From: Puia sp.
GTDB lineage: Bacteria > Bacteroidota > Bacteroidia > Chitinophagales > Chitinophagaceae
NCBI GenBank assembly: GCA_031292515.1
Contig: JARLGZ010000080.1
Span: 62,001 to 126,000 of the forward strand
Length of the DNA stretch: 64,000 nt
Direction: 5' to 3'
Shown piece after piece: positions 1 through 64,000 of this stretch. A program made the translations under genes and the position numbers. Position 1 is the first letter of the stretch. Every line of letters begins with the position of its first letter. The notes beneath the pieces were generated by a model. It saw nothing but the letters and a program-made list of their open reading frames with translations, did not search any database and was not told the origin of the DNA.

Positions 1-1
1 G

Positions 2-1753
2 GTGAACGAGCCCTCTTCCCATCTTCCCAAAAAGACGCTGACCTGGCATTTTAAGTGCGTCAACACCCGCGATGTCGCCTGGGGAGCTTCCCGCTCATTT
101 ATTTGGGATGCCGCGAAGATCGACTTGCCGAGCGGAAAGAAGGCGCTGGCCCAATCCGTCTATCCTGCCGAGAGCGCCGGAAACGGCCTCTGGGGACGGT
201 CTACCGAATTTGTAAAAGGATGCATCGAATTATATTCCCGGGAATGGTATGAATTCACCTACCCGGTGGCCACCAATGTAGCAGGAATCGTCAACGGCAT
301 GGAATATCCCGGGATCGTCTTCTGCTCCGCCCAGAGCGGTAACGGAGGTCTGTGGAACGTCACCAATCATGAATTCGGTCACAACTGGTTCCCCATGATC
401 GTCGGCTCCAACGAAAGAAAATATGCCTGGATGGACGAGGGGTTCAACACATTTATCAACGGCGTGGATACCCGGGTATTCAATCACGGAGAATTCAACG
501 CAAAAGAAGACATGCAGCGCCTCGCAAAACCCTATTTCGGCCCGAACTCGGAACCCATCATGACCATCCCCGACGTGATCAACAGCAGCGCCCTGGGGGT
601 GGCGGCCTATGCGAAGCCGGCTTTGGCCCTCGATCTCCTCAGGAAATACATATTGGGCGAAAAAAGATTTGACCAGGCCTTCCGTGCTTATGTCGACCGC
701 TGGGCCTTTAAACACCCGACGCCCTGGGATTTCTTCCGGACGATGGAGAATGTCGGCGGCGAAGACCTAGGATGGTTCTGGCGTGGATGGATACTCCATA
801 ACTGGAAACTCGATCAATCCGTAAAAGAAGTAAAATACCCAGGCAACGATCCTTCCAGAGGCGCTTTGATAACCGTTGAAAACCTGGAAGAGATGGTGAT
901 GCCTGTCGTCGTAGCCATTCAACAGGAAAACGGGAAAAAGGACACCATCACCCTCCCGGCCGAAATCTGGCAGAAAGGCCCGCATTGGACCTTTGCCTTT
1001 CATTCCGATTCGAAGATTAAGTCCGTCGTTATAGACCCCTTGCACGAATTCCCCGATATCGACCCTTCCAACAATACCTGGACCGGTGAGGCAATGGTGA
1101 AGCCCGTGCCCGCCGGCGTCTCCGCCAATGACGTCATCGAAAACTACCTGAAGAGCATCGGCGGCAAAGACAAGCTGAAGGCTGTCATGGACCTCTCTAC
1201 GGTGTCCTCCGGCGCAGTACAGGGCCAGAAGATCGTGTTTACCCACAAATACAAGAGCCCCGATAAATACCTGCTGGAAGTCAGTCTTCCCGACCTGAAC
1301 ATGGTGGCGGAGAAACTGATCATCAACGGTGACAGCATCCGGCACACCCAGATGGGAAAAGACGCGGGCCCGATCGATCCGAAAATGAAGCAGTTGATGA
1401 AAGAGGATGAAATGCAGTTCCCCGAATTGAATTTCTCGCAGACCCGATATAAGACCGAACTGACAAGCGTAAAAAATATCGATGGCAACGATGCCTACGA
1501 AATGAAGGTGACCTATCCTTCCGGCGACGTCTATACCGTCTATTATGACGTGAAGACGGGCTACCGGATCAGGGAGATCGTCACCAGCCAGGAAGACAAC
1601 AAAACGGCCACCACGGATTACGGAGACTACCGCGAGGTGAGCGGCATCAAATTCCCTTACAGCGTCGTAAAAGAACTTTCCGCTTTCACCTTTACGCTAA
1701 CGCTGCAAAGTGTGGAAGTGAATGCGGGCCTCGGCGATGCGGTGTTCCAGTAG
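2..1753 (+). CDS. M1 family metallopeptidase, C-terminal part (5' truncated by window)
   Basis: Zinc aminopeptidase of the M1 (gluzincin) family. The visible 583 residues carry the exopeptidase-type motif GMEYPG (about 99-104), the zinc motif HEFGH (123-127) and the third ligand in WMDEGFNTF (E146). An M1 C-terminal region follows, then about 200 residues (from roughly 380) resembling an outer-membrane-lipoprotein-sorting-like beta domain. The frame is open to the window edge, so the true start and any signal peptide lie upstream; the GTG at position 2 is only the first possible start codon in view. The TAG stop is also the first base group of a GTGAGTG heptamer array. Probably exported or periplasmic peptide degradation, as in related Bacteroidota proteins (inference). 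Confidence 0.9.
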
Positions 1754-1787
1754 TGAACGGTCAGTGGTGAACGGTGAGTGGTGAGTG
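1753..1787 (+). repeat. Heptamer array at stop codon of M1 peptidase gene
   Basis: Five consecutive 7-base units (GTGAACG, GTCAGTG, GTGAACG, GTGAGTG, GTGAGTG). The first unit starts on the G of the TAG stop codon. It is the same family as the arrays at 1895-1915, 24923, 29829, 29959-30014 and 35860. Confidence 0.85.
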
Positions 1788-1802
1788 GGATGAAGACATT
1801 GT

Positions 1803-1837
1803 AAAAGAGGGGAGCGTTTTCTAAGCTCCCCTCTTTT
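1803..1837. terminator. Bidirectional intrinsic terminator between convergent genes
   Basis: A perfect 13-bp stem (arms 1803-1815 and 1825-1837, AAAAGAGGGGAGC and its complement) with a 9-base loop. The 3' arm ends in T4 and the 5' arm begins with A4, so it can act in both directions. It lies between the convergent M1 peptidase and carboxylate-amine ligase genes, flanked on each side by a heptamer array. Confidence 0.85.
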
Positions 1838-1885
1838 GTTCTCTTTTGTTGTTATATACTACTTATATATATCACCTGGAAAATT

Positions 1886-1917
1886 CTTTTACGATACTCA
1901 CTACTCCCCACTCACTA
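1886..1917 (-). repeat. Heptamer array at stop codon of carboxylate-amine ligase gene
   Basis: Read on the minus strand, the TGA stop of the ligase is followed at once by TAG and three heptamers (GTGAGTG, GGGAGTA, GTGAGTA), then TCGTAAAAG. The 20 bases 1886-1905 (minus) recur exactly at 29839-29858 (plus). Confidence 0.85.
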
Positions 1918-3030
1918 TCACAATCCGTGCAGAAACTGGTCATGTATATAATCCACCACGCTGGTGAGACTGCCGGAGTCGGCGTAGACTTTTAGCTGCC
2001 GGTCGGCGCCTGTGCCCCTTTCGAGCATTTTGGACACGAAGCTGGTGGCGTGACGGCATCCCAGATGATCCACGACATCGTCTACAAAGTCCAGCAATTC
2101 ATACAGGAGCACCCGGGTATTGACTTCTTCCTCTTTGCCGAAATCGATCAGGTGGCCATCGATCCCATACCGGCTGGCCCGCCATTTGTTCTCGTTGATC
2201 AGGGCGCGGGAGTACTGGATATAATTCATGTTCAGGGTCCGCAGCTTATAGATCTTCGCACAGATCGCCTGGAACAGCGCGGCGATGGTCATCGTCTCCT
2301 CGACGGTCATCGGCACATCGCAGATCCGGAATTCTACCGTGTTAAAGAAAGGGTGCACCCGGAGATCCCACCAGATCTTCTTGCCGTTGTCTATGCAGTT
2401 GGTCCTGACCAGCAGTTTTACGAAATTGTCGTACGCTTCGATGCTTTCGAAATACTCCGGGATACCCGTTCGCGGAAATTTATCGAAGACCTTTGTACGA
2501 AACGACTTATAGCCCGTCTGGCGCCCCTCCCAGAATGGTGAATTGGTGCTCAGCGCATAGATATGCGGCAGGAAATACCGGGTGGAATTAGCGATATGAT
2601 TGGCCATTTCCCGGCTTTCCATGCCCACATGGACATGCAGCCCAAAGATCAGGTTGCTGCGGGCGGCTTCCTGCAGTTCGTTTACGATCTCGTTGTAACG
2701 CACATGATCGGTGATCAGCTGGCTCTCCCAATGGCTGAAAGGGTGGGTGCCGGAAGCGCCTACCCAGAGACCGAGTTCGCCCGCTATCTGCGAAATCGTC
2801 TTTCGCAGGACGGACACGTCCTTAAACGCCTCGTCGATGTCGGCACAAATATCCGTGCCTACCTCCACCACAGCCTGGTGCATCTCCGCCTTTACCTTGT
2901 CCTTTATCATCTTCTGCCCTTCGGAAACGATCTTCTGCTCATGGCTTTTCAGCTCACGCGTAGCCGGATCCACGACCATGTATTCCTCTTCGATGCCTAA
3001 CGTGAAGTTCTTGTAATTGATATTCGCCAT
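1918..3030 (-). CDS. YbdK-type carboxylate-amine ligase (GCS2 family)
   Basis: 370 residues, the usual length for YbdK-like members of the glutamate-cysteine ligase family 2. The nucleotide-binding GIEEE motif is at 12-16, and conserved blocks such as GLHVHVGM and WWDLRVHP follow. The family forms amide bonds between a carboxylate and an amine with ATP. The true substrate is unknown, and true glutathione synthesis is not implied. It is the last gene of a minus-strand group with an ATP-grasp ligase and an esterase, 8 bases downstream of a frameshifted Uma2 gene. Two peptide-bond-forming enzymes side by side suggest a dipeptide or modified-amino-acid product (inference). Confidence 0.9.
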   Translation of the reverse strand: MANINYKNFTLGIEEEYMVVDPATRELKSHEQKIVSEGQKMIKDKVKAEMHQAVVEVGTDICADIDEAFKDVSVLRKTISQIAGELGLWVGASGTHPFSHWESQLITDHVRYNEIVNELQEAARSNLIFGLHVHVGMESREMANHIANSTRYFLPHIYALSTNSPFWEGRQTGYKSFRTKVFDKFPRTGIPEYFESIEAYDNFVKLLVRTNCIDNGKKIWWDLRVHPFFNTVEFRICDVPMTVEETMTIAALFQAICAKIYKLRTLNMNYIQYSRALINENKWRASRYGIDGHLIDFGKEEEVNTRVLLYELLDFVDDVVDHLGCRHATSFVSKMLERGTGADRQLKVYADSGSLTSVVDYIHDQFLHGL

Positions 3031-3038
3031 ACAACACT

Positions 3039-3694
3039 TTATTTTTCAAATATTTCATCTACCTGTATATTGAATCCCGGCACGGCCCTGGATTTTAGCA
3101 AGTCGCTGCCCGCATACATCTTCGCGCCACCAAATCTCCCCACGACCTCTCCCGGCCCCCGTTCCCCCTGCCTGTTCGTCTCCGTTTCCAACAGGAAAAC
3201 CACCAGGTTCTCCTCGACGGGGTTGACGACCCAGTATTCCCGCACGCCGGCCTCCTCATACAATTCGAACTTCAGCCGCACTTCCTTTTGTGAATTGCCC
3301 GGTGAAAGGATCTCGATGACCAGGTCCGGCGCCCCGCATACCCCGCGATCGTCGATTTTCGTGGGGTCGCAGACGACGCAGACATCGGGCTGTACGACGT
3401 GGTGATCTCGTCATCCCTTTTGCGGTTTTTTACCGGCAGCCTGATATCGTAGGGCGCGACAAATACCCGGCAAACCTGTCCTTTCAGATGATTATACAAC
3501 TCATTGAATAATCTCCCTCCAACCACCTGGTGCGCCGTATTGGGCACTCCCATCTTGAAGATCTTTCCCCGGAAAAGCTCCAGCCTTTCCTCGAATTTCC
3601 ACCGCATATAATCGGCATAGGTATAGACGAGCGAAGGGTCGGGTTCTTCCACCGTCTGGTAACTGTCATCGTCGACATTGTAAATGGTAAGCAT
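3039..3694 (-). pseudogene. Uma2 family endonuclease-like gene, single-base frameshift
   Basis: Two overlapping reading frames together make one normal Uma2 (PF05685) protein of about 215 residues. The N-terminal half (MLTIYNVDDDS... to DDEITT) is in one frame. The continuation VVQPDVCVVCDPTKIDD...DLVIEILSP and the C-terminal YWVVNPVEE are in another. The frame changes at about 3399-3402, where restoring one G in ACCACGTCGTA gives TTVVQPDV. Uma2 proteins have a PD-(D/E)XK-like fold, are usually present in many copies and have no settled role. An intact paralogue lies at 19163-19768. It could be a sequencing error or a real pseudogene. It interrupts the amidoligase cluster. Confidence 0.8.
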
Positions 3695-3785
3695 ATAGGA
3701 TTGTTTTTAAGGTTTAAAAGTATAAATAAAGCTTTCTCCGGTACCCCGACCGACCGCCTCCCTTTCCCGGGTCAACAGCTCCCGG

Positions 3786-4748
3786 TCAGACCAACGGCAC
3801 ATGTTGACTGCTGCGTCTGATGTATTCTCCCCAGGTGAGGTTATCGATTCCGTCCCGGTGGACCAGCGCCCGCTCTATCGCGTAGTTGGCAGCCGTCTCG
3901 ACGACCCACTCAAAATTGTCTTCGCCCACGCTGGTCCGCTCCGCATCCGGAGCCGGGTTGCAAAAATCGATCGCATAGGGTATGCCGTCCCGGACGGCCA
4001 GCTCCACGGTATTGAAGTCATAACCGAGATACCGGTTGATCCGGATGACGATCTCCTCCATCTGTCGAAGCCTCTCCGCGGAAGGATTGAAATCGTGGGT
4101 ATACCGGAGATGGTGCGGGTTGCGCGGCTCATACCCCATGATGCGGACATACTTGCCGCCGATACAATAACAGCGGTAATATTCTTCAAAGACGATCTCT
4201 TCCTGCAGCAGCATGACGAGTTGCCCGGTCTCGGAATGTTTCTGATAGAACTCCTCCGGGGAATGCAGCTTATAAACATGTTTCCATCCTCCCCCGGCAA
4301 AAGGTTTCATATAAGCCGGGAATCCCGTATAGCTGAAGATACTTTCCCAATCCAGCGGGAAAACCAGGTTGGAGAAGGACTGATCGCTTGTATCCGGCGG
4401 TAGCTCCCGGGATGGCAGGATGACGGTCTTCGGAACCGGGACTCCGGTAAGCGTGGCGAGACAATTATTGAAGAACTTCTCGTCCGCGCTCCACCAGAAC
4501 GGGTTGTTGATGACCGCCGCATCGCAGAGCGCGGCGTTCTTCAGGTAGGCCCGATAGAAGGGCACATCGTGCGATATCCGGTCTACGATGACGGCATAGC
4601 CGGAAGACACCCCTTGCATCACCTTGTCTATGCGCACGGGCTCGGCTACAATCCCCTGCACGTTCTTGCTGTTGATACGTTCGATGAACGCCATGGGGAA
4701 ACTTCTCTCCTGACCGAACAGGATGCCTATTTTTTTATTTCCGTTCAT
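3786..4748 (-). CDS. ATP-grasp domain ligase (RimK-like)
   Basis: 320 residues. After an N-terminal Rossmann-like region (KKIGILFGQE) comes an ATP-grasp fold: the nucleotide-binding AYMKPFAGGGWKHVYK (145-160), acidic residues near LQEEIVFEEY (181-190), and the magnesium/ATP motif VELAVRDGIPYAIDFCNPAPD (about 248-268). These enzymes join a carboxylate, through an acylphosphate, to an amine or thiol. It sits between an esterase and a GCS2 amidoligase on the same strand, an association reported for peptide-type metabolite clusters in Bacteroidota. No signal peptide, so cytoplasmic. The substrate cannot be read from sequence. Confidence 0.88.
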   Translation of the reverse strand: MNGNKKIGILFGQERSFPMAFIERINSKNVQGIVAEPVRIDKVMQGVSSGYAVIVDRISHDVPFYRAYLKNAALCDAAVINNPFWWSADEKFFNNCLATLTGVPVPKTVILPSRELPPDTSDQSFSNLVFPLDWESIFSYTGFPAYMKPFAGGGWKHVYKLHSPEEFYQKHSETGQLVMLLQEEIVFEEYYRCYCIGGKYVRIMGYEPRNPHHLRYTHDFNPSAERLRQMEEIVIRINRYLGYDFNTVELAVRDGIPYAIDFCNPAPDAERTSVGEDNFEWVVETAANYAIERALVHRDGIDNLTWGEYIRRSSQHVPLV

Positions 4749-4878
4749 AAATTCTTTTTTCTTTTTCGTGCGTCGAAAATCGGGTGTGCGACCGGCATCC
4801 GCATCCGCGCGTGTGACCGGAATCTGTCAGCGAAACCGCAAAAAACAAATAGCCGCTATAAACAAAGGACACCATCCT

Positions 4879-5586
4879 TTATCGGATTAAAGAGAGATAG
4901 TGCGGGAACATCTCCTTCCATACCGGCCAGTCATGGGTCCTGTTGGGTCGTATGTCCAGCCAGTGGCTGATATTCTTTTGCGCCAGGATCCGGCTCAACC
5001 GCTCATTTTCCGCCAGACAGCTATCGGCATCGGCCGTTCCCAGGACAATCCCCATGTTCCACAGCGCCGGATCGTTGTCGCCCGGAATAAAATCCACCGG
5101 GTTGTTATAGTAGACCGTGTCGTCATAATAACCGTCCGTGAAGGAGCGGATATCAAAAATGCCGCTCATGGAAAAACAATAACCCGTCATTCCCGGGTGG
5201 CGGAAGGCGAAATTCACCGCGTGATATCCTCCGAAACTGCAACCCCCGACGGCCACCTTTGCATAGGAGGTTTCCCGGAGCGCCCTGGGAGCAATTTCCG
5301 TATAGATCAACTGGTCATAACAATTTTGGTGGTAAGCCCGCCGGGCCGGTGTGATACTCCTGTCATACCAGCTGAAAGCGTCGATGCTGTCGGGGCAGTA
5401 GATCTTGACTTTTTTATTTTCCAGGAACCAACGCGCCGTTTCGATCAGCCCCTGGTCTTTGTACTGATAATACGAGCCTTTCGAAGTAGGGAAGAGGATG
5501 ACGGGCTGCCCTGCTTCTCCAAACACCAGCATTTCGAAATCCTTGCCAAGACTGGGCGACCTCCACTTATGATATTCCTCCCGCAT
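4879..5586 (-). CDS. Alpha/beta hydrolase, esterase family
   Basis: 235 residues with an alpha/beta hydrolase fold of the esterase D/antigen 85-like group. The nucleophile elbow is GGCSFGG with S117. Likely acid and base are D186 or D188 and H218 (RPNRTHDWPVW). No signal peptide. It is the first gene of the minus-strand cluster with the ATP-grasp and GCS2 enzymes and has its own consensus promoter. A second, distantly related esterase is divergent 54 bases away. It may release or trim the product of the ligases (inference). Confidence 0.87.
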   Translation of the reverse strand: MREEYHKWRSPSLGKDFEMLVFGEAGQPVILFPTSKGSYYQYKDQGLIETARWFLENKKVKIYCPDSIDAFSWYDRSITPARRAYHQNCYDQLIYTEIAPRALRETSYAKVAVGGCSFGGYHAVNFAFRHPGMTGYCFSMSGIFDIRSFTDGYYDDTVYYNNPVDFIPGDNDPALWNMGIVLGTADADSCLAENERLSRILAQKNISHWLDIRPNRTHDWPVWKEMFPHYLSLIR

Positions 5587-5590
5587 ATTT

Positions 5591-5622
5591 CAAATTTATT
5601 TTTAAAACAACACAAAAACAAA
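5591..5622 (-). promoter_or_regulatory. Bacteroidota-type promoter for esterase/ligase cluster
   Basis: On the minus strand TTTG (5619-5622) and TAAATTTG (5591-5598) are 20 bases apart, an exact fit to TTTG-N19/20-TAnnTTTG. The start codon at 5586 follows within 5 bases, so the leader would be very short or absent. Confidence 0.65.
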
Positions 5623-5627
5623 TTGAT

Positions 5628-5635
5628 TATTTTTG
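5628..5635 (+). promoter_or_regulatory. Promoter -7 element for divergent esterase
   Basis: TATTTTTG matches TAnnTTTG exactly and ends 5 bases before the ATG at 5641. I see no good TTTG element upstream at the usual distance. Confidence 0.45.
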
Positions 5636-5640
5636 GCGCT

Positions 5641-6489
5641 ATGCAAAGTGTAAAGGGCAGCGGTTTGTTCAATGAAACGATAGTACTGGAATCTGCATCC
5701 TTACACCGTGACGTACAGGTGGATTTCTATTTGCCGGGCCGGGTGGAAGACCCCTCATCCCTTCGCCTGCTGTTGATAAACGATGGACAGGACCTGCCGG
5801 TCATGGACTTCTCAAAGATCCTGGGCGACCTGTACGGCGGAAAGCTTCTCCATCCGATCCTTTGTGCGGGCATTCATGCGTCCAGGGACAGGAAGATGGA
5901 GTATGGGGTCGCCGCCATGACCGACTACCAGGGGCGCGGAGCAAAGGCTGCCCAATATACCGGCTTTGTATTCTCCGAGCTGATCCCCTATATCCTCAAC
6001 CAATACAAGATCACCGGGTTCGCAGAGCAAGCCTTCGCCGGTTTTTCCCTGGGTGCGCTCAGCGCGCTGGACATCGTCTGGAACCATCCCGATTCGTTCA
6101 CCGTAGCGGGTCTCTTCTCCGGTTCTTTCTGGTGGCGTATGAAGGATCAAAAAGATCCGGCCTATAACGATGACACGGACCGGATCATGCACCGCCAGGT
6201 ACGGGAAGGCGGCTATCACCCCGGCCTGAAATTCTTTTTCGAATGCGGGACAAAAGACGAACTGGAAGACCGGAACGGCAACGGAATCATCGATTCCATC
6301 GATGACACCCAGGACCTGATAAAAGAACTGGTGAAAAAAGGGTATGACCCCCGCAAAGACATCCGGTACCTTGAAATTCCCGATGGCAGACATGACGTGG
6401 TGACCTGGGGGCTCGCCATGCCCGGGTTCCTGCAGTGGTTTGCAGGACGAAACGGCCATCTCGCAGAGAATACCCGCCCGGTGGCATAA
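5641..6489 (+). CDS. Alpha/beta hydrolase, esterase (Fes/YieL-like)
   Basis: 282 residues from the ATG at 5641, chosen because a TAnnTTTG promoter box ends at 5635 and the reading frame upstream is antisense to the neighbouring esterase. Features are the LLLINDGQD strand-loop (about 43-51), the nucleophile elbow AGFSLGA with S136, and a C-terminal DGRHDVVTW carrying the likely catalytic histidine. It resembles putative esterases of the enterochelin-esterase/antigen 85 type. No signal peptide. The divergent arrangement with the esterase/ATP-grasp/GCS2 group suggests shared function. The kinase gene downstream has its own promoter. Confidence 0.85.
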   Translation: MQSVKGSGLFNETIVLESASLHRDVQVDFYLPGRVEDPSSLRLLLINDGQDLPVMDFSKILGDLYGGKLLHPILCAGIHASRDRKMEYGVAAMTDYQGRGAKAAQYTGFVFSELIPYILNQYKITGFAEQAFAGFSLGALSALDIVWNHPDSFTVAGLFSGSFWWRMKDQKDPAYNDDTDRIMHRQVREGGYHPGLKFFFECGTKDELEDRNGNGIIDSIDDTQDLIKELVKKGYDPRKDIRYLEIPDGRHDVVTWGLAMPGFLQWFAGRNGHLAENTRPVA

Positions 6490-6494
6490 TACAA

Positions 6495-6525
6495 TTTCAG
6501 GCGGAGAAGGATCCGGCTAGTTTTG
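6495..6525 (+). promoter_or_regulatory. Promoter for kinase/regulator pair
   Basis: TAGTTTTG (6518-6525) is an exact TAnnTTTG box. TTTC (6495-6498) lies 19 bases upstream as a near-consensus -33 element. The ATG is at 6554. Confidence 0.5.
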
Positions 6526-6553
6526 GGTCAACGGATAAACCCCCCGGCGTATT

Positions 6554-7699
6554 ATGAAAAAGTCAATCATTGCTCTCTTACATGCCGCTTATTGGCTCGC
6601 CTATCTGACCCTGATCGCATTCTTCATCAAGCTTGTGCCCGGTTATTCCCGGATCCCGGCGACAAAATCACTGTCGGGCATGGTCCATATCCTTTTCTGG
6701 TCAGGGGTTACCGTATTTGCGGTCATTCCAGGCATATCGGGCTTTTATTCATTCTATAGTATCGGATTCGGCAGGTTCCTGAGACAAAAGAAGATTCCCG
6801 CTTTAGCGCTCTTTGGGATATCTGTGGCTTTGATTACCGGTGTGCTGACAGTCGCGACACTCGGTTTCTTCGTAATTCCACAGCTATTTAGAAACAATGG
6901 TCCGGAGGAACTCATGTATATGACTGTGTTCCTGACCCTTCTGACCCTCATTCATGGAATACTAGGCCTGGTATTGCGGGGGTTTGTGGTGTCCTATGGG
7001 GATATCCAGTTAAAGGAAGACCTGAACAGGAAGAACTACGAGACGGAACTGGCGCTTGTGAAATCGCAGGTCAACCCTCATTTCCTGTTTAACACCATCC
7101 ATAATATCGACGTACTGATCGGGATCGATGCCGAAAAGGCATCGGCGTATCTGAATAAATTATCGGACATCATGCGCTTTATGCTCTACGAGACGAAGAC
7201 GGAGAAGATCGAGCTTTCGAAGGAATTATCCTATATCGAAAAATATATCGATCTTCAGAAGATCAGGACCGCCAATCAAAAATACATCCACTATTCCGTC
7301 GAAGGAGATCCCCTCGATTGGAGGATCGAACCCATGCTGTTCATTCCCTTTATCGAGAATGCCTTTAAGCATGCGGAGAATAAAAAAATCGAAAATGCGA
7401 TCGATATCCGCTTCGTAATCGAAAAAGACCGGATCGTATTCGATTGTACGAACAGCTACCCCGACGGGTCGTCGGCCGGTGCTGACATTGCGGTTTCCGA
7501 TATGAGCGGTTCTGATCCCGATAAGATTATTTCCGGCAAGACCTCTTCCGGTAAAACAGTTCCTGATCAAGGTGGTATCGGGAACGAACTGATCAGGAGG
7601 AGACTGTCCCTGCTGTATCCCGGAAAGCACACATTGGAGCTGAGCCAGACCGGCGGCATTTATAGAGCCAGATTAACTCTCCAAAAAGATGCCCACTAA
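6554..7699 (+). CDS. LytS/YehU-type sensor histidine kinase
   Basis: 381 residues. About four membrane segments occupy the first 145 residues. The His_kinase (PF06580) phosphoacceptor motif NPHFLFN follows (174-180, H176), then the ATPase N-box IPFIENAFKH (264-273) and the G-box GGIGNELIRRRLSLLYPG. Between those boxes lies a low-complexity stretch (about 310-340, SAGADIAVSDMSGSDPDK...) whose DNA shows a 15-base repeat, apparently an expansion rather than a domain. It is operonic with the LytTR regulator at 7709. No dedicated sensor domain is visible, so the stimulus is unknown. Confidence 0.93.
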   Translation: MKKSIIALLHAAYWLAYLTLIAFFIKLVPGYSRIPATKSLSGMVHILFWSGVTVFAVIPGISGFYSFYSIGFGRFLRQKKIPALALFGISVALITGVLTVATLGFFVIPQLFRNNGPEELMYMTVFLTLLTLIHGILGLVLRGFVVSYGDIQLKEDLNRKNYETELALVKSQVNPHFLFNTIHNIDVLIGIDAEKASAYLNKLSDIMRFMLYETKTEKIELSKELSYIEKYIDLQKIRTANQKYIHYSVEGDPLDWRIEPMLFIPFIENAFKHAENKKIENAIDIRFVIEKDRIVFDCTNSYPDGSSAGADIAVSDMSGSDPDKIISGKTSSGKTVPDQGGIGNELIRRRLSLLYPGKHTLELSQTGGIYRARLTLQKDAH

Positions 7700-7726
7700 T
7701 TGTATAAGATGCCCACTAATTGTATA
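7687..7726 (+). repeat. Exact 20-bp tandem duplication at kinase/regulator junction
   Basis: AGATGCCCACTAATTGTATA occurs twice in a row (7687-7706, 7707-7726). Copy 1 holds the kinase stop, copy 2 the regulator ATG. With a single copy the regulator ATG would overlap the kinase stop region, so the duplication separates two formerly overlapping genes. Confidence 0.95.
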
Positions 7727-8452
7727 ATCATAGAGGATGAGCCCCTGGCGCAGGAGAGACTAAGGGGATTTGTCAGCAAGCTTTCTTACCTGAACCTGCT
7801 TTCGGTCTTTGACAATGGCATAGATGCCCGGGCGTTTCTGCGATCGAATGCAGTCGATTTGATTTTTTTGGATATCAACATGGGAGAGTTCTCGGGTATA
7901 CAACTCCTTGAGTCGACAAGCATAGGCTGCCAGATTATTATTATAACAGCCTATCACGAATATGCTTTGAAGGGCTTCGAGCTGAATGTCACCGACTACC
8001 TCCTCAAGCCCTATACCTTCGAACGTTTTCTTCAGGCCGTCGACAGAGCGCAGAATAACTTGCAGAACAACTTGCAGAATAGCCTGCGGAACAACCGGCA
8101 GAACTATCCGGCAAAGGAGGGCCCGGCGCCCGATCTAAAATTTATCTTTGTAAAGACGGAACATCGGCTGGAGAAAGTCGTCCTGGGAGATGTACTGTAT
8201 ATCGAAGGCATGAGGGACTACCGGAGAATTCATACCCTCCACAAACAGATCATGACACTCCGGCCTTTCAGGGAATTCGAACAGGAGATCCCGCCGCGAA
8301 TCATCTGCAGGGTCCACAAATCATTCATGGTCTCGCTGGATAAGATTGAATCCATCGAAAGAGACAGGATCAGGATCCGGGACAAACTCGTACCAATCTC
8401 GGATACCTATAAAAGGAGCTTCTTCGAATTACTCAGCTCCTCCGGCAAATAA
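7709..8452 (+). CDS. LytTR-family response regulator
   Basis: 247 residues from the ATG at 7709; a TTG at 7700 is the only earlier option and lies in the duplicated segment. The receiver domain has IIEDEP near the start, phosphoacceptor D55 in LIFLDINM, and K in YLLKPY. The LytTR DNA-binding domain follows (from about residue 145: FIFVKTEHRLEKV, IEGMRDYRRIH). The interdomain linker (115-134) is a QNNL-type tetrapeptide repeat encoded by five 12-base units. It is paired with the kinase upstream. Possible targets nearby are the divergent esterase cluster or the Oar-like receptor (inference). Confidence 0.94.
   Translation: MPTNCIIIEDEPLAQERLRGFVSKLSYLNLLSVFDNGIDARAFLRSNAVDLIFLDINMGEFSGIQLLESTSIGCQIIIITAYHEYALKGFELNVTDYLLKPYTFERFLQAVDRAQNNLQNNLQNSLRNNRQNYPAKEGPAPDLKFIFVKTEHRLEKVVLGDVLYIEGMRDYRRIHTLHKQIMTLRPFREFEQEIPPRIICRVHKSFMVSLDKIESIERDRIRIRDKLVPISDTYKRSFFELLSSSGK
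8051..8110 (+). repeat. In-frame 12-bp tandem array in response-regulator linker
   Basis: Five 12-base units related to CAGAACAACTTG at 8051, 8063, 8075, 8087 and 8099, encoding QNNL, QNNL, QNSL, RNNR, QNYP. The array lies exactly between the receiver and LytTR domains. Confidence 0.9.
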
Positions 8453-8497
8453 GCAAATCCTGCAACAGATGCCATCGACTTTTCCGCATGGCGCCCT

Positions 8498-8537
8498 AAA
8501 AAAGCGAGGCCGTCTTAAAATAGAGAGACGGCCTCGC
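8498..8537 (-). terminator. Intrinsic terminator downstream of Oar-like receptor
   Basis: A perfect 12-bp stem (arms 8504-8515 and 8526-8537, GCGAGGCCGTCT and complement) with a 10-base loop. On the minus strand it is followed by T6 (8498-8503), the layout of a minus-strand rho-independent terminator. The plus side lacks a T-run. Confidence 0.85.
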
Positions 8538-8660
8538 CCTAATGATCTTACCGCTCAAGCCTCTTAACGGTTAGCGGATCCCATCTCGGTTCTTATCGCA
8601 GATCCAACCCGTCGGCCTAACCCGCAGCCCCGCAGATTCAGCCTCCAGGTCGTTCCTTCA

Positions 8661-11600
8661 TCAGAACGAATACCGCAGGCTCAACTGTGCCCTCCAGCGG
8701 GAGAGGAGGTCATTGACGAAATAGGGGCGGTACACGCCATTGATCAGATTCATCTTTGTCTGATCGAATGTGAATGTCGGAGCCGTTCCCTGGGATACAA
8801 CCGTCAGCGGAGAGACATCCTGGCTCGATGTCCCGTAACTCCAGCCCCAGTTCTTATTCAGCAGGTTGTTCACATTCAGGATGTCTATGGCAAACTGGAT
8901 CCGGTGCTGGCGGATAAAATATACATCTTCAGACAGCTTCAGATCGAAATGACTCTCGAAAGGACTGCGGTCGGTATTGCGGCCTGCCACGCTGCCTTCT
9001 TTTTTGCGAAGCCCCGGATTATTATTGACGAAGGCCTGGAAGTCCGCCCATTCCTGCGCCGCCGTCCGGGTGACGGTCGTAACGCCGCCGGAAGTGGTAG
9101 TCAGATCCACAAACTTATAGTTCTGATAGCCGTTTGGATCGCTGAATTCCGAGGCGGAGGGAACATAGATCAGGTCGGCGTTGACACTGCTGTTCTTACC
9201 CGTGACATCGTCTCCGCTAATGTTTTTGGTATAAGTATAGGAGAATGGCAGACCCGCCTGCCCGGTATACACCACGCCGATTGTCGTGGCCAGGCGGTTA
9301 TGAGCATATCGAAAGGTCTTGGAAACATAACCTATGACGCGGCTGCCGGGATCATAATTGGAACGGGCCTGGTCCAGGCTATTCAAACCGTTCACGTTGT
9401 AAGCATACCGCCAGTTGGAAAGGGCGACGGAACTGGTTCCATCGTTCAGGGAGGTGGAATGACCGAAGGTATAGGCGATGCTGCCCGTCCATCCGCGGGT
9501 ATATGGCTTCTGGATCTGGGCGGTAAAATTGTAAGCATAGCCCTTGCTGGTATTGGTCAGCTCCATGACATCCGTAAACTTGCTGTCCGGTCTGCTGAAA
9601 TTATACCAGGGCCGCGTACTGCTGCCGATGGTCACCACCCCGCTGGCTGGGGATATGTTCAGGTTCTGGTAATTGATATCGTTGATCTTCTTGGAATAGA
9701 CTGCTTCGAGGGTTCCGATCAGGCCCCAGAGAGGCAGTTTCTGATCGACCGCGAGATTGGTACGGAATACCTGCGGCACCTTGAACTTTGGATCGGTGAT
9801 ATCCACTTCCGTGGGCGGCGGGGTATTGCCGCTCGGGATATAGGCGCCGGAAAGCGGGGCCTGCGGATTGTAGTTGAAACGGAGCGAAGGAGGAACGGTC
9901 GTGTATTTGATCGTCGACACCCCGTTGGTCCCGTACTGGTTGGAGATCCATACAAAGGGAGACCGGCCGGTGAACAAACCCAAGCCGCCTCTCAACTGCG
10001 TCTGGCCATCATGCTTCACATCCCAGTTAAAGCCCACGCGTGGGGAAAACAGGGGAGTGGCCCTGGGAACCTTCGCATTGTTAAAACCGGCAAAAGTCGG
10101 GTCGCTGTTGAAGGCTGCATTGCTGACCGGCTTATTGAAATAGACCGGCATGTCGATGCGAACGCCATAGGTCAGCTTGAAATTATTGGCTGCCGACCAG
10201 ACATCCTGCCCGTAGACGCTGAATTGGGCGGCATGAATTTTAGCCGGAACCTTGCTTCCGACATTGTTGGGAGCATAATTGAGCGTATAGGCGCTGGGCG
10301 CCGCATTATTATTCTCAAAAGCCGCGATATTGTCGTAACCTACGATATTGGTCGTGTTATAAGTATAGGCGCCGTTATAAGCCTGCAAAAAGACGTTATT
10401 CGTGTTATAAAACTCTTCATTGGTTCCGATCGTGATCGTATGCTGGTCGCGGTACAGGGTGTAATTATCGGTCAGCGTGAAATTGCTCTGACCGAGCGAG
10501 TTGGCGGAAGAGGAGAAATCCGCCCCGATATTATAAGTCAGCCCGTTCTGGACGATCTGAACATTGGGAAAGGGGGAAGTGGTCCGCTTGTCCTGGATAT
10601 TGTTGTAGGTCACACGCAGCACATTCGAGGCCCTTCGGGAGAAGGTGCTGTTCAATTCGATGACCGAAGAGTTCGTGACGTTTTTGATATAATAGCCGCT
10701 ATTGGCGAAGGTCATATTGGTAGGGCTCCGGTTCGTGGAGAACAGGAAATTGCTTCCCTCCACATAGCTGTGCCGGACCGTCAGCCGGTTCTTTTGATTC
10801 AGGGTGAAGTCGAGCCGGGCAAAAACGGAACTGGAATATTGCTTCTTGTTGATGCTGGTATAGCTGCCCGGATCATATCCGGGATAAGTCGTCTTTAAAA
10901 AAGTATAAATGGACTGCAGCGTGGCCAGATCGAATTTAGACCCCGAATTGGCTTGCGAAGGATCATAAGCCACAGGGGTGGTGTTATCGAAACGTTCGTA
11001 ATTAATAAAATAAAAGGCCTTGTTCCTGATGATCGGTCCGCCCAGGCTTGCACCCCAGGTGTTGTTTTTGAAAGTTGCATATTTCAGGTTGGTCTGCACA
11101 CCCTTTCCGACAAGATTTTGATTTTGAAGAGTGCCATACAATGAACCATGCAGGGTATTGGTACCGCTTTTTGTGACGGCATTGATACCACCGCCCGTAA
11201 ACCCCCCCTGCGTGACATCGTAAGGGGACAACACCACCTGCACTTCCTGGATAGATTCCAGCGGGATCGGGTTGATCCCCGACTGCCCACCGTTCTGGCC
11301 CGATGCCGCCAGGCCGAATACGTCATTGGCGCTCGCGCCGTCGATGGTAAATTGATTGTACCGGTTGTTCTGACCCGCAAAGGAGATCCCGCTTGGGCTC
11401 CCATCCGTATTGCTGTAAGTGGGCACCGCCTGGGGGGTAAGCCGGGTAAAATCCTGGATACTATGGGTAAGGGAGGGAAGGTCTTGTATCTGGTGTAATC
11501 CCAGTGTCGTAGAGGCGCCGGTCCGCTGGGAACTGATGATCCCGTTCTTCCTGGCGCCAACGACTTTTACCTCGTTGAGGGTCTGTCCTTTGATCTCCAG

Positions 11601-11918
11601 GACGGCGTCCACCACCAGGGGCGTGCCGAGACTGACATTCAGATTTTCGAAGCTCGCTTCGCTATGCCCGACGAAATTGATGGTTAACAGATAGGGGCCG
11701 CCCACCCGCAGGTTGGGCAGGGTATAGTTCCCGTTGGAACTGGTAGTCGTGGTGTAGACGGAGCCGGATGGCGTGTGGAGCGCCTTCACGGTCGCCCCTG
11801 CCAGCGGCTGTCCATTCGGGTCTTTCACATTGCCCGTAATACTTCCCGTGGTCACCTGGGAGAAAGAGAAAAATGCGCTGATCATGGAAATTCCCAATAA
11901 TAGCAGTCGTTTTATCAT
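8661..11918 (-). CDS. Oar-like TonB-dependent receptor with carboxypeptidase-regulatory-like domain
   Basis: 1085 residues from the ATG at 11918, which starts a clean signal peptide (MIKRLLLLGISMISAFFSFS); an ATG 33 bases upstream gives a less likely start. A CarboxypepD_reg-like beta-sandwich (TGSITGNVKDPNGQPLAGATV...) follows, then a plug domain (LNEVKVVGAR, FTIDGASANDVFG, GGINAVTKSGTNTLHGS) and a 22-strand-type barrel ending in an aromatic-terminated strand (LSLRYSF). This Oar subgroup is usually not paired with SusD and none is adjacent here. It should take up or secrete an unknown ligand across the outer membrane. It has its own terminator. Confidence 0.93.
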   Translation of the reverse strand: MIKRLLLLGISMISAFFSFSQVTTGSITGNVKDPNGQPLAGATVKALHTPSGSVYTTTTSSNGNYTLPNLRVGGPYLLTINFVGHSEASFENLNVSLGTPLVVDAVLEIKGQTLNEVKVVGARKNGIISSQRTGASTTLGLHQIQDLPSLTHSIQDFTRLTPQAVPTYSNTDGSPSGISFAGQNNRYNQFTIDGASANDVFGLAASGQNGGQSGINPIPLESIQEVQVVLSPYDVTQGGFTGGGINAVTKSGTNTLHGSLYGTLQNQNLVGKGVQTNLKYATFKNNTWGASLGGPIIRNKAFYFINYERFDNTTPVAYDPSQANSGSKFDLATLQSIYTFLKTTYPGYDPGSYTSINKKQYSSSVFARLDFTLNQKNRLTVRHSYVEGSNFLFSTNRSPTNMTFANSGYYIKNVTNSSVIELNSTFSRRASNVLRVTYNNIQDKRTTSPFPNVQIVQNGLTYNIGADFSSSANSLGQSNFTLTDNYTLYRDQHTITIGTNEEFYNTNNVFLQAYNGAYTYNTTNIVGYDNIAAFENNNAAPSAYTLNYAPNNVGSKVPAKIHAAQFSVYGQDVWSAANNFKLTYGVRIDMPVYFNKPVSNAAFNSDPTFAGFNNAKVPRATPLFSPRVGFNWDVKHDGQTQLRGGLGLFTGRSPFVWISNQYGTNGVSTIKYTTVPPSLRFNYNPQAPLSGAYIPSGNTPPPTEVDITDPKFKVPQVFRTNLAVDQKLPLWGLIGTLEAVYSKKINDINYQNLNISPASGVVTIGSSTRPWYNFSRPDSKFTDVMELTNTSKGYAYNFTAQIQKPYTRGWTGSIAYTFGHSTSLNDGTSSVALSNWRYAYNVNGLNSLDQARSNYDPGSRVIGYVSKTFRYAHNRLATTIGVVYTGQAGLPFSYTYTKNISGDDVTGKNSSVNADLIYVPSASEFSDPNGYQNYKFVDLTTTSGGVTTVTRTAAQEWADFQAFVNNNPGLRKKEGSVAGRNTDRSPFESHFDLKLSEDVYFIRQHRIQFAIDILNVNNLLNKNWGWSYGTSSQDVSPLTVVSQGTAPTFTFDQTKMNLINGVYRPYFVNDLLSRWRAQLSLRYSF

Positions 11919-12576
11919 GGTGTTTAGTTTTGAGTGTCCATTCGCGTTCACCTATGTCCATAGGAATGCCATTGCCACTATGGCAGTAACAAATAAACGA
12001 TGCGGCGCAATCGTGTAAATCGGGGGGTTGAGGGGGAGTAGTATTGCTCAATCAGACGCTCAACCAGGTGCTCAATCAGATCTTGAATGCTCTGTCAGAT
12101 TTCGCAATCAGGTTGCCTGGTCAGAAGCCGGTATTTCGACCCGGACCCGGAACTTCCGGATCCTGATCCTTCTGTTCCTGTTATGGACGTTTGGTTTTTT
12201 CTGTCGTTCGGATGCCGGTCTTTTGTTCTGTTCTGATCCGCGGTCAAATGTATGAAGAAAATAAATATTCCGGCAAGGGCCAAAACGGACTCTCCCGGAT
12301 TAACACCGCAACGATTGATGCGGTGGCCGGCAGGGGGCCGTCTGAAAGGCTCCGCGAAATTGGTTGGATTTATTTTTAATTAGTTGAAAATCAATTATTT
12401 GAGTTTTTATCCTGCGATTTGGGCGGTTTTGCCCCACCCGGGAAGACCCCGGGATCGGAGAAAGCGGAATTAACGTAAAGGAAATATGGAACCGGGGCGG
12501 AAGTTTGAGCAACGTTTACCGGGGAAAAGGCGTTCCTATCCCGGAAGATCCCGAAGATCCCGGCAGAAGCGAACAA
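11919..12576. other. Long intergenic region upstream of Oar-like receptor and ribBA
   Basis: About 660 bases without a convincing gene. Small hairpins occur just upstream of the receptor (CCTATG/CATAGG at 11951-11964, GCCAT/ATGGC nearby). A 12-base-period repeat is at 12046-12081, a 9-base repeat (GAAGATCCC) near 12544, and an AT-rich patch near 12366-12405. I looked for an FMN riboswitch before ribBA and did not see its conserved elements. Confidence 0.6.
12046..12081. repeat. Noncoding 12-bp tandem repeat
   Basis: Three adjacent units, GCTCAATCAGAC, GCTCAACCAGGT and GCTCAATCAGAT, with weaker continuation to about 12120. The period equals that of the coding arrays at 8051 and 24460 but the sequence is unrelated. 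Confidence 0.75.
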
Positions 12577-12603
12577 TTGCCCCAGGGATAATTGTTACCT
12601 TTG
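12577..12603 (+). promoter_or_regulatory. Promoter for ribBA
   Basis: TTG (12577-12579) and TACCTTTG (12596-12603), an exact TAnnTTTG box, are 16 bases apart. The ATG at 12634 follows after about 30 bases, which supports that start over the upstream frame extension from 12592. Confidence 0.6.
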
Positions 12604-12633
12604 TATAAATGTATTTCGTATAAACTTATTGAT

Positions 12634-13833
12634 ATGCTGTCAACCATAGAAAGTGCCATAGAAGATATCAGGCAGGGGAAGCTTGTGATCGTCGTAGACG
12701 ACGAGGATCGTGAAAATGAGGGTGATTTTATCACGGCGGCCCGGAATGTGACGCCTGAAGTGATCAATTTTATGAGCAAGTACGGCAGGGGGCTGATCTG
12801 TGTCCCGCTGGTGGAAGAACGTTGCGATGAATTGGGGCTCGACCTCATGGTCAATAACAATACCGCCCTCCACGAAACCCCTTTTACCGTATCGATAGAC
12901 CTGCTGGGACACGGATGCACCACCGGCATCTCCGCTTCCGACCGGGCCAAGACCGTCCAGGCGCTGGTGGATCCCTCCACAAAACCCGAGGATCTCGGGC
13001 GCCCGGGGCATATTTTCCCTTTAAGAGCGAAGAAAGGGGGCGTATTGCGACGCGCCGGTCACACGGAAGCCACGATCGACCTGGCCCGTCTGGCCGGATT
13101 CGAGCCGGCGGGTGTGCTCGTCGAGATCATGAATGAAGACGGAACCATGGCAAGGCTGCCAGAGCTCCTGGAAATAGCGAAAAAATTCGATCTGAGGGTC
13201 GTCTCTATAAAAGACCTGATAGAGTACCGCCTGAAAACGGATTCCCTCATCGAGGAGATCGTCCGGGTGGATATGCCCACCAAATATGGCCATTTTAAAC
13301 TGATCGCCTTCCGCGAGAAAAATACCTCCAACGAACACCTGGCCCTGATAAAGGGAGAATGGGATTCCGAGGAGCCGGTCCTGGTTCGGGTGCATTCGTC
13401 CTGTTTTACCGGGGACATACTCGGGTCGCTCCGTTGCGACTGCGGAGATCAGTTGCATAAAGCCATGGAATTGGTCGAAGCGACGGGTAAAGGCGTCATC
13501 CTGTATATGAACCAGGAGGGCAGGGGGATCGGTCTGGTTAACAAGCTAAAAGCCTACAAGCTCCAGGAGAACGGAATGGACACGGTGGAAGCCAACCTGC
13601 ATCTCGGCTTCCCCATGGACAAACGGGATTACGGTGTAGGCGCGCAGATCCTTCGCTACCTCGGCATCACCAAGCTGCGGCTGATCAGCAACAATCCGCG
13701 CAAAAGAGCCGGCCTGTCCGGCTACGGTCTGGAAATCTTCGATACCGTTCCCATCGAGATCCATCCCAATCCCCATAACGAAAAATACCTGCAGACAAAA
13801 AGAGACAAGCTGGGGCACCAGATCCTGAAGTAG
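12634..13833 (+). CDS. ribBA: Bifunctional DHBP synthase / GTP cyclohydrolase II
   Basis: 399 residues, two fused riboflavin-biosynthesis enzymes. The N-terminal 3,4-dihydroxy-2-butanone-4-phosphate synthase domain has [26 protein letters not shown] and RRAGHTEAT. The C-terminal GTP cyclohydrolase II domain (from about 210) has the zinc cysteine cluster in [17 protein letters not shown], the GRGIGL motif and ISNNPRK. Both catalytic sets appear complete. They supply the two precursors of lumazine from ribulose 5-phosphate and GTP. The gene stands alone, with its own promoter and no other rib gene in view. Confidence 0.97.
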
Positions 13834-13958
13834 TACCGTAAGGGGTATGACTCCGAGGCAGCCCGGTGTCATCGTGTCAACCACAATTTTTCGACAACGA
13901 CCCCTCCGTTCGAATTCGTGTCGCGCCCGTAAATATTCCGGTACAATAAATATTCGCG

Positions 13959-16900
13959 TTATTTACTTCCCGCGTCGACGACTCCCGCCTGCTTCGCAGG
14001 GGTGGGTGGTGGTGGCGGCGGTGGCGGGGGCACCGGTTTTTCTTTCTTCTTCTTTTTCTTGAAGAGTTCGTCGATCCTGTCGAAATCGCGGCGGTAGGAG
14101 ATACTCGTACCCGAACTGTTCTGGGTCCGGTTGCCCGCGGACAAATAGTTATAGGAATCCCGGTAGAACAAGGTGAGCGCGATTCTCCCATCGGCCGTCA
14201 GCTTATATTCCGCCGTGATATCGGGGAGGAACTGGAATGAGGAAGCCTGGACCTGCTGAGCGGTCATCCCGAAGTCGAGCGCGCTTCCCAGGTTCAGGGA
14301 CAGCTTTTCGTTAAGGAAGCTTTTTCCGATAGAAAAATTGAGGTTCGTCCTGTCCAGGATCACCTTGCTCTGATCGACATTGTCAATCAGGTTGCTCCCG
14401 TTATAGACGGTGGTATTGAAGTTCACCCGGATGCTCTTGTCGTTGAAGATCTTCTGGAAGATATTGGAGAACTGCCGGCTGAAGACATTCGAGATCATGC
14501 CCGATATGCTGTTCACCACAATTCCCGTAAAAGCGGTCGACGCATCGAAATTGGTCGTGTTGGACAGGGGGCCGAAACTATTGATCACGACCAGGTAAGA
14601 GACCTGCTTGTTGAGTTCGTTCGGATCGCTTTGTATCTTCTGCAACAACCCCTGTGCATCCTGGTCATAAGTCAACTGGCTGTTGGGAGGCAGTTCTATC
14701 TGGAAACCGATATGCGGCTGCAGGAGTTTACCCGTGAGGTCGGCAATGACGAGGATCTCACCCCTGTAGCGTTTCACGTTCTCACTGGTCACGCTGACCC
14801 CGCTGGAAGCGGATGCATAGCCCAGGTCATTGAAAGAAATATTTTCCGCTTTATAGATGGCTTCGATATTAATATTCGCGTCATAGGGGTCGCCCGCCCA
14901 CTGGATATAGTTGCCGGCGCCTTCGCTGAGGACAAACGGCTTACGGAGGAAGGACTGAAAGGTGAAATTGTAGCTCCCCCGGTCGATCTCATATCGTCCG
15001 TTCATGGTGAGGTCTTCGCTGGTGCCCACGCGCATCTGCAGGAGACCGTGACCGTTGGCTTTGATGATATCACCCGTCAGCGGATCCACGATCACATATA
15101 CGTTCGCGTAATTGTTGGCATTGATTGTCAAAGAGGCGGTGAGGTTCGACCCTTTCCGCTCGAAGCCGGTGCCCTTCATCTCTTTGCCATATACCTTCCA
15201 GACAATAAAATCCGCCTCGCCGCTTTCCCTGTTTACGGAGGGGGGAAGATAGATGCTCGAACTATCGGTAGGCTCTCCCTTGATATTCATGAGCATATTT
15301 TCTTCGGGTCCTTTCAGGTCCACTTCCGCCTTCCCGATCACCGTACCGTAAAACTGGTTGTTGTCGGTCGCCTTGGTGTCAAGCAGCAACATCCTTTTCG
15401 TATTGAGTGCGAAGTCAAAAGAGAGGTCATCGAATCCGTGGTGATAGAGCTTCCCCCGCGTAAGGCTGGCCGTGTGACCGAATTTGTCGGTCAGCTGCAG
15501 GTTTCCGAAATCGATATATCCATCCTTGAATTGTATCGCAGCGTCCGGTATTTTGTAATAGCATTGGGTATAAGCCACCTTCAGCCCCGCATCTTTCAGC
15601 TGGAAATTGCCCAGGTATTTGAGCTGGTCCCCGCTCGTTCCAATGATCTGCAAATCACCGGTAGCAAACCCGGATACGTTCGTAAAAATACCCCCCAGAT
15701 ATTTTTCGAGCAATGCGATCTGCGTGTTTTCGAAATGAGAGGTGATATTGACCGGTTGTTGCGGGGAATTCTCCGCCAGGCTGTCAAGCGTGCTGAAGGA
15801 TCCGTTCAAATTGAAATGATAGTTCTTGTTATCGGATTGGACGACTGCTTTGAGCAGACCGGCGCTCTTATCATACCCGGCGTTTAGTTGCAGCTTGCCG
15901 ATCGAGTCATTCTCGAAGCGGAATTGATCAGCCGTTCCCGAGAAGCTCATGGCGGGTTTGCCGAAGGGGTCGGTGAGATCTCCGGCGCCGGTCAGCAACC
16001 CCTCGATGCGCACCGATTTTACCAGGTAGGGGGTGAAATCCCCGATATTGATCTTCTTCAGATCGACATGGACGTCATTCCAGTTCCCGGTTTGGGAGGG
16101 ATGGGTCGTTACAAGCATCTGCTGGTCACCGCTCGATATCTTGAGGTCCCTGGCCGAGACGATATTGTTGTTGAATTCGAGCTCTCCGTCTTTGTCGATG
16201 GTCCAGGTCTTGCTGTTCACATCGAAGGTGGAGGGATTGAACCGGATGCGGAAGCCGGTAGGCAGCGTTTGCACCTGGGCGGAAATACTGGCGGAATTGA
16301 GTGTCTGGTTCGCGCTGGTGGCGATCTGGACCCTGGAAACGTCATTGGCGGAATGAAGCTGTATGTGCGTGCCGGGAAAATGGAGACTGTCGTTGACGAG
16401 GACGTCCCCGATAGTCGTCTCCATGAAGAGGCTGTCCAGGTTGCCCCTGCCTTTCAGGCTCAGGTTGTTGAAGCTGATATTTTTGTAGCCGAACTGGGGC
16501 AGGTCCACGTTCAGGTCTAGCAGGTTCTCCCGGGTGTCGATCCGGCCGCTGACCGCCGTATTGTTGAACCCTTTCAGGTCCGTATTAAAGAGGTCTATAT
16601 ATTCATCTACTTTCTTTGTGGTGATGACAAAGCTGAAATTCTGGTTGGAGATCACCTTATTGGCCGGCTTTATATAGCTGGGATAATATTTATTCAAAAA
16701 CGTCTGGAAGGAGGCCGGCAGATCTTTGATCGAGAATTCTCCGACGATCGCTCCGTCGAATTCGTTGCTCACGACGGTGATGGTCTTATTGTTATCGATG
16801 ATGCTGGATTCCAGGTTGAGCGAGTCGAAAGAGACCCGCTCCCCGTTTTTCAGCACCGAAGCGTCGTAGATCCGGGCGGTGCCCAGGAAGTTGTCGATAT

Positions 16901-18902
16901 TGTCGCCGCTGAAATTGAACCGGAATTTCCCGTTGAATTCGATCGTTTTGCCGGCAAAATGCAATTTTGTGAGATCGGCCTTGGCTACCTCGGCGTAGAA
17001 GTCGAATTTAGGCAGCTTTTCGCTGAAGTCGATCAGGCCGTTCAGCCGGGCATCCAGGTTGGGATCCGAGGACACCAGCTGGCCGTTGAATTTCTTTTTG
17101 GCGACGGTACCCTTCACCTGGATATTCTGATAGGTATAATTATTAAACTCCAGGCTTTGTATCGTTCCGTCCAGGGTGGCGTTAAGGCTCTTCGATTTAA
17201 GGCCGGAACCGCTCACGACGCCCTTGAAAGAGATTTTTCCGAGATTGTCATTATCCATAAAGGCGCCCATGTCGAAATTGTCGGTATTGATATTCCCCGA
17301 ATAGACAGAAGGTCCTGAATCCGGCAGTTTCATATTCACATCGGTGATGACCGTACCAAAATTGGTTTCGATGATGCCATTGGTAACGAAGTTTTTCACA
17401 TAACCGGTAAAGCTTCCCCTGAAACGCAGATATTCGATCCGGTCGATCCTCGGCTGGGTCACGGTCTTTAGTTCCGGTACCAGGGTGACCATGTCTTTAT
17501 AAGTCGTCCTGAAATCGTTGGACTTGAACTCTATATAGGTCGTGTTGATGTCGGACAGGCCCCGGAGATGGATATCCCCGTTCAGATAAGTGTTCTTGCC
17601 GGCCTCCACGACCAGGCTCCTTCCGTGGAGATTGTCGATCGTGCCCTGGGCGTGACCCGTAAGACGGATATTCTTTTTCCAGTCTTTCAGTTCGGGGGCA
17701 AAAAAAGCAATATCGTCGCTGTTGACTTCCGCGTCTGAAAAGTCCGCTTCCATCCTCACCCGGGTCTCGAAATCGGACATATCGTCGAATGTCCGGAAGC
17801 GCATGGCAAAATAATTACGCAAATGGCTTTTGTTCGTCTGCAGGTCCAGCTTCGAAAACTCCATCGCCTCCGGGAAAAGTTTCACCCGCGCACTGAGCTT
17901 TTTGACTTCGAACCCGCTTCGCTCTTTGGTGCTCAGCTGTATCTGCGCTGTAATCGTATCCCTGTTCACACGGACATTCTTAAAATCCCAGTTGACTGCA
18001 TGGAAATTGATATGATGACCGTCAAAATGCTGGTTAAAGCTGGAGTCGGTGAGTTTGTCATCGGTAAAGGTCCCGTCGCGGATGACTATGCTGGCGGCGG
18101 TCATGTCCCAGCCATCCGTATTCCAGCGCAGGTGCAGCGGGTCATTTTTGATATTCTCCGTCGTATCCGGCGGATTGGTTCTCCGGCCGGTATAGGCGCC
18201 GATGGAGAACCGGGGTCCATCGACTGTCAGCTTCCCGATGCGGGCTATCTTCCGGGTGAAGTTGAACGTGTCTGCCACCAGGTCCAGACCAGTCAGCCAG
18301 CAATTCATGTCCTCTCCCCGCCATTCGTCCTTTTTCAGAAAATGGATATGTGACAATTCCAGCTTTTGCAGATTCAACGTAATTCCCTGTTTTGGGTCGG
18401 TCTTTTTAGGGCCGGAGAAATAATCCGCCAGGAATTGGTAGTTCCACACCGAATCTTTGCGGTGCAGCTTGATCACGGCATCCTCGATTCCGACATAGTG
18501 CAACTCGGCGCTGTCTTTGAAAATGAACCAATCCGTAATATTGACGCGGATGCGGCCGGCATAGAGCAGGGTATCTCTGTCGGCATCTTCTACCAGCGCA
18601 CCTTCCAGCAGCATTTTGTTAAAAAGGGAAAAATCGACATGCCTGACGCGGATGGTCGTATGGAGGTTTTTCGACAGCTTGCCGGTGACCCTGGCTATCA
18701 GCCATGTCTGAACCGGCGGCATCTGCACCAGCGACCATAGGGCTACCAGCAGAAATACCAGGACCAGCAATGTATAACGGAATATTTTCCAGATTTTTCT
18801 CAGGGGCTGACAATTAGGAGATGCAAAATTAAGTAATAGACAGGGATGAACAAATTCAGTACCAATATAAGTCGGTTTGTGTCCTGGACCACAGCTTTGC
18901 AT
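13959..18902 (-). CDS. TamB-like translocation/assembly module protein (DUF490)
   Basis: About 1650 residues. An N-terminal membrane anchor (WKIFRYTLLVLVFLLVALWSL) is followed by long AsmA/TamB-type beta-helical repeats and a C-terminal TamB (PF04357) domain with FLRKPFVLSEGAGNYIQWAGDPYDA, RGEILVIADLTGKLLQPHIGF and ELPPN. The tail is a K-rich, P-rich segment. TamB proteins bridge inner and outer membranes for lipid transport or outer-membrane protein assembly. The start is uncertain: the ATG at 18902 puts 43 odd residues before the anchor, and a consensus promoter lies inside that segment (18824-18854). No ATG exists between that promoter and the anchor, so a CTG or TTG start is possible. Confidence 0.9.
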   Translation of the reverse strand: MQSCGPGHKPTYIGTEFVHPCLLLNFASPNCQPLRKIWKIFRYTLLVLVFLLVALWSLVQMPPVQTWLIARVTGKLSKNLHTTIRVRHVDFSLFNKMLLEGALVEDADRDTLLYAGRIRVNITDWFIFKDSAELHYVGIEDAVIKLHRKDSVWNYQFLADYFSGPKKTDPKQGITLNLQKLELSHIHFLKKDEWRGEDMNCWLTGLDLVADTFNFTRKIARIGKLTVDGPRFSIGAYTGRRTNPPDTTENIKNDPLHLRWNTDGWDMTAASIVIRDGTFTDDKLTDSSFNQHFDGHHINFHAVNWDFKNVRVNRDTITAQIQLSTKERSGFEVKKLSARVKLFPEAMEFSKLDLQTNKSHLRNYFAMRFRTFDDMSDFETRVRMEADFSDAEVNSDDIAFFAPELKDWKKNIRLTGHAQGTIDNLHGRSLVVEAGKNTYLNGDIHLRGLSDINTTYIEFKSNDFRTTYKDMVTLVPELKTVTQPRIDRIEYLRFRGSFTGYVKNFVTNGIIETNFGTVITDVNMKLPDSGPSVYSGNINTDNFDMGAFMDNDNLGKISFKGVVSGSGLKSKSLNATLDGTIQSLEFNNYTYQNIQVKGTVAKKKFNGQLVSSDPNLDARLNGLIDFSEKLPKFDFYAEVAKADLTKLHFAGKTIEFNGKFRFNFSGDNIDNFLGTARIYDASVLKNGERVSFDSLNLESSIIDNNKTITVVSNEFDGAIVGEFSIKDLPASFQTFLNKYYPSYIKPANKVISNQNFSFVITTKKVDEYIDLFNTDLKGFNNTAVSGRIDTRENLLDLNVDLPQFGYKNISFNNLSLKGRGNLDSLFMETTIGDVLVNDSLHFPGTHIQLHSANDVSRVQIATSANQTLNSASISAQVQTLPTGFRIRFNPSTFDVNSKTWTIDKDGELEFNNNIVSARDLKISSGDQQMLVTTHPSQTGNWNDVHVDLKKINIGDFTPYLVKSVRIEGLLTGAGDLTDPFGKPAMSFSGTADQFRFENDSIGKLQLNAGYDKSAGLLKAVVQSDNKNYHFNLNGSFSTLDSLAENSPQQPVNITSHFENTQIALLEKYLGGIFTNVSGFATGDLQIIGTSGDQLKYLGNFQLKDAGLKVAYTQCYYKIPDAAIQFKDGYIDFGNLQLTDKFGHTASLTRGKLYHHGFDDLSFDFALNTKRMLLLDTKATDNNQFYGTVIGKAEVDLKGPEENMLMNIKGEPTDSSSIYLPPSVNRESGEADFIVWKVYGKEMKGTGFERKGSNLTASLTINANNYANVYVIVDPLTGDIIKANGHGLLQMRVGTSEDLTMNGRYEIDRGSYNFTFQSFLRKPFVLSEGAGNYIQWAGDPYDANINIEAIYKAENISFNDLGYASASSGVSVTSENVKRYRGEILVIADLTGKLLQPHIGFQIELPPNSQLTYDQDAQGLLQKIQSDPNELNKQVSYLVVINSFGPLSNTTNFDASTAFTGIVVNSISGMISNVFSRQFSNIFQKIFNDKSIRVNFNTTVYNGSNLIDNVDQSKVILDRTNLNFSIGKSFLNEKLSLNLGSALDFGMTAQQVQASSFQFLPDITAEYKLTADGRIALTLFYRDSYNYLSAGNRTQNSSGTSISYRRDFDRIDELFKKKKKKEKPVPPPPPPPPPTPAKQAGVVDAGSK
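18824..18854 (-). promoter_or_regulatory. Candidate promoter inside the 5' end of the TamB-like ORF
   Basis: On the minus strand TTTG (18851-18854) and TAATTTTG (18824-18831) are 19 bases apart, a full consensus match. Transcription from it would begin inside the longest reading frame, implying a start downstream of about 18817. Confidence 0.5.
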
Positions 18903-18922
18903 ATTATTTACATCTTTTATAC

Positions 18923-18970
18923 ATCCTTTTGGTTCTTTTGGTCTTTTTGGATCTTTTTTGATCTTTTGGG
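18923..18970 (-). repeat. A-rich/T-rich short repeat upstream of TamB-like gene
   Basis: On the minus strand, irregular 9- to 10-base units resembling AACCAAAAG and GATCAAAAA lie 20-70 bases upstream of the ATG at 18902. It is another short-period array placed just ahead of an open reading frame. Confidence 0.55.
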
Positions 18971-19127
18971 ATGCCTTTCAGCCCTCCTTTGATCTCAGGC
19001 TTTAATTCTCTTCCGACGGTTAGTCACACCTGGTTTTAATCTCCGCTCTTTTTTTAATCTCTTTTAAATCTTGTTCAACCTTTCTGCCCGGGGCCTTAAC
19101 CGTTTACTCCTACCCGTCTTTTTTCTA

Positions 19128-19158
19128 TTGTTCCCGTTGCGGGAAAATTGTAATTTTA
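19128..19158 (+). promoter_or_regulatory. Candidate promoter for intact Uma2 gene
   Basis: TTG (19128-19130) and TAATTTTA (19151-19158, one mismatch to TAnnTTTG) are 20 bases apart, ending 4 bases before the ATG at 19163. Confidence 0.4.
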
Positions 19159-19162
19159 CAAT

Positions 19163-19768
19163 ATGGATGTCAGGGAACCTGTCGTAGCATATGGCAAGAC
19201 CCAATTGACCATCCGGGAATACCTCGAGTGGGAGCGGGATGCAACGGTAAAACATGAGTATTACCGGGGGGAAGTCTTTGCCATGGCCGGGGGTAAACTC
19301 GCCCATAATATCATTGCTACCAACCTGCTTGGCTTCCTGGGGCATAGATTGAAGGGTAAGTCCTGCAGACCCTTTAACAGCGATCAGCGGATCCATATCC
19401 CTGGTAATACACTATTCACCTACCCGGATATTTCAATCATTTGCGGGAAAATCTTCACCCTGGATAATGACGAATGGAATATCTTAAATCCGTCCGTCCT
19501 GATCGAGGTGCTTTCTCCTTCGACAAAAAATTATGACCGGGGCGAAAAATTCAGGCTATACAGGGATATAGATACCCTGAAGGAGTATATCATGGTGGAT
19601 TCCGAATCCTGTTCGATAGAGACTTTCAGTCTGAATGCGGGCGGGCGTTGGGAACTGTCGGAAACCCGGGGCCTCCGGGGAGTTTTGACAATCGCCGCTA
19701 TCGGAGAGACGATTTCCCTGACGGATATTTACGAAGGCGTCAATCTCTCTTCTTCATCGTCTTATTAA
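19163..19768 (+). CDS. Uma2 family endonuclease-like protein
   Basis: 201 residues, full length for the Uma2 family (PF05685). Core motifs are [26 protein letters not shown] (N-terminal, acidic), the [11 protein letters not shown] strand, [23 protein letters not shown] with the conserved E of a PD-(D/E)XK-like fold, and [10 protein letters not shown]. The family is multicopy, with a suggested but unproven nuclease role. Its last 29 bases overlap the convergent DinB-like gene, and the C-terminal SSSSSY tail lies in that overlap. It is a paralogue of the frameshifted copy at 3039-3694. Confidence 0.88.
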
Positions 19769-20270
19769 AATCACCGGATTGGCCCCTGGGTATGGACAGG
19801 CTCTTCCACTCCGGTCCCCGGACCATTTTTGCGAGGTAGAGGATCTGCCCTGCATGGTAAGGATAGTGCGCGAGTTGCCGGTTGATGGCGTCGATGACCG
19901 TATTGGGCTCGCTGCGTATGTATACTGTCTTCAGGAGATCTTCCTCCGTCAGCGATCGTAGCGTATCCAGCATGCAATTCCACCCCTTTTCCCAAAGTTC
20001 CATCAGGTGTTGGTAGCTGACCGGCTTCTGATCGAATTCCGCGTCCCTGTCCCGCCAGTCTTTTTCTCCGTCTTCGGTCAGGAAATGGGTCCAGCGACTT
20101 AGCATGTTGCCAGCCATGTGTTGGATGATAATGGCGATGCTGTTCGAACCTTCAGCCGGCTGGAAATGGAAATCCTTCTCTTCGAGTTGGGACATGGCTT
20201 TTTCCGCCAGGGTCTTATAGCCCGTGAAACGGTCAATGGCGGATTGAAGATAGCACGATCCAGTGGTCAT
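19740..20270 (-). CDS. DinB-like protein (DUF1572)
   Basis: 176 residues forming the four-helix DinB/YfiT-like fold. Three histidines expected to bind a divalent metal are visible: IIQHMAGN (about H51) and [16 protein letters not shown] (about H135 and H139). Members include thiol-dependent metalloenzymes, but most, including DUF1572, have no known reaction. Cytoplasmic. It lies 25 bases downstream of the gamma-glutamyltransferase gene on the same strand, though a functional link is not evident. The 3' end overlaps the Uma2 gene. Confidence 0.85.
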
Positions 20271-20295
20271 AGATGTTTTTTTTAATATCCTTCTT

Positions 20296-22008
20296 TTAAT
20301 ATCCTTCGGCCGTGTCTTCTCCCCGGCTATCGCCTACGGCCTCGATTTGTCCGCCGGGCAGGATCCGGATGACTTCGGTGCGGCCGATTTGCTCCCGTTG
20401 TTTGAGGGTATAGCCCATTTTCTTGAGTTGTTCGCTGACCGCCGCTGGGAAGGCAGCTTCGACAAAGAGTTGATCGGGCAGCCACTGATGATGGAATTTT
20501 GGTTTGTTTACCGCATCGTCCGCATTCATGTCGAACTCAAGGATGTTCATCAGGGTCTGGAAGACCGAAGTCGTGATCGTGGTTCCGCCGGGCGTTCCGA
20601 CAACCAGGTAGGGTCTGTTTTTGTTCAGGACGATCGTCGGGGTCATGGAACTGAGCATGCGTTTTCCGGGAGCGATCGCATTGGCCTCGGCTCCGACCGC
20701 TCCGTACATATTCGGGACGCCGGGTTTCACGCTGAAATCATCCATTTCATTGTTTAACAGGAATCCCGCCCCTGCCACTACCACCTTACAGCCAAAGCTT
20801 CCGTTCAGAGTCGTGGTGACGGAGACAGCATTGCCGTCTTTGTCGTAAACGTCAATATGGGTCGTTTCTTCGCTGACAGGAGAAATCGTACCGCCCTGTA
20901 TGTCCTTGCTATTGCCCGCCTTCTCCGGGTTATACAGGGACATGCGCTGGTTGAGATAGGGGTAGCTGACGAGAGTCTTTACAGGCACCTTGAAATAATC
21001 GGCGTCGCCGAGATATTTGGCCCTGTCGGCATAAGCCAGCCTTTCGATCTCCGTCATCAGGTGAACTGCCTTTACAGACTGAAAGCCAAAGCTTTTCAGC
21101 GGTTGATCCTCCGCCATTTTCATCATTTGCTGCAAGACGACGCCGCCGCTGCTGGGCAGCGGCATGGTCAGGATGGTATATTTTTTATAGTCGAACAGGG
21201 CGGGCGTTCTCTCCCTGGCCTTATAGTTTTTCAGGTCGTCCTGGGAGATGATTCCTTTTCCTCTTTGCATTTCCTCGGTGATCAGGCGCGCCGTCTCGCC
21301 CTCATAAAAGCCCTTTTGCCCCTGGTCCCTGATCAATTTCAGGGTTTTCGCCAGGTCTTTCTGTACCAGGGTGTCGCCGGCCTTCCATCCGCTGTCTTTT
21401 ACAAAGGCCGGTGGTATCGAGTTGTACTTCAGAAAAGCTTCGCGGTTTTTGTTGAATGCATCGGCTTCCGCCTCCGTGAGCGTGAACCCTTTTTCCGCCA
21501 GGTCGATCGCCGGCTGTATGAGTTTGGAAAATGGCAGGCGTGCGTATTTCAGGGAGGCAAAAAGACCCGCTACGGTTCCGGGAACTCCCGAGGCGAGCGG
21601 ACCATTCTGGCTTAGCGAGAGAAGCGGGTTGCCGGCTTTGTCGAGATACATGTCCCGGGTCGCAAGGGCAGGGGCCTTTTCCCGGAAATCGAGTGCGATA
21701 TTTGTTCCTGCAGACAGGTGTGCCACCAGGAATCCCCCTCCTCCGATATTGCCGGCGCCCGGATATACTACCGCAAGGGCGAGTTGGGTGGCGATCGCCG
21801 CGTCAATGGCATTTCCCCCTTGTTTTAAGATGGCTACGCCTGTTTTGCTTGCCAGCGCGTGGGCGGAGACAACCGCCCCCTTGGAACAAAGGACTTTTTT
21901 CTGGATGCTGTAATGGTATGGGTTGATTCCATTCTGGCAGAAGAGGGATAAAGGTAAAAACCACACAAATAGGGAAAAACAGGTTTTGCCTATCAGATTT
22001 CTGGTCAT
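20296..22008 (-). CDS. ggt: Gamma-glutamyltransferase
   Basis: 570 residues with an N-terminal signal peptide (TCFSLFVWFLPLSLFCQ). The Ntn-hydrolase precursor is complete: large-subunit blocks VSAHALASKTGVAILKQGGNAIDAA and GAGNIGGGGF. The autocleavage site is at SEE/TTHIDV, giving T382 as the new N-terminal nucleophile. The small subunit has DGNAVSVTTTLNGSFG, NNEMDDFS and SSMTPTIV. It hydrolyses or transfers gamma-glutamyl groups of glutathione and related peptides in the periplasm. It is of interest that a GCS2-type ligase is encoded 17 kb away, but no linkage is shown. Confidence 0.96.
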   Translation of the reverse strand: MTRNLIGKTCFSLFVWFLPLSLFCQNGINPYHYSIQKKVLCSKGAVVSAHALASKTGVAILKQGGNAIDAAIATQLALAVVYPGAGNIGGGGFLVAHLSAGTNIALDFREKAPALATRDMYLDKAGNPLLSLSQNGPLASGVPGTVAGLFASLKYARLPFSKLIQPAIDLAEKGFTLTEAEADAFNKNREAFLKYNSIPPAFVKDSGWKAGDTLVQKDLAKTLKLIRDQGQKGFYEGETARLITEEMQRGKGIISQDDLKNYKARERTPALFDYKKYTILTMPLPSSGGVVLQQMMKMAEDQPLKSFGFQSVKAVHLMTEIERLAYADRAKYLGDADYFKVPVKTLVSYPYLNQRMSLYNPEKAGNSKDIQGGTISPVSEETTHIDVYDKDGNAVSVTTTLNGSFGCKVVVAGAGFLLNNEMDDFSVKPGVPNMYGAVGAEANAIAPGKRMLSSMTPTIVLNKNRPYLVVGTPGGTTITTSVFQTLMNILEFDMNADDAVNKPKFHHQWLPDQLFVEAAFPAAVSEQLKKMGYTLKQREQIGRTEVIRILPGGQIEAVGDSRGEDTAEGY

Positions 22009-22137
22009 AGAACAGAGAAGTTAGGATAATTAGACTATAAAGTTGTGACTATAAATATACTATAAAAACGCTGCCTTTTGATGAGCCGTTTTTTTTATTT
22101 TCCGGCTTGGCTTACATTCACGGTTATATTGTTCGTT

Positions 22138-24921
22138 ATGACGAAAGCCCTGGGGATCCTATCATTTTTTTTATCCTTTCTGGTTGCGGTTGCACAATCG
22201 CCGCTCCCGTCCCCGTCATCGCCTGCAGCCCCTCCATTCACACCTCCGATGCCATCCCGGACGGTAGCCACATCCCCGGAAGCCTGGTTGGGATACCCAC
22301 CGGGCAAGCGGTTTACGTCCTACTGCAAAATCGAGGGGTACTTCAGAAAAATAGCCGGCGAAATGCCGGGCAACGTACAACTTGAACAATATGGGGAGAC
22401 CTTCGAAGGAAGACCCCTGCTATTGGCTTTTATCGGTTCAGCCGAAAATATTCGCAACCTTGAATCCATCAGGCGGAACAACCTCCGGATGGCGGGTGTC
22501 CTGCAGCCGGGGGAACCGGCAGGGGCGGGGACCGGATCATCCAGGACGAACAACCCGGGAGGACAGGCTCCCGTAATTATCTGGCTCAGTTACGATGTCC
22601 ACGGTGACGAACCTTCCTCTTCGGAGGCGGCCATGAAGACCCTTTACCACCTGGCGACGGACAGTCAAAGTTCGGTATGGTTAAAGACAGCCCTGGTTGT
22701 CATCAATCCCTGCCTGAATCCCGATGGCCGGGAGAGATATGTGAACTGGTACGGGTCTACGACCGGTAAAACCCCCGATCCCGATCCGCAGTCTGCCGAG
22801 CACGACGAGCCCTGGCCCGGCGGACGGGGCAATCACTACAATTTCGATCTCAACCGGGACTGGATCTGGCAGACACAAAAAGAGACACAACAGCTGCTGA
22901 AGAAATACAATGAATGGCTGCCGCAGGTCCATGTCGATTTCCATGAGCAGGATTATAATGCCCCTTATTACTTTGCCCCCGCCGCAGAGCCTTACCACGA
23001 AGTGATCACGCCCTGGCAGAAGGAGTTCCAAACGCTTATCGGGCGAAACAATGCAAAATATTTCGATCTTCACAGGTGGCTTTATTTTACAAAGGAAACC
23101 TATGACCTGCTTTATCCCGGATACGGCGATACCTATCCGACTTATAACGGGGCTATCGGCATGACATACGAACAAGGCGGTGGGTCGAAGGGAGGGTTGG
23201 CCGTCGTCAATCACGACGGTGATACCCTTACCCTGGCGGATCGCATCGAACATCATTTTGCGAGCGGTATTACTACGATCGGGACTTGCGCTGAAAATGC
23301 CGCGAGGGTGGTTGCGGCATTCAAAAAATATTTTGAGGACGCGAGATCGGCGACACGCGGTGGAACAAAGTCCTATTTCATCAGGACCGATGTCTACGGC
23401 GACAGGATGCAGGCTCTCAAAAACCTCCTGGAGAAAAATTCGATAGCCTGGGTCAATGTGAATAAGGGCAGCTTCAGCGGGCTGGATTATCACACTAACC
23501 GGATGGCCGCCTTCAGCGCCGCCGCGGGTGATATCGCCGTCAATCTAAACCAGCCGAGGTCCAATCTTATAAAGGTCTTGTTCGAGCGTAGTGCCCGGAT
23601 CTCCGATTCGGTCACCTATGATATCACGGCCTGGTCACTTCCCTTTGTATTTGGACTGCAGGCTTACGGCCTCAACTCGTACATGAGCCCGACCAACCCG
23701 GTTGATGCCGCAAGAGGACATATCGCGGAAAGGCCACAGGATGCCAAAGCCACCCCAGGCGTATCGCCCGCCCCCGGCTATGCATGGCTCGTCCGATGGA
23801 CGGGAATGCGTAGTGCCCGGTTCCTTGCAGCCTTATTGAAGGAGGGGATCAGGGTCCGGTACGCCGAAAACGCCTTCCGCTCCGGCGACGGGGAATATGA
23901 GAAAGGGACGCTGATCATCGGGAGCGCCGGCAACACGTCGGGGCGACCGGATTTGGAGAAAACCATCGCCACCCTCGTCGACGAGACCGGCGTAGACATA
24001 TCCTCCGTCAACTCAGGATTTGTCGACAAGGGGTTTGATTTCGGGAGCGGCCATATACACACCATTCACAGACCCCGCGTGGCTATGATGAGTGGAGAAG
24101 GCATCGATCCCAATGGCGCGGGAGAAATATGGCATTTTTTTGAACAAGAGCTGGGCTATCCCGTTACGCTGTTGAATGCACGGGATGCGGCCGGGCTGAA
24201 TTGGAAAAATTATGATGTGCTCATCCTTCCCGCGGGGCAGTATCCTTTTTTGGCAGACAAAAAAGAGGCGGATCGACTCAAAAGCTGGATTCTCGAAGGC
24301 GGCCGCCTGATCGCCATAAAAAATGCTGTTGCCAGGATTTCGGAAACCGGCTGGAGCGATGTCCGTGTGGTGACCGGCACAGCCGGAAGAAAGGAAGAAG
24401 GACAGAAAGACAATGGGAAACCGGGTAACAGGAGAAGAGGCAATGGGAAACCCGGTAACGATGAAAAACGTGATGAAAAACGTGATGAAAAACGCGATGA
24501 GAGAAGAAAAGCGAAGGGGGAACAGGCGGAAGACTACAATGAACTGCAGCGTTTTGAAAATAGGGATCGCGATGGGGTCATCGAGAACGTACCGGGCTCT
24601 ATTTACCAGGTCGAACTGGATAATTCTCATCCGCTGGCCTTTGGTTACCCGGATATCTATTACAGCCTGAAACAGGATGATAGCCTGTTCGGATTTATCA
24701 GGGAGGGAGGATGGAATGTAGGGGTCATCAAAAAAAATGCATATGTCAGCGGCTTTACCGGGAGCCGGGCCAAAGAGAAGCTGGCGGATGCCCTCGTCTT
24801 CGGAGTGCAGGATATGGGTAATGGCCGGATCGTCTACCTGGTAGATGACCCGCTTTTCCGCGGATTTTGGGAAAACGGGAAACTGCTGTTCTGCAATGCG
24901 GTTTTTTTGGTCGGACAATGA
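22138..24921 (+). CDS. Secreted M14 family zinc carboxypeptidase
   Basis: 927 residues from the ATG at 22138, which gives an ordinary signal peptide (MTKALGILSFFLSFLVAVAQ); earlier TTG/ATG codons at 22078/22081 add 20 hydrophobic residues. The peptidase_M14 domain has the zinc motif HGDE (H155, E158), the third ligand in VDFHEQ, and the catalytic glutamate in GMTYEQGGGS. A C-terminal region of unknown role holds an amidotransferase-like block (VLILPAGQYPF). A charged insertion near residues 760-795 is made of KPGN and DEKR repeats. The TGA stop is followed after one base by an 11-unit heptamer array. Confidence 0.92.
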   Translation: MTKALGILSFFLSFLVAVAQSPLPSPSSPAAPPFTPPMPSRTVATSPEAWLGYPPGKRFTSYCKIEGYFRKIAGEMPGNVQLEQYGETFEGRPLLLAFIGSAENIRNLESIRRNNLRMAGVLQPGEPAGAGTGSSRTNNPGGQAPVIIWLSYDVHGDEPSSSEAAMKTLYHLATDSQSSVWLKTALVVINPCLNPDGRERYVNWYGSTTGKTPDPDPQSAEHDEPWPGGRGNHYNFDLNRDWIWQTQKETQQLLKKYNEWLPQVHVDFHEQDYNAPYYFAPAAEPYHEVITPWQKEFQTLIGRNNAKYFDLHRWLYFTKETYDLLYPGYGDTYPTYNGAIGMTYEQGGGSKGGLAVVNHDGDTLTLADRIEHHFASGITTIGTCAENAARVVAAFKKYFEDARSATRGGTKSYFIRTDVYGDRMQALKNLLEKNSIAWVNVNKGSFSGLDYHTNRMAAFSAAAGDIAVNLNQPRSNLIKVLFERSARISDSVTYDITAWSLPFVFGLQAYGLNSYMSPTNPVDAARGHIAERPQDAKATPGVSPAPGYAWLVRWTGMRSARFLAALLKEGIRVRYAENAFRSGDGEYEKGTLIIGSAGNTSGRPDLEKTIATLVDETGVDISSVNSGFVDKGFDFGSGHIHTIHRPRVAMMSGEGIDPNGAGEIWHFFEQELGYPVTLLNARDAAGLNWKNYDVLILPAGQYPFLADKKEADRLKSWILEGGRLIAIKNAVARISETGWSDVRVVTGTAGRKEEGQKDNGKPGNRRRGNGKPGNDEKRDEKRDEKRDERRKAKGEQAEDYNELQRFENRDRDGVIENVPGSIYQVELDNSHPLAFGYPDIYYSLKQDDSLFGFIREGGWNVGVIKKNAYVSGFTGSRAKEKLADALVFGVQDMGNGRIVYLVDDPLFRGFWENGKLLFCNAVFLVGQ
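24412..24507 (+). repeat. In-frame tandem repeats in M14 gene
   Basis: An 18-base unit beginning AATGGGAAACC occurs at 24412 and 24442 (period 30). Then four 12-base units (GATGAAAAACGT type) follow at 24460, 24472, 24484 and 24496, encoding DEKR, DEKR, DEKR, DERR. Confidence 0.9.
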
Positions 24922-24922
24922 A

Positions 24923-24999
24923 GTGAGTAGTCAGTAGTGAATAGTGAGTGGTGAGTGGTCGGTAATGAGTGGTGAATAGAGAATAGTGAGTGGTGAGGA
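24923..24999 (+). repeat. Heptamer array downstream of M14 gene (11 units)
   Basis: Eleven consecutive 7-base units without a phase break, related to GTGAGTG/GTGAATA/GTCAGTA, starting one base after the TGA stop codon. This is the longest copy of the stop-codon-linked array family. Confidence 0.9.
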
Positions 25000-25050
25000 A
25001 GAGGACCGGATGATAAGTAAAACAAAGCGGCCGAATGGAGCGGGTGACCA

Positions 25051-25177
25051 GGAATAAGGAATAAGGAACAAAGAACAAAGGAACAAAGAGTAAAGGAACA
25101 AAGAACAAAGAGCAAAAGAACAAAGGCACAAAAGAATAAAGAGATAGAGAATAAGAAGCAAAGAACAAGAAGTAACA
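25051..25177 (+). repeat. GAACAAA-type array upstream of PIG-L gene
   Basis: About 17 units of 7-8 bases (GGAATAA, AGAACAA, AGGAACAA, AGAGTAA and variants) with almost no C outside the AACAA core. The array ends about 11 bases before the ATG at 25189. Confidence 0.85.
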
Positions 25178-25188
25178 ATATTAATATA

Positions 25189-27687
25189 ATGAGAAAATCA
25201 ACGAATTTATCGGGAATGTTTGCCTGGCTGTTTGGCGCTTGCGTGCTGGCAGGAGCATTCCGGGCGGGTGCCCAGACGCCGGAGACCGTCGGTTCCGGGG
25301 AACTCTTTCTGCGGCTCAATAAATTGAATGTCTTGGGCTCCGTATTATATGTCGCCGCACACCCGGATGACGAGAATTCCCGGCTGATCGCATACATGGC
25401 GAAGGACAGGTTATACAGGACAGGGTATTTGTCGATGACGAGAGGGGATGGGGGACAGAACCTGATCGGCGATGAGCAGGGGGTCGAGCTGGGATTGATA
25501 CGTACCCAGGAGATGCTGGCGGCACGGAGGGTCGACGGCGCTGAGCAGTTTTTTACCCGCGCATTCGACTTTGGGTTCTCCAAATCGACCCAAGAGGCGT
25601 TGAAGACCTGGAATCGGGAGAAAATACTGAGCGACGTGGTATGGGTGATCCGGAAGTTTCAACCGGATGTCATCGTCACCCGCTTTCCCGAAGACAGCAG
25701 GGCCGGGCATGGACATCACTCCGCATCCGCCGTATTGGCCCACGAAGCATTTGCGGCGGCGGCCGACCCCAATCGCTTCCCCGAACAGCTCAAATATGGT
25801 GTGAAACCCTGGCAGGCCAGGCGCCTGTTGTGGAATATATTTAACTATGGCGGAGACAATGCGCCCGGCGGCGACCAGATGAAAATCGACGTCGGCGGAT
25901 ACAATCCCATCCTGGGCAAAAGTTACGGAGAGATCGCCGCCGCAAGTCGTACCAATCATAAGAGCCAGGGTGCGGCGCTGACGCCTGCCCGGGGGCAGTC
26001 ATGGGAATTTTTTGACCAGGTCGCGGGGGAGACGGCTCATAGCGACCCGATGGAGAATATACAAACGACCTGGAGCCGTGTAGAAGGCGGAGCAGGGATC
26101 CAGGCCATGATTGACAAGCTCATCCGGGAGTATTCGCTGGCCAACCCTGAAAAATCGGTTCCCGGGCTGGTGAATTTGTACACAGCCATCGGACGGCTGA
26201 AGGAGGGGTACTGGAAGACACAGAAATTGAAGGAAGTTCAGCAGTTGATCGAAATGTGCAGCGGTCTCTGGCTGGAAGCTTCCGTCCACAGCGGATATAT
26301 AGCGCAGGGAGACCGTCTGCCGGTCAATTTTGTGATAAACAACCGGCTGAATGCGAAGATCGCGGTCGATGAGATCATCATCAACGGGTACGACACTTTG
26401 TACCGGCAGGAGCTTCAGGCAAATAGAAACTACTCCTTTTCTTATGACCTGCTTGTCTCCGCTGACAAGCCTGTGACCCAGCCATACTGGCTTGCGGCGG
26501 AAATGTCCCAGGGCTCTTATAATGTAAAAGACCAGACCCTGATCGGAGACCCGCAGAGCGGACCTGCGTATGAGGCGAAATTCAGGCTGACCATCGAAGG
26601 ACGGGACTTCGTATTCACCCGTCCGGTTCAGTATAAGTATACCGATCCGGTGAAGGGGGAATTGTATGAACCCCTGACGGTGCTGCCACCAGTTACCGGA
26701 CAGTTCGATCCCGCCCTCACCCTGTTTACAGATGGAGAAGCCAGGAATTTTGAAGTGCAGACAAAGAGCCAGACCCGCCAACCGGTACAAGCCGCCGTGC
26801 GGATTACGCAGGCGGACGGGATCGACATAAAACAACTGGGTGGCGCAAATACCCCGGTTGTGACGTATGCGGCCACGCCGGCCGGGAAGGGAGTTGAATC
26901 GGGGGTCGTCTACTCCCGGCTCCTCCTGGATAGGGGAGGCAGAACCGATTCGGCGCAGCAACTAAAGACCATTTCATACGATCATATTCCCCGGATCGAT
27001 TATTTCCGTCCGGCCGTCGGGAAATTCGTTACCGCGGATATAAAAATTGCCGGCAAACGGATCGGCTATATCGAAGGGGCCGGCGACAAGCTGCCCCAGG
27101 CCTTGCAGCAAATGGGCTATGAGGTGGTCTTGCTAAGGGAAAAGGACATCACTCCCGGCAGCCTGAGGCAGTACGACGCCATCCTGACGGGTATCCGTGC
27201 CTATGACGTACACGAGTGGTTGCTGGAGAAATATGATGTGCTGATGGAGTATGTGAAAGAAGGTGGAAACCTGGTCGTGCAATACAACCGGAACAGCATC
27301 GGAAATACGGGGACGAAGATCGGGCCCTATCCCTTCGCCGTTTCCAATAGCCGGGTCACGGACGAAACCGCGAAAATCAGGTTTACGCAGCCCGATCATG
27401 CCGTACTGAATTTCCCGAATAAGATCACGGATAGGGACTTCGACGGATGGATACAGGAGAGGGGCATCTACTTTGCGGGCCAGCTCGACCCTGCTTATGA
27501 GACGGTGCTTTCCATGAAGGACCCGGGAGAGAGCGAACAAAAAGGCAGCCTGGTGATAGCCGGATACGGGAAGGGGAAATTTGTATACACGGGTCTTGTG
27601 TTTTTCAGGGAGCTGCCTGCCGGCGTGCCGGGAGCCTATCGGTTGATGGCCAATATCATCGCGCTTAATTATAAGAAAGGATTCTAA
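25189..27687 (+). CDS. Secreted PIG-L family deacetylase with C-terminal amidotransferase-like domain
   Basis: 832 residues with a signal peptide (FAWLFGACVLAGAFRAGA). The PIG-L/LmbE domain carries the zinc/catalytic motif AHPDDEN (57-63), RGDGGQN, and the third ligand in AGHGHHSAS. The family removes acetyl groups from N-acetylglucosamine-type substrates. A long middle region of beta structure follows. The last 200 residues (IGYIEGAGDKLPQALQQMGYEV, YDAILTGIRAYD) resemble a class I glutamine amidotransferase/ThuA-like fold. Downstream are two tiny membrane proteins and a sodium symporter on the same strand. An exported deacetylase feeding a transporter is a reasonable reading (inference). Confidence 0.9.
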   Translation: MRKSTNLSGMFAWLFGACVLAGAFRAGAQTPETVGSGELFLRLNKLNVLGSVLYVAAHPDDENSRLIAYMAKDRLYRTGYLSMTRGDGGQNLIGDEQGVELGLIRTQEMLAARRVDGAEQFFTRAFDFGFSKSTQEALKTWNREKILSDVVWVIRKFQPDVIVTRFPEDSRAGHGHHSASAVLAHEAFAAAADPNRFPEQLKYGVKPWQARRLLWNIFNYGGDNAPGGDQMKIDVGGYNPILGKSYGEIAAASRTNHKSQGAALTPARGQSWEFFDQVAGETAHSDPMENIQTTWSRVEGGAGIQAMIDKLIREYSLANPEKSVPGLVNLYTAIGRLKEGYWKTQKLKEVQQLIEMCSGLWLEASVHSGYIAQGDRLPVNFVINNRLNAKIAVDEIIINGYDTLYRQELQANRNYSFSYDLLVSADKPVTQPYWLAAEMSQGSYNVKDQTLIGDPQSGPAYEAKFRLTIEGRDFVFTRPVQYKYTDPVKGELYEPLTVLPPVTGQFDPALTLFTDGEARNFEVQTKSQTRQPVQAAVRITQADGIDIKQLGGANTPVVTYAATPAGKGVESGVVYSRLLLDRGGRTDSAQQLKTISYDHIPRIDYFRPAVGKFVTADIKIAGKRIGYIEGAGDKLPQALQQMGYEVVLLREKDITPGSLRQYDAILTGIRAYDVHEWLLEKYDVLMEYVKEGGNLVVQYNRNSIGNTGTKIGPYPFAVSNSRVTDETAKIRFTQPDHAVLNFPNKITDRDFDGWIQERGIYFAGQLDPAYETVLSMKDPGESEQKGSLVIAGYGKGKFVYTGLVFFRELPAGVPGAYRLMANIIALNYKKGF

Positions 27688-27707
27688 GAGACAAATACTA
27701 CAGATCG

Positions 27708-27775
27708 CCCGAGCCGAAGGCGCTATCGAGCGATAGTGAAGATAGCGAACGAGAAGAAGCGAGGGACGAAGCTTC
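27708..27775. repeat. Palindrome-rich intergenic segment
   Basis: Nested short inverted repeats: CGCTATC (27721-27727) with GATAGCG (27741-27747), CTATCG with CGATAG at 27723-27736, and GAAGCTTC further on. It is not a clear terminator because no T-run follows. It could be a mobile palindromic element or part of the leader of the small genes. Confidence 0.4.
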
Positions 27776-27817
27776 GACGAAGTTCTGCATCTGACCATTA
27801 AAAGACAAACGACAGAA

Positions 27818-27970
27818 ATGAAACAAAGAAGAGACTTTGCTATTATAGTTGCCATTATCGTCGGCCTGCTGGCCGCAAGGGTTATAAAGAGGATGAGCAT
27901 CGGGATCATACTGGGGTTGGGGTTGGGATTACTCTTGTCTTCCCTGATCGCCAACCGGAACAGGAAATAA
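27818..27970 (+). CDS. Small membrane protein (50 residues)
   Basis: An ATG-initiated reading frame encoding a basic N-terminus (MKQRRDF), a hydrophobic segment (AIIVAIIVGLLAARVI), a short KRM turn and a second hydrophobic segment (GIILGLGLGLLLSSLIA), ending in NRNRK. The predicted form is a two-helix hairpin in the inner membrane with positively charged ends. It lies 18 bases upstream of the 41-residue protein and may be cotranscribed with it and the symporter. I do not recognise a family. Coding status rests on composition and position. Confidence 0.6.
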   Translation: MKQRRDFAIIVAIIVGLLAARVIKRMSIGIILGLGLGLLLSSLIANRNRK

Positions 27971-27988
27971 AATTGTAACGCAAGCCAT

Positions 27989-28114
27989 ATGGAAGATCAG
28001 GAACAGGACAAAGCTCCTTTATTCGGCAAATGGGTCTACTGGTACTGGCTGGTGATCGGCTTCCTGCTGTTGTTAATTGTATTTTTTTATTTTTTTACCA
28101 AACATTTTTCATGA
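27989..28114 (+). CDS. Small single-pass membrane protein overlapping symporter start (41 residues)
   Basis: MEDQEQDKAPLFGKW... is a charged N-terminus, then VYWYW and one strongly hydrophobic segment (LVIGFLLLLIVFFYFF), ending THFS-like (FTKHFS). Its TGA stop overlaps the ATG of the symporter (ATGA at 28111-28114), the classic arrangement for translational coupling. Its size and aromatic-rich membrane entry recall small partner subunits of solute:sodium symporters, although it is shorter than DUF4212 proteins. Likely a partner or leader of the symporter. Confidence 0.7.
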   Translation: MEDQEQDKAPLFGKWVYWYWLVIGFLLLLIVFFYFFTKHFS

Positions 28115-29829
28115 GCAGGATCGATTGGATGGTACTGATCCTTACCCTGCTGGGTATTATCGCATATGGATTATATAAGAGCCGCACTTCCAAAGATCTC
28201 GACGGGTATTTCCTTTCCAACAGATCGGTGCCTTGGTATATCGTGCTGCTAAGCATCATGGGCACGCAGGCCAGCGCGGTCACTTTTCTTTCCGCGCCGG
28301 GGCAGGCCTATACCGACGGCATGCGTTTCGTACAATATTACTTCGGCCTGCCATTGGCTATGGTCGTGCTTTGCATCAGCTTTGTCCCTGTTTTTCGAAG
28401 ACTGAAGATTTATACCGCCTACGAATACCTCGAAAAGAGGTTCGATCTTAAAACCCGGTTGCTGACCTCGTTTTTATTTTTGGTGCAGCGCGGGCTGTCT
28501 ACCGGTATCAGCATCGCGGCGCCGTCTATCATCCTATCCTCCCTGCTGGGCTGGGACCTGTTCTGGACCAATCTGTTCATGGGAGGTCTGCTGATCATCT
28601 ATACGGTGACCGGCGGCGCCAAAGCGGTAGCCTACACGCAGCAGCTTCAACTGATCGTCATATTCGGCGGGATGTTCCTGGCGGCGTATATGGTCGTCCA
28701 CCTCTTGCCGGAAGGGGTGGGATTTTTAGACGCATTGCGGGTGGGCGGCAAGGCAGGAAAGCTGAACGTGATCACGACGGGTGTTTCGGCACATGGCTTC
28801 GATTGGAACGACCGGTATAATCTACTGAGCGGGATAATCGGCGGGTTTTTCCTGGCCCTGTCTTATTTCGGGACGGACCAATCCCAGGTCGGCAGATACC
28901 TGACGGCCAGATCGCTCGGAGAAAGCCGTCTCGGCCTGCTGATAAATGGCCTGGTAAAGGTGCCTATGCAATTCCTCATCCTGCTCCTCGGGGTGCTGGT
29001 ATTCGCGTTTTATCAATTCAATATGGAACCGGTCTTTTTCAACCAGTCGCAGGTTACAAAATTGGCGGGGTCGAAATACCGGGATTCGCTGGCGACCCTT
29101 CGCCACAACTATGAAGAGACCCAGGCAGGCAAGGTGACAGCGATGAGATGGATGGCTGCGAATGCAGACAGAAAAGGCCAGCCGGACTATGCGGATGCGA
29201 CGAGCCGCATTCAAAACGCGGAAACGCAAAAGACCCAATTCCGGACGACCCTGAAAAGATGGCTGGACGATCGAAAGGTGGGCGGCGATTCGAATGACAC
29301 GAACTATATTTTTCTGCGCTTTGTCGTGGATAATCTTCCCAGGGGATTGATAGGCCTGTTGATAGCCGTCATTTTTTTGGCGGCCTGGGGTTCGATAGCG
29401 GCTGCCCTCAATTCGCTGGCTTCCTGCACCATCGTCGATTTTCACAAACGGTTATCGACCCGGGTGCTTTCCGACAAAACAGAATACCGCTTGTCCAGGT
29501 TGTATACAGTACTATGGGGCCTATTCTGTGTGGTCGTCGCCCAGTTGGCCTATAATATAGGCAATAGCCTGATCGAAGCAGTCAATGTGCTGGGATCCCT
29601 GTTCTACGGAGTGATATTGGGGATCTTCCTGGTAGCTTTCTATCTGAAACGGGTCGGGGGAGGAGCTGTATTCCTGAGCGCGCTGATCATCGAATCACTT
29701 ATCATTACCATTCATATCCTGAATCAGAAAGGAGTCCTGCACCTCAGCTTTTTATGGTTGAACGTCGTCGGGGCCGTAGGGGTATTTTTGTTGAGCGCGG
29801 CATTCCAGGGAACGAGGAAGGTGATATAG
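28111..29829 (+). CDS. Sodium:solute symporter
   Basis: 572 residues from the ATG at 28111 (MSRIDWMVLILTLLGIIAYGLYKSR), chosen because it overlaps the upstream stop by ATGA; the frame is open 81 bases further upstream through the small gene. SSS-family features are GYFLSNRSVPWYIVLLSIMGTQASAVTFLSAPGQAY, YEYLEKRF, TGGAKAVAYTQQLQ, and FGTDQSQVGRYLTA. A hydrophilic loop of about 100 residues (near 310-410) interrupts the membrane segments. About 13 helices are expected in the inner membrane. The substrate may be a sugar or deacetylated amino sugar, given the PIG-L neighbour (inference). Confidence 0.93.
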   Translation: MSRIDWMVLILTLLGIIAYGLYKSRTSKDLDGYFLSNRSVPWYIVLLSIMGTQASAVTFLSAPGQAYTDGMRFVQYYFGLPLAMVVLCISFVPVFRRLKIYTAYEYLEKRFDLKTRLLTSFLFLVQRGLSTGISIAAPSIILSSLLGWDLFWTNLFMGGLLIIYTVTGGAKAVAYTQQLQLIVIFGGMFLAAYMVVHLLPEGVGFLDALRVGGKAGKLNVITTGVSAHGFDWNDRYNLLSGIIGGFFLALSYFGTDQSQVGRYLTARSLGESRLGLLINGLVKVPMQFLILLLGVLVFAFYQFNMEPVFFNQSQVTKLAGSKYRDSLATLRHNYEETQAGKVTAMRWMAANADRKGQPDYADATSRIQNAETQKTQFRTTLKRWLDDRKVGGDSNDTNYIFLRFVVDNLPRGLIGLLIAVIFLAAWGSIAAALNSLASCTIVDFHKRLSTRVLSDKTEYRLSRLYTVLWGLFCVVVAQLAYNIGNSLIEAVNVLGSLFYGVILGIFLVAFYLKRVGGGAVFLSALIIESLIITIHILNQKGVLHLSFLWLNVVGAVGVFLLSAAFQGTRKVI

Positions 29830-29849
29830 TGAGTAGTCAGTAGTGAGTA
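29829..29849 (+). repeat. Heptamer array at stop codon of symporter gene
   Basis: GTGAGTA, GTCAGTA, GTGAGTA start on the G of the TAG stop. The last unit runs into TCGTAAAAG, giving a 20-base identity (29839-29858) with the minus strand of 1886-1905. Confidence 0.9.
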
Positions 29850-29901
29850 TCGTAAAAGAGTTGTCTAAGCAGCGAAAAAATGATTACGTACTAATAGGTA
29901 C

Positions 29902-29943
29902 GAAAAAAAAGAAAGGGGGCTTACAAAAAGCTCCCTTCTTTTT
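29902..29943. terminator. Bidirectional intrinsic terminator between convergent genes
   Basis: A 10-bp stem with one G-T pair (arms 29913-29922 and 29928-29937), a 5-base loop, a CTTTTT tail on the plus strand and an A-rich run (from 29902) that gives a T-run on the minus strand. It is flanked by heptamer arrays pointing toward it from both convergent genes, like the terminator at 1803-1837. Confidence 0.8.
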
Positions 29944-29958
29944 ATGATATCTTCCCCC

Positions 29959-30014
29959 CACTCACTCCTCACCACTCACTCCTGACTACTGACTCCTCAC
30001 CACTCACTCCTCAC
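29959..30014 (-). repeat. Heptamer array at stop codon of DUF2911 gene (8 units)
   Basis: Minus strand: GTGAGGA, GTGAGTG, GTGAGGA, GTCAGTA, GTCAGGA, GTGAGTG, GTGAGGA, GTGAGTG in unbroken phase. The first G is the last base of the TAG stop codon. Confidence 0.9.
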
Positions 30015-30868
30015 TACTTCAATGAGGCGATCAGCTTCTCATTCAGCGTCACATAATCGGGGTTATTTGCCTTTTTAGCCATTTCTATGCCCTTTCGAGC
30101 GGTGGAAACAGCGTCCTGTTTCTTTCCCGCTTTCGCCTGGCATCTGGCTTTCTGGTAGTAGATATAATAAGCGTCGGGATCCTGGTCTATGGCCTTGTTA
30201 AACCAGTCCAGGGCCTTATTCAGGTCTTTGCCGTTATCCAGGTAATACATGGCGGCTGTAAAATAAGGATGATTGTCCTTGTTCATCGCATTGTCGATCT
30301 GGGTCATGATCCGGGTGTCGATATCTTCCCGGATCGGAAGGGTGACCAGGGTCTTGTCCCAGATCAGTTCGAGGTCGCAGCTGTTCCCTGTCAAATTTGC
30401 AAACAGGATCGTGAACGTCTCGACGCTGAAGGGAAGCGGGGTGACGGGGACCTGTACCCGCAAAATATCCTGGTCCTGCCTGTAAACGGCCGAATTGACG
30501 ACATCCAGTTGTTTTGTGATGATCAGGGTCCACTCTCCGGCGCCCGGGATCGTGAGGAGCCCATATTTTCCCGCCGGTATTTTTACCCCATTGATGATGA
30601 CATCGTCTCCAAAATTGAGGGTTGTTGCCGAGTTGGCGCCTGTCCGCCACACTTTGCCGAAAGGAACAAGGTCTCCGAATATCTGCCGGCCTTTGACGCC
30701 GGGTCTCGAATAGGACAATTCGATCGAGGAAAGGCCAAAGTCCTGTCTGACGAATTGCGGGGGCGAGGGGGCCGGCGCCTTTATTTGTTGCGCCTCTGTG
30801 CAAAGGAAAAGGGAAGCGGCGAGAGCAAACAAAGCAAATCGTTTTGTCTGGGATGATAGTGGTTGCAT
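30014..30868 (-). CDS. DUF2911 domain protein with C-terminal TPR
   Basis: 284 residues from the ATG at 30868, which begins a signal peptide (QTKRFALFALAASLFLCTEA); an ATG 30 bases upstream is less likely. The DUF2911 domain has FGLSSIELSYSRPGVKGRQIFGDLVPFGKVWRTGANSATTLNFGDDVIINGVKIPAGKYGL-type blocks (conserved segments only in part quoted: WRTGANSATT, IPAGKYGLLTIP). Two tetratricopeptide-like helices occupy the end (NKAIDQDPDAYYIYYQKARC). It is a periplasmic or outer-membrane-associated protein of unknown role, widespread in Bacteroidota. It does not share the sigma operon's strand gap closely (71 bases from the anti-sigma stop). Confidence 0.87.
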   Translation of the reverse strand: MQPLSSQTKRFALFALAASLFLCTEAQQIKAPAPSPPQFVRQDFGLSSIELSYSRPGVKGRQIFGDLVPFGKVWRTGANSATTLNFGDDVIINGVKIPAGKYGLLTIPGAGEWTLIITKQLDVVNSAVYRQDQDILRVQVPVTPLPFSVETFTILFANLTGNSCDLELIWDKTLVTLPIREDIDTRIMTQIDNAMNKDNHPYFTAAMYYLDNGKDLNKALDWFNKAIDQDPDAYYIYYQKARCQAKAGKKQDAVSTARKGIEMAKKANNPDYVTLNEKLIASLK

Positions 30869-30939
30869 AAATAAATTTTGAGAGCCGAATGTAAGCAATC
30901 CGGCAAAGCCAATGGCCTCGTTGGGATGAATGGTATACG

Positions 30940-32343
30940 CTAGTAAGCGATGATGAGGGTAGTCCTTGCTTTTTTGTCGCCCTGCAGTTTCCAGGCAGGT
31001 CCTCGTTTGATCAGCCCGATGGTTTCCGTGTCATGTGCGGGTGACAAGGACTGCTCGACCCGAAAGGAAGACAGCTTTCCGCTCCTGCTTACGATAAAGG
31101 ATATGATTTCGTTCCCGGTCAATATGGAATCGGATGTGGTGATTTTTTTGCTGGTTTCCAGGTAGCTGTGATAGGCCGACCAGCCACCTGAAGGTTGCGC
31201 CGCTCTTTTACCAGGCGTGTTTTCGCTATCCCCGGTCAGCTTTTTTTCGGCCTCGTCATCGCTCAAAACGGCTGTCGGCTGTTTTCTCCGGAACAGGGAA
31301 TAGCTGTTCCCCGTTATCTGTTTTAAGGCCATGTCGTTTTCGGGTTGGAGCCGGATCTGGTTTCCCGCCATAGCCAGTTTGTCCTGGCCGTCGCTGTTGT
31401 TGCTGAAACGGTGTTTGCTATTGTCGGGACGCATGTTCTGATTATTCCGCAGGACCGTCGAGACCGAAGCATAGCCCGCGGACCGGACCGTGACACCGAC
31501 GATGCTGTCGGAATTGGAAAGACGGAGCCGGAAGGATCCGCTGCTGTCGGTTGTGGCTGCATCCGGCTGATTTTTCAAAGAGATGGATGCAAAAGCGACT
31601 GGTTTGCCGTTCGTGCTTACGACCGTTCCCGCAAAGACATTTTGATCGTCCCCCGATGCCGTATCCTGAATGGCGGGGGTGCTATTCCTCATTTCTACGG
31701 GAGCCTTATTTTTTGCCGGTTTGCCGGCACTAATCCCGTTTTCATCGTTCCAGGTCTTTTTCTCGTTGTTCCGGGTGTCCTTCTGATCGTTCCGGGTGTC
31801 CGCCTTGCTCAGGTATTGCCGCCCGACGGACGCGGGCGGCAATGATGCCGGGACGGCTGCCTGCGCGAAATCTTTGGTCGGCGAGCTGCCCGAAGGAGGC
31901 GGTTCCGGGGCGGCTGAAGAGGGCGCCGGTGCCCCGTTCTCTCCGGGGAGGGGGCGCTTATTCGTCGCAAGGGACTGATTTGTGATCCTGTGGCCGACGA
32001 ATGTAAAATACGAGACGGCGCAGACGCCGGCCAGCAGCGCTACCGAGGCCGCAACCCACCAGGCGCGGCGGAGGGGGATCGAAGGCGGGGATTTACGGGT
32101 TTCGTTTTCGACCCTGTCTTCGATCTTCCTTGCAAGATCCTGCATGTCCCTGCCAAACGCGGTGTCGTCTCGCCGCTGCCTGTCGTTTTTGAAGCCTTCG
32201 AGGGCGTCGCCCAGGAAAGGGTCCTCCAGCGAAGCCTTTTCCAGGTCATGCATTTCCCGGGGCGTTAACTCGCCATTCAGATATTTTTCAATATCCCGGA
32301 TCGTGTAGCCGGTATTTTTGTTTCGGTCAGTCATTTTTGCCAT
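30940..32343 (-). CDS. Putative anti-sigma factor with regulatory-like and TonB C-terminal-like domains
   Basis: 467 residues. The N-terminal 85 residues (TIRDIEKYLNGELTPREMHDLEKASLEDPFLGDALEGF) resemble Bacteroidota anti-sigma factors. A single membrane helix follows (WWVAASVALLAGVCAVSYFTFVG), then a low-complexity region with heptapeptide repeats. Next come a carboxypeptidase-regulatory-like domain (GTVVSTNGKPVAFASISLK) and a C-terminal TonB_C-like module (FIVSRSGKLSSFRVEQSLSP, IKRGPAWKLQG). It starts 14 bases after the ECF sigma gene. Likely an inner-membrane sensor that holds the sigma factor, possibly contacting an outer-membrane receptor through its periplasmic part (inference). Confidence 0.8.
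   Translation of the reverse strand: MAKMTDRNKNTGYTIRDIEKYLNGELTPREMHDLEKASLEDPFLGDALEGFKNDRQRRDDTAFGRDMQDLARKIEDRVENETRKSPPSIPLRRAWWVAASVALLAGVCAVSYFTFVGHRITNQSLATNKRPLPGENGAPAPSSAAPEPPPSGSSPTKDFAQAAVPASLPPASVGRQYLSKADTRNDQKDTRNNEKKTWNDENGISAGKPAKNKAPVEMRNSTPAIQDTASGDDQNVFAGTVVSTNGKPVAFASISLKNQPDAATTDSSGSFRLRLSNSDSIVGVTVRSAGYASVSTVLRNNQNMRPDNSKHRFSNNSDGQDKLAMAGNQIRLQPENDMALKQITGNSYSLFRRKQPTAVLSDDEAEKKLTGDSENTPGKRAAQPSGGWSAYHSYLETSKKITTSDSILTGNEIISFIVSRSGKLSSFRVEQSLSPAHDTETIGLIKRGPAWKLQGDKKARTTLIIAY
31739..31801 (-). repeat. In-frame 21-bp tandem repeat in anti-sigma linker
   Basis: Three 21-base units (31739-31759, 31760-31780, 31781-31801) sharing the core CGTTCCGGGTGTCC. On the minus strand they encode DTRNDQK, DTRNNEK and a diverged TWNDEN copy. 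Confidence 0.85.
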
Positions 32344-32356
32344 GCGGCCGCGATTT

Positions 32357-33028
32357 TCAGGCGCCGGATTTTATTTTTGTGGCCTCCGGTCGGGATTCTC
32401 CTTCCGGGTTTGCGTTTTTTTCCATACAGATCTTTAAATTCCTTCTGCCATTCTGAATAAGGCTCCTGACCTTATTCCAGTCGAGACCGGTGGATGCCTC
32501 AATATCCTTATAGCATTTGTTTTGCAGATAGAACAGGTCGATAGCCAGTTTCTGCTCCCCGGCCAGGGTTTTTATACAATCCTGCAGCTTTTCCAATTGT
32601 CCTTCCTTTTCCATTATCTCATCCAGATGCAGGTTGTCCGTCAATTGCATACGTTCAGGATCAAACTCGCGGGTTTTATGGTTTTTACCCGATCGGAGCA
32701 ACATAAGACAATGATTCTTAGCCAGTGTATAAAGCCAGGGTCTAAAGTGCTCTACAGGGTGTTTTTGCAGTTTCTGTACCAGTTCCTCAAAGATCGCCAG
32801 CACGGAATCTTTCGCGGTTTCGGGTTCTTTCAGGTATTTCAGGCATACGGAATATACGAGATCCATGTATCGCTGGTATAAGAGACCCAGGATCTTCGGA
32901 TCGGAAGACTGTTTATAGCGAGTGACGAGTTCCTCGTCCGCAGCCGGATCATTCGATATGGTTCTTATAAAAGGCAATAATTCTCCGGTACAAAATAGGC
33001 AAAATTCCCGTTTTAAGAACAACGGCAT
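32357..33028 (-). CDS. ECF-type RNA polymerase sigma factor
   Basis: 223 residues. Sigma region 2 is seen in LLYQRYMDLVYSVCLKYLKEPETAKDSVLAIFEELV and FRPWLYTLAKNHCLMLLR. Region 4 is LAGEQKLAIDLFYLQNKCYKDIEASTGLDWNKVRSLIQNGRRNLKI, a helix-turn-helix. The first 20 or so residues before RTISNDPAADEELV are atypical, and the start may be later, but no ATG is near. It forms an operon with the anti-sigma gene. Unlike many Bacteroidota ECF pairs, no SusC/SusD follows directly. Confidence 0.9.
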   Translation of the reverse strand: MPLFLKREFCLFCTGELLPFIRTISNDPAADEELVTRYKQSSDPKILGLLYQRYMDLVYSVCLKYLKEPETAKDSVLAIFEELVQKLQKHPVEHFRPWLYTLAKNHCLMLLRSGKNHKTREFDPERMQLTDNLHLDEIMEKEGQLEKLQDCIKTLAGEQKLAIDLFYLQNKCYKDIEASTGLDWNKVRSLIQNGRRNLKICMEKNANPEGESRPEATKIKSGA

Positions 33029-33346
33029 GCTTATTGATCCGTAAGAAAGAGGGAACCGGTAAGTAGATGTTCAGTGCAGAAACAGGGTCATTGCGTAAAA
33101 CGTTTCAGGTGCGGGTGGGGTCTTGTTGTGGGCCAAATGCAGACATCTGTGGACTGACGGATTACTCGGGTTGTGGACTTTCATACCCGTTTTCCCGTAT
33201 CTTTGCACAAATCGGGTAGGTTGCGAGACCTATCTGTTGAGAATCAAAATATTCCTTACTGACGTATTCTTTGGCTCATAAATTGTTTAACGATGAGGGC
33301 TTGCCTTTTCTTGTAGTTTATTAACAAGTCCCAAAAAGATCAAATT
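33029..33346. other. Intergenic region between sigma factor and glycosyltransferase genes
   Basis: 318 bases between divergent genes. It holds the plus-strand -7 box at 33198 and a leader of about 135 bases before the glycosyltransferase ATG. I see no small gene, terminator or recognisable riboswitch. Confidence 0.6.
33198..33205 (+). promoter_or_regulatory. Promoter -7 element for glycosyltransferase
   Basis: TATCTTTG is an exact TAnnTTTG box. The nearest TTG (33171-33173) is 24 bases upstream, longer than usual. Confidence 0.45.
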
Positions 33347-34303
33347 ATGAGAATTGCCAATGTGCTCTTTGTTCACAAAGATGCGAAACTAGTTGAACGT
33401 CAAATATTCGCGCTGGAGCATCAGGATTTTGATTTTTACCTGCACGTCGACAAAAAAAGTAATTTTCTTGAATTTCAGGGTCTTTCCGAATTGCCAAATA
33501 CACAGTTTGTATCCCGGCGGGCAGTGATGCACTGGGGAGGTTTTGGTTTTATCCGCGCGATCATTCAATCCCTGGAAGACGTCCTGAACAGCGGAAAGCA
33601 GTATGACTTTGTAAACCTGCTTACCGGCCAGGATTACCCCATTAAGAAAGTCAGCTATATATACGATTTTTTCTCCGCCAATATAGGCAAGTCTTTTCTT
33701 ACCTATGAAACGCCTCCTTCTCTTTGGTGGAACCAGTCCATGCAGCGGTTCAGGCAATACCATATGACCGATTACTCGTTTAAGGGCAGGACCCGCATCG
33801 AGCAATTTCTGACAGCTGTATTGCCCCCCCGGAAGTTCCCCCTGCCTTATAAACTATACGGGGGGCCCTGTGCTTCGTACTGGACCATTAGCATGGATGC
33901 AGCAGTGTATCTGTATGAATTTCTTAAAACGACGATGAGCCGCAAACAACGTATGTTTTTCAAGCATACCTGGGGTTCGGATGAATTCCTGATCAGCACG
34001 GTTCTTTTGAACTCTCCTTTTAAAGACTCGATCGTCAACAACAATCAGCGCTACATCGACTGGACCATGGGCGGCGCCCATCCCAAAATAATAACGATGG
34101 CAGATGTTCACAAACTGGAGAGGTCCGGCAGGTTGTTTGCCCGGAAATTCGATTCAAAAATCGATGCCCAGGTACTGGATTACGTAGATACTCACCTTTT
34201 GGGCCGGGACACAGCAGGTTCCCACACAAGATATGCAGCCCAGTTATCCCAAAGTCAGGGCGGGGCCGTTTCCCGCGGGCAAGGGGCCATTATAACCTTA
34301 TAA
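33347..34303 (+). CDS. Core-2/I-branching type glycosyltransferase (GT14-like)
   Basis: 318 residues of the beta-1,6-N-acetylglucosaminyltransferase family (PF02485). Seen are the N-terminal strand IANVLFVHKD, FYLHVDKKS, the family signature FVNLLTGQDYPIK (about 90-102), GGPCASYWTIS, and FFKHTWGSDEFLISTVLLNSPF with the conserved SDE-F-type motif. No membrane segment, so probably a cytoplasmic face enzyme acting on a surface glycan. It is monocistronic, and its last 6 bases overlap the convergent xerD gene. Acceptor unknown. Confidence 0.9.
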   Translation: MRIANVLFVHKDAKLVERQIFALEHQDFDFYLHVDKKSNFLEFQGLSELPNTQFVSRRAVMHWGGFGFIRAIIQSLEDVLNSGKQYDFVNLLTGQDYPIKKVSYIYDFFSANIGKSFLTYETPPSLWWNQSMQRFRQYHMTDYSFKGRTRIEQFLTAVLPPRKFPLPYKLYGGPCASYWTISMDAAVYLYEFLKTTMSRKQRMFFKHTWGSDEFLISTVLLNSPFKDSIVNNNQRYIDWTMGGAHPKIITMADVHKLERSGRLFARKFDSKIDAQVLDYVDTHLLGRDTAGSHTRYAAQLSQSQGGAVSRGQGAIITL

Positions 34304-35233
34304 CTTATTGGCCCGTCGGTTTACTCCTTCTTTATTTTTAAATGCCGGGTGAAAGCGGTGAAGGGTTTCGCGGAGATATTCCCTGTCCAGATGCGTATAG
34401 ATCTCCGTGGTCGTAATGCTTTCATGTCCCAGCATCTCCTGTACCGCACGCAGGTCGGCTCCTCCCTCCACCAGGTGGGTCGCAAATGAATGGCGGAAGG
34501 AGTGGGGTGAAATATGTTTGGTGATACCGGCTTTTTTTACCAGGGCCTGCAGCAGCAGGAAGATCATGACCCGGGTAAGCCTGGCTCCCCGCCGGTTCAG
34601 AAACAGGATGTCTTCGTGCCCCGGTTTGGCGGGAATATGGACGCGGATCTCCCTTTGATAGATGGTGATATATTTGATGGCGGTGCTTCCTATCGGGACC
34701 AGTCTTTCTTTATCTCCCTTCCCGATCACCCGGATAAAGCCCGTGTCAAGGAATAGCCCGGAAATCCTGAGGTTCACCACCTCGCTCACTCTCAGGCCAC
34801 AACTATACAAAGTCTCCAGGATGGCTTTATTGCGTCCCCCTTCGGCCTTACTCAGATCGATACCGGCAATAATGGCCTCGATTTCTTCGATCGAGAGGAC
34901 GTCCGGGAGCGCTCTTTTCAATTTAGGCGCTTCCAGCAGGACCGTAGGATCTCTTGCGGCAATCTGTTCCAGGGTGCAATATTTGTAGAAAGAGCGGATG
35001 CCTGAGAGTATACGTGCCTGCGAGGTGGGCGTCATCCCCAGTTCGTGGATCCACCTGAGAAACTGCTGGAGTTGGCCAAGTTCAATATCGCCGGGCGATT
35101 TTGCGGAAGGAGTCTCTTCCAGGAATTGGGTCAACTTGTCGATGTCCCGCAGATAAGCTTCTACCGAATGGGGGGAGAGGGATTTCTCCAGTTGCAGCCA
35201 TGCCTTGAACCCTTTCTTATAAGACTCCCACAT
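34298..35233 (-). CDS. xerD: Site-specific tyrosine recombinase
   Basis: 311 residues, the usual XerC/XerD length. The N-terminal SAM-like core-binding domain (LEKSLSPHSVEAYLRDIDKL) is followed by the catalytic domain. The full residue set is visible: R148 (CGLRVSEVV), K172 (GKGDKERLVP), H244 and R247 (ISPHSFRHSFATHL), H270 (MLGHESITTT) and Y279 (EIYTHL). It should resolve chromosome dimers at dif with a partner recombinase. XerD is favoured over XerC by overall sequence pattern. No dif-like site was identified in the window. Confidence 0.94.
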   Translation of the reverse strand: MWESYKKGFKAWLQLEKSLSPHSVEAYLRDIDKLTQFLEETPSAKSPGDIELGQLQQFLRWIHELGMTPTSQARILSGIRSFYKYCTLEQIAARDPTVLLEAPKLKRALPDVLSIEEIEAIIAGIDLSKAEGGRNKAILETLYSCGLRVSEVVNLRISGLFLDTGFIRVIGKGDKERLVPIGSTAIKYITIYQREIRVHIPAKPGHEDILFLNRRGARLTRVMIFLLLQALVKKAGITKHISPHSFRHSFATHLVEGGADLRAVQEMLGHESITTTEIYTHLDREYLRETLHRFHPAFKNKEGVNRRANKL

Positions 35234-35354
35234 ACGACAAGTTTAAAGTTTATCCGGCAAATCCGAAAATTTTCTTTGTAATCAGAGCCCCTTTTATCAT
35301 ATTGATGTAGGTTTGTTCCCTATAAGTCATGTATTCATTTTAAGTCAAGCATTC

Positions 35355-35855
35355 ATGCCAACTGTCAATCTAAGATCATTCCGGCAACAGGTCCGCCATA
35401 ACAAGAAGCGGATAAGGACCTTTCTTTCGAAACTGGTGAAGAAGCCCCCCCGCGACCTCGTAGCCATAACCCTTGAAGCAGATAAAAAAGCATGGGAGCA
35501 AACCGATTGCCTTGACTGTGCCAATTGCTGCAAAACCATGTCTCCGACCTATACCGGCAAAGACATCCGGCGCATTTCCGCGCATCTGGGTATGACGCAG
35601 AAAGCTTTCCGCGAGAAATGGCTCTATAAAGACCGGACCGGCGATTGGATGAATGTGAAGCAGCCGTGTCAATTCCTGGACCTGGAAACCAACAAATGCG
35701 ATATCTATTCGGTGCGGCCCCGGGATTGCGCCGGGTTCCCGCATCATACAAAAAAGAAGATCGCGGACTATGTGCATATGTACAAGCAGAACATCGAGTA
35801 TTGCCCGGCCACCTACCGGATGGTGGAACGGATCCGCGAAGAACTGGGGAAATAG
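35355..35855 (+). CDS. YkgJ family cysteine cluster protein
   Basis: 166 residues from the ATG at 35355; the frame runs 42 bases further upstream with an unlikely N-terminus. It contains CLDCANCCK (C52, C55, C58, C59), CQFLD, CDIYSVRPRDCAGFP and a final CPATY, the pattern of the zinc- or iron-binding YkgJ family. Its role is not known; some members are linked to metal-dependent modification. Cytoplasmic. A three-unit heptamer array begins 5 bases past its stop. Confidence 0.9.
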   Translation: MPTVNLRSFRQQVRHNKKRIRTFLSKLVKKPPRDLVAITLEADKKAWEQTDCLDCANCCKTMSPTYTGKDIRRISAHLGMTQKAFREKWLYKDRTGDWMNVKQPCQFLDLETNKCDIYSVRPRDCAGFPHHTKKKIADYVHMYKQNIEYCPATYRMVERIREELGK

Positions 35856-35859
35856 GGTA

Positions 35860-35880
35860 CTGAGTAGTCAGTAGTGAGTA
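35860..35880 (+). repeat. Heptamer array downstream of YkgJ gene
   Basis: CTGAGTA, GTCAGTA, GTGAGTA between the convergent YkgJ and YraN stops. The 17 bases TGAGTAGTCAGTAGTGA recur at 29830. Confidence 0.85.
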
Positions 35881-35887
35881 GGTATCT

Positions 35888-36382
35888 TCAAACCGAGATA
35901 TCTTCGATAAAGAAATATTCATACGCCGCGGCGGTTTGTCCGGCCTGGTCCTGTCCGGCGTTATTTTGGTTTGTGTCATTCCGGTTGCTGTTATTTTGGT
36001 TGGAGTCCCCACCCCCGGGTTTGCCCCGGGTCCCGGTGCCCGGGTCCTTTCGTAGATCGTTTTTCCCCGCCGCCGGACCGGAAATGGCGAGTACATCGTA
36101 CTGAACTTTTTTCCAAAGGGGATGCCGGTAGAGAAAGGCGGAGGCCGCCTTCATCATATTCCTTATCTTTTTGCTGCTGATGTTTTCTTCCGGGAGACCA
36201 AACAGATGGCTGCTTCGCGTCTTGACTTCGATAAAATGCAAAATGTTTTTCCGGCATGCGATAATATCCACCTCATAACGGCCTTGTCGCCAGTTCCGGT
36301 GAACGATCCGGTAACCATGCCCGATCAGCCACTCCGCAGCCAGTTCTTCCCCTCTTCCCCCCAGATTATTATGATCGGACAT
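35888..36382 (-). CDS. yraN: YraN family (UPF0102) putative endonuclease with low-complexity insertion
   Basis: 164 residues. The typical YraN core is complete: GRGEELAAEWLIGHGYRIVHRNWR, YEVDIIACRKNILHFIEVKTRSS (PD-(D/E)XK-like D..E-x-K), and KKIRNMMKAASAFL. After YDVLAISG there is an unusual stretch of about 40 residues (GGDSNQNNSNRNDTNQNNAGQ-like) before the final YFFIEDISV strand, so the last strand is displaced. The insertion DNA is repetitive. Role unknown; the family fold suggests a Holliday-junction-type nuclease. Confidence 0.92.
   Translation of the reverse strand: MSDHNNLGGRGEELAAEWLIGHGYRIVHRNWRQGRYEVDIIACRKNILHFIEVKTRSSHLFGLPEENISSKKIRNMMKAASAFLYRHPLWKKVQYDVLAISGPAAGKNDLRKDPGTGTRGKPGGGDSNQNNSNRNDTNQNNAGQDQAGQTAAAYEYFFIEDISV
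35960..36001 (-). repeat. In-frame repeat in yraN
   Basis: GTTATTTTGGTT occurs at 35960 and 35990 (period 30), beside a 15-base repeat (TGTCCGGC) at 35947. It encodes the N/Q-rich insertion on the minus strand. Confidence 0.75.
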
Positions 36383-36482
36383 GGCCGTTCTTTTTTGTTT
36401 TTGACCCCCGGATTTTAACCGGTATTGGACGAATCATCCGTAAATTGCGGTCCGTATAAAGCTCGTAAAATAAGTATTACAG

Positions 36483-37709
36483 ATGGAGCAGTATAAGAAT
36501 AAAGTTTTCAGATTGCAAGGCAAACTACAGCAATATGCCTGGGGAGGTCATTCCTTTCTGCCGGCTTTGCTCGGTATAAAAGAGCCCGGGGAGCGCCCCT
36601 ATGCGGAATACTGGATGGGCGCGCATGACAATGCAAGCTCGGAGATCATTTTGCCGGGAACAGGGACTGCCGTCAGGCTCAACGAGTATATCGCGGCTTT
36701 TCCGCAAGATCTTTTGGGGAAGCAGGTGGCGGAGAAATTCGGCCGCCTGCCCTACCTGTTGAAGATACTGGATGTGAGAGACATGCTTTCCATCCAGGTG
36801 CATCCTTCCAAAAAGGAAGCCGAGAAGGAATTCGCGGGGGAGAATAAAAGAGGCATTCCGCTGAATGCAGCGGACCGCAACTACAAGGACGACAATCACA
36901 AGCCGGAGCTGATGGTTGCGCTGAGCGAATTCTGGCTCCTGCACGGGTTCAAGCCGGAGGACCTGTTAAAAGCCACCCTGCAAAGAATACCCGAGCTGTC
37001 CTTTCTGGCGCCTGCCTTCGGGAGCGGAGGTTACCAGGAGCTCTATAAGACCGTGATGGAGATGGACCAGGCTCGTGTGAACGCTCTTCTGCAGCCGCTA
37101 TTGGACCGGATTCTTCCTGCCTATAAAGAAGGACGACTTCCAAAAGACAGCGAGGACTTCTGGGCGGCGCGCGCAGCCCTGACTTTTAATACGGATGGAA
37201 GGACGGACAGGGGGATCTTTTCTGTCTATCTTTTTAACCTGGTCAACCTGCACCCGGGAGAAGCCATCTTCCAGGATGCCGGCCTGCCTCATGCCTACCT
37301 CGAAGGACAGAACGTCGAAATCATGGCCAATTCCGACAATGTGCTGCGCGGCGGCCTGACCCCCAAACACGTGGATGTGCCCGAGCTGATGAAGCATATC
37401 GTATTCGCACGAACTGTTCCCCACACCATCTATGGGAAGGAAGTGTTTCCGCATATCGCGGCTTTCCGCACGCCGGCCCCCGATTTTGAACTGAGCCAGA
37501 TCCTGCTTCCGGAGAAATCGCCGGTTACGATCGCATCCCATTCGGTGGAAATCTTTATCGTCATGGAAGGAAAGGTGAAGATAACGGAGAAAAACGGCGA
37601 TGTCTTCGAAAGAAAGACCGGGGAGTGTTTTATCGCGTTTGACCGGGCGGAGCTCAGTCTTCAGGGTGTCTCAGACACCGTGATCTACAGGGCGGCGGTT
37701 CCGGAATAG
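36483..37709 (+). CDS. manA: Mannose-6-phosphate isomerase, class I
   Basis: 408 residues. The cupin zinc site is seen in QVHPSKKEAEKEF and NHKPELMVALSEFWLLHGF, with the later LHPGEAIFQDAGLPHAYLEGQNVEIMANSDNVLRGGLTPKHVDVPEL blocks typical of PMI type I (quoted fragments: LPHAYLEGQNVEIMANSDN). It interconverts mannose 6-phosphate and fructose 6-phosphate. It stands alone, with no glycan genes immediately beside it. No clear promoter match upstream. Confidence 0.95.
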   Translation: MEQYKNKVFRLQGKLQQYAWGGHSFLPALLGIKEPGERPYAEYWMGAHDNASSEIILPGTGTAVRLNEYIAAFPQDLLGKQVAEKFGRLPYLLKILDVRDMLSIQVHPSKKEAEKEFAGENKRGIPLNAADRNYKDDNHKPELMVALSEFWLLHGFKPEDLLKATLQRIPELSFLAPAFGSGGYQELYKTVMEMDQARVNALLQPLLDRILPAYKEGRLPKDSEDFWAARAALTFNTDGRTDRGIFSVYLFNLVNLHPGEAIFQDAGLPHAYLEGQNVEIMANSDNVLRGGLTPKHVDVPELMKHIVFARTVPHTIYGKEVFPHIAAFRTPAPDFELSQILLPEKSPVTIASHSVEIFIVMEGKVKITEKNGDVFERKTGECFIAFDRAELSLQGVSDTVIYRAAVPE

Positions 37710-37818
37710 CTATGAGCATCATCCCCTGTCAAAAGATAGGTGTGATTTTTCCTTTAGCACTCATTAAAAATATCTGTTCCATTACTGGTAATCAAATAAA
37801 ATTGCGGAGGTTGCTTAC

Positions 37819-38185
37819 TTAAAGTCTGAAATAAAGACCTATTAAAGTAAGCATGAATGTAACAAAGAGGGCGAATGTCCACCGAACAACACCGGATTTT
37901 GTCTCAGCAATTTTTACTTCCAGATCTTTCCTGAATACTTCCACTTCGCCTCTAAGTACGGCAATATCTTGTTTTTACCAGGAGCACGTCCTGTTTCACG
38001 AGAAATACGTCCTCTTTCACCAGCAGTACATCTGCTTTTGTCGCCGGCACGTGAAGGTTCTTCTCCTGCTGCTCCTTGTTATTTTAGTCCATTTTTTCTT
38101 TCACAAAACTCAGCAGGGCTTCCGTCTCCTGCTCCCCCAGTTTGTCTTTTAACGCCTGGAACAATTGTATTTCACTTGCAGCCAT
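37819..38185 (-). pseudogene. Decayed coiled-coil protein with C-terminal membrane anchor (DUF1640-like)
   Basis: Starting at the ATG at 38185, the frame reads MAASEIQLFQALKDKLGEQE...FVKEKMD, then a TAA stop. It continues in the same frame through NNKEQQEKNLHVPATKADV and DVLLVKEDVFLVKQDVLLV. A frame change in an A5 run then leads to DIAVLRGEVEVFRKDLEVK and a membrane helix (WTFALFVTFMLTLIGLYF). The layout (short N-terminal helix, KxDVxLVK coiled-coil repeats, C-terminal anchor) matches small DUF1640-like proteins common in Bacteroidota. Two lesions make it a likely pseudogene. Confidence 0.72.
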
Positions 38186-38243
38186 ACCCTCGATTTCCCA
38201 AAATTAGCAATTCCGGGCTGCTTCTAAAACCAACCTTTTAAGA

Positions 38244-38711
38244 TTATTTTCCGGATTCTTTTTCGAACGCTTCGTCCACCTCCAGGTCTTTTCCGTCCGC
38301 AGCCGAGGTCGCCAGTTCGTCGCAGCGGTTGTTGTGCGGGTTGTCGGCATGCCCCTTGACCCAGACAAATCGGACCTTATGTTTTTGGGCGAGCTCGTTG
38401 TAATGGAGCCAAAGATCCTTGTTCTTTTTCCCGCCTTTGAAATTGGTGGCGATCCAGTTCTTTAGCCAGCCTTCCTGGACGGCTTTGACGACATACTGGC
38501 TATCGGAATAGACGGTGATCGGCAAACCCTCCTTTTTTAAGGCCTCGAGCCCCGCGATCACCGCCATCAACTCCATACGGTTATTGGTCGTCCGCCGGAA
38601 ACCGCCGGAGAGTTCTTTTTTATGACCGGCCCATATCAGGATGGTCCCGTACCCACCGGGGCCGGGATTGCCGCGCGAAGAGCCATCGGTATACATCACG
38701 ATTTCCTGCAT
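38244..38711 (-). CDS. rnhA: Ribonuclease HI
   Basis: 155 residues from the ATG at 38711 (MQEIVMYTDGSSRGNPGPGGYG), the normal RNase HI start; the frame runs 102 bases further upstream with lysine-rich sequence unlike the family. Catalytic carboxylates D9 (YTDGS), E47 (NRMEL) and D70 (YSDSQ) are present, with the later H-A-D and NRCDELA blocks. It removes RNA from RNA-DNA hybrids. It lies 126 bases downstream of the carboxylase gene on the same strand. Confidence 0.95.
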   Translation of the reverse strand: MQEIVMYTDGSSRGNPGPGGYGTILIWAGHKKELSGGFRRTTNNRMELMAVIAGLEALKKEGLPITVYSDSQYVVKAVQEGWLKNWIATNFKGGKKNKDLWLHYNELAQKHKVRFVWVKGHADNPHNNRCDELATSAADGKDLEVDEAFEKESGK

Positions 38712-38837
38712 ATTACGGATTAACGTTTTTCGATTCTTTAAAATTGCTGAGCCGGATTTCCCTTTGTCTTTTTTTCGCTTCGCCGCTTTCCCGAGGTTTT
38801 CCGGCATCCGCACCAGGGATTCCTGGAGTGCCTCCGC

Positions 38838-40469
38838 CTATACCTGAAACACCCCGGTATGGAAAGGGGGGGTGTCTGGGTTGTGGTTGGCCGCCCGTAG
38901 TCCCTCCGAAATAAGGCGACGGGTCTCGACAGGATTGATAATGGCGTCTACCCATAGACGCGCTGCCGCATAGTAGGGGGTCGTCTGCCGTTCGTATTTC
39001 CCCTTGATCTCATCGAGGAGTTTTTTCTCTTCTTCGGGGTCGATGACCTTTCCCTTCGCTTTCAGTGAGCTTACCTGTATCTGCAGGAGGGTCTTGGCAG
39101 CCTGTTCACCCCCCATGACGGCGATCCGGGCAGAAGGCCAGGCAAAGATAAACCGCGGGTCGTAGGCCTTGCCGCACATAGCATAGTTGCCCGCTCCGAA
39201 GGAATTGCCGATGATGACGGTGATCTTGGGCACTACGGAATTCGCTACCGCATTCACCATTTTGGCGCCGTCTTTTATAATGCCCGCATGCTCGCTGCGC
39301 GAACCCACCATGAAGCCCGTTACGTCCTGGAGAAACAAGAGAGGAATTTTTTTCTGGTTGCAATTCATGATAAAGCGGGCGGCCTTATCGGCGCTGTCGT
39401 TATAGATGACACCTCCCATCTGCATTTCTCCCTTTTTGCTTTTTACGATCTTGCGGTGGTTGGCGTCGATACCTATGGCCCATCCATCGATGCGGGCGTA
39501 GCCGCAGAGAATGGTCTTCCCATAGTCTTCCTTGAACGGTTCGAACAGGGAATCGTCGACGATGCGTTCGATGATCTCGAGCATATCGTAGGGTTTCGAG
39601 GTTTCGGCGGGAAGGATGCCCACCAGTTCCGCCATGTCCTTACGCGGTGGCGCCGGTGTTACCCGGTCGAAGCCGCCCGATTGTTTCGGGTGACCCAGCT
39701 TGCTCATGATCTTTTTGACCTGGTCGAGACATTCCTGTTCCGTTGCGAATTTATAGTCTGCAATACCCGACACCCCGGTATGCGTGTCGGCTCCGCCGAG
39801 CGTTTCGGAGTCGATGTCTTCTCCGATGGCGGCTTTCACCAGGTAGGGGCCGGCCAGGTAGATCGAGCCATTGCCTTCTACCATCAGGGTCTCATCGCTC
39901 ATGATGGGAAGGTAAGCGCCGCCGGCGACGCAGGCGCCCATCACGGCGGCTATTTGCGTGATGCCCATCGCGCTCATCCTCGCGTTGTTCCGGAATATGC
40001 GTCCGAAATGCTCTTTGTCGGGGAATATCTCATCCTGCAGGGGGAGAAAGACACCGGCACTGTCTACCAGGTAGATCACCGGCAGATGATTCTCCATAGC
40101 GATCTCCTGCATGCGCAGATTTTTTTTGCCGGTGATGGGAAACCAGGCCCCCGCTTTTACGGTCTGGTCATTGGCGACGATGATACATTGTCTGCCGCTG
40201 ACATAGCCAATTCCCGCCACCGTGCCGCCGGCGGGGCAGCCGCCCTGCTCTTCATACATCTCAAATCCCGCAAAGGCCCCGATCTCGGTAAATAAGCTAT
40301 CCGCATCAACCAGGTAGGCTATCCGCTCACGGGCTGTCAGCTTATTTTTTTCCCGTTGCTTCTCAATCGCTTTTTTCCCGCCACCCAGCGCGATCGTATC
40401 CAGCCGGGTCCGGAGTTCACTGAGGGCCATTTGCATGGCGTCTTCGTTCTTGTTAAATTCCAGGTTCAT
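38838..40469 (-). CDS. Acyl-CoA carboxylase beta subunit (carboxyltransferase)
   Basis: 543 residues from the ATG at 40469 (MNLEFNKNEDAMQMALSELR). Both crotonase-like halves of a biotin-dependent carboxyltransferase are present. They include ARERIAYLVDADSLFTEIG, GGTVAGIGYVSGRQCIIVAND, GACVAGGAYLPIMSDE, NCNQKKIPLLFLQDVTGFMVGSRSEHAGI and SFGAGNYAMCGKAYDPRFIFAWPSARIAVMGGEQAA (partial). It resembles methylcrotonyl- or related short-chain acyl-CoA carboxylases more than AccD. No biotin carboxylase gene is nearby, so the partner subunit is encoded elsewhere. Confidence 0.93.
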   Translation of the reverse strand: MNLEFNKNEDAMQMALSELRTRLDTIALGGGKKAIEKQREKNKLTARERIAYLVDADSLFTEIGAFAGFEMYEEQGGCPAGGTVAGIGYVSGRQCIIVANDQTVKAGAWFPITGKKNLRMQEIAMENHLPVIYLVDSAGVFLPLQDEIFPDKEHFGRIFRNNARMSAMGITQIAAVMGACVAGGAYLPIMSDETLMVEGNGSIYLAGPYLVKAAIGEDIDSETLGGADTHTGVSGIADYKFATEQECLDQVKKIMSKLGHPKQSGGFDRVTPAPPRKDMAELVGILPAETSKPYDMLEIIERIVDDSLFEPFKEDYGKTILCGYARIDGWAIGIDANHRKIVKSKKGEMQMGGVIYNDSADKAARFIMNCNQKKIPLLFLQDVTGFMVGSRSEHAGIIKDGAKMVNAVANSVVPKITVIIGNSFGAGNYAMCGKAYDPRFIFAWPSARIAVMGGEQAAKTLLQIQVSSLKAKGKVIDPEEEKKLLDEIKGKYERQTTPYYAAARLWVDAIINPVETRRLISEGLRAANHNPDTPPFHTGVFQV

Positions 40470-40580
40470 AGCGGGCATTACCAGCGTTTTGGAACGCAAT
40501 TTAACATGGATGCTGTAATATTGATCTATTTTTAATAAGTATATCCGGGTTCAATGGGTATACAATAATTTTCAGCGGGT

Positions 40581-41681
40581 ATGGCCAAACCGAACAGAAG
40601 ATGGCGGATATTGAACAAAAGATGGTGGATATTGGGTGCAGCCGCCATCTGCATTAAGATCCTTTCCCTTTTCCCGGCGGCTGTCGAAAAGTATTATTCC
40701 CTGGGCGTCTATCCGGTCATCGGCAGATGCCTGAGATTTTTATTCGGCTGGTTGCCGTTTAGCGCCGGGGACATTTTTTACGTCGCAGTGTCGCTAGGCA
40801 TCCTGTACAAGTTAATCCGTTTTTTCAAAGCGATCGCCTCAAAACGGGTCGGCCGTGATTATTTCCTGTCCGTTTTGCGTCAGTTGGCGCTCTTTTGCCT
40901 TTGGGTCTATATCCTTTTTAACGGGTTGTGGGGGCTAAATTACAACCGCCGGGGAATAGCCGACCAGCTTCAATTGCGGGTGCACCCCTATTCGACCGCC
41001 GAATTGGAAACTATTTTGCGTCTCGTGGTAGACCGCCTCAATGCGTCCGACAGCCTGGCGAGACGGGAACGGGGCGTTCTGACAGACCACCGCTATCTGT
41101 TCACCGGCGCCAAAGAAGCCTATCGCGATCTGGCAATGACCGAGCCGGCCTTTTCCTGTTACCCTCCTTCCATAAAGTCCTCCCTGTTCTCTATCCTGGG
41201 TAATTATCTGGGATTCGGCGGCTATTACAATCCTTTCTCCGGCGAGGCGCAGGTCAACACGACGATGCCCGTTTTCACCCTGCCATTTACCACCTGTCAC
41301 GAGATGGGCCACCAATTGGGCTATGCGAAAGAGAATGAAGCCAATTTCGCCGGTTATTTATCCGCAAAGTCTTCCGCATCGCCGGTCTTCCGGTATTCGG
41401 TTTATTTTGAACTCTATTCTTATGCCGGCCGGGAACTTTATGAAAGGGATTCCAACCGGCTGAAACCCTTCCGGGAACGGTTGAGACCGGGGATCAGGCA
41501 GGATTTTAATGAATTACGCCTCTTTTACAGGAAGTATCAGAATCCGCTGGAGCCTTATATCCGCCGGCTCTACGGAAACTACCTGAAGGCCAACCAGCAG
41601 CCCCAGGGTATCATGACGTATAACGAAGTCGTCGCCTGGCTGGTCGCCTGGTATGAGAGATACGGGGCCGGATCGGTCTAA
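40581..41681 (+). CDS. DUF3810 membrane-anchored putative zinc metallopeptidase
   Basis: 366 residues. Three membrane segments in the first 120 residues precede a domain with HEMGH (H240, E241, H244) and a downstream ENEANF (E253), a gluzincin-type zinc site. DUF3810 (PF12725) is a Bacteroidota and Firmicutes family of unknown substrate. A possible TAATTTTC -7 box lies at 40566. The first codons contain a short 21-base-period repeat (AGATGGCGGATATTG / AGATGGTGGATATTG), giving RRWRILNKRWWIL. Confidence 0.9.
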   Translation: MAKPNRRWRILNKRWWILGAAAICIKILSLFPAAVEKYYSLGVYPVIGRCLRFLFGWLPFSAGDIFYVAVSLGILYKLIRFFKAIASKRVGRDYFLSVLRQLALFCLWVYILFNGLWGLNYNRRGIADQLQLRVHPYSTAELETILRLVVDRLNASDSLARRERGVLTDHRYLFTGAKEAYRDLAMTEPAFSCYPPSIKSSLFSILGNYLGFGGYYNPFSGEAQVNTTMPVFTLPFTTCHEMGHQLGYAKENEANFAGYLSAKSSASPVFRYSVYFELYSYAGRELYERDSNRLKPFRERLRPGIRQDFNELRLFYRKYQNPLEPYIRRLYGNYLKANQQPQGIMTYNEVVAWLVAWYERYGAGSV

Positions 41682-41714
41682 ACGGCCAACTACCCATACT
41701 GCGGCGGGGCCTGT

Positions 41715-42251
41715 TTAAAACTTATTCTTCCACATCATGCTCTCGACGGGTCTGTTCGGCTGCCCGCTGTATTTGGCGTCTTTTTTCTGGTTGTATTTCA
41801 CCAGGGTTTCGCCCTCGACAGGGAAGTAGATAAGTTGCCCGATGGGCATAAATTTATAAATACGCACCGGTTGCTTCACCGAAATCTCCAGCGTCCAGTG
41901 TCCGCAGAACCCCACGTCCCCTTTTCCGGCTGTGGCGTGGATATCGATTCCCAGGCGGCCGGTGGAAGACTTGCCTTCCAGGAAGGGCACATGCGCATGC
42001 GTCTCGGTATACTCCATCGTCACCCCTAGGTAAAATACATGGGGCTGGAGGATGAAACCCTCATCGGGTATCTCAAAATCTTCGATCAGATTGTGTTTGC
42101 GCGCGTCCAGCACCTCGTCTTTGTATTTGGCCAGCCATTTTCCCAGGTGTACATCATAGGAATTGCTGCCCAGGGATGCCCGGTCATATGGATCCACTTT
42201 GATGGTACCCTTTTCCATTTCCTCGAGAATCCGCTTGTCTGATAATATCAT
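41715..42251 (-). CDS. dcd: dCTP deaminase
   Basis: 178 residues, typical length. MILSDKRILEEMEKGTIKVDPYD, the catalytic LEGKSSTGRLGIDIHATAGKGDVGFCGHWTLEI region (fragments EGKSSTGRLG and GFCGHWTLEI) and the C-terminal KYSGQPNRPVES match the family. It converts dCTP to dUTP for thymidylate synthesis. It is convergent with the DUF3810 gene and divergent from the phosphopantetheinyl transferase. Confidence 0.96.
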   Translation of the reverse strand: MILSDKRILEEMEKGTIKVDPYDRASLGSNSYDVHLGKWLAKYKDEVLDARKHNLIEDFEIPDEGFILQPHVFYLGVTMEYTETHAHVPFLEGKSSTGRLGIDIHATAGKGDVGFCGHWTLEISVKQPVRIYKFMPIGQLIYFPVEGETLVKYNQKKDAKYSGQPNRPVESMMWKNKF

Positions 42252-42296
42252 CTTACAATAAAATTGAGTGAAAGACCATAAATCGGTCTAACTTGT

Positions 42297-42304
42297 TAAG
42301 TTTG
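42297..42304 (+). promoter_or_regulatory. Promoter -7 element for phosphopantetheinyl transferase
   Basis: TAAGTTTG, an exact TAnnTTTG box 25 bases before the ATG at 42330. I see no TTTG element at the normal spacing. Confidence 0.45.
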
Positions 42305-42329
42305 CGAATATGATGTTTCCTTTTTAAAG

Positions 42330-43001
42330 ATGGCGTTATTTTATCAACATAATATCAACGAGGCCACAAAACTGGCAATTTGGCGCATCGAAGAAGAGGA
42401 AGCGTTCTTCCTGGAGCGGGTACCGTTGAAGAGCGATGTGACGCATCCTTTTAAACGCCTGCAGCACCTGGCGGGGCGTACGCTTCTTCCTCTGCTGGCA
42501 GAGGACTTCCCGCTGTCGGAAATCGTCATCGCCGACACCCGCAAACCCTATCTGGCAAGCGAAAAATATCATTTCTCCATTTCCCATTCCGGGTCGTTTG
42601 CGGCAGCCATCGTCAGCAGCCAAAGCCGGGTAGGGGTGGATATCGAAAAGATCACGCCCAAGATCGGCAGTATACAGCATAAATTCCTGTCAGAACGGGA
42701 ATATGGGATGGCCGTCTCCAACTGGCAGCAGGCGGTACCTGAAATCATGGCCCTTCTTCCGCCGACGGCTCCCAGCCCCCTGCTGACCCTTCTGTGGAGC
42801 GCCAAAGAAGCTATCTTCAAATGGTATGGGCTCGGACAGGTCGATTTCAGAGAGCATATTCAACTCAGCGGCCCGATCGTTTCCGGAACCGGCGGCTGGC
42901 TGCTTCTGCCTTTCGTCTTCAAAAAAGGAGGAGATACGCGGTTGACGGTCCATGGCAGATTTTTTGAAGACCTGGCTTTCGCCTGGGTGCTTACGGGATG
43001 A
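42330..43001 (+). CDS. 4'-phosphopantetheinyl transferase superfamily protein
   Basis: 223 residues. The Sfp/AcpT signature motifs are visible: FSISHSGSFAA, VGVDIEK with D104 and E106, and WSAKEAIFKWYG (156-167, E160, K164). It transfers the phosphopantetheine arm of CoA to carrier proteins in the cytoplasm. No carrier protein or synthase gene lies nearby, so it may be the general housekeeping enzyme. Its 3' end overlaps the convergent protease gene by 142 bases. Confidence 0.93.
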   Translation: MALFYQHNINEATKLAIWRIEEEEAFFLERVPLKSDVTHPFKRLQHLAGRTLLPLLAEDFPLSEIVIADTRKPYLASEKYHFSISHSGSFAAAIVSSQSRVGVDIEKITPKIGSIQHKFLSEREYGMAVSNWQQAVPEIMALLPPTAPSPLLTLLWSAKEAIFKWYGLGQVDFREHIQLSGPIVSGTGGWLLLPFVFKKGGDTRLTVHGRFFEDLAFAWVLTG

Positions 43002-43438
43002 TCGGGTTTTTGTAAGGTCTTCTTCAGCTTCATCAACGCATATTCGGGATGGGCAGGGTTTACCACCAGCTCCTGTCGGAGCGGGTCGATCATGACGTCC
43101 ATCTCTTCCAGGGGTATCATCCCCAGCAAGGGCTCCGAGTCGCCTGGCAAGACCAACGCACTGCAAATCGATTCCCGGCCCTTGAATCTCACTTCAAGCG
43201 GACCGACTACCTCATACTCCACGACGGAACCGTCCGCCAGCTGTGATCTTCTTTTGCTGATCACCGATAGCTGCAGCAGTTCCTTCATATGCTCGTTTAT
43301 GGACAGCATGAAGCTGCCGCTATCCACGAGGATATTGACCCATATACGCCTCACCTCGTCACGGTCCATATTTCCGCGACGCACCAATTCGAGGTCGCCG
43401 CCATTGATGATCTCGATGTCTGCATATACCCTACCCAT
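42860..43438 (-). CDS. Retropepsin-like aspartic protease with antisense-derived C-terminal extension
   Basis: 192 residues. The N-terminal 140 residues form a clan AA retropepsin-like domain: WVNILVDSGSFMLSI with D39-S-G (DSG in place of DTG), a middle hydrophobic flap region and LLGMIPLEEMDVMIDP. Such proteins usually end near a HPEYALMKLK-like sequence (about 130-139). Here the frame runs on for about 50 further residues, 46 of them read antisense through the phosphopantetheinyl transferase gene, so the original stop appears lost. Role unknown; homodimerisation is expected for this fold. Confidence 0.82.
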   Translation of the reverse strand: MGRVYADIEIINGGDLELVRRGNMDRDEVRRIWVNILVDSGSFMLSINEHMKELLQLSVISKRRSQLADGSVVEYEVVGPLEVRFKGRESICSALVLPGDSEPLLGMIPLEEMDVMIDPLRQELVVNPAHPEYALMKLKKTLQKPDHPVSTQAKARSSKNLPWTVNRVSPPFLKTKGRSSQPPVPETIGPLS

Positions 43439-43493
43439 ACAATTTGTTTTAAGGTGAAAAGTTCTCCAAATCGTTTTGATGTGAAGACGTCCT

Positions 43494-43501
43494 CAAATAT
43501 A
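43494..43501 (-). promoter_or_regulatory. Promoter -7 element for aspartic protease
   Basis: TATATTTG on the minus strand, an exact TAnnTTTG box about 55 bases upstream of the ATG. The -33 element is not clear. The remaining 190 bases to the DUF2130 gene hold nothing I recognise. Confidence 0.4.
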
Positions 43502-43691
43502 GGGGGCAAACAATATGCGGAAACTTGACAATTGATATGAAATCGGGAATTCGATTGACAAAAGTCAATAACCGGCGGATCGAAGCGGCGCGCATCGCGT
43601 TCATCCGGTTGAAACAGGCCGGCACGAAATCCGTGATACCGCCGTCCCTGATCCAAATCCGGGATTTCGGAAATTCAGCCTCAACGTTGCG

Positions 43692-44966
43692 TCAATCCAA
43701 TCCCGGCATCTCGTCGCCGTCTTCCAGCAGGTTGATGTCGATGGCGTCCTTGCCCGCGATCCCCTCCACGGAGCCGCGGATATGCGCGGCGTTGAGCAGG
43801 ACTTTCTCAAGCTGTTTCTCACGGGCCTTCCACAACTTCTCCATCGTATCCCTTTCCTTTTGTATGGAGAGCTTCATCGACAGGAATCCTTCGCGGATCG
43901 CCTTCCACTGTTCGCCGAATTCATCGCTGGTAAGATAATCGTAGAGCAGCTGCATCTTATCGCCCCGGTTCTCCTGGGATTTCGTGGCGTGGAACAGCCG
44001 GAGCATCCCGTCCCGCAACACATGGGCAAGCGGGCGGACTTCGGCAAACGTGCATATCCATACGCCGTTCTTTTCTCCGAAGCGTTCCATATCCCGCGGC
44101 ATGGCCTGCGTGACGATGACGGCGATCATGGCCCCCTGGCTTCGCATATCGGTCTTTAGCTTTTCTATCCAGTCGCTTCCAAAATCCCTGGTTCGTTTGC
44201 TTTCATAGATGATTTTGCCGCATTCCTGGCCAAACTGGTTCCGGACGGACTGGATGCAATCGGCGCCTTTTACGCCTTTGCCTACCTCGCTGACCTGGTC
44301 CATGGGGAAGGCGGCTTTCAGCAATTCTTCCAGCGCCAGTTCCTGCACCTCTCCCTGTAATTGCATAGAACCCTGTTCGGCCTTTCGCTTCATTTCATCG
44401 GCCAGCTTCTTCTGGTCGTCGAGTTGTTTTTCGAGTTCTTTGACGCGAAACAGGTATTCTGTCTCTTTGGCGGCGGCCTTCTGTTCCTCCAGGTGCCGGA
44501 TCTCCTCGGATAATTTGCCGCGCTCCGCCTGCAGCTGACGTTGCACGGATAATTCCAGCTCCGCTTCCTTTGTCTTCAGCTCTTGTTCTTTTTTCAGGAA
44601 TTCAAGTTCCTTTTGTCTGGAGGTCCTGAGTTTCTCCTCATTGTCTTTGTTGGCATCCTGCAGCATCCGCAGTTTGTTTTCATAGTCATTGCCCACCGTC
44701 TTGCGGATCGTCTCCTCCAGGGTCTGCTGGAGACGGCTTTTCTCTTCCGTCCAGCGTTTCGTGAAATCCGCTTCCTGCTTCTGCGTCAATTGCCGGAACT
44801 CCTCTTCTTTGCGGGTGAACTCGTTTTGCTTCTTCAGCAATTCCTGGTCCTTCTCCTTCTTATAAGCCAGCATCTGCTCACGCAATTCCTTTTTATATTC
44901 CTCGGAGACGGCTTCTTCCATCGGGAACTGGTGACCACAGTTGGGACATTTTATCTCGGTTGCCAT
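43692..44966 (-). CDS. DUF2130 protein: zinc ribbon, coiled coil, PD-(D/E)XK-like domain
   Basis: 424 residues from the ATG at 44966 (MATEIKCPNCGHQFPMEEAV); the longer frame upstream is unsupported. An N-terminal half zinc ribbon (CPNCGH, 7-12) is followed by a long coiled coil (about 25-210). The DUF2130 domain (PF09903) carries GADCIQSVRNQF and KIIYESKRTRDFGSDWIEKLK, matching the D...E-x-K core of a restriction-endonuclease-like fold. The function is not established. Probably cytoplasmic and self-associating through the coil. Confidence 0.9.
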   Translation of the reverse strand: MATEIKCPNCGHQFPMEEAVSEEYKKELREQMLAYKKEKDQELLKKQNEFTRKEEEFRQLTQKQEADFTKRWTEEKSRLQQTLEETIRKTVGNDYENKLRMLQDANKDNEEKLRTSRQKELEFLKKEQELKTKEAELELSVQRQLQAERGKLSEEIRHLEEQKAAAKETEYLFRVKELEKQLDDQKKLADEMKRKAEQGSMQLQGEVQELALEELLKAAFPMDQVSEVGKGVKGADCIQSVRNQFGQECGKIIYESKRTRDFGSDWIEKLKTDMRSQGAMIAVIVTQAMPRDMERFGEKNGVWICTFAEVRPLAHVLRDGMLRLFHATKSQENRGDKMQLLYDYLTSDEFGEQWKAIREGFLSMKLSIQKERDTMEKLWKAREKQLEKVLLNAAHIRGSVEGIAGKDAIDINLLEDGDEMPGLD

Positions 44967-45054
44967 CCTTTTTTTCACAAACCTACTTGAAAATGTACAA
45001 ATGCGGATATTACCCGGTCGCGAACGGGACGAAGGACCCTGGCTCATCCGGTTC

Positions 45055-45672
45055 TTAAAAGAGCCCGTATTTCCAGGATAGCGTGGGAATGGAATCTTTA
45101 TCGATGGTCTTCAGTTCCGATAAAACAGTGCCGAGGTCCCTATATCTTTCTGATTTATAGAAGTGATCGGGGTCTTTATATTTGAGGCGGTACATTTCCT
45201 TGTTGATCGCACTTAACAGAGCGATTTCCTGTCTTACCGAGGGAACGGCATAGATACTGGTAAAGTATTTCAGCCAGCTGCTGAAATTGTTATAGTTCGA
45301 GAAATCCACTTTTGAATAATAGCTTTCGCTATAGGCATTTATCTGGTTCCTTGTGCTGGTAAGGAGTTCACTATTGTAAGCGTTTACCAATTCCAGCTCC
45401 TGCAGCTTGCGATATTCGGTCGAGAGAATATTATGTGCATAGTCATATCGCTCCTGTAAAGCGCTCAGCATGCCGTTCCAGACATTCAACATGGAATAGC
45501 CAGGGTAGGGGTTATAGGCCTGGTACGCTTCGTTCGAATAGTAATAGCTTGTAATGTTAATAACGATCTTAAGCTGGGTTTGATCCAGGTAGCTTTGTGC
45601 CTTTGCTCCGGAAATGAGAGCCGGAAAAGACAGGAGCAGCGGGATGGAATACCTGATGAGACGATGTTTCAT
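45055..45672 (-). CDS. Secreted tyrosine-rich protein of unknown function
   Basis: 205 residues. A signal peptide (IRYSIPLLLSFPALISGAKAQS) precedes a helical-looking domain in which roughly one residue in eight is tyrosine (SYYYSNEAYQAYNPYPGYS, YSESYYSKVDFSNYNNF). I recognise no family. The pattern of Q, L and E between tyrosines suggests long helices, as in the small secreted helical proteins found near conjugative or type IX-secreted genes, but no such genes are adjacent. It lies 88 bases downstream of nothing obvious; the ROK gene upstream ends 233 bases away. Confidence 0.75.
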   Translation of the reverse strand: MKHRLIRYSIPLLLSFPALISGAKAQSYLDQTQLKIVINITSYYYSNEAYQAYNPYPGYSMLNVWNGMLSALQERYDYAHNILSTEYRKLQELELVNAYNSELLTSTRNQINAYSESYYSKVDFSNYNNFSSWLKYFTSIYAVPSVRQEIALLSAINKEMYRLKYKDPDHFYKSERYRDLGTVLSELKTIDKDSIPTLSWKYGLF

Positions 45673-45851
45673 AGACGGGTTTTAGGAAGTCGATTTGTTT
45701 AAAGGGCAATTCGCCCACTCTAACGGCGAAATGTATCGTCCTATGATCCGTTTTTGGACGTTTTTTTATTTTGCGGACGTATTTTTATGAGGGGCTCATT
45801 TAATTGCTTGTATGTCAGTTAACTAAACAAATCCTGGACCCAACAGACCGA

Positions 45852-45886
45852 AAACTGAATAACCGGACAAATCGTAAACTGAATAA
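45852..45886 (-). repeat. Intergenic repeat downstream of ROK regulator gene
   Basis: AAACTGAATAA occurs at 45852 and 45876 (period 24) with related ACAAATC and GACCGA words between and before. It lies between the ROK stop and the tyrosine-rich protein gene on the minus strand. Confidence 0.6.
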
Positions 45887-45905
45887 ATCGCCGGGCGTGG
45901 TCTTC

Positions 45906-47129
45906 TTAGGCCAGCAGCTTGCTCCTCGCGATCAGGCATCCCCCGATCACCCCGGCCTTTTCACCTAGCTGGGATACGAACAGCTTTGTATCGCTGTTCA
46001 CGAGGCTCAGAGAATATTTATTGATGGCGCTCCGGATCGGGAGATAGATATAATCGCCTGTATTCATCAGCGTACCACCCAGAATCACCATCTCCGCATT
46101 GAATATATTAATGAGCAGGGCTACGCCCCGTCCTATCTTTTCTCCGATTTCCGCAAGCAGGTCGATGGAAAGCATGTCCTCATTCCGCGCCGCCTCGATA
46201 ATATCGGTCAGCCGGATCTCTCCCGGTTTTTCCGGATTGCCGGCAATGGACGAGGTCTGGCCCTGGTCCATCTTCTCTTTGAACAGGCGGATCAAGGCCC
46301 TCCCGGATGCCTCTGTTTCCAGGCATCCCTTCTTACCACAATGACAAAGGATCTCATTGTCGAAAAACGGAATATGACCGATCTCGCCGCTAAAGCCGGA
46401 TTTCCCGTAGTATACCTTCCCGTCAATCAGGATGCCCAGGCCCAGACCATAGTCGAGGTTCAGGAACAGGACGTTCTTCTCATTTTTGACGATTCCCTTA
46501 TGGAATTCTCCGTATGCCATCGCCCTGGAATCATTTTCGAGGAAGGTTCTGATACCTAACTGCCGCTCTACGATGCTGCTCAGGGGCTCCTCGTTGAAAT
46601 GAAAAAAACTGTAGCTATTGCCATTGTTCGTGTTGATCCTGCCTCCCAGGTTGATGCAAAGTGACAGGATATGGTCCGAATTGACGGGCGCATCGCGGAT
46701 AAAAACCCTGATGAGCGAGATCAAGGCATCCAGGGATTGGCCGGTGTTCTCCAGCAAGTAGGGGATTCTCATATTGGCCGTGACGAGGTTTTTTGTAAAA
46801 TCCAGCAACCCGATGCTCACATAATAATGCTTCACATCCACTCCCAGGAAGAAACACGAGTCGGCCACCAGGCCATATATACTGGCAGGCCGTCCCACCG
46901 CCGAATCGATTTTTCCGCAATCCTTCAAAAGACCATCCGCGATCAGCTCATTGATCAGACTCGTGGCCTTTGGCGGGCTGATATTCAGGGCTGATGCCAG
47001 GTCCGTAATGGTGGTCTCACCATGCTGGTCGAGATGGTTGATGATCATCCTCTTCCTCTCCTTGTTCTTATAGGCCACCCCGGATATGCTCTCCCCGGAA
47101 AAGAAGTCGAGTAAATTATGCTGTTGCAT
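45906..47129 (-). CDS. ROK family transcriptional regulator (NagC/XylR type)
   Basis: 407 residues. The N-terminal winged helix-turn-helix is KRMIINHLDQHGETTITDLASALNISPPKATSLINELIADGLL. The ROK sugar-kinase-like domain has FFLGVDVKHYYVSIGLLD, FLNLDYGLGLGILIDGKVYYGKSGFSGEIGHIP and the zinc-binding CHCGKKGCLE. It should repress in the absence of a sugar or amino-sugar ligand. It is divergent from the AGE epimerase gene, with two AT palindromes between, which points to control of the downstream sugar locus and of itself. Confidence 0.93.
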   Translation of the reverse strand: MQQHNLLDFFSGESISGVAYKNKERKRMIINHLDQHGETTITDLASALNISPPKATSLINELIADGLLKDCGKIDSAVGRPASIYGLVADSCFFLGVDVKHYYVSIGLLDFTKNLVTANMRIPYLLENTGQSLDALISLIRVFIRDAPVNSDHILSLCINLGGRINTNNGNSYSFFHFNEEPLSSIVERQLGIRTFLENDSRAMAYGEFHKGIVKNEKNVLFLNLDYGLGLGILIDGKVYYGKSGFSGEIGHIPFFDNEILCHCGKKGCLETEASGRALIRLFKEKMDQGQTSSIAGNPEKPGEIRLTDIIEAARNEDMLSIDLLAEIGEKIGRGVALLINIFNAEMVILGGTLMNTGDYIYLPIRSAINKYSLSLVNSDTKLFVSQLGEKAGVIGGCLIARSKLLA

Positions 47130-47216
47130 GAAGTAGTAGAGTATTGAATGGACAATTTAAGGCAAGGTATCGAAAAATATTTTTTTAAGCCAGGACTTGG
47201 CTTCTCTAATTAAAAA

Positions 47217-47234
47217 AATAATTTAATAATTATT
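47217..47234. promoter_or_regulatory. Candidate ROK operator 1
   Basis: Inverted repeat AATAATT-TAAT-AATTATT in an extremely AT-rich 100-base tract between the divergent ROK and AGE genes. Its centre is 55 bases from that of operator 2, about five helical turns. Confidence 0.45.
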
Positions 47235-47272
47235 TAAAGTTTAAGAATAAAAATTATTAGTTTAGCTAATTA

Positions 47273-47288
47273 AATAAATTAATTTATT
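47273..47288. promoter_or_regulatory. Candidate ROK operator 2
   Basis: Perfect 16-base palindrome AATAAATTAATTTATT, 34 bases before the AGE start codon. NagC-type ROK repressors bind AT-rich palindromes, so placement and sequence fit, but the consensus for this protein is unknown. Confidence 0.45.
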
Positions 47289-47321
47289 ATTAAGGACCCA
47301 TTAGGAAAAAATTTTACGAAT

Positions 47322-48554
47322 ATGACCCTTGCTGTTCCGTTTTCTTCAGATTCGCCGGATACTGCCAACTCCCTGACCCAACGCTATGCTGCCCTCTACA
47401 AAGAAGAACTGCTGGGGAATATCCTTCCTTTCTGGCTTGCAAACAGCCAGGACAGCGTCCACGGAGGGTACTTTACCTGCCTCAACCGGGACGGCAGCAG
47501 GTATGACTCGGACAAATTCATGTGGCTGCAGGGGCGCGAAGTATGGTGCTTTGCCTTTATGTATAACCACCTCGAGCCACGAAAAGAATGGCTCGAGGCG
47601 GCCACCCGGGGAGCCGGGTTCATGGAGAAATTTGGAAGGGACAAAAAAGGCCACTGGTATTTCTCGCTGACCGAAGAGGGTAAACCCCTCACGCAGGCAT
47701 ATAATATATTCAGCGACTGTTTCGCGGCCATGGCATTCTCATCCCTGCATAAGGCCTTACCCGGCAAAGGCTATGATGCCATCGCACTCCGGACGTTTGA
47801 AAATATCCTGGCCCGGGGGGACCGCTGGAAAGGAAGCTATGACAAGACATTCCCGGGTACACGGCCGCTGAAGAGTTTCGCCCTTCCCATGATCCTCTCC
47901 AACCTCTCCATAGAAATGGAACACCTGCTCGGCAAAGAGAGGGTCGATGCCTCTCTCCCTTCCCTGGTCAGGGAAGTCATGGAAGTATTCTACCGGCCGG
48001 AATTGGGACTGGTCGTCGAGCACGTCTCCAAAGACGGGAACCTCAGCGACAGTTTTGAGGGGCGCCTGCTGAATCCCGGCCATGCCATCGAAGCGATGTG
48101 GTTCATCATGGATATCGGCGTCCGCATGCACGATAAGACCCTGATCGAAAAATCGGTCTCTATCCTGCTGAATACCCTGGAATCCGGATGGGACAAGGAA
48201 TATGGCGGCATCTTCTATTTCCTGGACCGTCTCGGCCGCCCGCCCCAGCAATTGGAATGGGACCAGAAACTGTGGTGGGTACATGCAGAAGCGCTGGTCG
48301 CCCTCGCAAAAGGCTTTGCATACACCGGGGATCCACGATGCCTCCGCTGGTTCCGGCAGGTGCATGATTATACGTGGAAGCATTTCCGCGACGAAGAGTA
48401 TGGAGAATGGTTCGGGTATCTGAACCGCCGGGGAGAAGTGCTCCTGAGCGCGAAAGGCGGAAAATGGAAGGGTTGTTTTCATATCCCCAGAGCGCTGTTC
48501 CAGGTTTCCAAAACCTTCGAAAAAATCAATTTCCCGACCCCGGCCGATAAATGA
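47322..48554 (+). CDS. AGE family epimerase (N-acylglucosamine 2-epimerase type)
   Basis: 410 residues forming an (alpha/alpha)6 barrel. Family motifs are FMWLQGREVWCFAFMYN, AYNIFSDCFAAMAF, LLNPGHAIEAMWFIMD, WDQKLWWVHAEALVAL and a final GCFHIPRALFQ. The histidines in LNPGHAIE and WVHAEA and in GCFHIPR are the expected acid/base and substrate residues. The most similar known enzymes interconvert N-acetylglucosamine and N-acetylmannosamine, but AGE members also act on cellobiose or mannose. First gene of the sugar-utilization operon, opposite the ROK regulator. Confidence 0.9.
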   Translation: MTLAVPFSSDSPDTANSLTQRYAALYKEELLGNILPFWLANSQDSVHGGYFTCLNRDGSRYDSDKFMWLQGREVWCFAFMYNHLEPRKEWLEAATRGAGFMEKFGRDKKGHWYFSLTEEGKPLTQAYNIFSDCFAAMAFSSLHKALPGKGYDAIALRTFENILARGDRWKGSYDKTFPGTRPLKSFALPMILSNLSIEMEHLLGKERVDASLPSLVREVMEVFYRPELGLVVEHVSKDGNLSDSFEGRLLNPGHAIEAMWFIMDIGVRMHDKTLIEKSVSILLNTLESGWDKEYGGIFYFLDRLGRPPQQLEWDQKLWWVHAEALVALAKGFAYTGDPRCLRWFRQVHDYTWKHFRDEEYGEWFGYLNRRGEVLLSAKGGKWKGCFHIPRALFQVSKTFEKINFPTPADK

Positions 48555-48559
48555 CTTCG

Positions 48560-48640
48560 AAACACAAAACATTCGAGCAGGAGACGTTCAAACACGAGAA
48601 CATTGAAACACGAGAACATTGAAACACAATACTTTGTAAC
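48560..48640 (+). repeat. 16-bp degenerate array upstream of susC
   Basis: ACACGAGAACATTGAA occurs exactly at 48592-48607 and 48608-48623, flanked by about three diverged copies (GAAACACAAAACATTC, ACACAATACTTTGTAA). It fills most of the space between the AGE stop (48554) and the susC start (48700). Confidence 0.85.
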
Positions 48641-48699
48641 ACGGATCTTGCATCAAATGACTTTCAGGCACATAACTCTTCAAACCAAAACTTCCGCAT

Positions 48700-51600
48700 A
48701 TGATCAATTTCTTCAGGCTTTTAAAAAAGAGACCGCGAGTAGTCTGCTTATTCCCCCTGCTGTTCCTGTTCACGGCAGTCAACGCCCAAACCGTAATGGT
48801 CAGCGGGGTGGTGAAGGATGATAAGGGACAGCTGCTCAGCGGCGTTACCATCAAAGTAAAAGGCGCTTCAATCATGACGATGTCGGATGAAAACGGCAAG
48901 TTCCATGTCAGTGCGCCGGGAACCGCGATCGCCCTTGTTTTCTCTTATCTCCGGCTTCCAAACAAGGAAGTCGTCACAGCCTCGGACAACAACCTGCAAG
49001 TGGTGATTCCCGTGGGCGATAACAAAATGGACGAAGTAGTGGTGGTGGGTTATGGTACGCAGAAAAAAGCGTCCCTGCTGGGCGCCATCTCTACGGTCGG
49101 CGCGGCCGATATCATGAGAGGGGCCGGCACCAACTTGTCACAGGCCATCGTGGGGAAATTGCCCGGATTGGTGACCCGCCAGGAATCGGGTCTCCCCGGA
49201 TCAGACCAGGTGGACATCTATGTGCGCGGTTTCGGGTCTTTGAACAGCAATACGCCCCTGGTCCTGGTAGACGGAGTAGAACGTGATATCAGCAGCCTGG
49301 ACCCCTCCGAGGTGGAATCGGTAACCATCCTGAAAGACGCGGCTTCCGCAGCCGTCTATGGCGTACGTGGGGCCAACGGCGTTATTTTGGTAACTACCAA
49401 ACGGGGAAAAACAAGCAAACCGACCTTCTCCTATACCGGCTCCTACACGATCAGCCAAAGCACCCGGCTGCCGCAATACCTGAACGGCGAAGAATTCGTG
49501 AAATGGTACAACTATGCAGATGAGATCAACGGCAGGTCGCATACATTCCCCGACGCAGTGGTCAACAAAGTGACAAAAGGGGATCCCGACGGCATCTATG
49601 GGAACACGAATTGGGAGAAAAGGATGTTGAAATCGGCGCCTACCATGCAGCATAATATCAGCCTGCGCGGAGGTGACCAGTCCATTAAATATTTTATGTC
49701 CCTCGGCTATCTCGATCAGCTCGGCATCATCAGCGGTGTAGATTATTCCCGCTACAACCTGCGGTTGAATGTAGACGCCAATGTGACCAACGATTTTTCA
49801 ATCGGGCTGAACCTGAGCGGCAATTTGGGCAACGCGAACAGCCCCCAGATCTCCAATTTTACAGGCAATGGCAACTCCGTGACGACCAACCTGATGAACC
49901 AGATCATTACCGCACATCCCTACCTGAATGCCAGGACCCCGGACGGGCAATACCTGAGCTCCGCCCTGGAACCGGGCAACAACCCCCAGGCGGCGAGAGA
50001 CCTGTCAGGCTATAACGACAATGACAATACCGGCCTGCAAAACAGCCTCACCCTGCAATACAAACTGCCCCATGTCCGCGGACTCTCCTTCAAGACAGTC
50101 GCGAGCTACGACAGGAACTTCTACCATACAAAATCCTTTTATACACCCTATACCCTGGCAACCGCCGATCCTACCCAGTCATCGCCTTCCCTGTACCAGA
50201 CGGCATCGCCTTACGGCACCATCGCCCAACTGAGTGAAAGCTATACCCAGTCCAACCGCTGGACCCTGCAGGAATACGTCAACTACGACCGCTCATTTGG
50301 CAAACATACGGTCGGAGCGCTGATCGTTGCCGAGCAGTCGGGGTATCATTATACCGGTCTCGGCGCTTCCGCCCAGAACTTCGACCTGACCGACCTGAGC
50401 GAATTCAGCTTTGCAAAGGACAACCCGGTCAAACCGACCGGGAGCAGCAGCACCACCAACAGGGTGGGTTGGGTAGGCCGGTTTAACTATGTATATGACA
50501 ACCGCTATTTATTCGAGTTCTCGGGGCGTGAGGATGCGTCAACCAATTTTCCGAAAAGCAACAGGTATGGTTTCTTCCCTTCTTTTTCCACCGGCTGGCA
50601 TGTATCGGAAGAAAAATTTTTCAAAGATTGGGAGACTTCGATCAGCAACCTGAAACTAACGGCCTCTTACGGTATCCTGGGCAACGATGCCACGGGAGGC
50701 GCCTACCAATATCTTCAATATTTCAATCTTTCGACCAGCCCTGTAGCCAACCTGGGGGGCTCCAATGTCAATGGCCTGCTGCCTACCTCTTATCCCAACA
50801 CGAACCTCACCTGGGAGAAATCGAAAACGGCCAACCTCGGTCTGCAGGTAGAATGGTGGAAGGGCCTGCTGAGCGCCGAGTTTAACGGGTTTTATAAGTT
50901 GACCACCAATATCCTCACCACGGTCTCCAGCACCTATCCCCCGTCCCTGGGCGGCTATTATCCGACCACCGTCAATTCGGGGAAAGTAGATAACCGCGGC
51001 TTTGAGCTGGTGCTCGGACATAAAAACAAGCTGGGACAGTTCTCCTACTCCCTGACGGGCAGCCTCAGCTGGTCCCACAACAGGATCCTGAATATGGACC
51101 AGTCCGCCGATATCCCCGAATACCTGAGCCTGATCGGACACCCCATGGGCGCCAAGACCGGGCTGATCGCGCAAGGTCTCTTTAAAACCGACGCCCAGGC
51201 CGCGGAATCCCCGAACGTGAGTAGCACCGCAAGGGCAGGGGATATCAGGTATAAAGACATCAACGGCGATGGCAAAATCACCTATGACCAGGATGTCACG
51301 ATCATAGGACGCAGCAGCTATCCCGAATTGAACTATAGCCTGAACTATGCTTCCTCGTGGAAACAGTTCGAGCTCTCCTTTTTGATACAGGGCACCGCGA
51401 TCTGCGACAATGCGCTGATGGGTTATTATGACGGGATAGGGTGGGACGACACCCAATTCACCCGTGATTTTTACAATGGCGGGAATACACCGAAATACCT
51501 CGTCGAAGGGTCCTGGTCACCCGCGAATCCCTCTGGCAAATATCCCCGGCTGGATAATCAGTGGAGAGCCAACAACAACTGGGCCTCTTCGATGTGGATC

Positions 51601-51819
51601 GTCAACGGAGCCTATCTCAGGCTGAAAAATGTCCAGTTGGCCTATAATATCCATAGGTCCGGGCACGGATCTCCTTTCGACGCGCAGATCTATCTCGCCT
51701 CGATGAACCTCTTGACTTTTTCGGCCTTTAAATACCTGGACCCGGAAGCACCGAATGTCAATAACGGCTATTACCCGCAACAAAAGACCTATAGCCTGGG
51801 AGCCCGTATCACATTCTAA
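48700..51819 (+). CDS. SusC/RagA family TonB-linked outer membrane protein
   Basis: 1039 residues. A signal peptide (VVCLFPLLFLFTAVNA) leads to a CarboxypepD_reg-like domain (VSGVVKDDKGQLLSGVTIKVKG), the TonB box region MDEVVVVGYGTQKK, and the SusC plug signatures VDIYVRGFGSLNSNTPLVLVDGV and LKDAASAAVYGVRGANGVILVTTKRG (partial). The barrel ends with LGARITF. It forms a lidded importer with the SusD-like protein encoded 169 bases downstream. Substrate probably an oligosaccharide of amino sugars, judged only from context. Confidence 0.97.
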   Translation: MINFFRLLKKRPRVVCLFPLLFLFTAVNAQTVMVSGVVKDDKGQLLSGVTIKVKGASIMTMSDENGKFHVSAPGTAIALVFSYLRLPNKEVVTASDNNLQVVIPVGDNKMDEVVVVGYGTQKKASLLGAISTVGAADIMRGAGTNLSQAIVGKLPGLVTRQESGLPGSDQVDIYVRGFGSLNSNTPLVLVDGVERDISSLDPSEVESVTILKDAASAAVYGVRGANGVILVTTKRGKTSKPTFSYTGSYTISQSTRLPQYLNGEEFVKWYNYADEINGRSHTFPDAVVNKVTKGDPDGIYGNTNWEKRMLKSAPTMQHNISLRGGDQSIKYFMSLGYLDQLGIISGVDYSRYNLRLNVDANVTNDFSIGLNLSGNLGNANSPQISNFTGNGNSVTTNLMNQIITAHPYLNARTPDGQYLSSALEPGNNPQAARDLSGYNDNDNTGLQNSLTLQYKLPHVRGLSFKTVASYDRNFYHTKSFYTPYTLATADPTQSSPSLYQTASPYGTIAQLSESYTQSNRWTLQEYVNYDRSFGKHTVGALIVAEQSGYHYTGLGASAQNFDLTDLSEFSFAKDNPVKPTGSSSTTNRVGWVGRFNYVYDNRYLFEFSGREDASTNFPKSNRYGFFPSFSTGWHVSEEKFFKDWETSISNLKLTASYGILGNDATGGAYQYLQYFNLSTSPVANLGGSNVNGLLPTSYPNTNLTWEKSKTANLGLQVEWWKGLLSAEFNGFYKLTTNILTTVSSTYPPSLGGYYPTTVNSGKVDNRGFELVLGHKNKLGQFSYSLTGSLSWSHNRILNMDQSADIPEYLSLIGHPMGAKTGLIAQGLFKTDAQAAESPNVSSTARAGDIRYKDINGDGKITYDQDVTIIGRSSYPELNYSLNYASSWKQFELSFLIQGTAICDNALMGYYDGIGWDDTQFTRDFYNGGNTPKYLVEGSWSPANPSGKYPRLDNQWRANNNWASSMWIVNGAYLRLKNVQLAYNIHRSGHGSPFDAQIYLASMNLLTFSAFKYLDPEAPNVNNGYYPQQKTYSLGARITF

Positions 51820-51825
51820 CCATCC

Positions 51826-51990
51826 TCTAAAAGAAGCCAATTGTTTAAAAGGAGCCAATTGCATAAAGGCGCTAATCGTTAAAAAGAGCTGACCGTTTAA
51901 AGGCGCTGATTGTTTAAAAGGACTAATCGTTAAAAAGAGCCGATCATCAATAACAGGCAAACTGTTTACAAGGAACTAACTATCTAAAAT
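51826..51990 (+). repeat. 17-18-bp degenerate array between susC and susD
   Basis: Nine to ten consecutive diverged units of 17-18 bases (for example TTAAAAGGAGCCAATTG, TTAAAGGCGCTGATTG, TTAAAAGGACTAATCG) fill the whole susC-susD gap. The final unit runs into the susD start codon (CTAAAATGAGC). Confidence 0.85.
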
Positions 51991-53644
51991 GAGCAAGATC
52001 ATGAAAAAGTATCTTTTATATATCATCCTGGTGGCCGTTCTGCCGGTCGCCGGATGTAATAAATTCCTCACGCCGGATCCCACCGATAAATATGCGGAAA
52101 GCGTCGCCTTCAGCAGTGAAGCCAATGCAAAATTGTATGTGAATTCATTTTATCCCATACTCAGCTACTATGGTTTGTTCGGTTCGGCCTATCTGGGTGG
52201 GAATATGTACACGGACGGGCTGTCCGATATCATCAAAACGGCAGGGAGCACCATCGGGTCTAACGGCGCCATCGCCAATATCTATGCCACCACGCCCGGC
52301 CAGATCACGCCCGACCAGGATGCCCTCGATATCTGGACCAACGCATACTATTATATCCGGCTGATCAATGGATTCCTGTCCGGGGTGCAAAGCAGCAGCC
52401 TCGGGGATTCCGTGAAGAATGAGTTATCCGGCGAAGCCAGGTTCTTCAGGGGATACCTGTATTTTCTCCTGATGAGAAATCATGGCAGCGTCATCCTGCT
52501 GACAGAGCTTACTACCAGCAAAAATAACCCGCGGAGCCAGGCCAGCGATTGCTGGGACCTCGTGGCTTCAGATCTGGATGCCGCCGCTCAATATCTGCCG
52601 GAGACCTGGTCGGGGTCCGATGCCGGGAGGATTACCAAAGGCGCCGCGTATGCGATGAAATCAAGGGCCATGCTTTACGCCCAGCGATGGCAGGCGGCTT
52701 ATGATGCGGCGACCGCTACGCTGGCCATGGTGACCGACGGCACCTATGCCCTGAACCCTTCCTATGCGGCGGCCTTTCGCTCCTATGCCAAAGGGAATAA
52801 AGAGGCGATCCTGGAATTCGACTATAGCTATCCCCAGCTAACCCATAGTTATGACGCCATCGCCAGCCCGGGCGGAGACGACAGCCTCTATCAATTCGGA
52901 GGGGATATACAGCCAACGCAGGAACTCGTCGAAATGTACGAGATGGCGGGCGGCGGCGCCGTGGACTGGTCTCCCTGGCATAATACCGGCGTCACGTCCA
53001 CGCCCCCCTGGGCTTCCCTGGAACCACGCTTCCAGGCCACGGTCCTTTATAACGGCAGCACCTGGAAAGGACGAACCCTGGAGACTTATCCCGGCGGCAC
53101 AGACGGCTGGATCGCTTATCCGCCCGCCGCGGGTAGCAACAGAGGCGCGTCTGAGACAGGTTACTACCTGAAAAAGAACCTGGATTCTACCCACACGGAC
53201 CTGGTAAACATAGCCAGCTCGCAGACGATGGTGGAAATCCGGTTGGCCGAAGTCTATCTGAATTATTCCGAAGCCGCCTACCAGCTCAACCAGATAGCGG
53301 ATGCCAACGCCGGCATCAATGCCGTACGCAACCGTGCCGGCCTTCCTTCGCTGAGTCTTTCGGGAGACGCCCTGCTATCCCAGATAAAGAAGGAGCGGAC
53401 GATCGAACTGGCCGGCGAAGGACAGCACTATTGGGATCTGAGGAGATGGCAGGACGCAGCAACCACCCTGAGCGGGATCTATGTTCATGGACTGAAGGTG
53501 AACAATACCGGGTCGTCCTTCACCTACGATTATATCACCTGTGACGACGCACCCCGGGAATTCCCCGCCAAATTGTATGCGCTTCCTATTTTATCCGCGG
53601 AACTGGTCAACAACCCCGGATGTGAACAAATTCTAGGATGGTAA
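51989..53644 (+). CDS. SusD/RagB family nutrient-binding lipoprotein
   Basis: 551 residues from the ATG at 51989; a second ATG at 52001 gives an equally good signal. Lipobox LPVAGC with C23 marks a lipoprotein. SusD features are KFLTPDPTDKYAESVAFSSE, the TPR-like helices with ARFFRGYLYFLLMRNHGSVIL, AEVYLNYSEAAYQLN, NAVRNRAGLP and the C-terminal KKERTIELAGEGQHYWDLRRW. It is the surface lid of the SusC importer. Its start codon lies in the last copy of a repeat array. Confidence 0.96.
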   Translation: MSKIMKKYLLYIILVAVLPVAGCNKFLTPDPTDKYAESVAFSSEANAKLYVNSFYPILSYYGLFGSAYLGGNMYTDGLSDIIKTAGSTIGSNGAIANIYATTPGQITPDQDALDIWTNAYYYIRLINGFLSGVQSSSLGDSVKNELSGEARFFRGYLYFLLMRNHGSVILLTELTTSKNNPRSQASDCWDLVASDLDAAAQYLPETWSGSDAGRITKGAAYAMKSRAMLYAQRWQAAYDAATATLAMVTDGTYALNPSYAAAFRSYAKGNKEAILEFDYSYPQLTHSYDAIASPGGDDSLYQFGGDIQPTQELVEMYEMAGGGAVDWSPWHNTGVTSTPPWASLEPRFQATVLYNGSTWKGRTLETYPGGTDGWIAYPPAAGSNRGASETGYYLKKNLDSTHTDLVNIASSQTMVEIRLAEVYLNYSEAAYQLNQIADANAGINAVRNRAGLPSLSLSGDALLSQIKKERTIELAGEGQHYWDLRRWQDAATTLSGIYVHGLKVNNTGSSFTYDYITCDDAPREFPAKLYALPILSAELVNNPGCEQILGW

Positions 53645-53656
53645 AAAAATAACAAC

Positions 53657-55333
53657 ATGAAAAAATCTATCTCGATATGCCTGGCCGCCTTATCTTTTGC
53701 GCTGATCATAGGTCTGCTGGTGAACTCCTGCGCAAAAATCGCCCCGGCATTTACGGTAAAAAGCAGTGCCAAATCGCTCAGCGCCCTATACCTGACCTTT
53801 GCGGACGGAACCGGTGGCTTCAGCCCCGATACTTCTGCATCTAATGACAGCGCGATCATCATTCGTATTCCCTGGTATTACCCCGATGGCAGTTACACCC
53901 AGACTTCCCTTGACAGCCTTATCATAACGGGTTCGATTCCCAACAGCTCTTATATGTCGCCGGCATTCGGGTTGACCAATTTCACCACCCCGAAAAAATA
54001 TACCCTGACCGCGCAAAACGGGACAAAGGAGACTTTCACGATCACGGTGGTCCGCACGCATAGCAGCAAGGCGGCCATTACCTCGTTTAAGCTTAATGAG
54101 GCCAATATAAACGGGGTCATCGTGGGCGATACGGTCACCATCCCCTATGCGGGAACGACGTTGACCGGCCAGACGGCTACGGTAGAGCTTTCGAACTATG
54201 CGACCATTTCCCCCGACCCCACGATTTCCCGCGACTACTCCAACCCGGTGCAGTACACGGTGACCGCCGACGATGGCACAAAGGTCGTTTACACCGTGAA
54301 ACTGGGAATGCCCGTAAAAGTGGCTAAAGGGATCAGCAAGGTGACGATGTTATGGTCTAAATCGGCAGGGGACCTGAGTTTTACCGATTACCGGCAGATT
54401 TCCATAGCCGTGAGCGGGGGCTATTTTCTGCTACCCGTATCCAATGAATGGGTAAGCGGATCCCAGGTCCAATATTACAGCTGTAAGACGGGAGGATATG
54501 CGGGTAGCCTGAATGTGACCGGCGTGGAGCGCCTGTATGCCATTGCCAATGACAGCATGGGCAAGGTCGTGGGCATCAACAGTCTTTATGCAGGGAATAA
54601 TGTCTGCCTGTACGAATGGGACAATGTCACCGCAGCCCCGAAATTGCTGGCGAAGACGACGGACTGGAGCAGCGTTGGCGGAGCCTTCTATGGCCGTAAG
54701 ATCTCTGTTTATGGCAACCTGTCCGGGGATGCTGTGATCATGGCGACAACAGACGGCACCGGTGGCGGAGGCGTGAATAATATCTTGAAATGGACCGTAA
54801 AAGGCGGGGCGATCGTTTCACAGGATCCGGAGGTCATCACCTATCCGGTCGCCTATGATTATGTGGCGAAGGCCGTTCCGACAGGTCCCGAATCCTCCTC
54901 CGATTTCTTTTTCTGCTCGAATTCGCCCAGCTTTATGACGTACGTGAACGGGACCAGCCATGCCGTGGAATATAGCTTCAGCTCCAACTTCGTCGCCAGT
55001 CCCAGGGGTAATACACCGGCGCTGACCTGGTTTACATTCAACAACGCCAGCTTTGCAGCAGTAGTCGACGCGAGCGCCTACAGCAGCGCCTTGCATATTT
55101 TCGATGTCACCGACCCGTCCGTGATCGGGACTTCGGCTACTTCCGCCAATTATTCGTCGTTCCATGTCTTTGACGGATCTTCCAGCTATGTATCCTGCCC
55201 GGATCCCAACTACAATGTGACGGCCGAAATCGCCGTCGGACCCGTGTCGGCCGATGGGTATACCATGCCGGTATACTTCCTGGTGACGAACGGCGGCGTG
55301 GTGGCATACGAACTAAGTTGCGTCCAGCAATAG
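53657..55333 (+). CDS. DUF5018-type surface lipoprotein
   Basis: 558 residues with a lipoprotein signal (lipobox LLVNSC, C25). Two immunoglobulin-like DUF5018 modules follow (YTLTAQNGTKETFTITVV about 110-130; YTVTADDGTKVVYTVKLG about 195-215). The C-terminal 340 residues of alternating hydrophobic strands suggest a beta-propeller. Proteins in this position in utilization loci are usually surface glycan-binding proteins (SusE/SusF-like role). It begins 12 bases after susD, so it is cotranslated with the importer. Ligand unknown. Confidence 0.8.
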   Translation: MKKSISICLAALSFALIIGLLVNSCAKIAPAFTVKSSAKSLSALYLTFADGTGGFSPDTSASNDSAIIIRIPWYYPDGSYTQTSLDSLIITGSIPNSSYMSPAFGLTNFTTPKKYTLTAQNGTKETFTITVVRTHSSKAAITSFKLNEANINGVIVGDTVTIPYAGTTLTGQTATVELSNYATISPDPTISRDYSNPVQYTVTADDGTKVVYTVKLGMPVKVAKGISKVTMLWSKSAGDLSFTDYRQISIAVSGGYFLLPVSNEWVSGSQVQYYSCKTGGYAGSLNVTGVERLYAIANDSMGKVVGINSLYAGNNVCLYEWDNVTAAPKLLAKTTDWSSVGGAFYGRKISVYGNLSGDAVIMATTDGTGGGGVNNILKWTVKGGAIVSQDPEVITYPVAYDYVAKAVPTGPESSSDFFFCSNSPSFMTYVNGTSHAVEYSFSSNFVASPRGNTPALTWFTFNNASFAAVVDASAYSSALHIFDVTDPSVIGTSATSANYSSFHVFDGSSSYVSCPDPNYNVTAEIAVGPVSADGYTMPVYFLVTNGGVVAYELSCVQQ

Positions 55334-55392
55334 AATCAGAAAGGCTCAATTTTATTGACAATCCTTGCAGAATGAGATATAATAATATGAGA

Positions 55393-55497
55393 GGGAATAG
55401 CTATCGTCAGACAAGGAATAACGATCATGAGACAGGGAATAACTATCGTCAGACAGGGAATAGCCGTTATCAGGCAGAAAATAGTCGTAAAATGAAA
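55393..55497 (+). repeat. 21-bp tandem array at start of GHL10-like gene
   Basis: Five 21-base units at 55393, 55414, 55435, 55456 and 55477 (core GGGAATAACTATCGTCAGAC). The last diverged unit contains the ATG at 55492. The array is also open in frame upstream, which creates a false N-terminal extension. Confidence 0.9.
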
Positions 55498-56844
55498 AAT
55501 AACCCGATAAGGACAGGGCTGCTGCTCGTGTTTGTTCTGTCCTCCCTGCTGTCCTGCAAACGTGAGACGGCTGTTTCCCTTCCCCCCGGCGGGACGGCCA
55601 CCGATTCGGTGCCTTCGAATGTTTCGGGAATGCAAAAGCTTTTCGACAGCGCCAGGGTCATCGTATGGATAGAAGCGGCGGCCAATTTCGAGCGGATGGG
55701 AACCGCGGATAAAATGAGCGCTATTTTTCAGAAACTGGCCGATATGGGTGCAAAAGCCGTGGTGCTGGATGTCAAAGGCATTCCGGGTCTGGTAAACTAT
55801 AATTCGGCCATCGCCGGTCAGTTGAAGACCTGGAACGGCTATACCCAGGCGGGCGATTTTGATTATCTCCAGAATGCCATTACAGAGGCGAAGAAAAAGG
55901 GTCTTAAGGTCTTCGCCTCCATGAGCGTTTTTGCAGAAGGGATGAACTATTATGGAGCGCGTATAGGCAAAGTCTTTACCGATTCTTCTTTTGCCGGTAT
56001 GCAGAGCCAGGTGGTGACGGCCTCCGGGGATGTGAAAAATATCACGGATGTCTATACCTATGGCATGCTGAACCCGCTTCAACCCGCTGCACAGAACTAT
56101 GAGCTGTCGCTGATACGGGAGCTCGTATCGAACTATGCCATCGACGGATTTGTGCTCGATTATTGCCGCTACTATGATATCTGTGCCGACTTCTCCGGCT
56201 ATTCCCTGGATAAGTTCCGGGACTGGCTGGGCGTCTCTTCTGTTCAGATCACGGACATCGTATCCTCCTGGAAGACCTCTTCGGGTGAAGTCGTCCCCGA
56301 CGTCACGGGCGTCTATTATGACAAATGGCTGGAATTTCGCTCCTCGGGCATCTATGATTTTGTGAACGATGCCCGCAACGCGGTCAAGGCGATAAAACCC
56401 GGTCTGGCATTCTGCAGCTATTCCGGCGCCTGGTATGACTCCTATTATTATGTCGGTGTGAACTGGGCCAGCAAAAACTACGATCCGTCGGCGGACGGGT
56501 ACTCCTGGGCCTCCTCCACCTATAAGAATACGGGATATGCGGAGCTGCTGGATATGTTTATGACGGGAAACTATACCCCCACTTTGACGGGGCCCGGCTG
56601 GTGGACTGTGCAGGGCGAAATTTCCGGCGCGGAAAAAGTGCTGAGGGGCGCCAATATACACTACGGATCCATCGATATCGGGAATACGGCCTGGACTGAC
56701 CTGCAAAATATGAAGGACGCCATGAAAATGATCCTGGACCAGACCAGCGGCATCATGCTGTTCGACCTGGTTTATATCGACGATCCTTCTTACAATCAGT
56801 TCAAGGAGCCGCTGTACGACGAAATAAAATCAGTCATTCAATAA
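55492..56844 (+). CDS. Putative glycoside-hydrolase-like lipoprotein (GHL10/DUF4015 type)
   Basis: 450 residues from the ATG at 55492, which begins a lipoprotein signal (IRTGLLLVFVLSSLLSC, C22); the longer frame from 55318 merely reads the upstream repeat. The body looks like a TIM barrel: ARVIVWIEAAANF, GAKAVVLDVKG, KKGLKVFASMSVFAEG, YAIDGFVLDYCRYYD, KAIKPGLAFCSYSGAWY, SGIMLFDLVYIDD. The strand DGFVLDYCRY is the segment holding catalytic acids in GHL10-like proteins. Likely acts on the outer surface on the imported glycan, though activity is unproven. Confidence 0.78.
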   Translation: MKNNPIRTGLLLVFVLSSLLSCKRETAVSLPPGGTATDSVPSNVSGMQKLFDSARVIVWIEAAANFERMGTADKMSAIFQKLADMGAKAVVLDVKGIPGLVNYNSAIAGQLKTWNGYTQAGDFDYLQNAITEAKKKGLKVFASMSVFAEGMNYYGARIGKVFTDSSFAGMQSQVVTASGDVKNITDVYTYGMLNPLQPAAQNYELSLIRELVSNYAIDGFVLDYCRYYDICADFSGYSLDKFRDWLGVSSVQITDIVSSWKTSSGEVVPDVTGVYYDKWLEFRSSGIYDFVNDARNAVKAIKPGLAFCSYSGAWYDSYYYVGVNWASKNYDPSADGYSWASSTYKNTGYAELLDMFMTGNYTPTLTGPGWWTVQGEISGAEKVLRGANIHYGSIDIGNTAWTDLQNMKDAMKMILDQTSGIMLFDLVYIDDPSYNQFKEPLYDEIKSVIQ

Positions 56845-56887
56845 GCGGGTGCAGGATGAAGATCAGTCACCCATTCAATGGTTCGTT

Positions 56888-57586
56888 ATGAAGAAATGTC
56901 TCTTTCTGATCGCCGGTTTGGCATATTGCCTCGGCATCAACGCGCAAAACGCGCAAAACGCGCAAAACGCAAGAAACGCTCCGGATTCTATCTTCCGGAA
57001 TTACTTATACGACAGCAGGACCTCGTATTTCCGACAGCTGCCGGTTAAGAAAGGCGCTTTTATATTTTTTGGGGACAGTATCACCCATTGGGGGGACTGG
57101 AGCGAATTTACGGGATATGCTTTCGCCCTGAACAGGGGTATCGCCGGGGATAATACCTATGGTCTTGTCAACCGGGTAGATGAGGTGACCCGGCATTCGC
57201 CCCGTAAGGTATTTATCCTGGTCGGCACCAATGATATCAATATTCATATACCGCTTGCAAAATCCCTGGAGAACTACGACAAACTCGTCCTCGCGATCAG
57301 GCGGGAGTCGCCGTCCACCGAGATATATATCCAGAGCATTCTGCCGGTCAATAATGAATTGATCAACCGGGCTTATTACACCGGTACCAACGAGGCGATC
57401 CGGCAGATGAATCAATCTTTGGACAGTCTCGCCAGGAAGTTGCATGTTGTCTATGTGGATCTGTATACTCAATTTCTGGATCCCTCGGGTCAGATGGATG
57501 CGGCCTATACCTATGACGGACTTCATCTGACAGGCGCCGGCTATTTGCATTGGATCGGCATACTGAAAAACAGCAAATTCCTGTAA
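56888..57586 (+). CDS. SGNH/GDSL hydrolase
   Basis: 232 residues from the ATG at 56888, which opens a signal peptide (MKKCLFLIAGLAYCLGINAQ); the frame extends 39 bases upstream without need. The four SGNH blocks are visible: FFGDSITHWGD (S64), NRGIAGDNTYG, LVGTNDINIH and DGLHLTGAGYLHW. Such enzymes remove acetyl or other acyl groups from sugars, so it may be the carbohydrate esterase of this locus. Just after the signal peptide is a QNAQNAQNA tripeptide repeat. Confidence 0.92.
   Translation: MKKCLFLIAGLAYCLGINAQNAQNAQNARNAPDSIFRNYLYDSRTSYFRQLPVKKGAFIFFGDSITHWGDWSEFTGYAFALNRGIAGDNTYGLVNRVDEVTRHSPRKVFILVGTNDINIHIPLAKSLENYDKLVLAIRRESPSTEIYIQSILPVNNELINRAYYTGTNEAIRQMNQSLDSLARKLHVVYVDLYTQFLDPSGQMDAAYTYDGLHLTGAGYLHWIGILKNSKFL
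56942..56977 (+). repeat. In-frame 9-bp repeat in SGNH hydrolase gene
   Basis: GCGCAAAAC three times exactly (56942, 56951, 56960), then GCAAGAAAC. It encodes AQN repeats just after the signal peptide cleavage region. Confidence 0.9.
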
Positions 57587-57621
57587 CCCTGACGCTTGTC
57601 TCAAAATTAAAAAATACAAAC

Positions 57622-58833
57622 ATGGTATGTAAGAGCGCGGTATTTTTTATCGGACTATTCTTTTTGAACGGTCTTCGATTGCAAGCCCAGCAATTGGACA
57701 GAAAGACGCAGGAGCTTTTGACGGGCGCGAAACAGGGCGAAGTACTGTCGCTGCCGGCTATCATCCCGGGCAAAATCCCGGAAATAGCCTATCGAAAGGA
57801 GGTCTTGTCCGGTCCCCGCCTGATCATCTCCGACGACCCGGAATATATCCTGGAACCCGAATGCCTCGCGCTTCGGGAGATAGTGTCGCCGGGACCGGTA
57901 CGATTGTATCTTTACAACGTGAACGGAGTCGTCCGTCCTGCCAAAATGCCCCGCAAAATCACGGCTGTCCTGAAGAATACCGGTGAGGGAATCATGCATC
58001 TTCGCTTTTTAAAGTACTCCTCCCAGCCACCCAGTTCCAATTATTACCAGGTGGGCAAACAGGGGCTGGCCGACTATTTCACATCTGCGGGCAGCGACAG
58101 TATTTTGTCCATACCGCCCGGTGAGGCGGCGCCCATCGATCCCCGACTGGAGCGACAGACGGCCAGCTACGATGAACTGGTTCACGGCTTCTATGAGTTT
58201 ACCATCGACCAGCCCGGGGAGATCGCCATTCTTCAGACTTCTCCCGATACCGAAGGCCCTGTCGCCCTGGCACGCCTGCATTCGGTCGTTCCGCCCAGCC
58301 GTTCCAACGCGGGTCGCGGCCTTTTTGAAGTCTGTAATTATAAGATCACCCCAAAGAAACCGATCGACACCCGCGAGGGACCGGTTTCCCTGGTCGTTGC
58401 CGACGGCAAAAAGGATCCGTGGATTACAGGCAGGGAGGGGAGTACCGGTCAGGCTGTCGCGCTGTCGGGCAATTACGGCGTGGTATATACGATGGAACTG
58501 GAATGGAAGAGCACGGATGGCAGGAGCCTGGCATTGGTGACCTGGAATCCCTGGAGCAATAACAGCCATTGGTGCGGCGGAATGGCCAACACCATGATAG
58601 TGGGCGATGGCATACACAAGGAGGAGATCGAGCTGTTGCCCTCCGACAGGCTGATTACCGGCGGAGCGCCCGAAGCGATCCTCGTCAAGGTATTTCATCC
58701 GTCGGCAGACAAACGGACACAAATCATCAAATTGACATTTTCTCCGCCCGGAGCGTCCTGCCTGCCGATCCCATTGGTGTTCATCCCTGTCGATACAAAG
58801 ACGACCGATCATCCCAAAGGGACGATTCATTAG
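57622..58833 (+). CDS. Conserved secreted protein of unknown function in sugar locus
   Basis: 403 residues from the ATG at 57622, which gives a signal peptide (KSAVFFIGLFFLNGLRLQA). It is largely beta-rich, with blocks VRLYLYNVNGVVRPAKMPRKITAVLKN (partial), VGKQGLADYF, PPGEAAPIDPRLE, HGFYEFTIDQPGEIAIL, NYGVVYTMELEWKSTDGR and PPGASCLPIPLVFIP. Similar proteins are, from memory, found in Gram-positive soil bacteria as copper-amine-oxidase-N-like or stalk proteins, but no enzyme motif is seen. It lies between the SGNH and DUF4434 genes in the same operon. Confidence 0.7.
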   Translation: MVCKSAVFFIGLFFLNGLRLQAQQLDRKTQELLTGAKQGEVLSLPAIIPGKIPEIAYRKEVLSGPRLIISDDPEYILEPECLALREIVSPGPVRLYLYNVNGVVRPAKMPRKITAVLKNTGEGIMHLRFLKYSSQPPSSNYYQVGKQGLADYFTSAGSDSILSIPPGEAAPIDPRLERQTASYDELVHGFYEFTIDQPGEIAILQTSPDTEGPVALARLHSVVPPSRSNAGRGLFEVCNYKITPKKPIDTREGPVSLVVADGKKDPWITGREGSTGQAVALSGNYGVVYTMELEWKSTDGRSLALVTWNPWSNNSHWCGGMANTMIVGDGIHKEEIELLPSDRLITGGAPEAILVKVFHPSADKRTQIIKLTFSPPGASCLPIPLVFIPVDTKTTDHPKGTIH

Positions 58834-58931
58834 CCAGACAAACAGGGGGGCAAACAGGAATCCGGCAAAAAGACAATCATCAACATGGCAAGCGAGCACG
58901 TATCATAATCAAACATAACAAAAAAATAAAA

Positions 58932-60044
58932 ATGAGCCACAAAACCCGTCGTGATTTTATTCGAAAGGCATCTGCTGCGGGCAGCGCCGTATTGGGTCTT
59001 ACGTTGTCGAATGCCGGGGCCGCACATGCCGCCGCGACGGCTGGCGCCGAAAGGAGTATCCCCGTTGAGGGTGCTGCTGTCAAGCCTTTGATCGTGACAG
59101 CGGGGAATGCGTTGCCCATCACCGGCACCTTCCTGGATGAGATCTCCCATGACATCCCTCATCAGAATTGGGGAGAAGCCGAATGGGATAGGGACTTTCG
59201 GCACATGAAGGCGATCGGCATCGACACGGTCATCATGATCAGGAGCGGGTACCGGAAATTCATCACTTACCCATCCGAATACCTGCTGGGTAAAGGCTGC
59301 TATAGGCCCTCCGTCGATTTGCTGGACCTGTTCCTGAGGCTGGCAGATAAGCACGGCATGAAATTCTATTTCGGCTTGTACGATTCGGGACGTTATTGGG
59401 ATACCGGTGACCTGAGCTGGGAGATAGAAGAGAATAAATATGTGATCGACGAGGTCTGGAAAAACTATGGGCAAAAATATAAAAGCTTCGGCGGTTGGTA
59501 TATCAGCGGCGAGATCAGCCGTAAGACGAAAGGAGCGATCGATGCCTTCCATTCGATGGGCAAACAGTGCAAGGAAGTTTCGGGAGGACTCCCGACCTTT
59601 ATTTCTCCCTGGATCGATGGGAAAAAAGCCGTAGATGCCGCTTCCGGTGACCTGACCAAAAGGAATTCGGTATCGGTTCAGGAGCACGAAAAAGAGTGGA
59701 ACGAAATTTTCGATGGCATTCATGACGTCGTGGATGCCTGCGCCTTCCAGGACGGCCATATCGACTATGACGAACTGGATGCCTTCTTCACCGTAAACAA
59801 AAGACTGGCGGACAAATATGGCATGAAGTGCTGGACCAATGCGGAAAGCTTCGACCGGGACATGCCCATCCGTTTTTTTCCCATCAAGTTCGACAAGCTC
59901 CGGATGAAGCTGGAAGCGGCGAAAAGGGCCGGTTATGACAAGGCCATCACCTTCGAATTCTCCCATTTCATGAGCCCGCAATCGGCTTACCTTCAGGCAG
60001 GACACCTTTATGACAGGTATAAAGAATATTTTAATCTGAAATAA
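58932..60044 (+). CDS. Tat-exported DUF4434-type TIM-barrel protein
   Basis: 370 residues from the ATG at 58932. A twin-arginine signal (KTRRDFIRKASAAGSAVLGLTL, R6-R7) precedes a DUF4434-like (PF14488) barrel. Blocks are GTFLDEISHDIPHQNWGEAEWDRDFRHMKAIGID (partial), TVIMIRSGYRKF, GMKFYFGLYDSGRYW, GGWYISGEIS, ACAFQDGHIDYDEL and KAITFEFSHFMSP. Such domains resemble glycoside hydrolases, and several acidic residues line the strand ends, but no activity has been shown to my knowledge. Export folded through Tat suggests a cofactor or a periplasmic role. It precedes the porter by one base. Confidence 0.85.
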   Translation: MSHKTRRDFIRKASAAGSAVLGLTLSNAGAAHAAATAGAERSIPVEGAAVKPLIVTAGNALPITGTFLDEISHDIPHQNWGEAEWDRDFRHMKAIGIDTVIMIRSGYRKFITYPSEYLLGKGCYRPSVDLLDLFLRLADKHGMKFYFGLYDSGRYWDTGDLSWEIEENKYVIDEVWKNYGQKYKSFGGWYISGEISRKTKGAIDAFHSMGKQCKEVSGGLPTFISPWIDGKKAVDAASGDLTKRNSVSVQEHEKEWNEIFDGIHDVVDACAFQDGHIDYDELDAFFTVNKRLADKYGMKCWTNAESFDRDMPIRFFPIKFDKLRMKLEAAKRAGYDKAITFEFSHFMSPQSAYLQAGHLYDRYKEYFNLK

Positions 60045-60045
60045 T

Positions 60046-61449
60046 ATGCAAACACGAACCGGCGAGAATCTTGGATACGTGATCTTTCTGTCTGTGGTGG
60101 CTGCCCTGGGCGGTTTCCTGTTTGGTTATGATACGGCCGTCATATCCGGCACGATCGACACGGTGTCCGCTCAATATCATCTCGACCCCATGCAGCAGGG
60201 ATGGTATGTCGGCTGCGCCCTCGTAGGGTCCATTGCAGGTGTGCTGGTCGCCGGCGTATTCAGCGACCGGTTCGGAAGAAAAAAGACGATGATCGTCTCG
60301 GCCATCTTATTCTCGGTGTCCGGTATCGGCTGTGCGCTCGCGGGTAATATCGGTGAGCTGATCTTCTACCGGATAACGGGAGGGGTAGGCATCGGGATGG
60401 TATCCATCATTTCTCCGCTGTATATTTCGGAAATGGCCATCACGAAGTATAGGGGCCGCCTGGTATCCCTATACCAGCTGGCGATCACGATTGGATTTTT
60501 GGGAGCCTACCTGGTAAATTTTGAACTGCTGAAGATAGCCGGTAGTGGGGCTTTTCCGGCCGGCGGCCCATTGTCAAAGATATTCAGCACAGAAGTCTGG
60601 CGAGGGATGCTGGGCATGGAATCCCTGCCGGCCCTTCTCTTCTTCCTCGTTATATTTTTTATTCCGGAAAGCCCGCGATGGCTGCTATCGCGGCGCCAGC
60701 CATCCAGGGCCCTGGCTACGATGAACCGTATCTATAAAGATCCGGGCGAAGCCGCCAGACAGGCTGCCGAAGTCGAAGAGCAATTGATAGAGGATCAACG
60801 ATCGGATTGGCGGCTATTGCTCAGACCCGGCTTCTTCAAAGCGCTGCTGATCGGTGTGGCGATCGCCATCCTGGGACAATTCATGGGGGTCAATGCCGTG
60901 CTGTATTATGGGCCGACTATTTTCAGGAACAGCGGGTTGTCCAACGGGGATTCCCTTCTTTACCAGGTGCTGGTCGGGCTCGTCAATGCGCTAACCACCG
61001 TTCTGGCCCTCGTCATTATCGACAAAGTAGGGCGTAAGAAACTCGTATACTATGGCGTGTCGGGTATGATAATTTCCCTCTTGCTGATCGGGCTCTATTT
61101 TATAAAAGGGGCGGTATGGAATATCCCTCCGCAGGCCCTGCTCGTCTTCTTCCTGTTGTACATATTTTGCTGCGCGGTGTCCGTCTGTGCGGTCATATGG
61201 GTGTTGCTCTCCGAAATGTACCCGACTTCGGTCAGGGGAATAGCAATGTCCATAGCAGGCTTTTCCCTGTGGGTAGGCACCTATCTGATCGGGCAGCTTA
61301 CACCGTGGATGTTGTCCGCCTTATCGCCTGCCGGCACATTTTTTCTCTTTGCCTTGATGTGTCTTCCCTATTTATGGATTATCTGGAAGCTGGTCCCCGA
61401 GACGACAGGCAAATCCCTTGAGGAGATCGAACGCATGTGGGAGAAATAG
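60046..61449 (+). CDS. MFS sugar porter
   Basis: 467 residues, 12 membrane segments. All sugar-porter signatures are present: GGFLFGYDTAVISG, GVFSDRFGRKK, RLVSLYQLAITIGFLGAY, PESPRWLLSRR, GVNAVLYYGPTIF, DKVGRKK and PETTGKSLEEIERMW. It should carry a monosaccharide from the periplasm, completing import begun by SusC/SusD. The ATG follows the stop of the DUF4434 gene by one base. It is the last gene of the operon. Confidence 0.95.
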   Translation: MQTRTGENLGYVIFLSVVAALGGFLFGYDTAVISGTIDTVSAQYHLDPMQQGWYVGCALVGSIAGVLVAGVFSDRFGRKKTMIVSAILFSVSGIGCALAGNIGELIFYRITGGVGIGMVSIISPLYISEMAITKYRGRLVSLYQLAITIGFLGAYLVNFELLKIAGSGAFPAGGPLSKIFSTEVWRGMLGMESLPALLFFLVIFFIPESPRWLLSRRQPSRALATMNRIYKDPGEAARQAAEVEEQLIEDQRSDWRLLLRPGFFKALLIGVAIAILGQFMGVNAVLYYGPTIFRNSGLSNGDSLLYQVLVGLVNALTTVLALVIIDKVGRKKLVYYGVSGMIISLLLIGLYFIKGAVWNIPPQALLVFFLLYIFCCAVSVCAVIWVLLSEMYPTSVRGIAMSIAGFSLWVGTYLIGQLTPWMLSALSPAGTFFLFALMCLPYLWIIWKLVPETTGKSLEEIERMWEK

Positions 61450-61495
61450 AAGGATAAAAAGAAATAGGGTGGGGCGGCTCTCCACGATAGATCTC

Positions 61496-62620
61496 TTAAT
61501 GAAGGATCGATTCCGCAACCGGGAGCACCCTTTGGCCGGCAGGCTGGTAGGACATACCCAAAAAGGCCGCCATCGTTGCCGCCAGTTGTCCCTGCCAGAG
61601 CTGCATCCGGGTGCCGACTTCTCCTTTCGGAGAGCTGTCCGGTCCGATCACGGCGATCCAGATCTCTCCCGACTCGGGAATATCGACCCCGTGGTCCGTC
61701 CAGTCTTTTTTTATACGACTTCCCCGGCCATGATCGCAGGTCAGGATCATCGTCGTCTGGTCCTTATATTCCGGCATCGACTGCAACAGGTTCCACAAGT
61801 CGGCGATCATGCCGTCTTCCGCATGTGTCACGCCGATATATTGGTCATAAGATCCGTCGTGGGCGAATGCATCCGTTTCCCCGAGAGCGATATACAGCAC
61901 CTTCGGGTGGTAGGCTTTCAGGTATTCCCTGCCCGCAAAATAAGTGAGCAGGTCGGGACGCTCGCCGGTCGGTTTGGCCGATAGCGATTGCATTTCGTTC
62001 AGGAGTCTGAAGGAAGGATCCGGGTAGGGCAGGCTGTCCTGGTCCGAATTGACGATCAGCCCGTTTCGCCATTTGTTCAGGAGGTAGGGGAAGAGATCGG
62101 AGGTGGTGAAGGCGGCTACTTTACCCGCATATCCCGGCTGCCGGTTGATGAACTCGAATACATTGGCATTTTTGTTCGCTACCAGCCTGTTCGAATTCAC
62201 CGCGCTGTCCGGGTTGCCCGTCAGGGTCTCGCTGAACCCGGGATACGTGAAATGGTAGGGGTTGGCGACATTCACGAAATTTCCGAGATCCCGGTTGCCA
62301 TACAGTTGTCCCTTCACCGCGACAGTAGACCAGAAAAAAGGAAGCAGCTTCTTTCTCCGTTCTCCGGCGTCGGCGGACCAGAAATGTTTTTGCATGTCCT
62401 TTCTCTCTTTTGTATACAGGGGATCATTCATCAGCGAAGAATCCACTCCTCCGAAGATCTCCTGCCACCGCATGCCGTCGAGGGCCACCATGACCAGTTT
62501 TTTGGTTTTCCTGCCGGTCTCCGCGGAGGACACAGCCTTTATGGTTTGCGCCTGTACGGTGTTTCCGAATTTTTGAAACAAGACAAAAAACACCAGGGAA
62601 ATCATCGCAGATCTTCTCAT
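61496..62620 (-). CDS. Secreted alkaline-phosphatase-superfamily phosphodiesterase
   Basis: 374 residues from the ATG at 62620 (RRSAMISLVFFVLFQKFGNTVQA signal peptide); the longer frame adds 12 residues. Metal-binding and nucleophile regions of type I phosphodiesterases are seen: LVMVALDGMRWQEIFGG near the start, HFTYPGFSETLTG with the likely nucleophile (S/T), LGETDAFAHDGSYDQYI and MILTCDHGRG. Substrate unknown; could be a nucleotide, phospholipid or sugar phosphate. It is convergent with the porter gene and preceded by a 300-base hairpin-rich leader. Confidence 0.87.
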   Translation of the reverse strand: MRRSAMISLVFFVLFQKFGNTVQAQTIKAVSSAETGRKTKKLVMVALDGMRWQEIFGGVDSSLMNDPLYTKERKDMQKHFWSADAGERRKKLLPFFWSTVAVKGQLYGNRDLGNFVNVANPYHFTYPGFSETLTGNPDSAVNSNRLVANKNANVFEFINRQPGYAGKVAAFTTSDLFPYLLNKWRNGLIVNSDQDSLPYPDPSFRLLNEMQSLSAKPTGERPDLLTYFAGREYLKAYHPKVLYIALGETDAFAHDGSYDQYIGVTHAEDGMIADLWNLLQSMPEYKDQTTMILTCDHGRGSRIKKDWTDHGVDIPESGEIWIAVIGPDSSPKGEVGTRMQLWQGQLAATMAAFLGMSYQPAGQRVLPVAESILH

Positions 62621-62664
62621 AGTAAACGATATTTTAAAAATGATGGGTGCGGCCATAGGCAGAT

Positions 62665-62900
62665 CGCTTGAACGGGCTTCGCGCCCCTGGCCGGCCGGGG
62701 TTACCCGGCTGCCCTCCTAGAGAGAGAGCCGCCCGGGTAGCATACTCACCCTTGCAGGTTAGATCTATATTACCTTTCTCCCAATCGGTTGCCAGTCGTT
62801 TTGCCACATGATAGGAAGGACCTGCCCGACCTGGGCGGGAAATCCTCTTGTCGCAGGCAGGAGCCCCCTTACCGCCACGTACAAGAATTCTCTTGTCGGT
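62665..62900 (-). other. Hairpin-dense noncoding region upstream of phosphodiesterase
   Basis: At least seven inverted repeats lie in about 240 bases. Examples are GGGC/GCCC with a 5-base loop (62674-62686), CCGGG/CCCGG around 62694-62708, CGGCT/AGCCG near 62706-62731, GCCC/GGGC near 62824-62836, ACAAGA/TCTTGT near 62881-62896, and TCGG/CCGA just after. A reading frame of 98 codons crosses it on the minus strand, but its product is unlike a protein domain. It may be a structured RNA or a relic of an intron or mobile element. Confidence 0.4.
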
Positions 62901-63122
62901 AGCCGACACGCTGTTGAAAAGATTTTGCAAACGCCTTATTGCGCAGCCCTACATTTGATCCCTTTTATCCAATCCTGCAACCTCATCTACACGAAGAAAA
63001 AATGATACTTTATGGGAAGAGGTCGAGGATTAGCAAGGCATACGCGGATGAGTCGATAGAAGGGTGCCGGCGATGACGGTTAGATAAGACGCATATTCTT
63101 TTTTTATTTCAAATTTTATCCG

Positions 63123-64000
63123 ATGAAAGGGAAGTATGATATGCTCTGGAAGAGTATGTTGGAAGAAGTATTTGAGGATCTGTTGCGGTTCGTAGATCCG
63201 GAGATTGAAAAAAAATTGGATATAGGCCGTGGTTTTGAATTTATGGACAAGGAACTGGCCGCGATCAATCCTGAACCGGGGGAGACGGCAGACACCCGTG
63301 TGGTGGATAAGCTCGTGAAGGTATACCTGCGTAATGGTGGCGAGACGTGGATGCTGTTGCATGTGGAGGTCCAGGGAGAGAATGAAGCCGGATTTGCAAA
63401 ACGTATGTTTCGCTACTACTACCGGTTGCTGGACCGGAAAAGTCTGCAAGATAAGGATGTGGCCGCGCTGGCGATTCTGACGGGCCGGTATGGAAAGAAG
63501 GTGCCGGATAAATACGAAAGGCGAACTTTTTGGGGAGGCGTTTTGTATAACTACAAGACATTGTGTATTACGGATTATTCCAACGATGTATTGAAGGCAA
63601 GCGACAATCCTTTTGCGATAGTAATGATGGTGGCGAAAGAGGCGCTAACGAAGAGGCCCAAGAATAACGTGGACGAGAAGGAGAAGAAAAGAGAGGAAGA
63701 AATTTGGGATCAGAAATTGCTTAAACAAAAGTTGCTGATTGTCAAATTATTGTATCGGGAAGCGACGTTTAGTGAAGATAAGGTCAGGGCAATTTTGGTC
63801 TTTTTGAACAACTACGTAGCATTTAATAAACAAGAAACAAATCGTATATTTATGGAACAAATAGATGTGATAACCGGTAAAAAAGATACTATGGGTATTA
63901 TAGAGCAAGTCAAGCAAATAAGACTTGAAGAGGCGAGGGAAGTGGGGCGTGAAGAAGGACTTAAAACGGGCCGCAAAGAAGGTCGTGATGAAGAGCGTCG
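63123..64000 (+). CDS. Rpn/PD-(D/E)XK nuclease-like family protein (3' truncated by window)
   Basis: The first 292 codons from the ATG at 63123. The N-terminus (KYDMLWKSMLEEVFEDLLRFVDP) is followed by DTRVVDKLVKVYLRNGGETWMLLHVEVQGE, the D...H-x-E-x-Q core typical of transposase-like Rpn/PD-(D/E)XK proteins (D57 or D62, E82, Q84). Next come RMFRYYYRLLDR and VAALAILTG. The visible end is a charged helical tail (RLEEAREVGREEG...KEGRDEERR) that continues off the window. These are multicopy putative recombination-promoting nucleases of no fixed host role. Base composition is more AT-rich than neighbouring genes. Confidence 0.85.
   Translation, partial: MKGKYDMLWKSMLEEVFEDLLRFVDPEIEKKLDIGRGFEFMDKELAAINPEPGETADTRVVDKLVKVYLRNGGETWMLLHVEVQGENEAGFAKRMFRYYYRLLDRKSLQDKDVAALAILTGRYGKKVPDKYERRTFWGGVLYNYKTLCITDYSNDVLKASDNPFAIVMMVAKEALTKRPKNNVDEKEKKREEEIWDQKLLKQKLLIVKLLYREATFSEDKVRAILVFLNNYVAFNKQETNRIFMEQIDVITGKKDTMGIIEQVKQIRLEEAREVGREEGLKTGRKEGRDEER

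Follow-up and report, generated by a model that had tools for sequence, protein, structure and literature searches.

Heptanucleotides were the commonest class of long simple sequence repeats in most genomes surveyed by Mrazek et al. (2007), and polymerase slippage was proposed as their origin (as cited in PMC4679880 and PMC4692102). Anchoring at stop codons is not mentioned where these two papers cite the survey; the arrays described here are stop-anchored. G-rich heptamers have been reported with the unit GGGAATC in Xanthomonas and GGGGA(C/T)T in Nostoc (Rehm et al., 2015; PMC4692102), and TAACTGA repeats in Beggiatoaceae, cyanobacteria and five Bacteroidetes (MacGregor, 2015; PMC4679880). 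The TAACTGA repeats share with the present arrays a heptameric unit, stops in the sense frames, open antisense frames and a scattered distribution across phyla, but have a different unit and lie mostly just 5' of start codons in the main genome described, rather than at stops. GTAG-type REP elements (PMC3733652) also lie mainly downstream of genes, form inverted dimers and often give a TAG stop with their ends; they are, however, palindromes of 20-40 bp with a GTAG foot, whereas single arrays here are direct repeats of variable unit number without a palindrome. Among the matches listed in the open literature, no title or abstract opening named a GTGARYR heptamer at stops.

The closest known system is the G-rich heptamer repeats of Xanthomonas, which are alike in position, sense orientation and inverted pairs, but not in unit or G3 tracts. 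Shared features are the period of 7, a mainly intergenic location on the sense strand near or over the stop codon, rarity between divergent genes, many copies and (in Xanthomonas) frequent inverted pairs. As there, the present arrays lie on the sense strand within 50 bp of a stop and partly overlap it. The G-rich unit is GGGANTN or GGGGAYT with tracts of at least three G. Here the unit is GTSARTR and such tracts are missing because GTGAGTA contains no GG, which also eliminated G-quadruplexes as a common cause. The present arrays further differ in carrying and supplying stop codons, and comparison with relatives points to their gain exactly at native stops.

Arrays in the window

The window is a 64,000-nt stretch of the Puia sp. 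genome (contig JARLGZ010000080.1, positions 62,001 to 126,000). All six arrays of a preliminary description were recovered at the same places by the scan (Table 1), and the flanking genes belonged to the families named there by Pfam (M1 peptidase, GCS2-type ligase, M14 peptidase, sodium:solute symporter, DUF2911 and CxxCxxCC). The sense orientation and the start on the stop codon were correct as anatomy: the scan placed TAG inside three arrays (M1 peptidase, symporter, DUF2911) and the other three at most 1 nt from the stop. The arrays had been described as unbroken runs of 7-base units; they are heptameric, but at least two consecutive strict GTGARYR units were found in only two of the six (three units each), and in the other four GTCAGTR and GTGAGGA units are mixed in.

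Table 1. Positions of arrays, array-end tails and hairpins in the window. Hairpins were read from the sequence; tails at 1887 and 29843 are motif matches.
Feature	Position	Strand	Remarks
Array, 40 nt, 5.7 units, GTGARYR-type	1749..1788	+	3' of M1 peptidase; TAG stop 1751-1753 inside
Array-end tail GAGTGGGATGAAGACATT	1783..1800	+	Recurs after arrays elsewhere in the genome
Hairpin then T-run, intrinsic-terminator-like	1806..1840		Between two convergent arrays
Second array-end tail GTGAGTATCGTAAAA	1887..1901	-	
Array, 24 nt, 3.4 units	1895..1918	-	3' of carboxylate-amine ligase; abuts TGA stop
Array, 76 nt, 10.9 units	24922..24997	+	Immediately 3' of M14 peptidase TGA stop
Array, 24 nt, 3.4 units	29826..29849	+	Symporter TAG stop inside
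Array-end tail GTGAGTATCGTAAAA	29843..29857	+	
Hairpin (one G-U pair) then T-run	29908..29945		Between convergent symporter and DUF2911 arrays
Array, 61 nt, 8.7 units	29958..30018	-	DUF2911 gene TAG stop inside
Array, 25 nt, 3.6 units	35857..35881	+	Begins 1 nt past TAG stop of YkgJ-type gene

Placement at stop codons

A scan of 1.66 Mb (23% of the genome) yielded 98 GTGARYR arrays. The preliminary description had proposed a comparison with random placement; run on this part of the genome, it gave arrays that were strongly non-random for stop position and strand, and the stop-anchored pattern was confirmed genome-wide. Seventy-three of the 98 arrays began between -25 and +15 nt from the stop of an upstream sense gene, compared with a mean of 7.6 (maximum 12) in 20 random placements and a maximum of 23 in 50 placements within the same gaps. 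Genes were called with our own hexamer model rather than a published one. Stop-rich arrays can attract the ends of open reading frames by chance, for which the orthologues, the count at strong genes and a stop-free heptamer served as controls; counting strong genes alone, arrays lay at 66 sense stops and 4 opposing stops. On contig C148, 27 segments scoring at least 14 were found on the plus strand and 1 on the minus strand; a base-shuffled control (one copy, one strand scanned) gave 1.

The arrays were mostly outside coding sequence; 9 of the 98 overlapped a called gene over more than half of their length. Three had a strong gene in the same direction starting no more than 25 nt from their end, and arrays adjoining a diverging start were equally rare (3/98). 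The arrays usually provided the gene's stop codon. TAG, TGA and TAA were used at 48, 23 and 6 array ends, compared with 405, 419 and 536 among all genes.

Units, wear and strand

The arrays are head-to-tail 7-nt units in variable number, that is, heptanucleotide simple sequence repeats, with lengths from 15 to 165 nt. GTGAGTG, GTGAGTA, GTCAGTA and GTCAGTG together made up 349 of the 635 units in the 98 arrays. It had been stated that each unit carries TGA or TAG; GTCAGTG (36/635) has no stop in the sense direction. Unit identity dropped with distance, from 0.70 between neighbours to about 0.51-0.53 at 8-9 units apart. The match to the consensus was 0.970 in the stop-proximal third and 0.924 in the distal third (36 arrays, Wilcoxon p 0.003), a distal wear that is partly a product of array definition because coding sequence bounds the upstream side. 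With GTGARYR arrays masked, intergenic DNA had no 7-bp periodicity (lag 7: 0.267). This value ruled out general 7-bp slippage across all gaps; slippage at gene ends is therefore not general but tied to the GTGARYR unit.

On contigs with clear GC skew, 45 of 49 arrays lay on the leading strand (C148 21/22, C28 18/18, C98 3/4 and C33 3/5); C33 has the clearest skew, yet only three of its five arrays were leading. The share of genes on the leading strand was 67% on C148 and 59% on C28. The bias was weak or absent elsewhere, with 19 to 12 on C137 (1-360k, weak skew) and 2 to 4, against the bias, on C209 (1-60k, intermediate skew).

Tails, hairpins and inverted pairs

The tail GAGTGGGATGAAGACATT had 20 matches at up to 2 mismatches and GTGAGTATCGTAAAA had 7 at up to 1 mismatch, with 0 for the reversed control in both cases. 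An inverted array was present within 300 nt of 33 of the 98 arrays, forming 18 pairs; in 9 of these at least one array had no upstream sense gene. Cassettes of the form array-hairpin-array were identified in four copies by reading the sequence. In three co-directional gaps (C137:148933-149028, 178112-178270 and 214594-214669) inverted arrays surround a core, and the second array lies away from any stop.

Comparison with relatives

Two relatives, G019 and G011, were compared, one of them 65% complete. The same genes were mostly without arrays there, and their gaps were shorter (6-115 bp, medians 32 and 34). Gaps with arrays exceeded those of the relatives by a median of 115 bp (G019) and 123 bp (G011), compared with 25 and 36 bp for other gaps; every gained gap included some non-array DNA. 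In 10 of 12 orthologue pairs the protein ends were at most one residue apart, and the other two differed by 4-5 residues. Judged from these two relatives, the arrays look gained, rather than lost, at native stops, leaving the protein unchanged or nearly so.

Arrays in other phyla

Public contigs from eight phyla (116 loci, open reading frames of at least 200 codons) contained 135 arrays, of which 56 were at a sense stop and 5 at an opposing stop; the GTGARYR heptamer is thus placed as in the Puia genome. Arrays of GGGAATC, a unit with no stop on either strand, likewise begin at stops. The gene caller is poor on GGGANTN loci of high-GC genomes (49 of 105 arrays were called inside genes, 10 were within 25 nt of a sense stop and 1 of an opposing stop), and the anchoring of GGGAATC was therefore judged from stop trinucleotides and open frames. 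Since the placement is the same in other phyla and in a stop-free repeat, the arrays look like outgrowths of gene ends and not like a safeguard for translation.

Origin of the arrays

We give a probability of about 0.5 to a reading in which intergenic heptanucleotide arrays (approximately GTSARTR) were seeded at the coding end, took over the stop codon and grew outward. An array would begin at the end of the coding sequence and absorb its stop, and local slippage or unequal duplication would then extend it into intergenic DNA. Anchoring in sense orientation, gain at native stops, wear with distance from the stop, the leading-strand bias where GC skew is clear and the stop-free heptamer speak for this reading; the missing 7-bp periodicity outside the arrays, the unevenness of the strand bias and the inverted pairs holding an array without an upstream sense gene speak against it. 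The stop may mark the site because from there on a 7-bp change in length no longer shifts a reading frame, and because nascent RNA past it would be free of ribosomes, leaving the G-rich, C-poor sense strand exposed (prone to R-loops, and to slippage on replication). The stop content of the unit would be a by-product that renders arrays harmless when they erode the last codons, and a few arrays may have turned into the ends of larger array-hairpin-array cassettes recurring between genes. The preliminary description had also named a 3'-UTR element and a selfish repeat that lands at stops; of these two, the selfish repeat fits best. Replication slippage alone would hardly explain a repeat aligned with the end of translation. 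If seeding is tied to ribosome-free RNA past the stop, arrays would be a countable genomic record of where transcription, translation and replication meet.

A wider form of this reading, put forward tentatively and with more doubt than belief, is that stop-anchored sense heptamers are one bacteria-wide phenomenon, independent of the heptamer's sequence and stops, in which the DNA past the stop is marked by some process tied to the ending of translation, and 7-bp repeats are seeded there. On this view DNA would grow preferentially at stop codons, and arrays that absorb the stop would be the visible trace.

Arrays might act in RNA as 3'-end elements that end transcripts, insulate them or protect the 3' end of mRNA, whether singly, as stems formed by inverted pairs or beside a hairpin; this is unlikely, though it accounts for several observations. 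Arrays sit at 3' ends and seldom beside diverging starts, a third of them have an inverted partner, the cassettes contain hairpins, and transcript starts and stops are more frequent at G4-forming heptamers (Rehm et al., PMC4692102). Array RNA also folded somewhat better than shuffles (median 2.95 kcal lower), but weakly in absolute terms (median -0.145 kcal per nt). Terminator-like hairpins were found within 250 nt after 3 of 70 array ends and 64 of 721 other ends (gaps of at least 60 nt, our own strict scan), so that no link between arrays and terminators was seen. Against such an element, too, orthologous genes of the relatives mostly do without arrays in their shorter gaps, and the array rate was equal at co-directional ends (47 arrays at 898) and convergent ends (26 at 458). 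Because of these equal rates, Rho-dependent termination of antisense transcription, suggested by the C-rich antisense strand, was not favoured. If arrays are 3'-end elements, they form a large class that annotation has missed. Whatever their role, arrays influence which stop codons their genes use and how long the adjoining gaps are, and they can alter the C-terminus that a gene call assigns.

It is improbable that the arrays are terminal inverted repeats of short non-autonomous elements (MITE- or REP-like) inserting at stops. The recurrent tails, the four cassette copies and the co-directional gaps with a second array away from any stop are what such elements would leave, and GTAG REPs likewise provide TAG stops (PMC3733652). 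However, 65 of the 98 arrays lack an inverted partner within 300 nt, array length varies, and GTGARYR-type units are present in many phyla; a regular expression for an IS200/RAYT-type motif had no match in the 1.66 Mb (23% of the genome). Spread by phage was rejected; 9 stretches of viral contigs contain four-fold GTGAGTA.

Outgrowth from the coding end is also preferred over the translation-termination safeguard of the preliminary description, in which stops in all frames catch ribosomes after readthrough or a slip. Of 70 array ends, 74% had a second in-frame stop within 7 codons, compared with 26% of 721 others, and at codon +1 the shares were 43% and 6%, a surplus that the heptamer unit yields by itself; TAG was kept more often in units without TGA (Fisher p 0.0099, the units not being independent). 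The safeguard is nevertheless very improbable, as stop-free GGGAATC arrays are anchored alike, 26% of array ends have no second in-frame stop within 7 codons, unit order does not favour the frame (156 in-frame stops in 55 arrays, compared with 149.9, sd 6.9, in permuted order; 20.6% of permutations reached that count), and a eubacterial survey reports finding no sign that extra stop codons are selected for (PMC6764699).

Other period-7 arrays

A rule that the heptamer is a double stop plus one base was discarded. Four-fold TRRTRRN matched in 150 of 392 Bacteroidota genomes, but these counts are non-discriminating: units with one stop (TGATGGT, TAATGGT) account for many of the matches listed, and the mirror control picks up the same arrays. 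In another search the mirror control gave 10 and 10, compared with 108 and 64; since GTGAGTG reads the same when mirrored, that control is not independent either. Among 25 other period-7 arrays at one stop in public loci, sense stops exceeded antisense stops in 14, equalled them in 7 and fell below them in 4, a sense excess inflated by overlap with the stop itself. At 30 TRRTRRN loci with 39 arrays, sense stops were ahead of opposing stops by 16 to 5.

Repeat arrays at gene ends in Puia sp.

The six arrays of a 7-bp unit in the window each lie at the end of one of six genes (families assigned by Pfam), as the preliminary description had reported. Placement was scored in 80 genome tiles plus the window (1.66 Mb), in which 1,360 genes were called using our own hexamer-based caller. 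An upstream gene in the orientation of the units (sense) was present for 85 of the 98 arrays, and 73 of the 98 started at -25 to +15 nt of its stop. Twenty random intergenic placements gave a mean of 7.6 and a maximum of 12; when arrays were instead placed fifty times inside the gaps they occupy, the mean was 15 and the maximum 23. An antisense gene lay upstream of 13 arrays, and nine arrays were more than half inside a called gene. When the count was restricted to strongly coding-scored genes of 150 codons or more, a sense stop lay within 25 nt of 66 arrays, and 4 had an opposing stop at their far end; three arrays adjoined a diverging start and three preceded a co-directional one. The rate of arrays was equal at co-directional (47/898) and convergent (26/458) gene ends. 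Placement was thus strongly non-random with respect to stops and strand, and the stop linkage first noticed in the window is real, strong and general.

The stop codon is usually supplied by the array itself. Array-linked genes ended in TAG (48), TGA (23) and TAA (6), all called genes in TAG (405), TGA (419) and TAA (536), and the final codons of the gene were often themselves array sequence.

Repeat unit and abundance

Three strict GTGARYR units gave 172 matches in the whole Puia sp. genome (7.34 Mb, 285 contigs), many of them overlapping inside a single array. Any strict match was found in 12 of the 58 genomes searched, Puia sp. included, and the next-highest genomes held 25, 13 and 11. GTSARTR is the better spelling: the 635 units of the 98 arrays included GTGAGTG (146), GTGAGTA (117), GTCAGTA (50) and GTCAGTG (36). 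Contig C143 opens with 19 units (18 GTGAGTA and one GTGAGTG; C143:2-134); long arrays may therefore break assembly and be under-counted. Downstream of the M14 peptidase array, a different heptamer block (25050-25168) consists of AGGAATA followed by GAACAAA-type units; GAACAAA, its main unit, contains no stop codons.

In public genome contigs, GTGAGTA ×4 was found in at least 116 stretches, selected by unit and not by position. Gene ends there were taken from ORFs of 200 codons or more. On that basis, 56 of 135 arrays among the public matches listed had a sense stop within 25 nt and 5 an opposing stop; a diverging start was found for 10 and a co-directional start for 7. By locus, again among the matches listed, the counts were 45/116 sense versus 4/116 opposing. 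These loci presumably span eight phyla, going by record titles.

Comparison with relatives

Across 29 loci of relatives, the carboxylate-amine ligase next to the array at 1895-1918 (minus strand) had its C-terminus within two residues of the window protein in 27; for the other two, L213 and L216, the match stopped short of the protein end. A GTGARYR array was absent from the sequence shown past the ligase stop in all 27 end-matched loci. At this stop, where Puia sp. has GTGARYR, L189 (genome G027) carries GATAATG heptamers and L188 (genome G011) 10-bp repeats.

Orthologous ends of 12 array-linked genes were sought in relatives G019 (65% complete) and G011 and found in one or both for all 12; ten agreed within one residue and two differed by four or five. 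Short arrays are already present in G019 at the symporter and DUF2911 genes, and no array was seen at the orthologous ends of the remaining ten in these two genomes. Median array-bearing gaps were 164 and 159 bp in Puia sp. versus 32 and 34 bp in the relatives (median differences 115 bp for G019 and 123 bp for G011, five gaps each); for array-free gaps the differences were 25 bp (8 gaps) and 36 bp (15 gaps). One of the ten array-gap comparisons was without growth (+2 bp). From these comparisons, the arrays appear to have been gained at native stops.

The segment at 27709-27786, after a gene ending at 27687, had nine further matching places in G019, and a second copy was not found in 1.66 Mb of the Puia sp. 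genome. Judged from these matches, it is a dispersed repeat of that relative.

A stop-free heptamer at stops

It had been proposed that the array, by providing stops in all frames, might act as a safeguard of translation termination. If the unit's stops were the point, a stop-free heptamer should show no stop preference. GGGAATC holds no stop codon on either strand, and GGGAATC ×3 was found in 23 of 200 genomes of one order (that of a Lysobacterales contig). The sample comprised 66 loci from part of the matches listed, with 84 arrays. In 39 of the 84, the 10 nt immediately upstream of the array contained a stop trinucleotide. The control counts were 10-16 in four more distant upstream windows, 14 at the far end on the opposing strand, 22 for sense stops following the array and 12 for antisense stops preceding it. 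Open frames of 150 codons or more ended just before the array in 18 cases versus 2 at the far end; the gene-caller version was weaker, in the same direction (10 sense versus 1 opposing). Permuting unit order within 55 Puia sp. arrays revealed no excess of in-frame stops. Because the stop-free heptamer is anchored alike and unit order is neutral, a termination safeguard fails to explain placement; it could be a side benefit of the arrays.

Growth, replication strand and cassettes

Among the 36 arrays that reach 42 nt or more, consensus match was 0.970 in the stop-proximal third versus 0.924 in the far third (p 0.003), under an array definition that favours a clean start. Unit identity was 0.70 for neighbours versus about 0.52 for distant units, whose identities are depressed by phase shifts. 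Both observations are consistent with arrays that duplicate units locally and are renewed close to the stop. A 7-bp periodicity was not found in intergenic DNA outside arrays. As the likeliest mechanism, the arrays would be slippage-grown repeat DNA, seeded, as we infer, at the point where translation stops.

The leading strand was set by third-position GC skew, which was clear on four contigs; there, 45 of 49 arrays were on the leading strand (C148 21/22, C28 18/18, C33 3/5, C98 3/4). Skew was weak on C137 and the window and intermediate on C209; both array orientations are present on these, and on C209 the arrays run 4 to 2 against the trend. Almost every array on C148 and C28 stands alone; among those of C137, C209 and the window, many form inverted pairs around a core, some with tails (short sequences recurring at the array end).

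The array end followed by GATGAAGACRTT gave 20 genome matches at up to 2 mismatches (reversed control 0), and GTGAGTATCGTAAAA gave 7 at up to 1 mismatch (control 0). Cassettes follow the order array, tail, GC-rich hairpin with a T-run, second tail, inverted array, with varying details. An RNA 3'-end element is an unlikely alternative reading of the arrays, and their being the ends of mobile elements is quite improbable. The recurrent tails and cassettes indicate that parts larger than the unit get copied; recombination between arrays would be the simplest route.

Array-hairpin-array cassettes read from the sequence
Feature	Location
Array-hairpin-array cassette	window 1749-1918
Array-hairpin-array cassette	window 29826-30018
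Array-hairpin-array cassette	C209:45740-45930
Array-hairpin-array cassette	around C242:39223-39334

Relation to known repeats

Arrays of GTGAGTR at stops are unnamed in titles and abstract openings among the literature matches listed. In excerpts of the respective papers, TAACTGA is a heptamer rich in stops that mostly precedes start codons (MacGregor, PMC4679880), GTAG REPs often give flanking genes TAG stops (PMC3733652), and no evidence was obtained in eubacteria that additional stops are selected for (Ho and Hurst, PMC6764699). GGGAATC of Xanthomonas is described, in an excerpt likewise, at stops, in sense orientation and in inverted pairs, as is GTGARYR (Rehm et al., PMC4692102); our own GGGAATC counts agree with that excerpt. 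GTGARYR arrays fall outside the Xanthomonas class by its three-G test but have its anatomy, and add to it takeover of the stop, gain in comparison with two relatives and a bias towards the leading strand. In Lysobacterales loci L433-L498, GGGANTN arrays had a diverging start upstream in 34 cases, within 28 nt in 14; they often lie just before an antisense gene start, whereas GTGARYR arrays do not.
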